IMG/VR virus record: IMGVR_UViG_3300035670_000627
Span: 1 to 37,932 of that record
Reading direction: 5' to 3' (one strand)
Length of the DNA: 37,932 nucleotides
DNA from: a virus
Part shown: one piece after another, positions 1 to 37,932 of the stretch
How the letters are laid out: every line of letters begins with the position of its first letter
How positions within the stretch are numbered: the stretch's first letter is position 1
Program-made: the position numbers and the translations under genes
Notes under the pieces: model-generated
Seen by the model: the letters and a program-made list of their open reading frames with translations, nothing else
What the model was told of the DNA's origin: nothing
The model's database searches: none

Positions 1-715
1 TTGATAAAGTATTAAACGCATATAAATATTTTTTAACTTTATCATTATTAACACCTGTTCTTAAATAACCTCCACCAGGATTTCCAGCAAATCCTATAAC
101 AGTGTTACCTATACCTAATTCAGCACCTGGACCACCTGTATATGATAAAATTTCATTATTTGAAGGTGAAATAGTTAAAGATCTGTTATTAGTAGCAACA
201 CCCGTTAAAATTTTACTGTTACGTAGTTGTACTAATCTATTTGTATTATAATCTTCTGCTCCATTATCACCTGCTGTGAATTCAGGTTGTAATTTTTCTA
301 AATAGGTTCTTTGGGTTTGTTTTTCAAAGTAAGCTCCAATACCTACACCAGCTACACTAGCTAATGTACTTAAAGGATTATATAAACCATCATTTAAAGG
401 ACCAACAGTATTTTGTTCTCGAACTCCAATACGAGACAAAAGTTGTTGTTTTCCTACAAATAAAAGACCTTGAGGGGATGTTAAGAATTTACCTATTCTA
501 ACCTCATCCTGAATTACAGCTCTAGGAAGACCAAATCCTCCTCTAAAGAAATCCGTTACATTACCACCAACACCACCTAAAGGAGGTAATCCACTAATTA
601 ACTGATAGCCATTACTTTCAGGCTCATCAGGAATTTGTGTGACTACATAAGGGGCTTGAGTGTATGTTTCGTACTTTAGAGACTTAAGATTAGTCGTTGA
701 GGTTATTAAAGGCAT
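1..715 (-). CDS. Virion-associated protein, 3' end outside window
   Basis: An open frame starts with ATG at 715 and runs off the left edge with no stop, giving 238 codons in the window. The N-terminus reads MPLITSTTNLKSLKYETYTQ. The sequence is Gly/Pro/Asn-rich, with a short Ala/Gly-rich hydrophobic stretch (LASVAGVGIGAYFEK) near residue 120, and has no motif I can name. It follows the tape measure and a small protein in the same direction, separated from the latter by only 18 nt, so a baseplate or tail structural role is likely by position. I do not recognise the family. The real length is unknown because the gene is truncated by the window, not broken. Confidence 0.75.
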   Translation of the reverse strand, partial: MPLITSTTNLKSLKYETYTQAPYVVTQIPDEPESNGYQLISGLPPLGGVGGNVTDFFRGGFGLPRAVIQDEVRIGKFLTSPQGLLFVGKQQLLSRIGVREQNTVGPLNDGLYNPLSTLASVAGVGIGAYFEKQTQRTYLEKLQPEFTAGDNGAEDYNTNRLVQLRNSKILTGVATNNRSLTISPSNNEILSYTGGPGAELGIGNTVIGFAGNPGGGYLRTGVNNDKVKKYLYAFNTLS

Positions 716-733
716 ACTTAACCACTAAGACTA

Positions 734-1063
734 TTAAAGTCCGTTTACTAAAAATCCTCTACCTTCTGGGGCGCCTAATTTATATCTACCTGGAGTTAAC
801 TCACCATTAGAAAAATCTAATTGAGTAGGAGGAGGTAAAACAATTGAGTTTGCTTTTTGTGGGCTATCGTATCTAAAATAATCTGCCTTTTGAATCTGGA
901 GGTTAGGGTTACCATCTAATGAGTAACCATCGGTTGGGTTGGTTGGTCCAGCCCAGTGCATTTGAGTTTGAGTTTTTTCAGTATTCTTTAATGGAGTAGG
1001 AGTATTACCATCCCAGTAAGTTAAATCTGAGCCTTGTGCTTGGAGTTTGTTTAATAATGACAT
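734..1063 (-). CDS. Small hypothetical tail-region protein (109 aa)
   Basis: This 109-residue soluble protein is rich in Pro, Asn, Gln and Gly (for example TPTPLKNTEKTQTQ and LPPPTQLDFSNGELTPGRYK). It has no membrane segment or signal peptide. It lies between the tape measure gene and the truncated left-edge gene. Its leader carries the recurring TATTTAT element 25 nt upstream of the ATG, so it probably begins its own transcription unit. No family is recognised. A minor tail or baseplate component is the simplest guess, based on position only. Confidence 0.7.
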   Translation of the reverse strand: MSLLNKLQAQGSDLTYWDGNTPTPLKNTEKTQTQMHWAGPTNPTDGYSLDGNPNLQIQKADYFRYDSPQKANSIVLPPPTQLDFSNGELTPGRYKLGAPEGRGFLVNGL

Positions 1064-1088
1064 GTCTAAATTAATTTAGGGTTTGATT

Positions 1089-1095
1089 ATAAATA
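1089..1095 (-). promoter_or_regulatory. TATTTAT leader element, 1063 gene
   Basis: The coding strand reads TTAATATTTATAATCAAACC, ending with a 25-nt spacer to the ATG at 1063. It lies in the short gap after the tape measure stop at 1103. It is one of thirteen leader copies in the window. Confidence 0.6.
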
Positions 1096-1102
1096 TTAAC
1101 CT

Positions 1103-3535
1103 TTATTGGAGCTTAGCACCAGCTGTCATTCTACCTATCTCAAGGCGGTTCATATCTACAACCATCTTTATTTGTGATATAGCTGCTGGGATTTGGTTTA
1201 GTCCTTCTCTAAGGCTCTTTAATTCAGCTAACATTGGTGATAAGTCAACTTGTGCTTGTGGTGTTTGAGTTGCTCTCATATCACCACGTTCTGCTACATT
1301 TAATGGTTTGATTCTAGCTCCTTCAGGTAATTGGACAATTTCAGGACCAACTTCACCTACTCTAACTGCTCCACCTTCTGTTACTTCACCACCAAATTGA
1401 GCACCTGGGGCATCTTCAGAAGCATTAGAAATTAAAGCTGCAATACCTCCTATGGCCGCTCCTGCTACTGCTAAACCTAATAAAGCTTTAAATGGGTTAG
1501 CTACAGCGTAGGCTGCGGCATTAGCAATAGCTGTACTTTTTGAAGCCGCAGCCATTGCTCTAAGTCCTCGAGCAGCTTGAGCAAAACCAGAAACCATTTT
1601 AGCTATTTGTACTGTAGCAATTATCCCAAGAATAGCACCTAATGCTACTGTGTTCTCTAGAATGGTACCCATTATGTCCATAAAGGTTCCTAAAGGACCT
1701 TGTACAAGATCACCTACAAGACTTTGCATTTTTTCAACAGCCATGTTGAATTTTTCTTGAGTAGATAAAGATTCAAGTCTATTTCTTAATTCTTCATCTG
1801 TTACATCCTTAATTATTTCACCTTGCTCATTTAAGTATTCTTGTTTTAACAACATTTCACTTAACTGACCAACATTCATTCCTAATGACTCTGCTAAGGC
1901 TTGTTGTTGGATAACATTCATGTTTTGGAAATCACTGAATGTGCCCATTTCCTTATTGAGTTCATCCATCAAACCATTGATGTCATTGGTAAGAGCAAAA
2001 TAACGAGCTCTTTCTAGGTTAATTTCTCTACCAATTAATAATTCAGCTTCTAATTCTTTAGAAATTGAATCTTCAAAATTAAGTAAAGAACTAGCTACTT
2101 GGTTTACTCCTTCTAAAGTAGTACCTAAAGCGGTAGCTTTAGCTACAGCCTCAGTTAATGCTGTTGTTGAGCCTCTGAATTGAGCTAAAGCAAAAGCACC
2201 TTGTTTACCTACTTCTTCTAATACTTTTCTTTGGTTAATTTGTACTCCAAATTGTTTACTTACTTCTTGAGTAGTTCTTAATTGAGAAGTATATTGTTCT
2301 TCAAAGTCTTGACCTGTAGCTTCAGCAAAGAATTGTAATTTAGCTGCTTCAGCAGCCTGAATACCTACTAGTTTAGTTAATTGAGTTTGAATAACTAAGT
2401 TATTAGCATCAATTTTACCTTGAACTCCTAATAGTTCATTAAGATTAGCTTGAGCTTTTACTAAATCACTAGTATTAATTAGGTTAGAATTAGTAGCTAA
2501 TGCAGCTTGTGACAATTCCATTCTAAGAGCTATAGCTCCTGAACGGGATAACATTAGATTTTTCTGAAATCCAACTAATTCTTGGTCAATTTTGCCAGCT
2601 TGATTAGCTAAACCTGCAAATATAGTTAGAGGGTCTAGTAAAGCTTTACCAAATCCTTTAGCTAATTCATTAATTCCTATCCAAGCTGCTTTAAACTTAT
2701 TACCAAAAGTTAGAGCTTTATCACGAGCACTTTGCTCTAATTTTTCTCTATCTTGAATTAATTTATTTTGCTGTTCTAATGTAAGATTTTGATCTTCTAA
2801 TTGATCATTGATTGCTTTTAATTGCTTCTGATATTCATCAGTATTTCTTACAAGATCAAGTTGTTCAGCTGCATATTCTCTCATTGAGTCTACAGCATCA
2901 TCAACTTTAAGCATGTTGCCTATTTTACTTAGGCCTGGAATATTACCAATACCTTTTAAGATACCTCCAGTTAGACCAGTAGTAGCATTAATAGCTTTTA
3001 AGTCTAGTAATTGTCTCTTTAATGCTTGGTTAGTTTTTTCAACTTCACCTGTATTAGCTCTTAAAGCACCTTCTAAGTTAAGTAAAGCTGCTCCTTCTTC
3101 ATCTGTAAGACCAACACTAGTTTTTTTAGCTTGTAATTCTTGAAGTTGTTGTTGAAGAAGAATTCTGTTTCTATCAGCTTTCTTTTGAAGACTTTGTAAT
3201 TCTTTTTCTGAAGTTTTAACTATATTCTCTTGATTAGATAATAGCTGAACTGAAATGTTATAAAATTCTTTAAAGCCTTTTCTAGTATTACTTAATACAG
3301 TGTCAGCTTTAGTAACTTCATTTATAATTCTTCCCCAAGAACCAAAAGTACTATTTAAATCATTGTTTATATCTCTTAAAGTTGATTGAACATTCTTTAA
3401 GAGTTGATTATAGGCCTCAACTTTAGCATTTGTTTGATTTAAAGCATCTAATTGACCTTGATAACCTCTACCTTCAGGTCCTAATGCCTTGAGAAGTTCT
3501 TTAATCTCTTGTGCTATTTTTGTAGTATCAGCCAT
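1103..3535 (-). CDS. Tail tape measure protein
   Basis: The product is an 810-residue protein expected to set tail length and fill the tube lumen. The N-terminal half is long heptad-rich helix (residues about 1-300). A hydrophobic Ala/Gly-rich segment with two probable membrane-spanning helices lies at about 629-645 and 684-702. Near the C-terminus is VGEVGPEIVQLPEGA (726-740), a motif shared by many tape measure proteins of long-tailed phages. T4's counterpart gp29 is 590 aa, so this tail may be longer than T4's if length scales as usual. It follows two overlapping frames that look like tail assembly genes, the canonical arrangement. A hairpin and the TATTTAT element precede the ATG. The coiled-coil, hydrophobic-patch and C-terminal-motif combination makes this call fairly safe. 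Confidence 0.88.
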   Translation of the reverse strand: MADTTKIAQEIKELLKALGPEGRGYQGQLDALNQTNAKVEAYNQLLKNVQSTLRDINNDLNSTFGSWGRIINEVTKADTVLSNTRKGFKEFYNISVQLLSNQENIVKTSEKELQSLQKKADRNRILLQQQLQELQAKKTSVGLTDEEGAALLNLEGALRANTGEVEKTNQALKRQLLDLKAINATTGLTGGILKGIGNIPGLSKIGNMLKVDDAVDSMREYAAEQLDLVRNTDEYQKQLKAINDQLEDQNLTLEQQNKLIQDREKLEQSARDKALTFGNKFKAAWIGINELAKGFGKALLDPLTIFAGLANQAGKIDQELVGFQKNLMLSRSGAIALRMELSQAALATNSNLINTSDLVKAQANLNELLGVQGKIDANNLVIQTQLTKLVGIQAAEAAKLQFFAEATGQDFEEQYTSQLRTTQEVSKQFGVQINQRKVLEEVGKQGAFALAQFRGSTTALTEAVAKATALGTTLEGVNQVASSLLNFEDSISKELEAELLIGREINLERARYFALTNDINGLMDELNKEMGTFSDFQNMNVIQQQALAESLGMNVGQLSEMLLKQEYLNEQGEIIKDVTDEELRNRLESLSTQEKFNMAVEKMQSLVGDLVQGPLGTFMDIMGTILENTVALGAILGIIATVQIAKMVSGFAQAARGLRAMAAASKSTAIANAAAYAVANPFKALLGLAVAGAAIGGIAALISNASEDAPGAQFGGEVTEGGAVRVGEVGPEIVQLPEGARIKPLNVAERGDMRATQTPQAQVDLSPMLAELKSLREGLNQIPAAISQIKMVVDMNRLEIGRMTAGAKLQ

Positions 3536-3553
3536 TAATCTAGGTTATATGTA

Positions 3554-3560
3554 ATAAATA
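3554..3560 (-). promoter_or_regulatory. TATTTAT leader element, tape measure gene
   Basis: The coding strand reads CCATATTTATTACATATAAC, with 18 nt between the core and the ATG at 3535. It follows directly after a strong inverted repeat at 3566-3595. Confidence 0.6.
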
Positions 3561-3565
3561 TGGAA

Positions 3566-3595
3566 AGTCCCAAAGTTTGTTAGTACTTTGGGACT
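3566..3595 (-). terminator. Hairpin before tape measure gene (possible weak terminator)
   Basis: Perfect 11-bp arms, AGTCCCAAAGT (3566-3576) and ACTTTGGGACT (3585-3595), flank an 8-nt loop. The arm and loop overlap the stop codon of the preceding frame (3580-3582). The downstream tract is only TTTCC, so termination would be inefficient. It could instead protect or process the mRNA. Confidence 0.5.
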
Positions 3596-3954
3596 CTTTG
3601 TTCCTTACTATTATATTGTTTACTTACTTTAGCAAACTCAGGGGCGTTTATTGTACCATCTTCATTTATGACATTGGTAGTGTTTCCTGATTTGGTTTGT
3701 TGTTTTTGAGCTTCTGCTTGTTTAGTGTAATGGTCTTGCAGTTTATTAAAAGTAAACTTTCTTAACCATACAGGCATATTATAGACTGTAGGATAATCAT
3801 AACCACCATTACCATGAAATATTATTTCATGTATTTCACTAAATAAAGCTGCTCTGAAATTAGAAACGTTCTGCAACGTCAGGCCAAAAAAAGTCAAGTC
3901 CAATCGGAATTGTGCGAAATCGACCGTCCTCCCCCTCATAGGACATATCCACAT
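3580..3954 (-). CDS. Second frame of gp26-like gene; likely expressed by frameshift
   Basis: This 124-codon frame overlaps the end of the gp26-like gene by 95 nt and is displaced +1 (equivalently -2) from it. Its nominal ATG at 3954, and another at 3939, lie inside the upstream gene and lack a Shine-Dalgarno sequence. The first 23 codons mirror coding sequence already used by the other frame. The distinctive part begins after the T7 run and includes NMPVWLRKFTFNKL and a Gln/Lys-rich tail. Position directly before the tape measure matches the C-terminal frame of tail assembly chaperone pairs (lambda G/GT type). If a slip occurs at the T run, 101 residues would be added to the gp26-like protein. 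An independent small gene such as a gp51 equivalent is the alternative. Confidence 0.6.
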   Translation of the reverse strand: MWICPMRGRTVDFAQFRLDLTFFGLTLQNVSNFRAALFSEIHEIIFHGNGGYDYPTVYNMPVWLRKFTFNKLQDHYTKQAEAQKQQTKSGNTTNVINEDGTINAPEFAKVSKQYNSKEQRVPKY

Positions 3955-4597
3955 CTGGCATAGTATTTTTATAGTGTTCTCTTAATGCTCTTGAATCTGA
4001 TGCTAGGAGGTAATTGTCTACAAAGTTAACAATAGTACTCATGTCACGGTTACCCCCTACTGAGGTAATAATAAAACGGAATCGAGTAGTTAATTCCCCT
4101 GCGTTAGGATTTACTTTTCTTAGGCCCTCTAATTCCTTATCAATCATTTTTTCATCCTTACCTGTTAAAAGCTTAAAGGTAATTTCAGTGCCTGTAGTAG
4201 GCATAGTATAAGAGAATTCATTTTTTCCTTCAGTTAGACCAGTAAAGTCATTATTGATGTTTTCTAACTTAGATAGGTCAATAGTTTGTGTCTTACTTCC
4301 GTATGATACGGTGTAATTTGAACCATAACCTAAGATACGAGCAGCCACTAACAAAGCATTCTTATCGCCTATTAACAAGTCTTCTAAGTTAAATTTAGGA
4401 CTGATAATAAGCGATTCGAGTAATTTGTCTAAAACTATACCTTGCTGGATATAGTTAGCGTTAGCTAAGATATCTTCTTCCTTAGCTGTCATATATTTCA
4501 TTTCTACTTTACCTTCTTTAAGAGGATGTTCGGCTGGGTAAAAGAAGCCTTTAGAAGGTAGTTCAACTGTTTCAGTTGGGAATTTAAATTCTGGCAT
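3860..4597 (-). CDS. T4 gp26-like baseplate hub / tail assembly protein
   Basis: The product is 245 residues, close to T4 gp26 (208 aa), a hub assembly component. Features typical of the T4_baseplate family are an N-terminal FPTETVELPSKGFFYP segment, then EMKYMTAKEEDIL (33-44), then a helical body ending in LRKVNPNAGELTTRFRFIITSVGG. It has no membrane segment. The gene lies between the tube and tape measure genes, and the next reading frame overlaps its last 95 nt. Together these suggest a tail assembly chaperone-like role with a frameshifted long form, rather than, or as well as, a simple structural part. The family call rests on the MTAKEEDIL region and gene order. Its exact role here is inference. 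Confidence 0.72.
   Translation of the reverse strand: MPEFKFPTETVELPSKGFFYPAEHPLKEGKVEMKYMTAKEEDILANANYIQQGIVLDKLLESLIISPKFNLEDLLIGDKNALLVAARILGYGSNYTVSYGSKTQTIDLSKLENINNDFTGLTEGKNEFSYTMPTTGTEITFKLLTGKDEKMIDKELEGLRKVNPNAGELTTRFRFIITSVGGNRDMSTIVNFVDNYLLASDSRALREHYKNTMPDVDMSYEGEDGRFRTIPIGLDFFWPDVAERF
3886..3892 (-). other. Candidate programmed frameshift site (T7 run)
   Basis: The coding strand reads GAC TTT TTT TGG in the gp26-like frame. The run of seven T permits re-pairing of the Phe tRNA either +1 or -2, both of which enter the frame that continues to 3580. The zero-frame stop lies 8 codons further on. Predicted products are 245 aa (unshifted) and about 338-339 aa (shifted). Confidence 0.55.
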
Positions 4598-4624
4598 AAA
4601 TTATTGGTTATAACTTGTATGTTT

Positions 4625-4631
4625 ATAAATA
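4625..4631 (-). promoter_or_regulatory. TATTTAT leader element, gp26-like gene
   Basis: The coding strand reads ATAGTATTTATAAACATACA, with a 27-nt spacer to the ATG at 4597. This copy has G instead of A before the core. Confidence 0.55.
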
Positions 4632-4660
4632 CTATAAAGGGAGGTTCTTTAACAGGTTAA

Positions 4661-4972
4661 TTAATAAGATTTAGTATGATTAAGAGCTTGAAACTCTTTT
4701 TTAGTTTTTTCTTCAAGTTTATCTACTCTACTATCAATATGGCGATAGAGAGTTTCTAATTCTCGTTGAGTATTATTATTTAATTGATCTGTGTAAGTTA
4801 TACAATTACGTTCTCTTGTATCAAGATCACGAACAATTGCTTCATCAATATTTTGAAGAATATCGATTTGTTTTTGGAGATTTTTGATTTCCATATAATT
4901 CATAAACATAACCACAACCATTACCAGAGTAATGACCGCAGCTACACCTAAAATAAATGATAGTGTTTCCAT
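4661..4972 (-). CDS. Small membrane-anchored coiled-coil protein
   Basis: This 103-residue protein has an N-terminal transmembrane helix (about residues 6-26, ILGVAAVITLVMVVVMF) followed by a charged heptad-rich region to the end (MEIKNLQKQIDILQ through KKEFQALNHTKSY). No lipobox or catalytic motif is visible. It sits alone between the tube gene terminator and the gp26-like gene, inside the tail block, which is odd for a membrane protein. A spanin-like, superinfection-exclusion or assembly-scaffold role is possible, and nothing in the sequence decides among them. Its leader lacks the TATTTAT element. Confidence 0.65.
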   Translation of the reverse strand: METLSFILGVAAVITLVMVVVMFMNYMEIKNLQKQIDILQNIDEAIVRDLDTRERNCITYTDQLNNNTQRELETLYRHIDSRVDKLEEKTKKEFQALNHTKSY

Positions 4973-5030
4973 AGTTTTGTTTAGTATTAGATGTCAAAGA
5001 ACCTATCCCTTATAGATTGAGTTATAAGAT

Positions 5031-5058
5031 AAAAAAAAGCTTGCCGAATGGCAAGCTT
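5031..5058 (-). terminator. Rho-independent terminator after tail tube gene
   Basis: The stem arms AAGCTTGCC and GGCAAGCTT (9 bp, at 5050-5058 and 5037-5045) enclose a 4-nt loop. On the minus strand the stem is followed by an unbroken T run reaching 5031. It lies 25 nt beyond the tube stop codon and isolates the highly expressed sheath-tube unit. Confidence 0.88.
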
Positions 5059-5083
5059 AATTTCAATTTTGGTAAAAAACTTC

Positions 5084-5572
5084 TTAGAAGTTTAGTACAC
5101 AGTAATCCATACCCATAGTAACAGTGAGGTTTACAGCACCCGCATCTGTGTCCCAGTTGTATTCGCCAAAGTTAGCAGACTTAATGAATGCGCCTTTAAT
5201 TACCCATTCTGAAACGATATCACCAACAGGGCCTAATACTTGGATAGTTGGATCCTTCTTATAGAAGTCGGAGTAACCATCTCTACCTGTTACTGATTCG
5301 TGGTGTAAACGAAGCCATTCAATTACTGCTTGAGCACCTGAAGGTGTGATTGGATCGTATAGTGTCATAGTCAAATCATTCCAAACAGTTCTACCTTTTA
5401 CTTTACGGTAGATGTTGATATGGTTTAATCTGATTTCACCTTGATCGAAGCCTACCGCTGATAAACCCTTAATCATGAAGGCTGGGATGCCTGTGATTGA
5501 GAAGATAAATCTATTCTGAACTTTAGGTTCGAATGGGGTGAAGAAAATATCGTTTATACCTAATACTGCCAT
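5084..5572 (-). CDS. 19: Tail tube protein (T4 gp19-like)
   Basis: The product is the major tail tube subunit, which polymerises inside the contractile sheath. At 162 residues it matches T4 gp19 (163 aa). The segments FSITGIPAFMIKGLSAVGF, the KVKGRTVWNDLTMTLYDPI strand region and the C-terminal AGAVNLTVTMGMDYCVLNF follow the family pattern. The first sets up the inner beta-barrel and the last is the conserved closing strand. It lies immediately downstream of the sheath gene, as in T4, and is followed by a strong terminator. It has its own TATTTAT leader element, so it can probably be transcribed separately from the sheath. The start is the first ATG, preceded by A-rich AACACAGCAAA. Confidence 0.93.
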   Translation of the reverse strand: MAVLGINDIFFTPFEPKVQNRFIFSITGIPAFMIKGLSAVGFDQGEIRLNHINIYRKVKGRTVWNDLTMTLYDPITPSGAQAVIEWLRLHHESVTGRDGYSDFYKKDPTIQVLGPVGDIVSEWVIKGAFIKSANFGEYNWDTDAGAVNLTVTMGMDYCVLNF

Positions 5573-5595
5573 TTTGCTGTGTTATTTATTTTATT

Positions 5596-5602
5596 ATAAA
5601 TA
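5596..5602 (-). promoter_or_regulatory. TATTTAT leader element, tail tube gene
   Basis: The coding strand reads CAAATATTTATAATAAAATA, with a 23-nt spacer to the ATG at 5572. This is a full-consensus copy in the 46-nt gap after the sheath stop. Confidence 0.65.
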
Positions 5603-5618
5603 TTTGTGTTTGAAACTT

Positions 5619-7370
5619 TTACGCTGGGAAAGTTGCACCAGTTGGTAAGATGCTGAAGTCGAGATAGATGAATTCGGCTGTCTTAGTAGGCTGAATGAAG
5701 ATCTGTCCAATTAGCTGGTTTCTATCAATTACGTCTGCAGTATTGTTGGAATCATCCATGATTACTCTAAACGCGTATAAACCTTGTCTCTGTTGTACTG
5801 ACTCTAGATATGGGTTTACAATTGATAAGAAGTTGTTTCTAGTTGTTAAAGTATTTTGTTCAAACACTAAGTTGTTAGCAACTTGAGAAATAAATCCTTT
5901 AAGTTGAATTAACAATCTACGAACATTTACTCTATCAAGAGCAGATGACTTAGTTTGTAATGTTTTCTGACCGTATACTACAACTCCAGTTCCTGGGAAT
6001 GTAGCGATTGGGTTTACTTTACCTGTGTATAAGGTATCACGAGTTGCTTGAGAGAGTTTTTGTTCGGCTCTAATTACTTGGCCTAAACCACCTCTGTTAA
6101 TACCTGCTGGAGCGAACCATGGATCAGCTGCTCTATCATTAAAGGCATAAACACCTGGGATCAAGGCTGAAGCTGGTACCCAAACATTCTTACCTGTTTC
6201 TGGGTCAAGTACTTGACACCATGGCCAGTAAGTTGCAGCGTATGAAGTGTCTTCAGAGGCAGCTTGTGTTATTACAGCTCCTACACTTGAACCATACCCA
6301 ACCATGTCTGGAATGTAGATATTATCTCCTCTATTTTGAGTATTTGTAATGATACTTGTGATAGGTGAAGTATGAGTAGCAAAAGCATTTATTAGACCTG
6401 GGGTTACTAATAAGTTAAATCTGTAGTCATCTTGGTTAGATAACAAGTTGATCATGCTAGTGTAGTCACTACCACTTAAACCTTGAGTATCTGTATTACT
6501 AATTGCCTCATAGTAAGCATTACCTCCACTAGCTACAGGATCACCTGTTGCGGCTGTAAATGAACCACTAGCATTCACTGGAAGTGAACTTGTATAAGCT
6601 GATTTAGCTACACCATTATTATTAAAGTAATTTGGAGTAGGAGTTTCAACTGATTTTACTCTAATGTAATTTGATCTGTTAGCGTAAGAACCTGAAGTGG
6701 TAAGCTGGATAGTTGATGGGTTGTAGTTTTGAGTTTGATCACCAATCACAGCGGCGATAAAGTTTGGTTGAGTTGGGTCTAATGATAAGTTAGTCCAAGT
6801 CTCTAAAACAATCTGGCTGTTTGTAGTGTCATTACCTTGTCTTACTAATAGAGTAAATGTACCTGAAGAGGTATTAGCATTTTGAATTGACCATCTAATA
6901 TTATCTGAGGTACCATTAACTAAAGCTCCTGCTGAATCAAGTGAGCTTGAGCTGTTCATGATAACACCCTCAGAAATGGTTTCTAAGATAAAGGCTTCAT
7001 CACCATCAGCGTTAAGAATTGATACACCAGCACCAGCACCTCCAGTTACAGAAGCTGTAGCTGTAGTAGCAGGAGCCCAAGTTGCAGAAGCACTTACTAC
7101 TCTAGCAACTAGAAGTGAAGTACCACCATTTATGAAGTAATTGTAAGCTGTTAGTGCGGTTAAGAATGAGTATGAATCACCACCACTAATGAAAGCACCA
7201 CCAAACTTATTGATATAATCTGAATAAGTGGTTACAATAGTTGGGATTTCAACTGGTCCTTTTGTTGTTGGGCCGATGATAGCTGCTCCAACTGTAGCTG
7301 GAGTTTGAGTTAAAAATGACTGATCGTTTTCTCTTGCTAAAACACCAGGTGATACTAAAGTTTCTGCCAT
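5619..7370 (-). CDS. 18: Contractile tail sheath protein (T4 gp18-like)
   Basis: The product is a 583-residue sheath subunit; T4 gp18 has 659. The N-terminus (ETLVSPGVLARENDQSF, then ATVGAAIIGPTTKGPVEIPT) is the conserved opening of phage sheath proteins. The C-terminal third carries the conserved core: NVWVPASALIPGVYAFND, the KLSQATRDTLYTGKVNPIATF region and GVVVYGQKTLQ, then RLLIQLKGFISQVANNLVFEQN and the closing IYLDFSILPTGATFPA. The middle (about 90-330) is Ser/Thr/Asn-rich and is probably the variable surface domain. It is the first gene after the glycosylation operon, preceded by a hairpin and a full TATTTAT element, and pairs with the tube gene just downstream. Confidence 0.93.
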   Translation of the reverse strand: MAETLVSPGVLARENDQSFLTQTPATVGAAIIGPTTKGPVEIPTIVTTYSDYINKFGGAFISGGDSYSFLTALTAYNYFINGGTSLLVARVVSASATWAPATTATASVTGGAGAGVSILNADGDEAFILETISEGVIMNSSSSLDSAGALVNGTSDNIRWSIQNANTSSGTFTLLVRQGNDTTNSQIVLETWTNLSLDPTQPNFIAAVIGDQTQNYNPSTIQLTTSGSYANRSNYIRVKSVETPTPNYFNNNGVAKSAYTSSLPVNASGSFTAATGDPVASGGNAYYEAISNTDTQGLSGSDYTSMINLLSNQDDYRFNLLVTPGLINAFATHTSPITSIITNTQNRGDNIYIPDMVGYGSSVGAVITQAASEDTSYAATYWPWCQVLDPETGKNVWVPASALIPGVYAFNDRAADPWFAPAGINRGGLGQVIRAEQKLSQATRDTLYTGKVNPIATFPGTGVVVYGQKTLQTKSSALDRVNVRRLLIQLKGFISQVANNLVFEQNTLTTRNNFLSIVNPYLESVQQRQGLYAFRVIMDDSNNTADVIDRNQLIGQIFIQPTKTAEFIYLDFSILPTGATFPA

Positions 7371-7394
7371 TTTGATAATAGGTTATATTTTATT

Positions 7395-7401
7395 ATAAAT
7401 A
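7395..7401 (-). promoter_or_regulatory. TATTTAT leader element, sheath gene
   Basis: The coding strand reads TTGATATTTATAATAAAATA, with a 24-nt spacer to the ATG at 7370. It overlaps the right arm of the hairpin at 7399-7432. Confidence 0.65.
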
Positions 7402-7432
7402 TCAAGCCTCTGTTCAAAAAACAGCTTGATAT
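7399..7432 (-). repeat. Interrupted hairpin between glycosylation operon and sheath
   Basis: The inverted arms ATATCAAGC (7399-7407) and GCTTGATAT (7424-7432) have an inner TGTT/AACA pairing and a 3-nt bulge. It could end transcripts from the glycosylation operon or regulate the sheath leader. There is no proper T tract, so terminator status is uncertain. Confidence 0.55.
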
Positions 7433-7464
7433 ACGCAACCTTAAAAAGACAGAACTACTTATAT

Positions 7465-8664
7465 TTAATAAATATTAAGTACTTTTTCTAGAGATTTTAT
7501 CACCATCTCTGGAGTGATTGATTTAGTACATTCAAAATGTCTTGGTGTATCTTTATGCTCGGGGCACCATTCCCAATCTCCTGGGTTGAGCCATTCACGG
7601 TTAAAACATCCTGAACAAAGTCCTGTCGGAGTATAAATACGTTCACAGTCTTCAAACTCACTATATGGTTCTGAAAATCCTGAAATGAGAATTGTTTTTT
7701 GTCCAACAGCCCATGATACCCAACTTAATCCGCTACCTACACCTATAAAAGCTTCAGCGTGAGATATATCACTCATTCGATCTTCTAAAGGTAATTTACC
7801 AGTTTTATTAATAACATTTTTAAGTGTACCACCTAGTTTTGAATCATGCCATCCGTCTCCTAATGGTTCACTTGTTATCATAAGGGTTTTATATCCTTTT
7901 TCTTTTAACCAATCAATAACACGTTGCCATCCACCTGGGTAATTCCAATATTTGGCATGAGCTGAAGCGTGAGGGGCTATTACAACATATTTTTCTTTTA
8001 CAGGACGAGTTTTTTTATTAAAGAATACTTTAGGTTTAGTTTCAATATATTCTAATCCTAAAATATCAGATGAGGCTTTACCTAAAGGAATATTTTTAAA
8101 TTCAGTAACATTCCTATCTAGATTAACTTTATGATTTTCATCATAAAACCACCCAACATTATACATAGCATATAAATCATTTACTTGGGTTCCAGGTTTT
8201 ACAAATTTAATTTCTGGGTAAGTTTTAATAAACCACTCATTATGAAATGTAGAGGCTACCATTTCACAATTATACTTTTTCCTAAATTCATCTATAAAAG
8301 GAAACCAAGCTAAAGTATCACCTACAGCTGTAGAGTCCATATGAATATAAACTTTTTTACCTACAACATCATACTTATGCTCAAAAACTAAATCATTAGT
8401 TTCTAAATCAAACACTTGAATTAACCAATCTGTAAAATACTGGCGATTGGTTCTAGTCCACATATTATTTGAAATGATGGATTCATGAACTATTTCATTT
8501 GTTTTTTGGTCTGTAAATAAAACTTTATATTGTCTTTCTTCAGGACCTAATACTTCTAAAAAAGCACCTTCAACAAAATGGAACATAAATCTATTTTGTG
8601 GTTCCTGAAAGGGTAAATATAATGGTTTTACATTATCATATATTTTTTTCAAAACTTTTTTCAT
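7465..8664 (-). CDS. Protein O-heptosyltransferase, Aah/TibC (BAHT) family
   Basis: This 399-residue enzyme is in the GT9-like bacterial autotransporter heptosyltransferase family. In bacteria these transfer ADP-heptose to serines on the strand-loop-strand repeats of adhesins. The whole length fits: an N-terminal beta domain (about 15-100), AVGDTLAWFPF (113-123), KYWNYPGGW (238-246), GVGSGLSWVSWA (308-319), ISGFSEP (327-333), then the family's metal finger with cysteines 350, 353, 367 and 379 and the closing FECTKSITPEMV. It overlaps the upstream GT4 gene by 4 nt (ATGA) and ends the operon. A giant Ser-rich fibre lies upstream, a plausible acceptor. The actual sugar donor cannot be read from the sequence. 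LPS modification is the main alternative. Confidence 0.88.
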   Translation of the reverse strand: MKKVLKKIYDNVKPLYLPFQEPQNRFMFHFVEGAFLEVLGPEERQYKVLFTDQKTNEIVHESIISNNMWTRTNRQYFTDWLIQVFDLETNDLVFEHKYDVVGKKVYIHMDSTAVGDTLAWFPFIDEFRKKYNCEMVASTFHNEWFIKTYPEIKFVKPGTQVNDLYAMYNVGWFYDENHKVNLDRNVTEFKNIPLGKASSDILGLEYIETKPKVFFNKKTRPVKEKYVVIAPHASAHAKYWNYPGGWQRVIDWLKEKGYKTLMITSEPLGDGWHDSKLGGTLKNVINKTGKLPLEDRMSDISHAEAFIGVGSGLSWVSWAVGQKTILISGFSEPYSEFEDCERIYTPTGLCSGCFNREWLNPGDWEWCPEHKDTPRHFECTKSITPEMVIKSLEKVLNIY

Positions 8665-9608
8665 ATTATTTCTTGATAAAGTTTAACTAATTCAATAGCA
8701 CGATTATACCAATCTAATTCTTTAGCTGTTTCTAAAGCCATTTCTCTATAAAGTTTATAATCCTTTATAATACTTTGTAATCCAGTATTCATCTCAAATA
8801 TATCTCGAGGTGCTCTCCAAGCACCATGAAATACAGTATTATACTCCCAGTCAGCGATTATAGGTAAACCAGCAGCAGCTGCTTCAACCATTGTTAAATT
8901 AGGATGACCTGCTTCTAACATTGTAGGGTGAATAAAAATATCATGTTGGTGATATAATTTTAATAATTCACTATTAGGAGTATCATAAACAATTTTTAAC
9001 TTAGAATAAGTTAATGTCCAAGGATTTTCATTAAAGAAATGTCTATTATTATAAGGACCGGCTACTGTAATTTCTAAATTATTTAAGGCTGCTAATCCAA
9101 TACCATAACTAAATCCTTTTCTATCAAATCCTGAATTGCCTGCTAGTCCATTATTGGCTAACATTAATAGTTTAGGCTGTTTAGGGGTTGGTTTATCTAT
9201 AGGATAAAATTCCTGATTATTAACTCCATGAGCAAAATATTGTACTTTAGGATGATCAAAATAGTCTACTAAGTATCTTGCTGGGACTAATGATAGAATA
9301 GATCCTTCTATAGCTTTAAGATTTTGTTTGTATACATGGCTATCTTTACCATGATGATAAGCATGATGGTCATGAAGTTGAAATACATAAGGTATTCCTC
9401 TTTCTTGAAGCATTAAAGCTAAATTACCAACATGACAGTGAATAATGTCAAAATCATTAGGGTTAATTTCAGTTGCAAATTTGATTTCTGACTCATGTCC
9501 TTGTTTAAGAAAATTTTGATGATATTCCCATACGATTTTTTCAATCGCACCCCAATCTTTAGGTGGAACGTCTATTCCACAGGCAGGATGTACTTGGCAA
9601 ATTCTCAT
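8661..9608 (-). CDS. GT4-family glycosyltransferase
   Basis: This 315-residue GT-B enzyme is probably retaining. The N-terminal Rossmann half starts MRICQVHPACGIDVPPKDWG, where GT4 proteins have a glycine-rich acceptor loop, and includes FDIIHCHVGN (53-62). The C-terminal donor half has DRKGF (162-166), ITVAGP (180-185) and the acidic pair E232 and E242 in LEAGHPNLTMVEAAAAGLPI. The two glutamates are two residues further apart than the classic E-x7-E. It overlaps genes on both sides by 4 nt, so translation is coupled within the four-gene operon. It likely adds a sugar to the glycan built by this module. Donor and acceptor are unknown. Confidence 0.82.
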   Translation of the reverse strand: MRICQVHPACGIDVPPKDWGAIEKIVWEYHQNFLKQGHESEIKFATEINPNDFDIIHCHVGNLALMLQERGIPYVFQLHDHHAYHHGKDSHVYKQNLKAIEGSILSLVPARYLVDYFDHPKVQYFAHGVNNQEFYPIDKPTPKQPKLLMLANNGLAGNSGFDRKGFSYGIGLAALNNLEITVAGPYNNRHFFNENPWTLTYSKLKIVYDTPNSELLKLYHQHDIFIHPTMLEAGHPNLTMVEAAAAGLPIIADWEYNTVFHGAWRAPRDIFEMNTGLQSIIKDYKLYREMALETAKELDWYNRAIELVKLYQEII

Positions 9609-10195
9609 AGATTTTTTTTAGCGTATATCATCCCTAGATTAGTGTTTTTATGGATGTGTTCAAAATTTATATTATATCCGTTTTGACTAAGTTTTTCTAA
9701 TATTTGAAGAATTTGATATCCATTATTATAAATGTCATGTACTTCTATAGCATACTGTTTAACTCGGGTTAAGATATCATCAGGCATGTTCAATAACAAG
9801 GGGTATTCCCAAAACTCAATATCAATTTTAGCAAAATCAACTGTGTCTAAATTAAACATACTGAATATAGTTTGGAAATTGAAGTGTTCAAATTCAAACC
9901 TATCACTGATATAACCTTTGATTAAGGAGGCATTTGAGTAATTTTGTAGATTTAATTTTAAAAGTTCAAATATAGATGGATCACATTCAAAAGAATAAAC
10001 ATGTTGTGCTCCTTTATCCAAAGCAAACTTACTAAATATACCTACATTAGCACCACAATCTAAAACTATATCTCCTTCCTTAATATCAAGACCATATCTA
10101 GTATACTCTTGATCTTCCCAAATTTCTTTTTTAAGACCTAATATCCAGTTAGGATCTTGATCTTCAAAGTAATAAAAATCATCAACTAAAATCAT
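9605..10195 (-). CDS. FkbM-family SAM-dependent methyltransferase
   Basis: This is a 196-residue Rossmann-fold methyltransferase. SAM motif I is VLDCGANVGIFSKFA (44-58), the acidic residue binding the ribose hydroxyls is E70 in YSFECDP, and the later segment VDFAKIDIEFWEYPLL matches the FkbM pattern of a strand followed by an acidic residue and E-x-x-E/W. Members O-methylate sugars in glycans, glycolipids and antibiotics. Located between two glycosyltransferase genes with 4-nt overlaps on each side, it most likely methylates a sugar in the chain they make. A DNA-methylating role is unlikely, as there is no DPPY-type motif. Confidence 0.82.
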   Translation of the reverse strand: MILVDDFYYFEDQDPNWILGLKKEIWEDQEYTRYGLDIKEGDIVLDCGANVGIFSKFALDKGAQHVYSFECDPSIFELLKLNLQNYSNASLIKGYISDRFEFEHFNFQTIFSMFNLDTVDFAKIDIEFWEYPLLLNMPDDILTRVKQYAIEVHDIYNNGYQILQILEKLSQNGYNINFEHIHKNTNLGMIYAKKNL

Positions 10196-12834
10196 TCTGA
10201 GGCATATATTAAGGGGCTATTCTCATCTGTACCTTTAAATTCTTGTTCTACAATTGAGAATCCTGGAAGGTGTTTAGTATAGATTTTTTCAGCTGTTCCT
10301 ATTCTAAGTTTAGCTACATTACAAACCCATAAATCAAAAGCATCCCAAGGAGTAGTTTCAAGTAAATAAGCTACATCAGCTACTTTATTAGAATTTATTA
10401 GATAGGATTGAGCTGGGACAAATGGGGTAACATCAGTATAAATGTCTTCTATTTTAGGACCACTTAAATTTCTGTTTTGCCATGGATTTCCAAAACCTAT
10501 AACATCCATATCAGTTTCTTGAGCTATACGACTGAAACGTACTAATGACTTGTATAATTCGGTATAATCACTGTCTATAATAACGTCACCTTCAAAGATC
10601 AGGACATAGTCATACTCTGAATTGTCTGCGGCTAAAATGGCATTTTTATGAGCTAAATAACATCCATAATGACCTGGGGCTAGTTTATAGTATCCTGGTT
10701 TGTCTTGAACCTCAGTTGGTCGAGCACAATTTTCTGATGGAGGAGTTTCGGTCCAGATTTTATTTATTCGCTGTTCATATTTGATTCCTGTTTGTTCACA
10801 AAAATCTTTTATGTTTTCTACAGAACGAATTTCTTTAGGATTGTTTTCAGGATCAGTTACTAGGTGCATTAATTTTATTGACTTTAAATTAGTCAATTCT
10901 AATGAACCATTTCCCTCTAAATTATTAGTTGGTAATGTTTTTACCTCTAAAAGTTTTTGACTAACCAAGTCATAAATCTCAAATTTAATTTTTAAACCTG
11001 GATTGTTAGAGATGAGTTTATACCAGTCTAGTTTAGTAGTTACTTCTATAGAGTCAATAAGCTCTGTGGTATTGTCTTGGATAGTGTAAACTTTAATTAG
11101 TTTAGTTTCTTTACTATTAGAAATCCTGATATAGGGAGCTATAGTATTATTCTTATTAGTAGGAAGAACTGTATAATATTCTACTCTAGAATAATCAGCA
11201 TGGTAAAATGTATCTTCTATCTTTTTTTCAAAAATGTCTTGATCTTCATAGTAAATTTCTTTTACATCTTTAAAAGCATGGTACCATAAATTTTCTAGAC
11301 CATTTGATTCACTACCCCACAGTTGTTGTAACTTATCATATTCTAAGGCATTGTCTATTTGAGGTATAGTCTCTAAGAATGCTTTAGTTCTAACTCCCAT
11401 AAAGAAAGTATAGATAGTATCTCCTTCAGCTGCTTTATATTTACCTACAAAAGCATTTTTAAGATACATCCAGATAGAAATTTGATCTAGATAATCATTA
11501 TCTTTTAAGATATAATCATAGTTAAGTAGGTAAGCTACCTCATAACCTAAATTATCAGCTAAAGCAACTCCATTACGATAATTTGTATAGACTGTAGGAC
11601 CATGATAAATGTCATTGTCATTACCTCTTAAGTTAACATGTACTTTATATTCTGGGTATTGAGCCCAGAAGTTACTATAGTAAGTATGTTTAGTTAAAAT
11701 ATTATTTTTATCTACTACAACATAATCAGCTAAATCTACTAATTCCTCAGGTATAGGAATATGTGAGGTTAACATTACAATTTTACCTTCCTTTTTCAAA
11801 GCCTCAACACACTGTTTAGTTGTTTGAGTAATTGAATCATTTATAGGGTAAGTAGAAACTATAAAAATTTCTTTAATAGGGAGGTCATTAAGATGTGCTT
11901 TGATAAGATCACAATTTGATTTAAAATCAGTAAAATTTAAATAATTTATATTATCAAATTGATCCCAGTAATTTAAGTAAACTGGAAGGTTATAAATTAG
12001 AGTAGGTAGTTTCCATGAGGTAGCTTCTCTAATTACTAAAGGCATTGTCTCTTTATCTGTATTTGTTCCTCTAGAGGTAAACAAAAACAAATCCATTGCT
12101 TTATAGAAGTTATCTACATCTTTTCTTTCACCCCAAATATAAACATTTGAAGGCTTATTTTCCATTAATGGTTGCCAATAATGTTGAAAATTACCTGCTT
12201 GATTACCTACACAATGAAATTCATATTGAGGTAAAGCTTTAGCATATTCAAAAAATTCAGCCTGGTTTTTACGAGGTGTAAACAAACCAACATGTAAAAT
12301 ATGTTTTTTAGAAGGGTCTAATCCTAGTTCTTTTAGAGCCTCATTTCTATCAGGTCTTTCTTTATATTCAATAGGATAATAAACTATATCTTTAGGGATA
12401 AAGTTATCATATTGCTGGTTATGCCACTCTGAGATGAAGGCATAATGATCTGGGAAGAATTGTTTTTGGTCTGGGGTAAATGAGCTATCATGAGAAGTTT
12501 CGACTATAGAGTAAGTTCTATCTTGACTGTATAATTGTTTGGCAATAAATGAATCCATAAAGAATTCAGGGAATTCTTCTAAATGAATAATATCAGGAGA
12601 TATATTTTTTATTATATCAAAGATTTCACTTTTATTTTCCCCTAACTCATAAAATTTATCTTGTAATAGTTCTATAAGTTGATCTCTTTGTACTATAAAA
12701 ACTCCCCCACTATGATTAGACCATTCAATTAAATGAATATCATACTCATTAATAAGTAGTTGAATTTTTTTAAGTAGATATTGAGGTAACCCACCAGTTG
12801 ATAGGTGGGGAGTTATATATAATAACTTTTTCAT
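10192..12834 (-). CDS. Three-domain glycosyltransferase (GT4 + GT-A-like + GT25-like)
   Basis: This is an 880-residue fusion. Residues 1-320 form a GT4 domain: STGG (12-15), HVGLFTPRKNQ (181-191), GERKDV (235-240) and an E-x7-E pair at E262/E270. Residues about 322-545 begin with IFIVSTYPINDS and look like a second nucleotide-sugar domain of the kind seen in large-virus and phage glycosyltransferases; I cannot name its family. Residues about 546-640 are beta-rich. Residues about 650-870 resemble GT25 (LPS-type galactosyltransferases): GHYGCYLAHK (721-730), IFEGD (746-750) in place of the usual EDD, AQSYLIN and PWDAFDLWV. It heads the glycosylation operon and overlaps the FkbM gene by 4 nt. 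One polypeptide could add two or three sugars in order. Confidence 0.8.
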   Translation of the reverse strand: MKKLLYITPHLSTGGLPQYLLKKIQLLINEYDIHLIEWSNHSGGVFIVQRDQLIELLQDKFYELGENKSEIFDIIKNISPDIIHLEEFPEFFMDSFIAKQLYSQDRTYSIVETSHDSSFTPDQKQFFPDHYAFISEWHNQQYDNFIPKDIVYYPIEYKERPDRNEALKELGLDPSKKHILHVGLFTPRKNQAEFFEYAKALPQYEFHCVGNQAGNFQHYWQPLMENKPSNVYIWGERKDVDNFYKAMDLFLFTSRGTNTDKETMPLVIREATSWKLPTLIYNLPVYLNYWDQFDNINYLNFTDFKSNCDLIKAHLNDLPIKEIFIVSTYPINDSITQTTKQCVEALKKEGKIVMLTSHIPIPEELVDLADYVVVDKNNILTKHTYYSNFWAQYPEYKVHVNLRGNDNDIYHGPTVYTNYRNGVALADNLGYEVAYLLNYDYILKDNDYLDQISIWMYLKNAFVGKYKAAEGDTIYTFFMGVRTKAFLETIPQIDNALEYDKLQQLWGSESNGLENLWYHAFKDVKEIYYEDQDIFEKKIEDTFYHADYSRVEYYTVLPTNKNNTIAPYIRISNSKETKLIKVYTIQDNTTELIDSIEVTTKLDWYKLISNNPGLKIKFEIYDLVSQKLLEVKTLPTNNLEGNGSLELTNLKSIKLMHLVTDPENNPKEIRSVENIKDFCEQTGIKYEQRINKIWTETPPSENCARPTEVQDKPGYYKLAPGHYGCYLAHKNAILAADNSEYDYVLIFEGDVIIDSDYTELYKSLVRFSRIAQETDMDVIGFGNPWQNRNLSGPKIEDIYTDVTPFVPAQSYLINSNKVADVAYLLETTPWDAFDLWVCNVAKLRIGTAEKIYTKHLPGFSIVEQEFKGTDENSPLIYASE

Positions 12835-12848
12835 TAATAACTAATTTA

Positions 12849-13097
12849 TTATTCTATGACTATCTCTCCTGTGTCTAGATTAATTTTACCTGAACCATAT
12901 TTGTCAGTTAGTTCTTTTGCAACTGTGGTTTCTTCAATTAATAATTCATCATAAAATTCTTTAGCTTTATTTTCTCTTTCTTTAAGATTAAATTTAACTA
13001 ATTCTATTTGACCTAATTCATTAATTAAGACCTCTTTTTTTTGTTGAAGAGTAGTTATTTGGGTAATTTCTTCTTCAGTTAATTTTTTAGTTTCCAT
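12849..13097 (-). CDS. Small coiled-coil protein (82 aa)
   Basis: This is an 82-residue, highly charged protein. Residues about 5-60 form a predicted coiled coil (EEITQITTLQQKKEVLINEL...), followed by a conserved-looking tail KYGSGKINLDTGEIVIE. Proteins of this form are common next to structural genes in marine T4-type phages, where they stay uncharacterised. It has no signal or membrane segment. It ends 14 nt before the three-domain glycosyltransferase start and may be co-transcribed with it. The function is unknown. Confidence 0.7.
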   Translation of the reverse strand: METKKLTEEEITQITTLQQKKEVLINELGQIELVKFNLKERENKAKEFYDELLIEETTVAKELTDKYGSGKINLDTGEIVIE

Positions 13098-13156
13098 ATA
13101 ACTGTTTTATAATAGATTGTTTAATAATATAATAACTCTTTTTTAATAGTCCAAGT

Positions 13157-13531
13157 CTACATTTCTATATTCCATGAAGAAGAAGGTAAGCCAAAAAGAG
13201 GAGTTAGGTTAAGTTTAATATACTCAAGAACTGTCTCAATTGTATTATCATAAGAACTAGTAGTCATAAAAGATGACTTTTGTGAGTCATAAAAATTATC
13301 CCAAGTTGTAGAGTTAAGAACAAAACTTATTCTATCTATATATTGTTGTTCACTTGTTCCATATTCAACCCAAACAATACTACTTACAGATACAGTGTGA
13401 GCTTCTTCTTCTGGGGAAGTAGGAGCATTATCATTAAATGATGTGACTTGAGGAGTAATGGTTAAAATAGAAGATGCTTGTGTTTGAGCATTATACACAA
13501 CAGCTTGATTTGATACAAGTTTATGAGACAT
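13157..13531 (-). CDS. Hypothetical protein (124 aa) in fibre module
   Basis: This 124-residue protein has a Ser/Thr-rich N-terminal part followed by an acidic patch (TSPEEEAHTVSVSSIVWVEYG) and a mixed alpha/beta C-terminus with several aromatic residues (FYDSQKSSFMTTSSYDN, LTPLFGLPSSSW). I do not recognise the family. It lies two genes downstream of the giant fibre and has its own full TATTTAT element 14 nt before the start. A fibre accessory, cap or assembly role is possible by position only. Confidence 0.65.
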   Translation of the reverse strand: MSHKLVSNQAVVYNAQTQASSILTITPQVTSFNDNAPTSPEEEAHTVSVSSIVWVEYGTSEQQYIDRISFVLNSTTWDNFYDSQKSSFMTTSSYDNTIETVLEYIKLNLTPLFGLPSSSWNIEM

Positions 13532-13533
13532 AT

Positions 13534-13692
13534 TTATTTTTTATTATAAATATTAAAACGTTTTTTTACTTCCTCATTACTTAGAACTTCTCCTTTAGAA
13601 ATTATTTCTTGAAATTCTTCTAAGGTTATCTCATAAATAGTGCCACCACTATCTTCTATTTGTTTTTTTAATTTAGGAGTTAAAGGGATCAT
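13534..13692 (-). CDS. Very small protein (52 aa) overlapping fibre stop
   Basis: An ATG at 13692 overlaps the fibre stop as ATGA (4 nt), and the frame runs 52 codons to TAA at 13534, 2 nt before the next start. The protein begins MIPLTPKLKKQIEDSGG and ends KKRFNIYNKK; it is Lys/Glu-rich and probably helical in its second half. Overlap-coupled start, codon use like the neighbours, and a frame filling the whole gap make it likely to be real. The last codons coincide with the TATTTAT element of the next gene. Its function is unknown; it may be a fibre-coupled regulator or chaperone. Confidence 0.65.
   Translation of the reverse strand: MIPLTPKLKKQIEDSGGTIYEITLEEFQEIISKGEVLSNEEVKKRFNIYNKK
13546..13552 (-). 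promoter_or_regulatory. TATTTAT leader element, 13531 gene
   Basis: The coding strand reads TTTTAATATTTATAATAAAA, with a 14-nt spacer to the ATG at 13531. It is embedded in the last codons (Phe-Asn-Ile-Tyr-Asn) of the 52-aa frame. Confidence 0.6.
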
Positions 13693-16600
13693 GTTTGATA
13701 CATTGGAATTGCAAATACAGCGTTATTAACTCTAACAGCTAACCATTTATCAGGAGTACCTAATACATCATTATCTTCTATATTACTATAAATACTATTA
13801 ACTAAATATTCACCAGTAGGAATATAAGCATTTCCAAAGGATGAAGTATGGAATAATTCTATACCTGTATATCCTATATTACCTACTGATAGATAGTTTG
13901 AAGAGCTAACAAATAAAGCATTACGGTTAGTACTACCTGTATCATTTAAACGGTATGAGAAGTTTGGATCATTAGGTCCACGTAAAGAGATTGAACCTGA
14001 GAATACCATAAATTTATGGTTGTGGAAAGTCGGATGAGCTCCTAAACCAACTGTTACAGCTCCTGACCGAGAAACAAAGAGTATATTATTAACTGTAGCA
14101 CTATCAATTTGAAGGGCTATTTGTTCACTAGTGTTTATATGAAATGCACCTGTTGGATTTACCTTAGTAATACCTACTCTAGAACCTGTTAATGCTAATG
14201 TAGAACCACCTGTGCCTCCATTCATATTGAATAGGATTCTTTGTGTGGATGCTTCTACTCTATAAATAAAGTCTCTAGCTGCAGCATCAGTTGAGAATGA
14301 ACCTGCTGTTGTTGCAAAAGCTGGTGAATATCCTCTTGTAGTTCCAGATTCAAGTATAGTAAAGGCTGGGTTGTTTGCACCATTTAATCCTATACCATCA
14401 GTTGAACCTGGTGAGGTTACCATAAATTCTTTAAGTGGATTGTTATTACCAACACCTACTCTACCACTACCACTTACAAAGAAAGCTGTTGAGTCAGCTG
14501 GTGATCCTACTTGAAATAAAGGAGCAGCACTTGCACCTGAAACATGAAGTAAAGCTGAAGGTTGGGCTGAAGCTGTAGTAAATGCCCCTGGGCTTATACC
14601 TACTTCATTATTAGTTAAATCATAGTAAACTAAGTTAGTACTTTGAATAGTATTAGAAGATGAAGCATAAACTGCAAAACGTGGGAATACTCCAAATACG
14701 TTACCACTAATACCTGCTGATGCAAATAAACCACTAACACCTGAAGAACCAGATGAACCTGAGGAACCACTTCTTCCTGCTGTTCCTGATGAACCAGATG
14801 AACCTGAGGAACCATTTGACCTACTTATACCACTAATTCCTGAAGAGCCAGATGATCCACTTCTTCCTGAAGAACCATTAGTTCCTGAAGAACCTGATGA
14901 TCGACCTGAGGTGCCTGAAGTACCTGAGTTACCAGATGAACCTGAAGAGGCTGAAGATCCACTTCTACCTGATGAACCGTTTGTACCAGAGGATCCAGAT
15001 GACCGACCTGAGGAACCAGATGAACCACTCCGACCTGAAGTACCAGATGAACCTGATGAGCCACTTCTACCAGAGGAACCGTTTGTTCCTGACGAACCTG
15101 ATGACCGACCTGAGGTACCTGAGGTACCAGAGTTACCAGATGAACCTGAAGAGGCTGAAGATCCGCTTCTACCAGAAGATCCGTTTGTACCAGATGAACC
15201 TGATGACCGGCCTGAGGTACCACTTGTTCCTGAATTACCAGATGAACCTGAAGAGGCACTTGAACCACTTCTACCTGATGAACCGTTTGTTCCTGAAGAA
15301 CCAGATGACCGACCTGAGGTACCTGAGGTGCCTGAGTTACCTGAAGAACCAGATGAACCACTTCTACCAGAGGAACCGTTTGTTCCTGACGAACCTGATG
15401 ACCGACCCGAGGTACCTGAGGTGCCTGAAACACCTGAAGAACCGCTAGATGCTGAAGAACCACTTCTACCTGAAGATCCATTTGTACCAGATGAACCTGA
15501 TGATCTGCCTGAGGTACCTGATGAGCCACTCCGGCCTGAAGTACCAGAAGAACCAGATGAACCAGATGAACCAGATGAGGCTGCTCTACCTGATACTCCA
15601 TCTATGCCTGTTGTACCGCTAGAACCAGAAGTTCCTGAGGTAGCAGATGAAGCTGAAGAACCACTTCGACCATTCACACCTGAAGAACCTGTTGAACCTG
15701 AGGATGCTGATGAACCACTTCTACCAGAAGCACCTGATGAACCTGTAGAACCTGATGAGGAAGAAGAACCACTACGGCCTGATAGACCTGTTGAACCTGA
15801 TGAACCTGATGAGCCTGAAGATCCTTTACTACCTGAAGAACCTGATGAACCTGAAGTAGCATTAGAACCTGAAACTCCATTAACACCATCTATACCTGAA
15901 GAACCTGATGTTCCAGATGAACCTGAAGTACCTGATAAGGCTGAGGAACCGCTCCGACCATTTGCTCCTGAAGAACCTGATGAACCTGATGAAGCTGATG
16001 AGCCACTACGGCCTGATATACCAGATGAACCTGAAGAAGCTGATGAAGCACTTGAGCCACTTCTACCTGAAGCACCTGATGAACCTGAAGAGGCGCTTGA
16101 AGCTGATGAACCACTACGACCTGATAAACCTGAAGAGCCTGAAGTTCCTGATGAACCTGAAGAGGCTGATCTTCCTGATACTCCATCTATGCCTGTTGTA
16201 CCGCTAGAACCAGAAGTTCCTGAGGTAGCAGATAAGGCTGAGGAACCGCTCCGACCATTTGCTCCTGAAGAACCTGATGAACCTGATGAAGCTGATGAGC
16301 CACTACGGCCTGATATACCAGATGAACCTGAAGAAGAACTTGAAGCTGAGGAACCACTTCTTCCAGAGGCACCAGAAGAACCAGATGAGCCTGAGGAACC
16401 TGATGACCGACCTGATGTACCTGAGGTGCCTGAGTTACCAGATGAGCCACTAGAACCAGATGATCCACTTCTACCAGAAGATCCATTAGTTCCTGAAGAG
16501 CCTGATGACTTGCCTGAGGAACCTGATGAGCCACTCCGGCCTGAAGAGCCAGAGGAACCAGATGATCCACTTCTTCCTGAAGAACCATTTGTTCCTGAGG

Positions 16601-19600
16601 AACCTGATGACCGACCTGATGTACCTGAAGTACCTGAGATTCCTGAAGAGCCAGATGAAGCAGAAGAACCAGATGAACCACTACGGCCTGAAGAACCATT
16701 TGTACCTGAAGAACCAGATGATTGACCTGAAGATCCTGAAGAACCACTACGACCTGAAGTACCTGAAGCACCAGATGAGCCAGTTGATCCTGAAGAAGCT
16801 GATGAGCCACTTCTACCTGAAGCACCTGATGAACCTGAAGAGGCGCTTGAAGCTGATGAGCCACTCCGACCTGATGTTCCACTAGCACCTGAAGAACCAG
16901 ATGAACCTGAGGATGCTGATCTACCTGATACTCCATCTATACCTGTTGTACCTGAAGAGGCGCTTGTACCTGAAGTACCTGAGTTACCAGAAGAGCCTGA
17001 TGAAGCTGAAGAACCACTTCTACCATTTGCCCCTGATGAACCACTTGAACCAGAAGAACCACTTGAACCTTTAGTACCACTTGAACCACTTGAAGATGAA
17101 GAAGAACTTGAGCCACTTCTACCAGAACTGCCTGAAGCACCTGAGGAACCTGATGATCCTGAAGAGCCTGATGACCGGCCTGAAGTGCCTGAAGAACCAC
17201 TCCGGCCTGAAGAACCAGATGATGCTGAAGATCCACTACGACCTGAGGATCCATTAGTTCCTGAAGAGCCTGATGACCGGCCTGAAGAACCTGAGGAACC
17301 ACTTCTTCCTGAGGTACCACTTGAACCTGAAGAGCCAGATGAACCTGAAGATCCTGAAGAGGCTGATCTACCTGATACTCCATCTATACCTGTAGTTCCT
17401 GAAGAAGCTGAAGTTCCTGATGTGGCTGAGACACCTGATGATCCACTCCGACCATTTGATCCACTTGTTCCGGTTGAACCACTGGATGCACTAGAACCAC
17501 TTCTACCAGATAAGCCTGATGAACCCGATGTACCTGAAGAAGCACTAGAAGCACTTGAGCCACTTCTACCAGATAGACCTGAAGAACCATTTGAACCTGA
17601 ACTTCCTGAAGAACCTGAGGTGCCTGAAGATTGGCCTGAAGTACCAGAAGAACCGCTCCGGCCTGAAGAACCTGATGAGCCTGAAGAACCACTTGAACCT
17701 CGGGTACCACTTGAACCTGATGAGGCTGAAGAAGAGCTTGAGCCGCTTCTACCAGATGTACCTGAAGCACCTGATGAGCCAGATGAACCTGAAGAACCAC
17801 TTGAAGCAGATCTACCACTTAAACCATCAATACCAGTTGTACCTGAAGAGGCGCTTGTACCTGAAGTACCTGAGTTACCAGAAGAGCCTGATGAAGCTGA
17901 AGAGCCACTACGGCCTGAAGTTCCAGCTGAACCACTTGATCCAGAAGATGCACTTGAGGCACTTGAGCCACTTCTAGCAGAGGTACCTGATGAGCCTGAA
18001 GAGCCTGATGAACCTGATGAACCACTAGTGCCACTCACACCTGAAGCACCTGAGGCACCTGATATACCAGATGAGCCTGAACTACCTGATGAAGCTGATG
18101 AACCACTCCGACCCGCAACTCCATCTATGCCTGTAGTTCCTGAAGAACCTGAAGTAGCAGATGTTCCTGAAGAACCTGAAGATGCTGAAGAAGCACTTGA
18201 ACCACTTCTGCCTGATAAACCTGATGAACCTGATGTCCCTGAAGATGCAGATGAAGCACTAGATCCACTTCTTCCTGATAAACCTGAAGAACCAGATGAA
18301 GCACTTGAAGCTGAAGAACCGCTCCGACCTGAAGAACCAGAAGTACCTGCTGAACCTGATGAAGCAGATGAGCCGGATGAGGCTGATCTACCTGCTACTC
18401 CATCTATACCTGAGGTACCTGATGAACCTGAGGTAGCTGAAGTACCACTTGAGCCTGATGATGCTGAAGAAGCACTTGAACCACTTCTTCCTGATAAACC
18501 TGAAGAACCAGATGAAGCTGATGAGCCTGAACTTCCTGAAGTGCCAGATGAAGCACTTGTAGCACTTGAGCCACTTCTACCAGACAAACCAGATGAACCT
18601 GAGGAACCAGATGAGGCAGACGATGCTGAAGTTCCGCTTGAACCTGAAGTTCCACTTGAACCAGATGAGGCTGAAGCTCCTGATACGCCATCTATACCTG
18701 AAGTTCCAGATGAACCTGAGGTAGCAGATGTTCCTGATGAACCTGAACTACCTGATGAAGCACTTGATGCTGAGGAACCACTACGACCTGATAAGCCAGA
18801 TGAACCAGTTGAACCTGAGGATGCACTTGAAGCTGAAGATCCACTACGACCTGAGGCTCCTGATGAACCTGAAGATGCACTTGAGGCTGAAGAACCACTC
18901 CGACCTGATAAGCCATTAGAGCCTGCTGAACCAGCAGAACCACTAGAAGCGGATGAACCACTTTTACCAGCGACACCATCTATACCAGTTGTACCTGATG
19001 ATCCTGAAGTACCTGAAGTACCTGAATTACCAGATGAACCACTTGAAGCGGATGAACCGCTACGACCTGATAAGCCATTAGAACCAGCAGAGCCTGATGA
19101 ACCACTTGAAGCTGATCTACCAGCAACCCCATCTATACCTGTGGTACCAGATGAACCTGAAGTACCTGATGTTCCTGATGAACCAGATGAAGCTGAAGAG
19201 CCACTTCTACCTGATAGACCTGTTGAGCCTGAAGATCCACTTGAACCTGAAGAAGCTGAAGCTCCTGCTAGACCATCTATACCTGAAGTTCCTGATGAAC
19301 CTGATGTGGCTGAAGTACCAGATGAACCTGAACTACCTGAAGATGCAGATGATCCACTTCTACCTGCTGAACCTGCTGAACCAGCTGAACCGCTTGAAGC
19401 ACTTGAGGCTGATCTTCCAGCTACACCATCAACACCTGTTGTACCTGAAGAACCTGAAGTTCCACTAGTACCAGAAGAACCAGATGAGGATGATGAACCA
19501 CTTCTACCTGCTGAACCTGTAGAACCAGATGAACCAGAACTACCACTTGAAGCTGAAGCACCTGCAATTCCATCAATACCTGTTGTACCAGATGAACCGC

Positions 19601-20585
19601 TTGTTCCTGAAGTACCAGATGTGCCTGAAGAACCAGATGAAGCTGATGAGCCGCTTCTACCAGCTGAGCCAGTAGAACCAGCAGAACCACTTGAACCTGA
19701 TGAAGCAGATCTTCCAGCTACACCATCAACACCTGCTGTACCTGAAGAGCCTGAGGTAGCTGAAGTGCCAGATGTGCCTGATGAACCAGATGAAGCAGAA
19801 GAGCCTGAAGAGCCTGAACTGCCTGAGGAACCACTTGAGCCTGAAGAAGCGGAGGCACCTGCTACTCCATCTATACCAGTTGTACCAGATGAACCTGAAG
19901 TACCAGAAGTAGCTGAGGAACCAGAGGATGCAGAAGAACCACTTCTACCTGAAGAACCAGATGAACCTGAACTACCAGAAGAGCCAGATGAAGCAGATTT
20001 ACCTGCTACACCATCAACACCTGTTGTGCCTGAAGAGCCTGAGGTAGCTGAGGTTCCTGAAGTACCCGATGAGCCACTTGAACCTGAAGTTCCTGAGGAA
20101 CCACTTGTTCCACTTGAGCCTGAAGAACTTGAAGAGCCTGATTTACCATCAACTCCATCTACACCACTTGTACCTGAACTTCCACTAGTTCCTGAAGAAC
20201 CACTTCTGCCTGATGAACCTGCAGATCCAGCTGAACCACTTGAACCAGCTGAACCACTTGAGCCTGAAGTATTTGAATTACCAGATGAACCACCATTACC
20301 AGATGAACCTGAAGTGGTTGAAGTACCTGTTGAACCTGATGAACCAGATGAACCTGAGGTGCCTGATGAATTACTAAATCCTGATGAGCCTGAAGTACCT
20401 GATGAACCAGTACCACCCGTTCCACCTTTTACATATCTTACTTGTTTAGACTGAGGATTTAAAACAAGAGTATAATCATCAGTAGAACCAGTAGGAATCG
20501 AAAAAAGATAGAGGTCATTTTTAATGACACTATCTTGTCCCGAATTTTGTTTCTTCTGATTAGTATATCTTTTATTCTCAGCCAT
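13689..20585 (-). CDS. Giant Gly-X-Ser collagen-like tail/head fibre protein
   Basis: This is a 2298-residue protein. The head (1-53) is a short basic and mixed domain, probably the virion attachment. Residues about 54-1952 have Gly at nearly every third position with Ser dominant in the other two (GSS, GTS, GRS, SSS, ASS triplets), which is collagen-like spacing but almost without proline. About 18 copies of a G(I/V)DG(V/L/I) insert punctuate the rod. The C-terminal 346 residues are a globular fibre-tip region with repeated modules such as GRVGVGNNNP and GSRVGITKVNP, common in Bacteroidota phage and surface fibres, and a final strand VFAIPMYQT. It is a likely adhesin or receptor-binding fibre, followed by a glycosylation operon. 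Whether it is attached to the tail or the head is not known. Confidence 0.88.
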   Translation of the reverse strand: MAENKRYTNQKKQNSGQDSVIKNDLYLFSIPTGSTDDYTLVLNPQSKQVRYVKGGTGGTGSSGTSGSSGFSNSSGTSGSSGSSGSTGTSTTSGSSGNGGSSGNSNTSGSSGSAGSSGSAGSAGSSGRSGSSGTSGSSGTSGVDGVDGKSGSSSSSGSSGTSGSSGTSGSSGSSGTSGTSATSGSSGTTGVDGVAGKSASSGSSGSSGSSGSSGRSGSSASSGSSATSGTSGSSGTTGIDGVAGASASSGSSGSSGSSGSSGSSASSGSSGTSGTSATSGSSGTAGVDGVAGRSASSGSSGSAGSTGSAGRSGSSASSGSSGTSGTSGTSGSSGTTGIDGIAGASASSGSSGSSGSTGSAGRSGSSSSSGSSGTSGTSGSSGTTGVDGVAGRSASSASSGSAGSAGSAGRSGSSASSGSSGSSGTSATSGSSGTSGIDGLAGASASSGSSGSSGSTGLSGRSGSSASSGSSGTSGTSGSSGTTGIDGVAGRSASSGSSGSAGSNGLSGRSGSSASSGSSGNSGTSGTSGSSGTTGIDGVAGKSGSSASSGSAGSAGSNGLSGRSGSSASSASSGSSGASGRSGSSASSASSGSTGSSGLSGRSGSSASSASSGSSGSSGTSATSGSSGTSGIDGVSGASASSGSSGTSGSSGTSASSASSGSSGSSGLSGRSGSSATSASSGTSGSSGSSASSGSSGLSGRSGSSASSASSGSSGTSATSGSSGTSGIDGVAGRSASSGSSASSGSAGTSGSSGRSGSSASSASSGSSGLSGRSGSSASSASSGTSGSSGLSGRSGSSASSASSGSSGTSATSGSSGTTGIDGVAGRSGSSASSGSSGSSGISGASGASGVSGTSGSSGSSGSSGSSGTSARSGSSASSASSGSSGSAGTSGRSGSSASSGSSGNSGTSGTSASSGTTGIDGLSGRSASSGSSGSSGSSGASGTSGRSGSSSSSASSGSSGTRGSSGSSGSSGSSGRSGSSGTSGQSSGTSGSSGSSGSNGSSGLSGRSGSSASSASSGTSGSSGLSGRSGSSASSGSTGTSGSNGRSGSSGVSATSGTSASSGTTGIDGVSGRSASSGSSGSSGSSGSSGTSGRSGSSGSSGRSSGSSGTNGSSGRSGSSASSGSSGRSGSSGTSGRSSGSSGSSGSSGASGSSGRSGSSSSSSSSGSSGTKGSSGSSGSSGSSGANGRSGSSASSGSSGNSGTSGTSASSGTTGIDGVSGRSASSGSSGSSGASGTSGRSGSSASSASSGSSGASGRSGSSASSGSTGSSGASGTSGRSGSSGSSGQSSGSSGTNGSSGRSGSSGSSASSGSSGISGTSGTSGRSSGSSGTNGSSGRSGSSGSSGSSGRSGSSGSSGKSSGSSGTNGSSGRSGSSGSSGSSGNSGTSGTSGRSSGSSGSSGSSGASGRSGSSASSSSSGSSGISGRSGSSASSGSSGSSGANGRSGSSALSATSGTSGSSGTTGIDGVSGRSASSGSSGTSGSSGLSGRSGSSASSASSGSSGASGRSGSSASSASSGSSGISGRSGSSASSGSSGSSGANGRSGSSALSGTSGSSGTSGSSGIDGVNGVSGSNATSGSSGSSGSKGSSGSSGSSGSTGLSGRSGSSSSSGSTGSSGASGRSGSSASSGSTGSSGVNGRSGSSASSATSGTSGSSGTTGIDGVSGRAASSGSSGSSGSSGTSGRSGSSGTSGRSSGSSGTNGSSGRSGSSASSGSSGVSGTSGTSGRSSGSSGTNGSSGRSGSSGSSGNSGTSGTSGRSSGSSGTNGSSGRSGSSASSGSSGNSGTSGTSGRSSGSSGTNGSSGRSGSSASSGSSGNSGTSGTSGRSSGSSGTNGSSGRSGSSGSSGTSGRSGSSGSSGRSSGSSGTNGSSGRSGSSASSGSSGNSGTSGTSGRSSGSSGTNGSSGRSGSSGSSGISGISRSNGSSGSSGSSGTAGRSGSSGSSGSSGVSGLFASAGISGNVFGVFPRFAVYASSSNTIQSTNLVYYDLTNNEVGISPGAFTTASAQPSALLHVSGASAAPLFQVGSPADSTAFFVSGSGRVGVGNNNPLKEFMVTSPGSTDGIGLNGANNPAFTILESGTTRGYSPAFATTAGSFSTDAAARDFIYRVEASTQRILFNMNGGTGGSTLALTGSRVGITKVNPTGAFHINTSEQIALQIDSATVNNILFVSRSGAVTVGLGAHPTFHNHKFMVFSGSISLRGPNDPNFSYRLNDTGSTNRNALFVSSSNYLSVGNIGYTGIELFHTSSFGNAYIPTGEYLVNSIYSNIEDNDVLGTPDKWLAVRVNNAVFAIPMYQT
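14730..20420 (-). repeat. Degenerate 9-nt-periodic Gly-X-Ser coding repeat
   Basis: About 5.7 kb of imperfect triplet-codon repeats encode the fibre rod. Synonymous codons vary (GGT/GGA/GGC and TCA/TCT/AGT/AGC), so long exact DNA repeats are limited, although blocks such as those encoding SSGTNGSSGRSG recur about a dozen times at 14.8-16.8 kb. The low complexity leaves other frames open and could hide assembly collapse or recombination. Confidence 0.85.
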
Positions 20586-20614
20586 GTAATTAGACTTACA
20601 TCTTACAGTTTATG

Positions 20615-20621
20615 ATAAATA
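20615..20621 (-). promoter_or_regulatory. TATTTAT leader element, giant fibre gene
   Basis: The coding strand reads TTTTAATATTTATCATAAAC, with a 29-nt spacer to the ATG at 20585, the longest of the set. The leader also contains an in-frame-less ATG-TAA minimal frame just before the real start. Confidence 0.6.
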
Positions 20622-20642
20622 TTAAAAAGTAAAACGGACGTC

Positions 20643-21497
20643 TTACTTAGGCAACTTTGATACAATTTCTGTGGAGAAGATTGCCTTTGTTTTATCAAAG
20701 TACTTATTTATGGCTGATAAATCTTTTTGTGGTACCTCAGGTGCTATCTGTCCATATAAAGTCAGGTTAAAATTGGCTTTAACCGACCTAAGGCTGTCTT
20801 GCACTAATTCTGTGGGTGTTTGGATTGAATTGATACTAACACGGAATTTATAACGTTCTGGGTCTCCCCAGTAAGTATCTGAGGCATAATTTATGGCTTC
20901 AACTATCTTGTTTAGTTGGTCTACATAGTAAGTAGATACAATACAAGAGTAAGTTACATTAACAAAATCAGGCATAACCACCGCGTAATATTCTTTTTGT
21001 GGTTTAACACCATTTAAAACATCAAAACTGTTATAAGCATTTCGAGCTGTATATCTTTTTTCAAAGATTTGATAGTTGTTAGGAGTGTTAGCATCTAATT
21101 TGTTACCAAAACTTCTAACTTTTTCTATACTATCTCTTTTAAATACAATTAGAGGAAGCATTATTGCTCCATTCTTATCTTTATAGTATCCATCACGTTG
21201 AACTGATTTCCATCTTTCAGGGGAACCATAGATAACAGGGACCTCTATTCTTTCTCCATTTTGTAAGACATAAGGCTTGATTATATTTTTCATGTAATAC
21301 AATACTGCCTCATCTATGTCTTTGATACCAATAGAAAAGAGTTTAGCATCATCTCCTTCCCAAGATATTTTTGTGCCTCTATTTTTATCAGTTGGAATGG
21401 CTGCATTAGGATTCCCATACTGAGGGTAAGTAGGTATATGCTGCTCCTCAGATAATTGTCTTTGTGTTTTAGGGACGGGTTTTCTATAGTTTGCCAT
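20643..21497 (-). CDS. Tail completion / sheath terminator-like protein (gp15 position)
   Basis: This 284-residue soluble protein contains IKDIDEAVLYYMKNIIKPYV and VPVIYGSPERWKSVQRDGYY, then GAIMLPLIVFKRDSIEK, a pattern I associate with a conserved structural protein of marine T4-type phages. A C-terminal beta region ends in SVKANFNLTLYGQIAPE. It directly follows the gp14-like neck gene (the start ATG shares bases with the preceding stop region) and precedes the giant fibre. By order (13-14-15) it is the best candidate for tail terminator gp15, but the sequence alone does not prove this. A gp3-like role is the alternative. Confidence 0.6.
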   Translation of the reverse strand: MANYRKPVPKTQRQLSEEQHIPTYPQYGNPNAAIPTDKNRGTKISWEGDDAKLFSIGIKDIDEAVLYYMKNIIKPYVLQNGERIEVPVIYGSPERWKSVQRDGYYKDKNGAIMLPLIVFKRDSIEKVRSFGNKLDANTPNNYQIFEKRYTARNAYNSFDVLNGVKPQKEYYAVVMPDFVNVTYSCIVSTYYVDQLNKIVEAINYASDTYWGDPERYKFRVSINSIQTPTELVQDSLRSVKANFNLTLYGQIAPEVPQKDLSAINKYFDKTKAIFSTEIVSKLPK

Positions 21498-22033
21498 TAT
21501 GTTCTTTCTTTACTTAGTCCAACCTTATCAGCAGGTACATAAATTGTTTGACATATAATAGAGACATTATATCCAAATTCATCTAAATCAGTCTCTAATG
21601 GATTAGGATTATTAGGATAATCTGGGTTTTTGCCTACAAAGTATTGGGCTTCATTTACATTAGTGACCTCATAATATGATTCCTGCCATAGAATTATATC
21701 ACCTACCTCAGGTACTACATCCTCTGTCATGTTTGTATAACCTAAAGAACCAGTTAATAGATCATCTCTTAAAAATCTAAAAGTAGGTCTCCAAGAAAAA
21801 TCAACACCCATAGTATCCGCAGTAAAAGTTTGTTCTGGGATTTCAATTAAGGCATAAAGAAGGAAAGGGCCATTATATATTTTAGTCTCTGAGGCTTCCC
21901 CATACATGTTGAATTGAGTCTCATTTAACTGTAACTGGTATAAGGCACATTGTTGAGAGATAATATTATGCATCAACTCACGGTTGATGTATCTAAACAT
22001 ACTTATGTCTCGAGCCTGTCCAAAGAGAGCCAT
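21497..22033 (-). CDS. Neck protein (T4 gp14-like)
   Basis: This is a 178-residue protein. The N-terminal basic amphipathic region is followed by FNMYGEASETKIYNGP (41-56) and later GDIILWQESYYEV (111-123) with AQYFVGKNPDYPNNP. The YGE-x-x-x-K-x-Y and GD-(I/L)-I-x(n)-E-V elements resemble gp14 of T4 and cyanophages, which joins the head portal to the tail. It is shorter than T4 gp14 (256 aa). Its neighbours, with 1-nt overlaps on both sides, are a small protein after the gp13-like gene and the gp15-position gene, consistent with a neck operon. Confidence 0.6.
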   Translation of the reverse strand: MALFGQARDISMFRYINRELMHNIISQQCALYQLQLNETQFNMYGEASETKIYNGPFLLYALIEIPEQTFTADTMGVDFSWRPTFRFLRDDLLTGSLGYTNMTEDVVPEVGDIILWQESYYEVTNVNEAQYFVGKNPDYPNNPNPLETDLDEFGYNVSIICQTIYVPADKVGLSKERT

Positions 22034-22377
22034 TATAAACGTTTTAGAGTTTCTAAGTTAAAGTCTACAGATCTAACACCAGGTACTTTTAAGTCATTTC
22101 TTTCATAGTCAGACTGTAAAATATCTTTTTTAAATTTTTCTATGTCTTTTTTAGGTTCATTAGTTCTACTAACAAACTTAAGTTCAAACTTAGTTATTTC
22201 AGTATCCTCTCTTTGAGGAATATCATCTGGGGTGATATTGTTTAGTACTGTAACTTTTCTAATACCTCTAATTTGGTTTAAAATGTCACTAATGTTTTCA
22301 TCTTTAGAGGAAACTAAAGAACCCTCAATCTGGTATGTGTTGAGGATTTCATTTAGTAGATCTTTTAACTGCATCAT
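22033..22377 (-). CDS. Small neck-operon protein (114 aa)
   Basis: This 114-residue charged protein has an N-terminal helix (MMQLKDLLNEILNTYQIEG), a Ser/Asp-rich linker and a beta strand-rich centre with repeated K-F-E-L-K-F-type strands (TEITKFELKFVSR), ending in VPGVRSVDFNLETLKRL. It starts at a TAATG junction with the gp13-like gene and overlaps the gp14-like start by one base, so it is translationally coupled to both. The ferredoxin-like pattern could suit a virion joining protein or chaperone. The family is not recognised. Confidence 0.65.
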   Translation of the reverse strand: MMQLKDLLNEILNTYQIEGSLVSSKDENISDILNQIRGIRKVTVLNNITPDDIPQREDTEITKFELKFVSRTNEPKKDIEKFKKDILQSDYERNDLKVPGVRSVDFNLETLKRL

Positions 22378-23576
22378 TATCCTATAAAAATTACCATTGG
22401 TGATTTATTCAATTCACTTTGAGCATGATCTGATTCATTCTTTCTTCTTTGAAGTAAAGCTTCACGAGATGTTTCATCAAAGTATGCTCTTAATTTTTCA
22501 ATTAAAGCATTTTTATCTGCTGTTGCTGAAGCTAGAAGATCAGATTGGTTTAGAGTTACAGTATCACCTGGAATAGGAATGGTTGAGTATTTACCTCTAA
22601 CATATCCTAACATTTCTTTAACTAGAGCTAAAGTATATTCAAATATCCAAGCACGTCCAATTGAATTGATTTGAGCATAAATTGGATTATTATAGTTAGC
22701 ATTTGAAACATTTGATACTTGACCCGGAGATTGAGTAATAGAATCAGCTAAACGTTCATCCTTAAGTAAATACTGGAACCAGAAATGTACACCATTATCT
22801 GAATCTGTTGGTACTGGGAATATTCTTAGTTTGTTATTAATTAATTGAAAACTAAAGGCAGACATTAAGACTGTATCAGCCATTTCTACTTCTTGTATAG
22901 CTCCAACATTATAAGAAAGTGGAGTGATAAACCAGTTTGAACCGTATCCGTAACCAGCTACACCACCTAAACCCCCAAAGAAAGTACCCCAACCAGCACC
23001 TAAACCAATACCACCACCATAGTAATAGTCAGCAGAGGCAGGAACACCTTGATAGAATACTTGTTTAACTTCTAAATTACTACCTGAAATTCCTCTAGCT
23101 TGAGCCCATTCATCTAAATCATAGTCTTGTTGTGAACCAGTTAAGATAACTGATCCAGAATACCAATTCACATTTCCTCCTACTCCTGCTTCAGTTCCGT
23201 ATTGTTCTGAAATACGGATAATGTTTGCCATTGAAGGAGTAATAATAGCTTGATTTAAATTAGAAGAAGTTAAAGAACCCTCTAAGTTTAAGTAATTATC
23301 TCTTAAACGATAAGCATATAATTCATTACCATAAACAGTTACTGCTTCTTCAAAAGCAGTCCAGAATTGGATATCTTGCAATTCCACATTCTCAATAGGG
23401 TATCCTAAACGTCTAGCACAAAAGTTAGCTACCTTATCAGCGTCTGCCTTAAAGTCAGCATCACCATCATAAAACCCAAACGCAGTAGGTGAACTACCAG
23501 TTGAAGGGGTATTATAATATGATGCTGATACACTAGCAAAAGAGCTAGAACCAGGCCAAATTGGAATGTTTGCCAT
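22377..23576 (-). CDS. Neck protein (T4 gp13-like head completion)
   Basis: This is a 399-residue protein; T4 gp13 has 309. The N-terminal part contains FCARRLGYPIENVELQDIQF and WTAFEEAVTVYGNELY, a helical connector-type segment. The C-terminal part has EYTLALVKEMLGYVRGKY, IPIPGDTVTLNQSDLLA and KLRAYFDETSREALLQRR, the pattern seen in gp13-like neck proteins of marine T4-type phages. The middle carries an unusual Gly/Tyr-rich insert (YYYGGGIGLGAGWGTFFGG) that may explain the extra length. It heads the neck operon and has a TATTTAT element 11 nt before the start. The identity is reasonably supported by sequence and order. Confidence 0.62.
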   Translation of the reverse strand: MANIPIWPGSSSFASVSASYYNTPSTGSSPTAFGFYDGDADFKADADKVANFCARRLGYPIENVELQDIQFWTAFEEAVTVYGNELYAYRLRDNYLNLEGSLTSSNLNQAIITPSMANIIRISEQYGTEAGVGGNVNWYSGSVILTGSQQDYDLDEWAQARGISGSNLEVKQVFYQGVPASADYYYGGGIGLGAGWGTFFGGLGGVAGYGYGSNWFITPLSYNVGAIQEVEMADTVLMSAFSFQLINNKLRIFPVPTDSDNGVHFWFQYLLKDERLADSITQSPGQVSNVSNANYNNPIYAQINSIGRAWIFEYTLALVKEMLGYVRGKYSTIPIPGDTVTLNQSDLLASATADKNALIEKLRAYFDETSREALLQRRKNESDHAQSELNKSPMVIFIG

Positions 23577-23587
23577 GCTTTTTTGTT

Positions 23588-23594
23588 ATAAATA
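23588..23594 (-). promoter_or_regulatory. TATTTAT leader element, neck operon
   Basis: The coding strand reads TTCAATATTTATAACAAAAA, with an 11-nt spacer to the ATG at 23576. It sits just after the PhoH stop at 23606. Confidence 0.62.
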
Positions 23595-23605
23595 TTGAAG
23601 GAAAA

Positions 23606-24337
23606 TTAATTCTTCCTACCACTTGAACCTGAATTACCTAAAGAGATTCCTTGTTCAGCAGCTTCTTCATAGTAACTAATAAGATCTTCTACAATTGGAT
23701 GTCTGTGATTTGTCTTAAGAGAAATAGCACACAGGTCCTTTATCTTTTTAGCTGCAGTGTACAGAAATCTAAAACCAGAATCACGCTTGGATTTTAAGTC
23801 TACTTGATTATCGTCTCCACAAATGATCATTTTACTTCGTAAACCTAAACGGGTTACAATCATTTCCATTTGCTCGTGTGTTACGTTTTGGGCTTCATCC
23901 ACTATTACGATTGAATCTAAAAATGTACGACCTCGCATAAACGATAAAGGTACTATCTCGATCTGACCATTGGTTATGAGTTGTTCCACTTTAATCTTGT
24001 CATATAACGCGTACATATTCTGGTATATAGGTTGTACCCACGGGTCCATTTTCTCGCGTAAATCACCGGGTAGAAACCCTATTTCTTCTTTTGATACTGT
24101 AGGTCTGGTGATAATAACCTTTTCAGCTTCTTTCATAAACAGCTTCTCTAGAGCTATTTGACACGCTAAAAATGTTTTACCTGATCCGGCTGAACCAGCT
24201 AACAACGTAACTGTATGTTGTAATATTTTTGCTTTGGCTTCTTTTTGTTCTGAATTTAATTCGGTTTTAAACTTGATAGGAGTTTTGGGTTTGCGCTTTT
24301 CCTGGAAGATTTGATCTTCGTGGTGGTGTGAAGCCAT
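23606..24337 (-). CDS. phoH: PhoH-like P-loop ATPase
   Basis: This 243-residue single-domain PhoH protein is of the type frequently found in marine phages. Walker A is GSAGSGKT (48-55), Walker B is IVIVDEAQN (143-151), and VIITRPTVSKEEIGFLPGDL (74-93) and the later LKTNHRH are family signatures. Activity is ATP binding and hydrolysis, possibly with RNA; its role in phage infection is unsettled despite the historic link to phosphate starvation. It lies between a fibre-like gene and the neck operon, an unusual place for a non-structural gene but seen in other phages. The tail GNSGSSGRKN is short and disordered. Confidence 0.93.
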   Translation of the reverse strand: MASHHHEDQIFQEKRKPKTPIKFKTELNSEQKEAKAKILQHTVTLLAGSAGSGKTFLACQIALEKLFMKEAEKVIITRPTVSKEEIGFLPGDLREKMDPWVQPIYQNMYALYDKIKVEQLITNGQIEIVPLSFMRGRTFLDSIVIVDEAQNVTHEQMEMIVTRLGLRSKMIICGDDNQVDLKSKRDSGFRFLYTAAKKIKDLCAISLKTNHRHPIVEDLISYYEEAAEQGISLGNSGSSGRKN

Positions 24338-24364
24338 AAAATAAAAATTGGGTTAGACAAAAAT

Positions 24365-25018
24365 TTAAAAAGTCTTATTTAGAGTAAATATTTGGGAGTA
24401 TATAGAATCAGTAACACCTGATGTAGTTCCCCATATTGCCTCTATTTGGAGAGTATTATCTATAGTAGTATCAAAACTTGAACTATTAATAAAACTAAAA
24501 ATTTCACCTATTAAAGCATTGCTAGCATCTTGGCGGTATTGGAAAGTCCCAGCAGTAGCTACAATAGCAACTCCTGCAGAACCTACTTCATTAATAGAGA
24601 AATCTATATCTAATCTCCAGTTTCTATCAGTAGTTCCTGAGAGTGTTATAACTCCAGTATCAGCTAAATCAACTCCATCTGAGATGATCTTAATCTCTAA
24701 AGTATGGTTATTAGTGGCTGTTATTTTACCAGTCATACAAGCACTAAAAGCATCCCCCTTTGTAAAACTGTTTGCTGGGACTGATAAAGTTCCTATACCC
24801 CCATCTATTAGACTACCAGAAAAAGATACTCCAGTACCACTTCCTGTTACAGGAATACTAGAGCCTGTTTGGTTAAATAAGCCATAGTTTACAGTAGTAG
24901 CAGTATTGACTGCCTGTAGTGTAGTATATTTTGTTACTCCATCTTGCACAACAGCAAATAATTCAGTTCCTGTTAAGGAACCAGCTGCTGGTAATTGAGA
25001 TATAGGTAAATTGGGCAT
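24365..25018 (-). CDS. Fibre-like virion surface protein
   Basis: This is a 217-residue beta-rich protein. The N-terminus ISQLPAAGSLTGTELFAVVQ, followed by DGVTKYTTLQAV, is a recurring anchor module at the start of many phage tail and head fibre proteins. The rest is Gly/Ser/Thr-rich strands (GTLSVPANSFTKGDAFSACM, LEIKIISDGVDLADTG), consistent with a jelly-roll-like tip. The start ATG lies just after the stop of the 85-aa gene at 25021. It could be a short head fibre or decoration protein given its place after the capsid gene, or a small tail fibre. Confidence 0.65.
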   Translation of the reverse strand: MPNLPISQLPAAGSLTGTELFAVVQDGVTKYTTLQAVNTATTVNYGLFNQTGSSIPVTGSGTGVSFSGSLIDGGIGTLSVPANSFTKGDAFSACMTGKITATNNHTLEIKIISDGVDLADTGVITLSGTTDRNWRLDIDFSINEVGSAGVAIVATAGTFQYRQDASNALIGEIFSFINSSSFDTTIDNTLQIEAIWGTTSGVTDSIYSQIFTLNKTF

Positions 25019-25020
25019 GG

Positions 25021-25278
25021 TTAGGTAATTATAATTTTAGAGCCGTCTTCTTGTAATAAAGTAAAATAATCTAAAGCTCCATTATTTATGTAAGATTCTT
25101 CTTGAGCTAAATATCTTTCTTCAGGTCCTTTATTCTGGTAGTTTATCCAGTTTTGTCTTGCAATATCTAAATCATAGACATATTGTTGGTAAGCTACTAC
25201 TTGCTCATGCAAAGGCAACTTACTTATACGTTCAATTTTAATGAACTGAGGCCACAATATTTCTTCAAAGATATTCAT
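25021..25278 (-). CDS. Small hypothetical protein (85 aa) after capsid gene
   Basis: This 85-residue, mostly helical and acidic-aromatic protein (VVAYQQYVYDLDIARQNWINYQ) ends FTLLQEDGSKIIIT. Regular aromatic spacing resembles tail-fibre assembly helper segments, but no family is recognised. It is the first gene after the capsid terminator, its TATTTAT element lies only 6 nt before the ATG, and it is 2 nt from the fibre-like gene. A role linked to that fibre is plausible. Confidence 0.65.
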   Translation of the reverse strand: MNIFEEILWPQFIKIERISKLPLHEQVVAYQQYVYDLDIARQNWINYQNKGPEERYLAQEESYINNGALDYFTLLQEDGSKIIIT

Positions 25279-25284
25279 GTGTTT

Positions 25285-25291
25285 ATAAATA
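25285..25291 (-). promoter_or_regulatory. TATTTAT leader element, 25278 gene
   Basis: The coding strand reads ATTATATTTATAAACACATG, with only 6 nt from core to ATG. It follows the capsid terminator by about 10 nt, the arrangement expected of a promoter restarting transcription. Confidence 0.65.
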
Positions 25292-25300
25292 TAATATAGA

Positions 25301-25331
25301 AAAATAAAAGAGTCCCGCTTTCGCGGGACTC
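25301..25331 (-). terminator. Rho-independent terminator after major capsid gene
   Basis: The 9-bp stem GAGTCCCGC/GCGGGACTC (25310-25331) with a GAAA loop on the coding strand is followed by TTTTATTTTT. This is a strong intrinsic terminator 25 nt past the capsid stop. Confidence 0.92.
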
Positions 25332-25356
25332 CCTATTTAACTTCTAGGTTAATCTA

Positions 25357-27039
25357 TTAAAGGGTGTTTAAACCACTGATGTAGATCTTACCGTAGAATT
25401 CTGGACGAAGCATCTTCTTAGCGTAGCGAGTCAAGAGACCTTTTCTTGGAGTGAAGGTTTCTGGATCGTAGATAAGAGGAGTCATGATCAACGGAATGTA
25501 AGGAGCGAACACAGCACCGGCCTCAAGGAACTGAGTACCACGGAAGCCCATAAGGATCGTGTTTTCAGTCATGTAAGGGTTCTTGTAAACTGTGTAGCGG
25601 CTGTTCAATTGACCGGCCTTCTGTACACCAAATGCGTACTCCATTTTGGCAGCATCACCATCGCTGTTAGAAGCGAATCCTGGGATTGACTCGATGATAG
25701 TAGCAACTGTTGGAGAACATACTAAGAAGTTAGCACCTCCACGAAGAGTTAACTGGTGGATCTTGTTAGAAAGCTTCTGCATCTTAGTACCAAGGGTTTG
25801 GAACCACTGGCCTTGAGTGTTGTAGAAACCTGAAGCAAGAGTTGATGGAGCTGAAGTGGCTGTAGCAACAGTGTTGTTGATAGCAGACCAGTACTCAGTA
25901 CCAGCAGCAGCATCTTCGATTAACATTTCAAGGATTTCGAGGTCGATTTCAAGAGAGATGTACTCGCTCATGATGTTAGTAACCTCAGCTTCAGCGTCAA
26001 GAGCTTGGTAAGCGTTAAGGTCTTGTGCGAACTCAGGAGTCCAAACAGCCTTTAACTTCTTAGTCTTGGCAGTGATAGCCTCTGAACGCATACCGATGTT
26101 GATCTCTGGGATAACAATTTCAGTTGCGCTTTCAGCGTTAGGAACAGCAAATGCGTTTCCAGCTTCAAAATCACCTACGTTGTATGGAGACATAGCAGTA
26201 GCCTTCTGGTAGAAGATTACACCACCATCAGCGTTAGCAATACCACCTACTTGAGCAGTTGTACCAGTTACGAAGAACGTAATTGTGTTAGCTGTGTAGT
26301 TGTAAGAAGTGAATTCTGGAAGTTGTAAACCAGAAGATGTAGTGAACAATGAACCTGAAGAGAATACGAAGCCTCTTACTGCGTCTGGATCAAAGTTAGG
26401 AAGTTCTGTAGTTGCTGTAGAAAGAACAATCTTCTTGATTGTACCGGCAGCTGCAGAAGCTGAGTATTCAGAGTTGTAATTTACATCAGCCCATGATGCT
26501 GTAGTGATAGCAGTTGTACCGTTAGCATATGACTCAGAGAATTGGTTAGTTGAGTAAGTGAAACGACCAGTTCCGTAAAGACCACCTTCAGCAGCTGGAG
26601 TTGCGAATGGGTACTGTGAACCAGTGTTACCGTAAAGTGATTTACCTACTTGGAATGGAGTCTTTTCAGTTCCATACTGGAAGTCAAGGTAGAATACAAG
26701 ACCAGAAGGAAGGTTCATTGGCTGAACAGAAACGAATTCCTTAGCAGCGATTTGTCCGAAGACCTTACGTACTAATGGAAGAGCGATACCTGCCCATTCT
26801 GCACCTTGACCTACTGAGAAGTTACCGTAGCCAGAACCGCCACCTACTGATGACTGTTCAACTACAAGTTGCTTAGCTTGGTTTTCGAGGATAAGAGACA
26901 TGTTATTCTTGTCGGTTTCTGAGCGAAGACCTTCAAGAAGACCAGTCACTTCCCACTTTGCAGCTAGTTTAGCTGCGTCAGACTGCATGTTCTTCCAACC
27001 GGAAGCTGCAGACTCAAGAAGTTGTTGTACTTGTGACAT
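25357..27039 (-). CDS. 23: Major capsid protein (T4 gp23-like)
   Basis: The product is a 560-residue capsid subunit; T4 gp23 has 521. The region GAEWAGIALPLVRKVFGQIAAKEFVSVQPM is the conserved start of the mature HK97-type fold, and the C-terminal part ends MLRPEFYGKIYISGL. The N-terminal prosequence is helical and has protease-type (L/I/V)-x-E sites at E52 and E61, the latter just before a Gly/Ser linker as in mature T4 gp23. Codon choice favours AAC, AAG, GAC and ATC, unlike its AT-rich neighbours, as expected for a very highly expressed gene. It follows the scaffold gene closely and ends at a strong terminator. Confidence 0.94.
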   Translation of the reverse strand: MSQVQQLLESAASGWKNMQSDAAKLAAKWEVTGLLEGLRSETDKNNMSLILENQAKQLVVEQSSVGGGSGYGNFSVGQGAEWAGIALPLVRKVFGQIAAKEFVSVQPMNLPSGLVFYLDFQYGTEKTPFQVGKSLYGNTGSQYPFATPAAEGGLYGTGRFTYSTNQFSESYANGTTAITTASWADVNYNSEYSASAAAGTIKKIVLSTATTELPNFDPDAVRGFVFSSGSLFTTSSGLQLPEFTSYNYTANTITFFVTGTTAQVGGIANADGGVIFYQKATAMSPYNVGDFEAGNAFAVPNAESATEIVIPEINIGMRSEAITAKTKKLKAVWTPEFAQDLNAYQALDAEAEVTNIMSEYISLEIDLEILEMLIEDAAAGTEYWSAINNTVATATSAPSTLASGFYNTQGQWFQTLGTKMQKLSNKIHQLTLRGGANFLVCSPTVATIIESIPGFASNSDGDAAKMEYAFGVQKAGQLNSRYTVYKNPYMTENTILMGFRGTQFLEAGAVFAPYIPLIMTPLIYDPETFTPRKGLLTRYAKKMLRPEFYGKIYISGLNTL

Positions 27040-27063
27040 GTTTAAAATTTGGTTTTTTGTTTA

Positions 27064-28251
27064 TTATTTTTTGATACCCGCTAAGACTTTCCATCTAGCG
27101 AATTGATCGTTTACCTCAAGGATTGGTTTCTTTTCTGGAGCCATACCTGCTGCTTTAGAAGCCATACCTCTCATTGATTCAGTAACTGGTGACTTAGTTT
27201 CCTTAATCGTAGTTAATGTTTCGTAGATAAGTTTTGCTTCTTTTACAGAGGCAGCTTTATCAAAAGCTTCCAATACCTTTACTTTTTGTGTTTCATTTAA
27301 GTTCTTAGCTCTGAAGATCTTATTAGTGTAAAGAAGTTTAGCGTTAAGGAGTTTTACTTCTGAAAGAGTTGAAGCTAATTCTTCAATTTGACTTTGCATT
27401 TCTTCTACTTCAGCTTCGCTAGTTGCTTTTTCACCTTTTACAGCGGCAATAACTTTTTTAGCTAAAGCTTGAGCAGCAGAAGCACCAGCAGAAACTCCTA
27501 AAGCACCAGCAGCCATTGCGGCTATAGCTTGTTCAGGGTTTTGCATGACCATTGAAGTGATATCAGCGATATTTACTTCATTTACTTCTTCTTCTTTACC
27601 TTCCATAATTTCTTCTTCTTCAGATTCTTCATCTTCCATATCGATGTCGATATCTTCTTCTTCATCGCCTTCTTCCTCAAAGTTTTCACCGGCTTCTAAT
27701 TCACCAGCGGCAACCATATCGGCAATTACATCTTCGATTAAGGCTTTAAGATCTTCTTCAGACATGTCTTCAAGATCGATTTCTTCGTCTTCACCTTCTA
27801 CTTCTTCTTCAGATTCTTCCTCTTCGGTTTCCTCTTCTTCTTCTGCTTCAGTTAGACTTTCTTCAGTCTTTTCTTCCATGCCTTCAGTTCTTTCTTCCTC
27901 ATCGAGTTCGGCTAGGAGTTCTTCTAGGTCAAGTTCATCTAGGTCTTTTTCTTCCAAATTACCTTTAGGTGAAGCGCTAAATGCGTTACCAACACCTTCT
28001 TCACTTGGGTCGTTTAAAGTCCCTAAACGCTCTTCCATTTTTCCATCCTCACCGTAGTTCTCATCAGTCATCTCTTCGTTTACATCTTCCTCTTCTTCCA
28101 TTTCCATTTCAGCTAATTTAGCTGCAAATTTCTCTTGTAAGTAAGGAGTAAATGCTTCCTCGAGAGCTGCTTTGGCATTTGCAATAGCTGCTTCTTTAAC
28201 AGATTTAGCATCAGCAATAGCCTCCTTTAAAAGGTCTCTACTGTTTGACAT
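27064..28251 (-). CDS. 22: Acidic prohead scaffold protein (T4 gp22-like)
   Basis: This is a 395-residue core/scaffold candidate. The N-terminal basic helix (RDLLKEAIADAKSVKEAAIANAKAALEEAF) is followed by about 200 residues extremely rich in Glu and Asp. A hydrophobic Ala-rich patch (AIAAMAAGALGVSAGASAAQALAKKV), a coiled coil and a C-terminal segment ending FARWKVLAGIKK complete it. The order protease, scaffold, capsid is that of T4 genes 21-22-23. I chose ATG 28251, preceded by GAGGAAA (one of the few Shine-Dalgarno-like sites here), over a TTG three codons upstream. It is longer than T4 gp22 (269 aa) because of the acidic region. The family call rests on composition and position. Confidence 0.82.
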   Translation of the reverse strand: MSNSRDLLKEAIADAKSVKEAAIANAKAALEEAFTPYLQEKFAAKLAEMEMEEEEDVNEEMTDENYGEDGKMEERLGTLNDPSEEGVGNAFSASPKGNLEEKDLDELDLEELLAELDEEERTEGMEEKTEESLTEAEEEEETEEEESEEEVEGEDEEIDLEDMSEEDLKALIEDVIADMVAAGELEAGENFEEEGDEEEDIDIDMEDEESEEEEIMEGKEEEVNEVNIADITSMVMQNPEQAIAAMAAGALGVSAGASAAQALAKKVIAAVKGEKATSEAEVEEMQSQIEELASTLSEVKLLNAKLLYTNKIFRAKNLNETQKVKVLEAFDKAASVKEAKLIYETLTTIKETKSPVTESMRGMASKAAGMAPEKKPILEVNDQFARWKVLAGIKK

Positions 28252-28276
28252 TTTCCTCAAAATTTAGTTTGTGGGG

Positions 28277-28302
28277 TACGGTTATTATTTTTATGAACCG
28301 TA
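28277..28302 (-). promoter_or_regulatory. Inverted repeat in scaffold leader
   Basis: The 7-bp arms TACGGTT (28277-28283) and AACCGTA (28296-28302) surround a 12-nt AT spacer, 25 nt upstream of the scaffold ATG. There is no T tract, so this is an operator or 5' UTR hairpin rather than a terminator. The rest of the gap (28303-28385) is AT-rich and probably holds the promoter for scaffold and capsid, but I cannot fix its boxes. Confidence 0.5.
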
Positions 28303-28385
28303 ATAAGAATTATATATAAACCCAATGCTATATAAAAGATAACATACTAGGGTCGATGATACATATATAGGGATCTATCAAAAAT

Positions 28386-28415
28386 AAAAAAAAAGGGGAA
28401 ACTTTCGTTTCCCCT
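28386..28415 (-). terminator. Rho-independent terminator after prohead protease
   Basis: The 9-bp stem AGGGGAAAC/GTTTCCCCT (28394-28415) with a GAAA loop is followed on the coding strand by a run of T to about 28386. It separates the portal-protease block from the scaffold-capsid unit. Confidence 0.9.
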
Positions 28416-28441
28416 ACCCAAGGTAGCGTCCGAGGGAAAAT

Positions 28442-29047
28442 TTATATAATAGGGCAAGTTCCTTTAGCACATAAGATATCTGTTAAGATACCATTTACTT
28501 TACCATAAGAACTTGCTTTATATTCTTTTCCTTCATTTACCAAATGCATATATGAGCCTGGGTTTGAAGGGGTTGAGACAAAGTCCCAACATAGGAGTTC
28601 GAAGTCGTCTTGTACTTCCATCATACCACCAGACATAGGTTTTAGTGAACCCATACCTCTTGATGATACACCTACCATTACTCCGTTATCAATAAGTGCT
28701 TTTAAAATGTTACCTGATACTGTTGGTAGAATTTCGATTTTACCTATGATATTATCGCCGTCCCACCATAAGTCACGAATGATGTGACAAACGTTTTTTA
28801 GGTTGATTATAGACGAATCTGGGTGGTCTAATTCACCTGTGGCTCTGTTTTGTTTAACCACATCCATGTATTTTTCTATTTCTCGTCTCCAGAGATCTTT
28901 AGCGTAATATCTACCATTACCATTTTTAACTTCGGCTGAAGCTAAGATACCTTCAACAATAGGATTGCCTGCTGGAGACTTATAGCCTTCAGTTAATTGA
29001 ACAGGGGCAACCTGGAATGGTAGGGTTTCAATAAGTACTTGTTTCAT
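28442..29047 (-). CDS. 21: Prohead maturation protease (T4 gp21-like)
   Basis: This 201-residue serine protease (T4 gp21 has 212) cleaves scaffold and capsid prosequences in the prohead. The likely catalytic triad is H75 in GELDHP, S127 or S128 in GVSSRGMGSL, and D154 in CWDFVSTPS. These three motifs and the NGNGRYYAKDLW segment (42-53) are characteristic of the family. The start ATG shares a base with the stop of the preceding gene at 29047. A strong terminator follows. Confidence 0.93.
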   Translation of the reverse strand: MKQVLIETLPFQVAPVQLTEGYKSPAGNPIVEGILASAEVKNGNGRYYAKDLWRREIEKYMDVVKQNRATGELDHPDSSIINLKNVCHIIRDLWWDGDNIIGKIEILPTVSGNILKALIDNGVMVGVSSRGMGSLKPMSGGMMEVQDDFELLCWDFVSTPSNPGSYMHLVNEGKEYKASSYGKVNGILTDILCAKGTCPII

Positions 29048-29679
29048 TACTTTTTCTTTGGTAAGTCCCCGTATCCGCTAGCTTTGTATTTTCCTTTAGC
29101 AGGTTCACCTTCACCTAAACCAGCTACATCTTTTGTATAGCCAATTCCTTTAACTCCAAACGCAGCAGTTTCTACATAATGTGAAGGGTTATTAGCTAAA
29201 TTCTTTCTAACAATTTCTTTTAATTCGTCTACAGTTTTGTCAGCATTCTTAGGATCTTTCATTTCAGCGTAGTATCCTTCTAAGAATTCTTCACCATAAA
29301 GATTATCAATGTCTTTCTTATTAGAATAATCAAATCCTGTTTCTCTTTGATTATCTACTACTTCTTTAGAAAGTTTATCATTTACTGCTTTAGTTTCATA
29401 GGCACCAGATGCTTTAGGAGCTTTAACTGGAGTTTCTTGTTCTGAGGCTTCAGTTAAGTAAGAATTAAATGCTTGGAAAGGATCAAATAAACGTTTAGTT
29501 ACTATACCACCAATACCTTCATTTAAGATACCCTTTTGTTTTAGGATAGTTGTAGCCTCACCATATGTAGCAAAGTTAGTTACATATTCTGGGAATAATC
29601 TACGAGCAGATTTCAAGAACATATCTTTATGTCCTTTTCCTTCCTGGATTAGATTGTATTGTTCTTGTAATGTTTTCAT
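29047..29679 (-). CDS. Putative prohead core protein (210 aa)
   Basis: I chose ATG 29679 (MKTLQEQYNLIQEGKGHKDM) because it follows the previous stop at 29682 directly; a longer in-frame extension to 29766 would overlap that gene and encodes an unlikely Cys/Phe-rich leader. The protein has a helical N-terminus (LKSARRLFPEYVTNFATYGEA), a middle LFDPFQAFNSYL and a Lys/Gly-rich end, with many charged residues. It abuts the protease gene and sits where T4 has core genes 67/68, so it may be an internal head or scaffold component. No direct similarity to those is claimed. Confidence 0.7.
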   Translation of the reverse strand: MKTLQEQYNLIQEGKGHKDMFLKSARRLFPEYVTNFATYGEATTILKQKGILNEGIGGIVTKRLFDPFQAFNSYLTEASEQETPVKAPKASGAYETKAVNDKLSKEVVDNQRETGFDYSNKKDIDNLYGEEFLEGYYAEMKDPKNADKTVDELKEIVRKNLANNPSHYVETAAFGVKGIGYTKDVAGLGEGEPAKGKYKASGYGDLPKKK

Positions 29680-29681
29680 GA

Positions 29682-29909
29682 TTATAGGTAAAATAAGGCA
29701 GCTCCTGAGGATAAAGAAGCACTTGTTACAAAAATAGGTATAGTATAACCAGCTGGGATTATCCATGCAGTGGCTGCTAATTCTGAGTTATTAGCATCTT
29801 TTAGTCCAGTGATAGTTACTGAACCTGATACTGCAGTAAAACCGGCAAATGAACCGGTCACTGATGTTGTTGTTACTACTCCTGTAGCATTTACTGGAAC
29901 GTTTGCCAT
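29682..29909 (-). CDS. Small beta-rich protein, possible head decoration (75 aa)
   Basis: This 75-residue protein is dominated by Val, Thr, Ser, Gly and Ala with alternating polar and apolar residues, implying an all-beta fold (TGVVTTTSVTGSFAGF, TAWIIPAGYTIPIFVTSASL). There is no signal peptide, no charged helix and almost no Lys. Such small beta proteins in head clusters often coat or cement capsids or form spikes. The gene overlaps nothing but is within 2 nt of both neighbours. The role is a guess from fold and position. Confidence 0.65.
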   Translation of the reverse strand: MANVPVNATGVVTTTSVTGSFAGFTAVSGSVTITGLKDANNSELAATAWIIPAGYTIPIFVTSASLSSGAALFYL

Positions 29910-29910
29910 G

Positions 29911-30168
29911 TTATTCTTCTCCTGTTAATAATTGTTCAATGTCGTCTAAGTAACTTAAAATTAAGTCTGTTGGTTTAACTACAGAATATGATTCTGGTTT
30001 GTCAGTGTAATAAGCTATAGTTTCGTCTTTAGCATTATCTATAGCTGGGTATAGGGAATTTAAGCGCTGGGTGATTTTATCAAAAGCAGCAATGCGTTCC
30101 TCTTGATACACTTTTGCATCTTGAGGTTGAGTGAATGCTCTTTCTTTAACTAATTTATACTTATACAT
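29911..30168 (-). CDS. Small hypothetical head-cluster protein (85 aa)
   Basis: This is an 85-residue helical, charged protein (KVYQEERIAAFDKITQRLNSLYPAID, then VVKPTDLILSYLDDIEQLLTGEE). The ATG lies just 4 nt after the TATTTAT core, the shortest spacer in the window, raising the possibility of a leaderless or alternatively started mRNA. It belongs to the block between portal and protease. No family is recognised. Confidence 0.65.
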   Translation of the reverse strand: MYKYKLVKERAFTQPQDAKVYQEERIAAFDKITQRLNSLYPAIDNAKDETIAYYTDKPESYSVVKPTDLILSYLDDIEQLLTGEE

Positions 30169-30172
30169 GCTT

Positions 30173-30179
30173 ATAAATA
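30173..30179 (-). promoter_or_regulatory. TATTTAT leader element, 30168 gene
   Basis: The coding strand reads AAGTAATATTTATAAGCATG. The TAA stop of the preceding gene is part of the element, and the next ATG is 4 nt beyond the core. Confidence 0.6.
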
Positions 30180-30755
30180 TTACTTACCCCATAAATATTT
30201 AGTGTCTATAGCCTTAGATTGGGCAGCTAATTTCTTACTATCAACAGGTTTAAAACCAAAGTTTTTAGTATAGTAATTATTTTTTACACCAGTGGCTCCT
30301 GCTTTAGGTCCTTTACCTAATGAAGCACCAGGATTAGCTTCACCTAATTTTTTCATTTTAGGGGCTAATTTATAAGCATATTTTGCTCCATATTGAGGAC
30401 CTTGACCTACTTGAAATCCTCCTGCTCCAGGTCCACCTCCTACACCAGACATTTCAAATAAACCTTTGATAGCATTATATTCAGCTGGATAGGTTTTTCT
30501 AAGGTGAGTTCTAATTCTATTTCTTAATTCTCTATATTCTTTAATATAGGCTAAGAACTCAGGATCTTTTCTGATATCATCAGTGGTAGCCATACCTTCT
30601 AAAGTCTCTAAAGCTCTGTTTAGATCCTTAACTAACATTTCAAAATCAGGGATGTAGATAACGTCTGATTCAAACTCGGCTTCTCCACCAGGAGTAGGTA
30701 CAAGTTTAAATTTTCTACCGCGTAAAGCTTCCTTGATTTTATTTGTTAGTTCCAT
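30180..30755 (-). CDS. Hypothetical head-cluster protein (191 aa)
   Basis: This 191-residue protein has a compact N-terminal half with a charged helix (MLVKDLNRALETLEGMATTDD, then AYIKEYRELRNRIRTHLRKTYP). The second half is low-complexity and rich in Gly, Ala and Lys (SGVGGGPGAGGFQVGQGPQY), basic overall. A basic Gly-rich tail could contact DNA or the prohead interior. It overlaps the 288-aa gene by 17 nt. I do not recognise a family; an internal head or core protein is plausible by position. Confidence 0.68.
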   Translation of the reverse strand: MELTNKIKEALRGRKFKLVPTPGGEAEFESDVIYIPDFEMLVKDLNRALETLEGMATTDDIRKDPEFLAYIKEYRELRNRIRTHLRKTYPAEYNAIKGLFEMSGVGGGPGAGGFQVGQGPQYGAKYAYKLAPKMKKLGEANPGASLGKGPKAGATGVKNNYYTKNFGFKPVDSKKLAAQSKAIDTKYLWGK

Positions 30756-31605
30756 TGGCTATTTTAAGTTCTTCTACTAGTTCACAATATTGGAGTAGGT
30801 CAACTATATTCTCGTTTCTGATAGGTTGGGTTTTTTCAACCTCAACGATTAGAGGTAATACCTCAGTTAGTTTGATTTGAACAGCCTTGTCTGTTATGGT
30901 TTTGCTAATGGTAGCTAACTCTTCTTTGAGTTGCTGGATTCTATTATTATAGAATGTTCTTAGTTTAGGGGTTGAATCAACTGAAGTGATAAATTCTTTA
31001 AGTACTTCTTTTTGTGACTCATATAGACCTGAATACTTACCATTGAATTTCTCTAATAAGATTTTGTAAGTTAACATTCTTACATCCTTATCATAAGTTT
31101 GAAATTCTTGAAGAACTTCATCTTTTGCTTTTTCTTCTTTAACTACTGGGGTAGATAAATGCTCTAATAGGGTAAACTTATTTTCAATTAACTGAGTAGG
31201 GTTAGTAGCATCAGTTGTATGTTCAGCTTCAATTAAAGTATATAAAGCAGCAAATGGCTTATAATTGTTTAATTTGGTCTTAAAGAATTCATCTAGATCG
31301 TAATGTTCCTTAATCTCATTGATTAGGTTATACTTTTGTCTACGTAAAGAAGATCTATTTAGTTTTTTAGATGATTCTAAGATAGTTTGAATTAGAATGT
31401 TTGCTTTAGCCTCATTTACTTTATTGGTCTTGCTTAGAGTTTCATATAGTTTTAACTCTTTACCTAATTCACTTTTTACAAAATACTTCTTGATAATGTT
31501 TAATGCAGGTGATTGACCTCCATTAAGTGTATCTGATGTTACTTGTCTAACAAGCAATTCAAAAAGAATACCAGTATTTTTATATTTTGAATGCTTAATA
31601 TTCAT
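30739..31605 (-). CDS. Hypothetical head-cluster protein (288 aa)
   Basis: This 288-residue, almost wholly helical protein starts MNIKHSKYKNTGILFELLVR and has many Lys, Glu and Leu. Long amphipathic helices run through the middle (LRRQKYNLINEIKEHYDLDEF, KILLEKFNGKYSGLYESQKE) and end in LPLIVEVEKTQPIRNENI. The opening H-S-K-Y-x-N-T-G-I-L-F-E-L-L-V-R-Q is distinctive and should find homologues. It follows the portal gene and carries a TATTTAT element. It may be a prohead core or scaffolding-like protein; this is position only. Confidence 0.7.
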   Translation of the reverse strand: MNIKHSKYKNTGILFELLVRQVTSDTLNGGQSPALNIIKKYFVKSELGKELKLYETLSKTNKVNEAKANILIQTILESSKKLNRSSLRRQKYNLINEIKEHYDLDEFFKTKLNNYKPFAALYTLIEAEHTTDATNPTQLIENKFTLLEHLSTPVVKEEKAKDEVLQEFQTYDKDVRMLTYKILLEKFNGKYSGLYESQKEVLKEFITSVDSTPKLRTFYNNRIQQLKEELATISKTITDKAVQIKLTEVLPLIVEVEKTQPIRNENIVDLLQYCELVEELKIANGTNK

Positions 31606-31622
31606 TCTATCTAGGATTTATT

Positions 31623-31629
31623 ATAAATA
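31623..31629 (-). promoter_or_regulatory. TATTTAT leader element, 31605 gene
   Basis: The coding strand reads TATATATTTATAATAAATCC, with a 17-nt spacer to the ATG at 31605, in the 35-nt gap after the portal stop. Confidence 0.6.
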
Positions 31630-31640
31630 TATAAAGATAT

Positions 31641-33521
31641 TTACTCAGTCAAGTTAGACTCATCTAATAATGATTCTGCCGACTTATTTTTAGCGTAAAC
31701 TATCTCTTTACTTAGCGATTCTAGTAAAGCTTTATTTTTATTTTTTGTGTTTTCTAAAGCTAAAGGTGAACCTCCTTTGTAATTAGGAGTACCATATCCT
31801 TCTTGATCGTCTTTTTTATTGTCTTCACGACCAAGTCTGTCTCTACCAAATGCGTTGTATTGGGTATTGATATTAGAAGCCTTTTCTTCAGGTCTACCTA
31901 ATTTTTTATCCTCACCATATCCATCAGGTACTTCACCATTTTCATATCTTCCTCTACCATATAAAGAAGCTAGGTCATGTGGTGTGCCATATGAACGACC
32001 TGTTTCAACTGGGTCATTACCTTCTTCAGTAATTTGTTGGATTCTAAAGTTACGTTTAGCATCCTCAACTGCTAGATCTCTATACTCATCGTATTGGTCA
32101 GCACTGAATTGGAATACATTATCATAGATCCAATCTGAAGGGATAATTTTAGTGTCTAGCATTTCTTTAGCTAGGGCTACTTTTTCCTTAAGTAAGGCAA
32201 TCTTTTCTTGTTCAGCAATGATTGAAGGAGTAGTTAAGCTAAGCTCAAAGTTTGTTAAACTTTCTCCATCATATCCTTGAGTGTAAAGGTGTACTAAAGC
32301 AATTTTATATAGCTCAGATAATACAATACGTTGAATGCGATCAATTGTACGAGCGAATCTAATATCTTCGGCGGCTAGAGTTGCTTTACCTGTTAAATCC
32401 TTTTCATAACCCATAAAGGCTTTAGGTACCTTAAGGGCAGCAAATAACTTATCTCTTAAGTAAGTTACGTCTTGAATACCATCATAGTCTAGACCTTTTG
32501 TAGTGTCTATTTTAGTGGCTGAATCATTTCCTCTTACTGGGATGTAGAAATCCTCAAGTAAGTTTTGCATGTTATACTTTAAGTTATACTCACCTGTTTT
32601 TTCATCCATTAATGGAGTACGTTTCATAGTTGAGATAGTTTTCTGCATAAATGCCTCTACCTCTTGAGGTGGAATATTACCTACGTTTACATAGAAAATA
32701 CGTTTTTCTGGGGCACGAGCAATTCTATGAATAAGCATCGCATCCTCCATTAACACATATTGTTTGAATAGACGACGTGCTGGTTCAAGATATGAACGGC
32801 CATAAGGAAGATAGTTAACGTCTGTTAATAAACGGAAGTGAGCTATCTCATAGTTGTCAAATGCAATTTGGTTAGCATCTGGTTTAGTGTTTGGGGTTGA
32901 GTAGTAACCTGAACCTCCAGTGTAGTATCCATCAGGTGAGTAAAGGAATTGTACTTTAGATGGATTAGCCATATCAAAATTTTCACGTCTTTGAATATGG
33001 TAAGCAGTATAAGGTACTACATTATAAACACCAAATTTTTCTGCGATTTCTAACTTGATAAAGAAATCACCGTACTTACACATTTGGCGAATCCAAGACC
33101 AAAGATTGAATTCAATGTTAAGTACATCGTAAAATAAGTTATAAAGAATTTTTTGGATGTCATCGTCGCTACTTCTAATTTGAAGTACTTCACCCATATC
33201 ATTCTTTAGAGTACATTCGTCAGCTATAATATCTAAGGCAGATGCTACAATTGCGTCTGTATCCATGGTATCATAGTCATTATATAAATAAGTTCTAAGA
33301 TACTGATATTGTAGGTTAAATTGTTGTCCTAAAAGAGAGGTAGCAGCTGGGTTAGTATATATTTTACTAAATCTGTCTACTAGAGAATTAGTTTGGAATT
33401 CACCACTAGTTTGAATATGATCAGTATCAACTACTTTTAGTTGACTTCCTCCTTGGTTCCTGATGACTACATCAGTTGAAAAGAGTCTTCTTAATCTTGA
33501 AAAAATACTAGTATCAGCCAT
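31641..33521 (-). CDS. 20: Portal vertex protein (T4 gp20-like)
   Basis: The product is a 626-residue portal subunit (T4 gp20 has 524) that forms the dodecameric DNA gate. Family hallmarks include the region with IHRIARAPEKRIFYVNVGNI, PPQEVEAFMQKT, TGEYNLKYNMQNLLEDFYIPV and the downstream DYDGIQDVTYLRDKLFAALKVPKAF, the central clip and stem core. The extra length is mostly in a polar C-terminal tail (about 500-626). It follows the terminase gene by 23 nt, and precedes the head core and protease block. Confidence 0.94.
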   Translation of the reverse strand: MADTSIFSRLRRLFSTDVVIRNQGGSQLKVVDTDHIQTSGEFQTNSLVDRFSKIYTNPAATSLLGQQFNLQYQYLRTYLYNDYDTMDTDAIVASALDIIADECTLKNDMGEVLQIRSSDDDIQKILYNLFYDVLNIEFNLWSWIRQMCKYGDFFIKLEIAEKFGVYNVVPYTAYHIQRRENFDMANPSKVQFLYSPDGYYTGGSGYYSTPNTKPDANQIAFDNYEIAHFRLLTDVNYLPYGRSYLEPARRLFKQYVLMEDAMLIHRIARAPEKRIFYVNVGNIPPQEVEAFMQKTISTMKRTPLMDEKTGEYNLKYNMQNLLEDFYIPVRGNDSATKIDTTKGLDYDGIQDVTYLRDKLFAALKVPKAFMGYEKDLTGKATLAAEDIRFARTIDRIQRIVLSELYKIALVHLYTQGYDGESLTNFELSLTTPSIIAEQEKIALLKEKVALAKEMLDTKIIPSDWIYDNVFQFSADQYDEYRDLAVEDAKRNFRIQQITEEGNDPVETGRSYGTPHDLASLYGRGRYENGEVPDGYGEDKKLGRPEEKASNINTQYNAFGRDRLGREDNKKDDQEGYGTPNYKGGSPLALENTKNKNKALLESLSKEIVYAKNKSAESLLDESNLTE

Positions 33522-33537
33522 TGCTTAGTTTATTATC

Positions 33538-33544
33538 ATAAATA
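33538..33544 (-). promoter_or_regulatory. TATTTAT leader element, portal gene
   Basis: The coding strand reads TTTAATATTTATGATAATAA, with a 16-nt spacer to the ATG at 33521. The terminase stop codon TAA lies within the element. Confidence 0.6.
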
Positions 33545-35113
33545 TTAAAGGAGCCAGCGGAGATCCTCTTTTTGCCCTCCCATTTCTTGAATGTAAGGAT
33601 TAGGCATTGAATTACCTGTAAATACACCTGCTGTGGTATTTTTAGCCATACTGTTAAGAGCGGCTCGGGTCATGTCTAGACCTTGTTGCTGGAATTTAAG
33701 TGAAGTATCTCTTAAAAACATGGCTATACCAAATGACATTACTAAGTCATCATTGTAACCTGATTGAGCTTCAGGGCGTCCATTACGCCATACAAATACT
33801 TTCATTTCTTCTAGTAAACGTTTAGAGTTAATAGTGACACTTCTATCACCAACATATTCTCTAAATTTATTTACAACCAAAGGTCTTGTTTTCATTGACA
33901 TAGTAAAGCCAGGAGTTAAATTACCACTAAACTCATATCGATTAAAATACGACTCAGCTGTTAATTGATCACTCTTAGGTGATGAATAGAAGTTCTGATA
34001 TCCTCTTTCTTGTATAGTTTCGATAGTGGCCCAACCTACAGAGGCATTTTCTACTACTAATAAAGCATTATTATATTCTGAAGCTAAACCTACAAGAAAA
34101 TGTCCAAATTCTTTAGGACTTAATTGTCCTTTATATTCTGCTACTTGGGTATTAGTAGCTATATCCATGACATGGGCTGCAGAGAAGTCTTTACCATCAC
34201 CTCTAGCTACGTCAGCCACTACCATATAGTCTCTAGAGTAATCAGCTGGTTCCCAAACCCATAAATTTTTATCAGCTCCTCGTCTTTCTAGAGGTTCTTT
34301 AATAGTAGTTTGAGCTATAAATTCTAACCATTCAGAATAGAAAACAGTATCACCTGAGGTGCTAAAATCACAGTCACATTCTTGGGCTGCAGCTCTAGGA
34401 TCACCTAGTAATTCGTCTTGTTTCTTTCTCCATTCCTCATCCCTCTCCGGGTGGACATACCATGGTAATTTGATAGGTAAGAAGTCGTTCTCGCTCGCTT
34501 CTGCTCTCACCCATGTCTGGTGAAACCAGTTTCCAGTTCCATAAGGGGTGGAGAGTACTATTGCTCCACCACCTGTTGCAAGTGTTTGTTGTGCTGATGC
34601 CCATGTTTCTGCTACGTTATCGATAAATGCAGCCTCGTCAATTACCAGTAAAGATACTGCTTCTGAACGTGCTGCATCACTATTTGATGATTTTGCTTTG
34701 ATTTGAGATCCGTTTGCTAGTCTTAAACTTAAACGGTTGTTTTCTATCTCTTTTACTTTAAGCCAGGAAGGTAAGTTATCATACATGAAACGAACCTTGG
34801 TAACCATGTTTTTGGCTGTTTCCTGAGTAGTTGCGAGACACAACACGTTTTTATCTTTATGGAAAGTCATTAACCATAAAGAATAACTAGCTGCTAGGGT
34901 TGAAATACCTAATTGGCGAGATTTTAAAACAATGGAATAAGGATTGTCTCTCCATAAATGGAGTACTTTTTCCTGGAATGGGAATAGATTAAAGGTGATT
35001 CTGCCTCGTTGTGGATGTTGGATATAGCAGTATTTACGCATAAAGTGCCCTGGGTCTTGAGCACATTTTATATATTCCTGTTGAATTATTTTTCTTAAAT
35101 CCTGATCACTCAT
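33545..35113 (-). CDS. 17: Large terminase subunit (T4 gp17-like)
   Basis: This is a 522-residue packaging motor ATPase and nuclease; T4 gp17 has 610. The deviant Walker A KSRQLGIST spans 64-72, Walker B LLVIDEAAF spans 145-153, and the coupling motif VLSTP lies near 196-200. The RNase H-type nuclease region begins VVADVARGDGKDF with the first acidic residue at D311. It is shorter than T4 mainly at the N-terminus. The start ATG overlaps the spanin-like gene by 4 nt (ATGA). It follows the terminase-spanin order rather than the T4 16-17-18 order, and no small terminase gene is recognised nearby. Confidence 0.95.
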   Translation of the reverse strand: MSDQDLRKIIQQEYIKCAQDPGHFMRKYCYIQHPQRGRITFNLFPFQEKVLHLWRDNPYSIVLKSRQLGISTLAASYSLWLMTFHKDKNVLCLATTQETAKNMVTKVRFMYDNLPSWLKVKEIENNRLSLRLANGSQIKAKSSNSDAARSEAVSLLVIDEAAFIDNVAETWASAQQTLATGGGAIVLSTPYGTGNWFHQTWVRAEASENDFLPIKLPWYVHPERDEEWRKKQDELLGDPRAAAQECDCDFSTSGDTVFYSEWLEFIAQTTIKEPLERRGADKNLWVWEPADYSRDYMVVADVARGDGKDFSAAHVMDIATNTQVAEYKGQLSPKEFGHFLVGLASEYNNALLVVENASVGWATIETIQERGYQNFYSSPKSDQLTAESYFNRYEFSGNLTPGFTMSMKTRPLVVNKFREYVGDRSVTINSKRLLEEMKVFVWRNGRPEAQSGYNDDLVMSFGIAMFLRDTSLKFQQQGLDMTRAALNSMAKNTTAGVFTGNSMPNPYIQEMGGQKEDLRWLL

Positions 35114-35514
35114 ATAAGTTTAATTACAAGAAAGGTTGTGTTTAAAACAGCTACAGCCCATCCGGCTAATGTCTTAAATTTTTCTTGTTTAATTTGTTTA
35201 TCTTTTACCTCGATAATTTTATCTTTATTTTCTAACATTCCCAAGTAACGTACCTCGTTATCTCTATATAGGAAGATAATAGAGTCTTGCGTGGCAAGCA
35301 AGGAATCCTGCCCAGCTGTTATATTGTTTAGAATGGAGATAGAGTCTCTAGCTACAACTAGTTGACTCTTTATAAGTTCACACTCGTTTTTAAAAACTAA
35401 AGCATTTTTTAAAGTACGACAAGGTACAGTACAATATTCCTCAGTTGAAAGCGTTTGTGAACTCGCTAACCAAGGCATCGCCAGTAAGCTCAGAAATACG
35501 ATTATGTTCTTCAT
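35110..35514 (-). CDS. Secreted coiled-coil protein, possible outer spanin partner
   Basis: This 134-residue protein has an N-terminal signal peptide (MKNIIVFLSLLAMPWLASSQ) whose end resembles flavobacterial cleavage sites, a CTVPC pair, a coiled-coil centre (SLLATQDSIIFLYRDNEVRYL) and a C-terminal hydrophobic segment (LAGWAVAVLNTTFLVIKLI). No lipobox Cys is present at the cleavage site, so it is not a typical Rz1-like lipoprotein. The start lies inside the upstream Rz-like gene (74-nt overlap, different frame), an arrangement typical of spanin pairs. The signal-plus-C-terminal-membrane layout also recalls single-protein spanins. Confidence 0.6.
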   Translation of the reverse strand: MKNIIVFLSLLAMPWLASSQTLSTEEYCTVPCRTLKNALVFKNECELIKSQLVVARDSISILNNITAGQDSLLATQDSIIFLYRDNEVRYLGMLENKDKIIEVKDKQIKQEKFKTLAGWAVAVLNTTFLVIKLI

Positions 35515-35785
35515 TGTATTTACGTTTAAATAAGTCAGCTTTGGCTTGTAGATCTGCTAATTTGGTTTTGTCTTCTTGAATCTGAAGTTTGTAACCAACA
35601 GCTATACTATCTAGTTTAGCTATTTTTAGATGTGTAGAGTCAACTTGAGCTTGAAGCGAATCATTTGCTCGCTCAAGCTCGTTGATTTTGTCATTTAAGT
35701 CAGTACTGTGATCTAATCTTCTATAAACAGCGATTATAACAAGGATTAGAGCAACGTAACTTAAAATTCTAGTATATTTTTTCAT
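35441..35785 (-). CDS. Rz-like inner-membrane spanin candidate
   Basis: This is a 114-residue protein with one N-terminal transmembrane helix (about 7-21, ILSYVALILVIIAVY) and a long periplasmic coiled coil (about 30-100, for example NDKINELERANDSLQAQVDS). The C-terminal EEHNRISELTGDALVSEF is similar in style to Rz proteins. Inner spanins of Gram-negative phages have exactly this form and join the outer membrane partner during lysis. The overlap with the next gene in another frame supports the pairing. No holin or endolysin is recognised in the window. Confidence 0.65.
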   Translation of the reverse strand: MKKYTRILSYVALILVIIAVYRRLDHSTDLNDKINELERANDSLQAQVDSTHLKIAKLDSIAVGYKLQIQEDKTKLADLQAKADLFKRKYNEEHNRISELTGDALVSEFTNAFN

Positions 35786-35786
35786 A

Positions 35787-36674
35787 TTAATCCTCGTCGG
35801 TTGAAACTATATCAATATCAAGGTCTTGTTTCTTGATTTTCTTATTGATGAGAGCTTCACGGCTAGCTTTTAATTTTTTTCTAAGTTCAGTTTTAGCTCT
35901 TAGATCATTCATAAATTCAGCCTCTTCTGGGGTGTAGTTTTTAGTAGATCCTTTAGCTGCAATTTCTTTAGCTTGGGCTAATTTAGATTCTAGATCAGCA
36001 CTTAGGTCTTTAATTTGCATATCCATAGAGTCAAGATCTCTGATTCCTAATGCTCTTAAATCTTTAGCATTGAAAGATGCTTTAGGTTGAGCTATGTTAG
36101 CGGCTTTAAGGGCTCTTTTGATAAATGATTTGGTAGGGGTTTTACCTACAACCTTAACATCACCACCCATAGTGTAAGCTAGAGAATCATCTGGTTTCTT
36201 AGAACCTTTAGGACGGCCACGCATTCCTGGTTCTTTTGGTTCTTTAGGACCTGCTTCTCTTTTGCCACCACCAGCTACATCAATGAATGCTGCTAAATCT
36301 TTTTCTAGAACTTCTCTAGACTTAGGGTTATTAAAGGTAGCAATATCTTTACCTGTTACTTTAGCTAATTCTTTATAATCTACTTCACCCTTAGTTTTTA
36401 GTAGATCTAATGTGTTGTATAGAGCTGAACCTTCTCTGAATTTAGCTTGTGCTGCTGCAATTGCTTTTTTAGCATCAGCTCCTGCTTCTGGTTTAACCTT
36501 ATAGAAGGTCGCCATTTCGTCTAGTTGTTCCTCTCCTACTATTTTAACAATATCGTCTTTGTCTACTTTATCTCTAATAGCAGCAACTTGATTAGCTGGG
36601 ACTTCAAAAGTAGCCTCTGTTAGCTCGCTTACAATCATCTCGCGGATAGCGAGCTTCAATTCAGATAATTTCAT
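35787..36674 (-). CDS. AT-hook-like basic protein (295 aa)
   Basis: This is a 295-residue protein. The N-terminus MKLSELKLAIREMIVSELTE is a short amphipathic opening seen in several marine-phage structural or prohead proteins. A basic linker holds EPGMRGRPKGSKKPDDS, with an AT-hook-like RGRPKGSKK core (152-160), flanked by Lys/Glu-rich helices. A minor-groove DNA-binding function is suggested. It is upstream of the spanin pair and terminase with 1-nt spacing. It could act in packaging or be an internal head protein; there is no evidence for a small terminase fold. Confidence 0.65.
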   Translation of the reverse strand: MKLSELKLAIREMIVSELTEATFEVPANQVAAIRDKVDKDDIVKIVGEEQLDEMATFYKVKPEAGADAKKAIAAAQAKFREGSALYNTLDLLKTKGEVDYKELAKVTGKDIATFNNPKSREVLEKDLAAFIDVAGGGKREAGPKEPKEPGMRGRPKGSKKPDDSLAYTMGGDVKVVGKTPTKSFIKRALKAANIAQPKASFNAKDLRALGIRDLDSMDMQIKDLSADLESKLAQAKEIAAKGSTKNYTPEEAEFMNDLRAKTELRKKLKASREALINKKIKKQDLDIDIVSTDED

Positions 36675-36697
36675 CTCTAATAAATTATGGTTTTCTT

Positions 36698-36704
36698 ATA
36701 AATA
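36698..36704 (-). promoter_or_regulatory. TATTTAT leader element, 36674 gene
   Basis: The coding strand reads CTATAATATTTATAAGAAAA, with a 23-nt spacer to the ATG at 36674. The stop codon of the kinase gene forms part of the element. Confidence 0.6.
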
Positions 36705-37235
36705 TTATAGACCTAACTGAAATTTAAGCTGTTTGATACGCTCCTCAGTTGAACCTTCTAATATACCATAATTCTTGATAAGTGACTTGTAACGTTCAAT
36801 TTGTCTAACAATAACAAAGTCAATAAGTTTTCTATACTCAAGATCAGTTTCACGAACTCCATTGTCTTCCATTTCTACTCCTTCAGGAGAAATATAGAAG
36901 ATATAATCATATTCTTTAATTAGAAGACAAGCCAATGACTCAAAATCATATTTTTCTGTATGAGTCATTGAGTTGGATGCCTTAGCAAATGCTATAACAT
37001 CAATAATAGTACGATCTGTGATAATGTTTTCTTGCATTAGTTCCATAGAACGTTCTGCTAGAAATACTAACTGACCTTTTAGAGTAGAATCAGTGTTTAG
37101 AGGAATACCTTGTTCCATTAGATATTTAGAACGCTCTGTTCTAAAGTTGTAATCTTTAAATTCAGGTAACTCCTGTAAAGCTTTTACTAGTGTAGTCTTA
37201 CCTACACTCATTGTACCACAAAAACCTATTTTCAT
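36705..37235 (-). CDS. P-loop nucleotide/sugar kinase-like protein
   Basis: This 176-residue single-domain P-loop protein has Walker A GTMSVGKTT (7-15) in the first strand-loop-helix, a likely LID-type region with Arg residues (VRETDLEYRKL), and no membrane segment. It resembles small AAA_28/NadR-type or deoxynucleotide kinases in phages; the substrate cannot be named. The start overlaps the cupin stop by 4 nt (ATGA). Confidence 0.78.
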   Translation of the reverse strand: MKIGFCGTMSVGKTTLVKALQELPEFKDYNFRTERSKYLMEQGIPLNTDSTLKGQLVFLAERSMELMQENIITDRTIIDVIAFAKASNSMTHTEKYDFESLACLLIKEYDYIFYISPEGVEMEDNGVRETDLEYRKLIDFVIVRQIERYKSLIKNYGILEGSTEERIKQLKFQLGL

Positions 37236-37618
37236 ACTTGTGAATCTCCTGGTTTTACTCTATAACTATCCTCATCAAAGTGTTGAGTTGATACTTCAAA
37301 TATAGTAGCACCTTCTGTTAGGGCCAAGAGCTGATGAGGTTGTCCTGGGAGGAGGTGAATACAAGCTCCTTTTTCAATAATCATTTCAACCTCAGCGGCT
37401 GTTTCAGTATCAATGTATTTGTAGTTAAACACTCCCTCAGAAACATACCATGCCTCATCTTTGAGTAAATGGTAGTGCATTGAGAATTGTTTATCTTGTT
37501 TGAACACTAAGAGTTTACCACAATAGAGTTCATTGTTAATAATCCAAAGTTCATAGCCCCAAGCTTTCTCTACTCGTTTACCTTCGTAAGGTTGGGCTTC
37601 AAGTGTGTGTTCTCTCAT
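37232..37618 (-). CDS. Cupin, mannose-6-phosphate isomerase type II-like
   Basis: This 128-residue cupin matches the C-terminal half of type II phosphomannose isomerases. Metal-binding residues are H48, H50, E55 and H95 in FSMHYHLLKDEAWYVSEG and PGQPHQLLAL. EKAWGYELW (17-25) is the typical opening strand. It may isomerise or epimerise a sugar phosphate. It precedes the P-loop kinase with 4-nt overlap, so the two could act in one sugar-nucleotide step, perhaps feeding the glycosylation genes. The substrate is unknown. Confidence 0.78.
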   Translation of the reverse strand: MREHTLEAQPYEGKRVEKAWGYELWIINNELYCGKLLVFKQDKQFSMHYHLLKDEAWYVSEGVFNYKYIDTETAAEVEMIIEKGACIHLLPGQPHQLLALTEGATIFEVSTQHFDEDSYRVKPGDSQV

Positions 37619-37619
37619 A

Positions 37620-37892
37620 TTAGAATCGAGTTGCTCCTTTCATTGAAGCATTCTTGTACCAAGGCAAACCTTCACGATTCTTACGAGCCTCTTCCCATTG
37701 TTCAAGAGTCATTTTTTTACCATATAGGTAATATTCTTTTTTAGATTTATCTTCTTCAGTAAGAGGCTCTACAGCTGGTCCTTCCCAATTGTGCATTTTC
37801 CAACTATCTTGATCTTTTTCTTTAAACAAGTGGATAGTGCAACCATTAGACTTAATAGTTTTGGTCTCGTAGATTCGGGGTTTGCCGTACAT
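37620..37892 (-). CDS. Small hypothetical protein (90 aa)
   Basis: This 90-residue, Lys/Glu-rich protein has a central MHNWEGPAVEPL and YYLYGKKMTLEQWEEARK, resembling small phage proteins with short WxGPA and aromatic-Gly repeats. There is no signal or membrane segment. It is 1 nt upstream of the cupin gene and likely co-transcribed. The function is unknown. The upstream 40 nt to the window edge are AT-rich without a clear element. Confidence 0.65.
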   Translation of the reverse strand: MYGKPRIYETKTIKSNGCTIHLFKEKDQDSWKMHNWEGPAVEPLTEEDKSKKEYYLYGKKMTLEQWEEARKNREGLPWYKNASMKGATRF

Positions 37893-37932
37893 AACTTATT
37901 GTTTTTATTAATTATATCTAAAGATAACAAAT

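Follow-up and report, generated by a model that had tools for sequence, protein, structure and literature searches.

A TATTTAT box as the probable core of late promoters in T4-like phages related to Flavobacterium phage immuto

The late promoter of phage T4, TATAAATA, is read by gp55-RNA polymerase. The window analysed here, a stretch of 37,932 nucleotides making up positions 1 to 37,932 of the viral record IMGVR_UViG_3300035670_000627, carries the heptamer TATTTAT shortly before many start codons, and the question is what this element does. The original prediction described it as inverted relative to the T4 promoter and offered three readings: a lineage-specific late promoter, a promoter of leaderless transcripts or an element acting at the RNA level.

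TATTTAT in the leaders of the window

All 13 predicted cores are exact copies of TATTTAT on the minus (coding) strand at the positions originally given, and the distance of 4-29 nt between core and ATG was reproduced as well.

1089..1095, minus strand: putative late-promoter core before the 109-aa gene 734-1063, 25 nt to ATG
3554..3560, minus strand: putative late-promoter core before the 810-aa gene 1103-3535, 18 nt to ATG
3564..3597, minus strand: terminator-like hairpin directly upstream of the core at 3554
4625..4631, minus strand: putative late-promoter core before the baseplate-hub-like gene 3860-4597, 27 nt to ATG
5596..5602, minus strand: putative late-promoter core before the tail tube gene 5084-5572, 23 nt to ATG
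7395..7401, minus strand: putative late-promoter core before the tail sheath gene 5619-7370, 24 nt to ATG
13546..13552, minus strand: putative late-promoter core before gene 13157-13531, 14 nt to ATG
20615..20621, minus strand: putative late-promoter core before the collagen-like repeat gene 13689-20585, 29 nt to ATG
23588..23594, minus strand: putative late-promoter core before the head-tail adaptor gene 22377-23576, 11 nt to ATG
25285..25291, minus strand: putative late-promoter core before gene 25021-25278, 6 nt to ATG (short-spacer class)
30173..30179, minus strand: putative late-promoter core before gene 29911-30168, 4 nt to ATG (predicted leaderless)
31623..31629, minus strand: putative late-promoter core before gene 30739-31605, 17 nt to ATG
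33538..33544, minus strand: putative late-promoter core before the portal gene 31641-33521, 16 nt to ATG
36698..36704, minus strand: putative late-promoter core before gene 35787-36674, 23 nt to ATG

The 810-aa gene is a probable tape measure gene, judging by its position and length. The hairpin upstream of it is in line with the claim that one copy follows a terminator; scans for E. coli-type promoters and terminators gave chance level overall. Close upstream of the core at 25285, the sequence shows a GC-rich inverted repeat and then a T-rich stretch. The longer form AATATTTATAAnAAA, which had been said to be the usual one, is exact in only 4/13 cores and present with at most one mismatch in 8/13, making the original wording somewhat generous.

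The whole window contains 21 copies of TATTTAT on the coding strand and 5 on the opposite strand. This count of 26 on both strands is marginal (shuffle mean 16.5; reached in 3 of 100 shuffles), and tests based on leaders were used instead. Against a null model of 2000 dinucleotide shuffles, TATTTAT occurs in 13 of the 34 window leaders, where the shuffled leaders gave a mean of 0.99 and a maximum of 5; its reverse complement is found in one of the 34. Two thirds of the coding-strand copies (14/21) fall within 50 nt of a start codon, in zones that make up 4.6% of the window, and motif discovery by seedless EM on 20 window leaders returned TATTTATaAnaa. The excess over shuffled sequence and the motif discovery, both proposed as checks with the original prediction, confirm that the observation of TATTTAT in the window leaders is real.

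Conservation in related phages and the host control

A related terminase is encoded in at least 600 viral-contig stretches. TATTTAT is kept in the portal-gene leader of 76 of 77 related contigs, and the motif is conserved before the gene that follows the sigma gene (72/72) and in the portal family (47/47). In 388 leaders of nine relatives the top 7-mer was ATATTTA, with 160 occurrences against 22 expected and 17 of its reverse complement, while TATTTAT itself was seen 132 times (19 expected, reverse complement 40). Seedless EM recovered TATTTAT in the window and in four of the six relatives tested (immuto, G003, G006 and G008); on the leaders of Mel-JY01 it locked on a CCCGG repeat. The uncultured phage LR756508 showed no leader motif in the 50 kb around its portal gene. 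As a positive control, the same pipeline applied to T4 returned ATAAATA/TATAAAT as top k-mers, and from 388 Flavobacteriales leaders it returned the TAnnTTTG -7 box of the host, TATTTAT showing no excess there (8 seen, 9.7 expected).

Early and late leaders

In immuto, where early and late classes were set by position and promoter type and not by expression, TATTTAT precedes 17 of the 28 late leaders (90-160 kb) and 2 of the 27 early ones (60-77.5 kb), and TATTTAG/TATCTTTAG is found in 2/28 late and 20/27 early leaders. The region 0-60 kb has TATTTAT in 6 of 26 leaders, which was counted against the late-promoter reading. The early sites carry TTG at exactly 27 nt (20/20 in immuto, 17/17 in G002), indicating a Bacteroidota -33/-7 promoter. 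At the same offset TTG occurs in only 2/18 late sites of immuto, 2/28 of G002 and 0/11 of the window, and the profile of 196 motif sites is flat from -45 to -3, with no conserved -35/-33 element. By computation, TATTTAT is a strand-specific element of 7 bases at the heads of late transcription units, without a -33 box, and it stands in for the -33/-7 promoters of early genes.

Spacing to the start codon

The distribution of distances between motif and ATG is bimodal, with a floor at 4 nt: the same core is found at 4-5 nt and at 11-25 nt, intermediate distances being rarer; 86 of 455 copies, about a fifth, have a spacing of 4-6 nt. Such spacing would fit a transcription start 4-5 nt downstream of the core, with leaderless and leadered classes of mRNA. 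The objection, raised in the original prediction, that spacers of 4 and 6 nt leave no room for a promoter falls if the start lies at this distance, as it does in host promoters (start site 4-5 nt after the core, according to the available text of PMC6847099).

A candidate late sigma factor

The candidate late sigma factor is immuto26A_153 of immuto, with orthologues in G001, G002, G004, G005 and Mel-JY01; LR756508 also encodes one. In the structure model of the sigma-like protein, residues 13-118 match sigma domain 2 (best Z 10.4, 91 residues aligned, rmsd 2.4). At the sequence level, phrog_234 was matched in four genomes with E values from 3.8e-5 to 0.011, its comparison with three of the sigma orthologues gave E values of only 0.0026, 0.38 and 0.62, and an hhalign comparison of the protein with seven gp55 sequences was weak (E 4.7e-4, probability 33%). 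A PDB sequence search with the sigma alignment gave no match, and the structure of T4 gp55 was not among the 50 structural matches listed for the full model. For the C-terminal domain taken alone there was no clear fold match; chains of sigma region 4 came up several times (Z 4.7-5.3) amid unrelated proteins, and the domain may be weakly sigma-region-4-like. The modelled fold suggests that this protein may be an analogue of T4 gp55 with weak sequence similarity.

Comparison with the late promoters of T4 and cyanophages and the leader motif of RM378

The T4 late promoter and TATTTAT have in common a single -10-like AT box before late genes and no conservation at -35 (for T4, see the accessible parts of PMC2988020 and PMC7892883), as well as a phage-encoded protein with a predicted sigma-domain-2 fold. 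The consensus differs: on the coding strand TATAAATA is present in 0/20 window leaders and TATTTAT in 12/20. The sigma-like protein is also longer than gp55 (about 236 against 185 aa) and has an extra C-terminal helical domain, and a leaderless spacing class is predicted for the TATTTAT phages, unlike T4. Of 7 records searched for gp33 and gp45 (phrog_254 and phrog_223), the 2 with matches were T4 and Mosig; neither family was found in G001, G002, immuto, Mel-JY01 and RM378, in which diverged homologues could escape. By this comparison, TATTTAT most likely works like the T4 late promoter, with a different consensus.

According to the text available, relatives of T4 share its conserved late box (PMC2988020), the TATAAATA-type consensus being reported for KVP40, 44RR and S-PM2 and a variant for Aeh1 (PMC2988020, PMC2984593). 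The cyanophage late promoter NATAAATA is likewise a late-gene box of T4-like marine phages, although its sequence differs from TATTTAT, and cyanophages keep gp33 and gp45 (PMC2984593, as far as accessible). Nearest in sequence is the leader motif TATTTAAanaAA of Rhodothermus phage RM378. Its core, which is almost identical and also in coding orientation, is often found 6-11 nt ahead of the start, and is followed by A where TATTTAT has T. The sigma factor of RM378 belongs to another family (phrog_1740; comparison with A1, E 0.11) and gave no match to the profile of the sigma-like protein. The motif is not described in the accessible part of a paper naming RM378. A search of the open literature, titles and abstracts on T4-like, Far-T4, cyanophage and Bacteroidetes phages, RM378 and Mel-JY01, subscription papers such as that on the RM378 genome lying outside it, found no description of this promoter.

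Proposed mechanism and alternative explanations

We consider it very probable that TATTTAT is the core of a late promoter read by the host polymerase together with the phage sigma-like protein in a clade of T4-like myoviruses near immuto. This clade, related to Flavobacterium phage immuto, probably infects Bacteroidota. Points that speak against the reading are LR756508, which has a sigma orthologue but no motif around its portal gene, the weak sequence similarity to gp55, the major capsid gene of the window, which has no copy directly upstream, and the failure of EM to recover the motif in Mel-JY01. The host core RNA polymerase would carry the phage sigma-domain-2 protein (immuto26A_153 or an orthologue), and the complex would recognise TATTTAT, which stands in the context (A)TATTTAT-AA-n-AAA, and melt it in the manner of a -7/-10 element; contact with a -33 box would then not be needed. 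Transcription would begin about 4-5 nt past the last T; copies 4-5 nt before ATG would therefore give leaderless mRNAs, and those at 11-25 nt short-leader mRNAs. Among the three readings offered originally, the lineage-specific late promoter is strongly supported, the promoter of leaderless transcripts would apply to about one fifth of the copies, and the RNA-level element is disfavoured.

It is unlikely that the host primary sigma reads TATTTAT directly, as a degenerate -7 box without -33, timing being set otherwise. The Bacteroidota primary promoter (-33 TTTG, -7 TAnnTTTG) does share with TATTTAT the A at -11, TTT at -8 to -6 and the predicted start-site distance of 4-5 nt, and the TATTTA core is common to the early promoters of the same phages. 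However, the TATTTAT sites lack the -33 box and the G at -5, which is nearly invariant in the host (PMC6847099, available text), and only a minority of them have T at -12; among 331 phage leaders, no more than 2 contain TAnnTTTG. The loss of TTG at its fixed offset in late sites, the missing excess of TATTTAT in host leaders and the presence of a sigma-like protein encoded by the phages themselves also argue against reading by the host sigma. Still less probable is a 5' leader element of the RNA, either a translation enhancer or a processing site, in a phylum which, to our knowledge, lacks Shine-Dalgarno sequences. Proximity to start codons, the sharp 4-5 nt spacing class and the fact that mapped T4 5' ends can arise by processing (PMC2988020, in part) would be in keeping with it. 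Such an element would hardly be expected to be nearly missing inside operons (TATTTAT before 10 of 473 genes with an upstream gap below 10 nt) or directly upstream of the window major capsid gene, where no copy is present, and it is also opposed by the two spacing classes of one core, by the -33/-7 promoter that takes its place at early genes and by RM378, in which the orientation of a closely similar motif follows the gene on both DNA strands.

As for inversion relative to T4, the letters are true, TATTTATA being the reverse complement of TATAAATA, but no sign of a reversed T4 promoter was found, and the resemblance is a string coincidence. There is next to no probability that the opposite strand carries a T4-type TATAAATA promoter here, or that the motif is a signal for replication or packaging with a strand bias: its conservation and its spacing both go with the start codon that follows, TATTTAA in RM378 stands in coding orientation before 13 of 36 plus-strand and 19 of 46 minus-strand genes, and the genes on both sides of the window copies run the same way, so that a reversed promoter would read antisense.

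Implications for phages of Bacteroidota

A more tentative proposal, which we hold to be somewhat less than an even chance, is that the late system has parted from that of T4. The sigma-like protein would have two domains, the C-terminal one alone replacing the work of gp55, gp33 and the clamp, and mRNAs begun at the start site of the TATTTAT box would either be leaderless or carry about 8-20 nt of leader, lengths of 1-6 nt being avoided. If this is true, uncultured phages of Bacteroidota would translate an entire class of their virion genes from leaderless mRNA. A widespread clade would use a box other than that of T4, together with an almost unrecognisable sigma-like protein. With TATTTAT as a promoter rule, late genes of uncultured Bacteroidota phages may be annotated, and immuto26A_153 is a named sigma candidate in a cultured phage. 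Two questions are thereby made testable: how late transcription might proceed without detectable gp33 and gp45, and whether leaderless mRNA is used by the phages of a phylum that lacks Shine-Dalgarno sites.

TATTTAT in the window and its relatives

The 37,932-base virus record is probably a fragment; its T4-like module covers head and tail, and every real gene is on the minus strand. Family profiles served to assign genes for the portal, terminase, major head protein, head protease, tail sheath, tail tube, head-tail adaptor and hub. Among named phages, Flavobacterium phage immuto is the nearest relative (portal identity 61.7%). A collagen-like GSSG-repeat protein of 2298 aa is encoded at 13689-20585, a region in which both strands also show long open frames that are spurious. 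The tail module also includes a block of four glycosyltransferase-like and methyltransferase-like genes (7465-12834), which overlap end to start and whose leaders lack TATTTAT.

All 13 cores of the original prediction proved to be exact TATTTAT on the coding strand, and a terminator-like hairpin lies directly upstream of the core at 3554. The motif was found in 13/34 window leaders and its reverse complement in 1/34, while dinucleotide shuffling gave a mean of 0.99 and a maximum of 5 (2000 shuffles); EM without a seed, run on the 20 leaders whose gap is 10 nt or more, recovered TATTTATaAnaa.

The motif is real across the clade. Immuto and eight related contigs supplied 388 leaders with gaps of 25 nt or more, in which the top enriched 7-mer was ATATTTA (160 vs 22 expected, reverse 17), and TATTTAT was also among the top ones (132 vs 19, reverse 40). 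The extended motif favours one strand in 13/13 records searched. Via terminase, 80 relatives of the window were collected, of which 78 loci were obtained, and for one of these no portal start lay close enough; of the remaining 77 terminase-portal junctions (in L033 a different gene replaces the portal), 76 carry the exact heptamer and one a copy with two mismatches, whereas the flanking bases are variable, and the reverse complement occurs in 9. Leaders near the sigma-like gene in 80 further contigs contain TATTTAT in 99/264 cases vs 32 for the reverse. Over 196 aligned sites, selected by the heptamer itself, A (0.87) precedes the motif and AAnAAA follows it, with no conservation at positions -45 to -3.

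The same pipeline returned ATAAATA/TATAAAT, the known late box, from T4 70-120 kb, and the host TAnnTTTG box from 388 Flavobacteriales leaders, in which TATTTAT occurred 8 times vs 9.7 expected; the phage leaders (n=331) contained 132 TATTTAT and 2 TAnnTTTG. These host leaders came from 34 of 80 loci fetched with phage GroEL; the remaining 46 loci, which belong mostly to different orders, were left out. Since both controls give their own boxes and the host has no excess, TATTTAT is not produced by the pipeline, nor is it common to AT-rich leaders in general.

Operon position and transcription start

TATTTAT marks operon heads, not all genes: it precedes 10/473 genes with an upstream gap below 10 nt and 80/143 with a gap of 20-39 nt. 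In 1228 distinct leaders, the core-to-ATG spacing has a sharp floor at 4 nt (0-3 nt, 7; 4 nt, 45; 5 nt, 31; 6 nt, 10; 7-10 nt, 19; then a broad mode at 11-25), and the reverse complement has no such floor-and-mode shape. Grouped by gene family, the counts keep this pattern: 6 at 0-3 nt, then 20, 14 and 6 at 4, 5 and 6 nt, 16 at 7-10 nt and 66 at 13-16 nt.

According to PMC6847099, transcription from host promoters starts 4-5 nt past the -7 element. In this register, the spacing suggests that the first transcribed base would lie 3-4 nt past TATTTAT, so that copies at 4-5 nt would place the ATG at or beside the 5' end, giving leaderless transcripts, and the remaining copies would give leaders of about 8-20 nt. 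The earlier objection that short spacers (copies at 30173 and 25285) leave no room would be answered by such a start just past the core.

Late and early promoters

In immuto, where early and late were assigned by position and promoter type, TATTTAT occurs in 17/28 leaders at 90-160 kb (virion genes) and in 2/27 of the small-gene cluster at 60-77.5 kb, while TATTTAG or TATCTTTAG occurs in 20/27 leaders of this cluster vs 2/28 in the late part. Among early leaders with TAnnTTTAG, the only ones counted, TTG lies exactly 27 nt ahead of the first T of TTT in 20/20 cases in immuto and 17/17 in the related contig G002; at late sites it has this offset in 2/18 (immuto), 2/28 (G002) and 0/11 (window). 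Thus, early genes have the Bacteroidota -33/-7 architecture, as defined in PMC6847099, and late genes a single -7-like box. The early promoters of immuto (60-77.5 kb, L090) and G002 (L107-L109) read TTG-N20-TAnnTTTAG, in which A followed by G replaces the host's G at -5; GATGTTATATTTAG recurs in addition in G002.

The Microcystis phage Mel-JY01 (PP395634; L223, L233-L235) was deposited with a cyanobacterium as host. Its plus strand contains 24 TTG-N20-TAnnTTTG sites vs 3.4 expected at random, which are Bacteroidota-type early promoters, and an immuto-type sigma gene and portal are present, so the host label looks doubtful.

A motif related to TATTTAT, TATTTAA, is found in coding orientation in 13/36 plus-strand and 19/46 minus-strand leaders of Rhodothermus phage RM378, a distant relative that has genes on both strands. 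In RM378 the leader motif TATTTAAanaAA (L224, L243, L244; both strands) has its commonest distance to the start codon at 6-11 nt, which suggests near-leaderless transcripts.

Candidate sigma factor

T4 gp55 matches phrog_234, to which immuto (sigma-like protein immuto26A_153), G001, G002 and G005 show one weak match each. A profile built from 30 orthologues matched 7 of 15 records (G001, G002, G004, G005, immuto, Mel-JY01 and the uncultured phage LR756508); among these 15, T4, RM378, pelagiphage Mosig and Syn2 gave no match, and the same holds for G003 and G006-G008, which are incomplete contigs. The gene is not expected in the window, as this is a fragment. Compared with seven gp55 sequences, the orthologues gave an E of 4.7e-4 and a probability of only 33%. 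In the AlphaFold model (mean pLDDT 70), residues 13-118 form a sigma domain 2 fold; sigma factors make up nearly all of the best 50 structural matches listed, the top one among these being SigB (Z 10.4, 91 residues, 2.4 A), with the compared chains taken from Foldseek's ranking, where Foldseek E-values exceeded 0.05. The C-terminal domain, folded separately, gave weak region-4-like matches only. A short conserved gene (MGQLDKNVFG..., e.g. L201:3697-4041) directly follows the sigma gene, with the motif in 72/72 copies examined.

The LR756508 orthologue (L225) is located as follows:
W05:C1:100324-100956, gene of the sigma-like protein, profile match
Despite this orthologue, no leader motif was found in the 50 kb examined near the portal gene of LR756508, which counts against a simple story linking motif and sigma factor.

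Comparison with T4

Profiles of gp45 and gp33 match T4 and Mosig, with no match in G001, G002, immuto, Mel-JY01 or RM378. As the TATTTAT consensus differs from TATAAATA and these co-activators were not found, the element is outside the TATAAATA class. TATTTATA and TATAAATA are reverse complements of each other, which appears to be a coincidence; the orientation relevant to TATTTAT is that of the gene. Like T4 late promoters, the TATTTAT element has one -10-like box and no -35 (its conservation is absent in T4 late promoters according to PMC2988020 and PMC7892883) and goes with late genes, and its phages encode a sigma-like protein, a candidate counterpart of T4 gp55. The TATTTAT element is thus predicted, as the most likely reading, to work like a T4 late promoter.

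Follow-up and report, generated by a model that had tools for sequence, protein, structure and literature searches.

A TibC-type glycosyltransferase cassette beside a giant collagen-like tail fibre points to fibre glycosylation in environmental phages

Enzymes of the BAHT family, such as TibC, transfer heptose from ADP-heptose to serine and assemble as dodecamers. Operons in which glycosyltransferase (GT) genes adjoin the gene for a repetitive, Ser/Thr-rich filament are also typical of the loci of serine-rich (SRR) adhesins (GtfA/GtfB) and of BclA-type glycosylated bacterial collagens. Among viruses, mimivirus L230 is the precedent for a viral enzyme that glycosylates collagen-like proteins of the virus (PMC9614988). 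Here we have analysed a stretch of 37,932 nucleotides (IMG/VR record IMGVR_UViG_3300035670_000627, hereafter the window) from a virus that probably infects marine Flavobacteria (Table 1). We consider it very probable that the products of the cassette at 7465-12834 add sugars to the collagen-like fibre of the same phage (13689-20585), with a TibC-like enzyme acting on Ser. The parallel with serine-rich adhesins drawn in the initial annotation is supported; since the fibre, as putative acceptor, is a collagen-like Gly-X-Y protein, an equally apt one is the glycosylation of collagens (mimivirus L230, COLGALT1).

Table 1. Features of the fibre locus and its borders in the window
Feature	Coordinates	Strand	Basis or remark
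Tail sheath, marks the cassette insertion site	5619-7370	-	phrog_23
399-aa TibC/AAH-type O-glycosyltransferase (BAHT, TIGR04414, GT9-like fold)	7465-8664	-	Profile and TibC alignment
315-aa GT4-like glycosyltransferase	8661-9608	-	Below Pfam cut-offs; BAHT-fused in other phages
196-aa FkbM-family SAM methyltransferase, variable among relatives	9605-10195	-	TIGR01444
880-aa three-domain glycosyltransferase (GT880): GT4, GT-A-like middle, C-terminal GT25-like	10192-12834	-	Pfam, fold matches
82-aa small protein	12849-13097	-	Sheath-adjacent in relatives, cassette present or absent
124-aa small protein after fibre	13157-13531	-	Close relatives only
2298-aa collagen-like tail fibre, putative glycan acceptor	13689-20585	-	PF01391, PHROG, composition, periodicity
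284-aa conserved structural-cluster protein, upstream of fibre, other site border	20643-21497	-	Comparison with relatives

Profile searches confirmed the first enzyme as a full-length member of TIGR04414. Against the two families to which the initial annotation had pointed, it scored 306.9 bits with NCBIfam TIGR04414 (cut-off 200, residues 18-395 of 399) and 46 bits with Pfam GT9, and it matched the TibC structures 4rap and 4rb4 with E-values of 4e-51 to 6e-51. In the TibC alignment the four-Cys iron finger, Cys350, 353, 367 and 379, corresponds to TibC Cys339, 342, 358 and 370, and FECTKSITPEMV pairs with FECTRLITGAQV, so that the family assignment over the full length, including the four cysteines and the closing motif, was upheld. 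Asp116, Lys238 and Trp315, equivalent to TibC Asp110, Lys230 and Trp305 (catalytic roles taken from PMC4358343), are invariant in 53 divergent phage homologues, 52 of which keep all four cysteines. Arg296 aligns with TibC Arg286 at a position that varies in distant phages, TibC Thr226 is replaced by Ser234, and the stereoselectivity residue Pro300 by Gly310. No autotransporter acceptor was recognised near the gene in the window, where the neighbour is a collagen-like fibre, and we therefore class the enzyme, by sequence and catalytic residues, as a BAHT homologue with another class of acceptor.

Phage GTs located by tail genes have been interpreted, for instance in pelagimyophages, as altering host surfaces (PMC7029224), and the GT9 and GT25 families include LPS enzymes. 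The cassette could in the same way change the LPS or capsule of the host and so keep out competing phages, its adjacency to the fibre reflecting only a hypervariable host-interaction island. This is unlikely: TIGR04414 is a family of protein O-glycosyltransferases, LPS heptosyltransferase models gave at most 39 bits on this ORF versus 307, the gene lies inside the structural gene cluster and, as detailed below, it tracks the collagen gene over unrelated backbones and is missing at the same site when there is no collagen.

The fibre is made of an N-terminal anchor (residues 1-53), a Gly-X-Y repeat (54-1951) and a C-terminal non-repeat tip (1952-2298). The 1,898 residues of the repeat include 534 Gly, 894 Ser, 138 Thr, 6 Lys and no Pro. 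A long Gly-X-Y repeat was recovered by PF01391 in the Pfam profile search (547 bits, 22 stretches), the autocorrelation of Gly at lag 3 is 0.76 (0.00 +/- 0.02 in shuffles), and PHROG matches are to tail fibre and collagen-like minor tail families. The description of this protein as mostly Gly and Ser in triplets was thus correct, and a more precise name for the "Gly-Ser fibre" is a collagen-like Gly-X-Y protein devoid of proline. The repeat is interrupted by Ala-for-Gly triplets and phase breaks. Proline-free as it is, it could adopt some other extended Gly-rich fold in place of a triple helix.

All the genes named in the initial annotation were recovered where it had placed them, on the minus strand, and overlaps of 4 bases (8661-8664, 9605-9608 and 10192-10195) couple the enzyme in one operon with the GT4, FkbM and three-domain genes, as the initial annotation had it. 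The operon does lie downstream of the fibre, but not quite directly, the two small ORFs being placed in between. The FkbM ORF is above the cut-offs of both TIGR01444 (55.4 bits, cut-off 37.7) and PF05050 (37.9 bits, cut-off 22.7), which confirms the methyltransferase; given that FkbM is variable among relatives, the "methylated" part of the glycan coat first proposed is to be seen as optional. The GT4 domain of GT880 scored 40 bits. The C-terminal domain of GT880 gave 18-21 bits with PF01755 (GT25) in the window protein, under the cut-off of 24, and weak PF01755 matches recur in six out of six GT880 members (best 2e-5). In the fold search this domain had COLGALT1 as the top match (TMq ca. 0.5), from a model of low to moderate confidence (pLDDT 66). 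PDB profile searches with the GT25-like and GT4 ORFs produced no significant match.

What makes self-glycosylation of collagen fibres very likely is that the pairing of enzyme and collagen recurs in many unrelated phages; the co-occurrence among relatives anticipated in the initial annotation was strong in several samplings. Among 80 loci retrieved via BAHT the usual order is collagen-GT880-(FkbM)-GT4-BAHT-sheath, with the collagen gene found in the 35 that reached far enough. On another phage backbone (loci L068, L073 and L081) the same four genes appear in changed order, with the collagen gene on the opposite strand. The 735-kb phage LR756501 has collagen, GT880 and a BAHT+GT4 protein, and in Microcystis phage Mel-JY01, which is in culture, a GT4...BAHT protein accompanies a collagen-like ORF. 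We also drew a sample of 100 viral contigs picked by the DNA motif (G[ST][ST])5 only, and compared it with 50 contigs with a Ser/Thr-poor collagen motif: TIGR04414 was present over cut-off in 26 and 2 respectively, or in 23/78 vs 2/50 for contigs of at least 16 kb (Fisher p 2e-4), although the contigs behind our co-occurrence counts are related and fragmentary and the statistics are not tree-aware. When motif contigs larger than 50 kb carried the enzyme, a collagen ORF was within 6 kb in 13 of 17 (ca. 3.5 expected, p ca. 1e-6), the enzyme being away from collagen in four. At the same genomic site in relatives, the enzyme was in none of 38 collagen-free intervals and in all four collagen-bearing ones, two of which had been sampled for collagen.

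BAHT is not obligatory for Ser-rich collagens. Of the pattern contigs, 49 have 100 or more Ser/Thr-rich triplets, and 33 of these (many of them fragments, some large) lack it; some Ser/Thr-rich-collagen contigs without it bear other GTs instead. LR756504 has the enzyme and no collagen ORF found in 41 kb, and at one locus (L550) the collagen fragment adjoining the enzyme is Ser/Thr-poor. Another locus (L403), with a Ser-poor collagen by the enzyme, was rejected as a counterexample, a Ser/Thr-rich collagen of 773 triplets being located ca. 12 kb away in the same contig. Flavobacterium phage immuto, the nearest cultured relative by capsid and sheath, showed no collagen-like ORF at 127-151 kb and no BAHT match was found in it, and it is thus uninformative about fibre glycosylation. 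A scan of 84,980 cellular genomes returned two matches, one in a 17-kb contig of a Winogradskyella MAG (L548), probably a phage since its gene order is nearly that of the window, and the other in a Rickettsiaceae MAG (L549), adjoining a short collagen-like stretch.

The acceptor might instead be some other protein of the virion (the tail sheath, the tip protein or a different fibre) and not the collagen repeat. We judge this quite unlikely, because the adjacency of BAHT to the sheath gene that is seen in the window clade is lost elsewhere (L068, L082, many of L392-L415), in phages where adjacency to collagen is kept, and sheath is present in 38 intervals without the enzyme; in its favour, glycosylation is known for subunits of the mycobacteriophage capsid and tail tube (Freeman 2023, as reported in PMC12619734). 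Phage GTs often modify DNA (PMC12619734), but profile searches matched no DNA-GT family among the window ORFs, and a passenger cassette would not track collagen composition; glycosylation of DNA (hypermodified bases), or a cassette unlinked to the fibre, is extremely improbable.

For glycosylation of the phage's own fibre, what we infer about timing, acceptor residue, sugar, sequence of steps and benefit is as follows. The process would be timed to late infection, with the TibC-like enzyme starting O-glycans at Ser hydroxyls of the Gly-Ser-Ser repeat. The donor may be drawn from the host's ADP-activated sugars, either heptose or something resembling it; in 30 records searched for a phage-encoded ADP-heptose pathway, an HldE-type domain passed the cut-off only once (G023) and a GmhA was found only once (LR756504), and with these genes absent from most of the phages the donor is not fixed as heptose. 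GT4 and GT880 would lengthen the chain or add sugars at other positions; in phages having FkbM, that enzyme would O-methylate the sugars. The likely benefit would be to turn a proline-free repeat of ca. 1,900 residues into a shaft that is stiff, soluble and resistant to proteases, with host binding or shielding as alternatives.

A second, parallel system was found in which phage collagens containing Lys and Pro adjoin 2OG-Fe(II) hydroxylases and a GT4-GT25-2OG fusion (L188, L558 and L559). At the X and Y positions, the median K and P contents of BAHT-linked collagens are both 0, versus 0.035 and 0.11 in collagens by the fusion (MWU p 1.4e-5 and 2e-5), and one contig (L559) has both collagen types, each adjoining its own enzymes. 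We lean towards a general, modular modification of collagen fibres in tailed phages, each kind of repeat having its own matching set of enzymes: TibC-type and GT4/GT25-like ones for Gly-Ser-Ser, 2OG-Fe(II) hydroxylases together with the GT4-GT25-2OG fusion for Lys/Pro. If true, this would be the bacterial-virus counterpart of collagen hydroxylation and glycosylation in animals and mimivirus.

In the open-access literature we found no earlier description of a phage heptosyltransferase/collagen pairing or of phage Gly-X-Y glycosylation. If our proposal is right, collagen modification would reach beyond animals and giant viruses and be widespread among bacteriophages of the environment, where the enzyme that initiates it is an unexpected one. 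This would account for the ability of phages to keep very long Gly-X-Y fibres stable without proline. Many phage GTs now read as "host LPS modification" would be reassigned to the glycosylation of virions, and a small toolbox would be at hand for glycosylated recombinant collagens.

Compared with TibC/AAH, the phage enzyme shares full-length homology above the curated cut-off, the same catalytic Asp, Lys and Trp, the four-Cys iron finger and a Ser-rich repetitive protein adjoining its gene. It differs in that it is carried by phages, in its frequent fusion to GT4 or other GT domains, and in its putative acceptor, a collagen-like phage fibre, whereas TibC modifies Ser on a beta-helix autotransporter. 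The cassette has another initiating enzyme than the GtfA/GtfB loci, and neither GtfA/B nor accessory secretion genes were recognised in the window. As in the mycobacteriophages, phage GTs would act on phage structural proteins; the targets there, in the account given in PMC12619734 (Freeman 2023), are C-termini of capsid and tail-tube proteins, and here a giant collagen-like fibre paired with a TibC-type enzyme. The C-terminal domain of GT880 appears GT25-like, judging by the weak Pfam matches and the top PDB fold match, which would be a point in common with the collagen glycosyltransferases L230 and human COLGALT1/LH3. L230 and LH3, however, act on hydroxylysine made by lysyl hydroxylase, whereas Lys occurs 6 times in the 1,898-residue repeat of the window fibre and none of the cassette ORFs was recognised as a hydroxylase; chemistry of the L230/LH3 type seems to belong instead to the sister system of the Lys/Pro-containing phage collagens.

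ORF 7465-8664 had been assigned in the initial annotation to the autotransporter heptosyltransferase family (BAHT), and the profile search bears this out, with 306.9 bits for TIGR04414 (cut-off 200) and less than 39 bits for LPS heptosyltransferase models. Residues 14-389 align with the PDB structure of TibC: Lys238, Trp315 and Arg296 correspond to TibC Lys230, Trp305 and Arg286 and, read against PMC4358343, Asp116 to the catalytic base Asp110 and Cys350/353/367/379 to the iron finger. The window enzyme differs in having Ser234 where TibC has Thr226, and Gly310 in place of the stereoselectivity residue Pro300. Across 53 divergent phage homologues, Asp116, Lys238 and Trp315 are invariant and every iron-finger Cys is conserved in 52. 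Judged from these sequences, the family appears to have a functional branch in phages. Bacterial TibC and AAH modify Ser and not Thr (PMC4358343).

As for the supposed Gly-Ser triplet fibre, the triplet repeat stands, and the protein is better described as collagen-like (PF01391, 547 bits), its repeat of 1,898 residues comprising 894 Ser, 534 Gly, 138 Thr, 6 Lys and no Pro. Given the frequent Ala substitutions for Gly (ASS) and local slips of the triplet phase, an unbroken classical triple helix cannot be taken for granted. The long open frames antisense to the repeat are a side effect of its codons and could mislead gene callers. Phages with and without the glycosyltransferase cassette alike keep the 82-aa gene next to the sheath gene; since the cassette lies on differing sides of this small gene among phages, repeated insertion is suggested.

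Features of the window and of related or motif-selected phage loci
Feature	Position (strand)	Remarks
Terminase, portal, capsid, PhoH, neck, sheath, tube genes	window (-)	
Sheath	5619-7370 (-)	borders cassette site
BAHT	7465-8664 (-)	399 aa
GT4	8661-9608 (-)	315 aa
FkbM methyltransferase	9605-10195 (-)	196 aa
GT880	10192-12834 (-)	880 aa
82-aa gene	12849-13097	
Collagen-like fibre (COLL)	13689-20585 (-)	2298 aa
Antisense frames	14911-20454 (+)	604 and 1089 aa
284-aa gene	20643-21497	borders cassette site
Order around fibre	window	structural-cluster gene, fibre, two small ORFs, operon GT880-FkbM-GT4-BAHT (4-bp overlaps)
GT8-GT9	L183	beside collagen
Methyltransferase-GT2-GT9	L190	beside collagen
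Heptose-7-phosphate-kinase-like	L205:2625-3353, L181:12250-12978	rfaE_dom_I below cut-off (112-116 bits); immediately precede Ser/Thr-rich collagen genes
GT4-GT25-2OG protein	L188:5072-7522	~817 aa in this group; with PKHD-type 2OG-Fe(II) oxygenase beside collagen
Sulfotransferase, 2OG-Fe(II) oxygenase, DUF6445, two GT2, amine-oxidase-like gene	L155:3165-9638	between Ser/Thr-poor collagen gene and sheath
Two collagen-like genes	L559:3-10454	each with own enzyme set
Mel-JY01 collagen-like ORF	L083, PP395634.1 1-3049	unannotated; annotated genes there on opposite strand

The gene content of the 37.9-kb record, probably a fragment of the virus genome, is that of a T4-like phage, whose capsid and sheath place it closest, among cultured phages, to Flavobacterium phage immuto (54-55%) and Microcystis phage Mel-JY01. 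A Winogradskyella MAG holds a contig with nearly identical gene order, which makes a host among the Flavobacteriia likely.

Co-occurrence in relatives had been proposed as a check, and the enzyme was indeed found with collagen in several samplings. Fetching by enzyme gave 225 relatives in IMG/VR; in the 80 read, the usual order was COLL-GT880-(FkbM)-GT4-BAHT-sheath, with COLL in 35 loci extending that far (some near-identical), while in one locus reaching beyond the 880-aa homologue (L010) no collagen ORF was recognised. Three loci of different backbone keep COLL, GT880, GT4 and BAHT in a changed arrangement. A full-length homologue occurs in 4 of 50,697 annotated phage records. In the twin 735-kb records (one twin read), COLL adjoins GT880 and a BAHT+GT4 protein, Mel-JY01 has a GT4...BAHT protein one gene away from its collagen-like ORF, and enzyme-bearing LR756504 showed no collagen ORF in 41 kb. 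Read across the record ends, the Mel-JY01 ORF would have 1788 aa. Among intervals between the 284-aa gene and the sheath, selected without use of the enzyme, BAHT was present in 0 of 38 without collagen and 4 of 4 with it (two from collagen-based sampling). TIGR04414 was found in 26 of 100 records chosen only by the (G[ST][ST])5 DNA motif and, over cut-off, in 2 of 50 chosen by a Ser/Thr-poor collagen motif (23/78 vs 2/50 at comparable lengths, p 2e-4, although such p-values are optimistic because the contigs are related and fragmentary). The enzyme lay within 6 kb of collagen in 13 of 17 (G[ST][ST])5 contigs longer than 50 kb (ca. 3.5 expected). Fusion to GT4 is seen in 8 of 100 distinct BAHT homologues, and fusion to the N-terminal domain of GT880 in 9.

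GT880 consists of a GT4 and two additional domains, and its C-terminal 230 residues gave a weak GT25 match in each of the six relatives tested. For the AlphaFold models, which were of moderate confidence (pLDDT 72 for the whole protein, 66 for the C-terminal domain), the best PDB match was the human collagen galactosyltransferase COLGALT1, at low TM-scores (0.30 by target and ca. 0.5 by query, respectively) and with other galactosyltransferases close behind. The models support a GT25-like fold for this domain; the match does not indicate the acceptor.

The most likely reading is that these enzymes glycosylate the phage's own collagen-like fibre. BAHT would start the glycan on Ser, GT4 and GT880 would extend it and, in phages carrying FkbM, this enzyme would methylate it. 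ADP-heptose genes are rare among these phages. Gly-Ser-Ser repeats without proline are expected to form weak triple helices, and glycosylation may be one way of stiffening and solubilising the repeat. Each of three elements is already known, namely glycosylation of phage virions, glycosylation of viral collagen and TibC-type enzymes; the open literature searched yielded no description of them together.

Of 49 records holding 100 or more Ser/Thr-rich collagen triplets, 33 lack BAHT, and several of these BAHT-less collagens (L183, L190, L205, L181, L188) adjoin other sugar enzymes, L188 being the most striking case. A scan with its GT4-GT25-2OG protein gave 25 loci (including L556-L579), all at the tail-sheath site of the window; in every contig extending far enough, a collagen containing Lys and Pro lies upstream. 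Medians at X/Y are K 0.035 and P 0.11 in these collagens, and 0 for both in BAHT-linked ones. Contig L559 runs from a Ser/Thr-only collagen fragment through BAHT and a Lys/Pro collagen to a hydroxylase and the GT25 fusion. Another relative (L155/L291) lacks BAHT and has an Ala/Gln/Thr/Pro collagen followed by genes for a 2OG oxygenase, a sulfotransferase and GT2 enzymes. At the same site, a related clade (L095-L097) encodes a hydrophobic (Gly-Ile/Leu-Ser)n fibre and lacks a glycosyltransferase cassette. On gene content and composition, the modifying enzymes appear to follow the chemistry of the collagen acceptor. Mimivirus L230 combines hydroxylation with collagen glycosyltransferase activity (PMC9614988), and the GT4-GT25-2OG protein, PKHD-type hydroxylase and Lys/Pro collagen of these phages are reminiscent of mimivirus L230 and of LH3.
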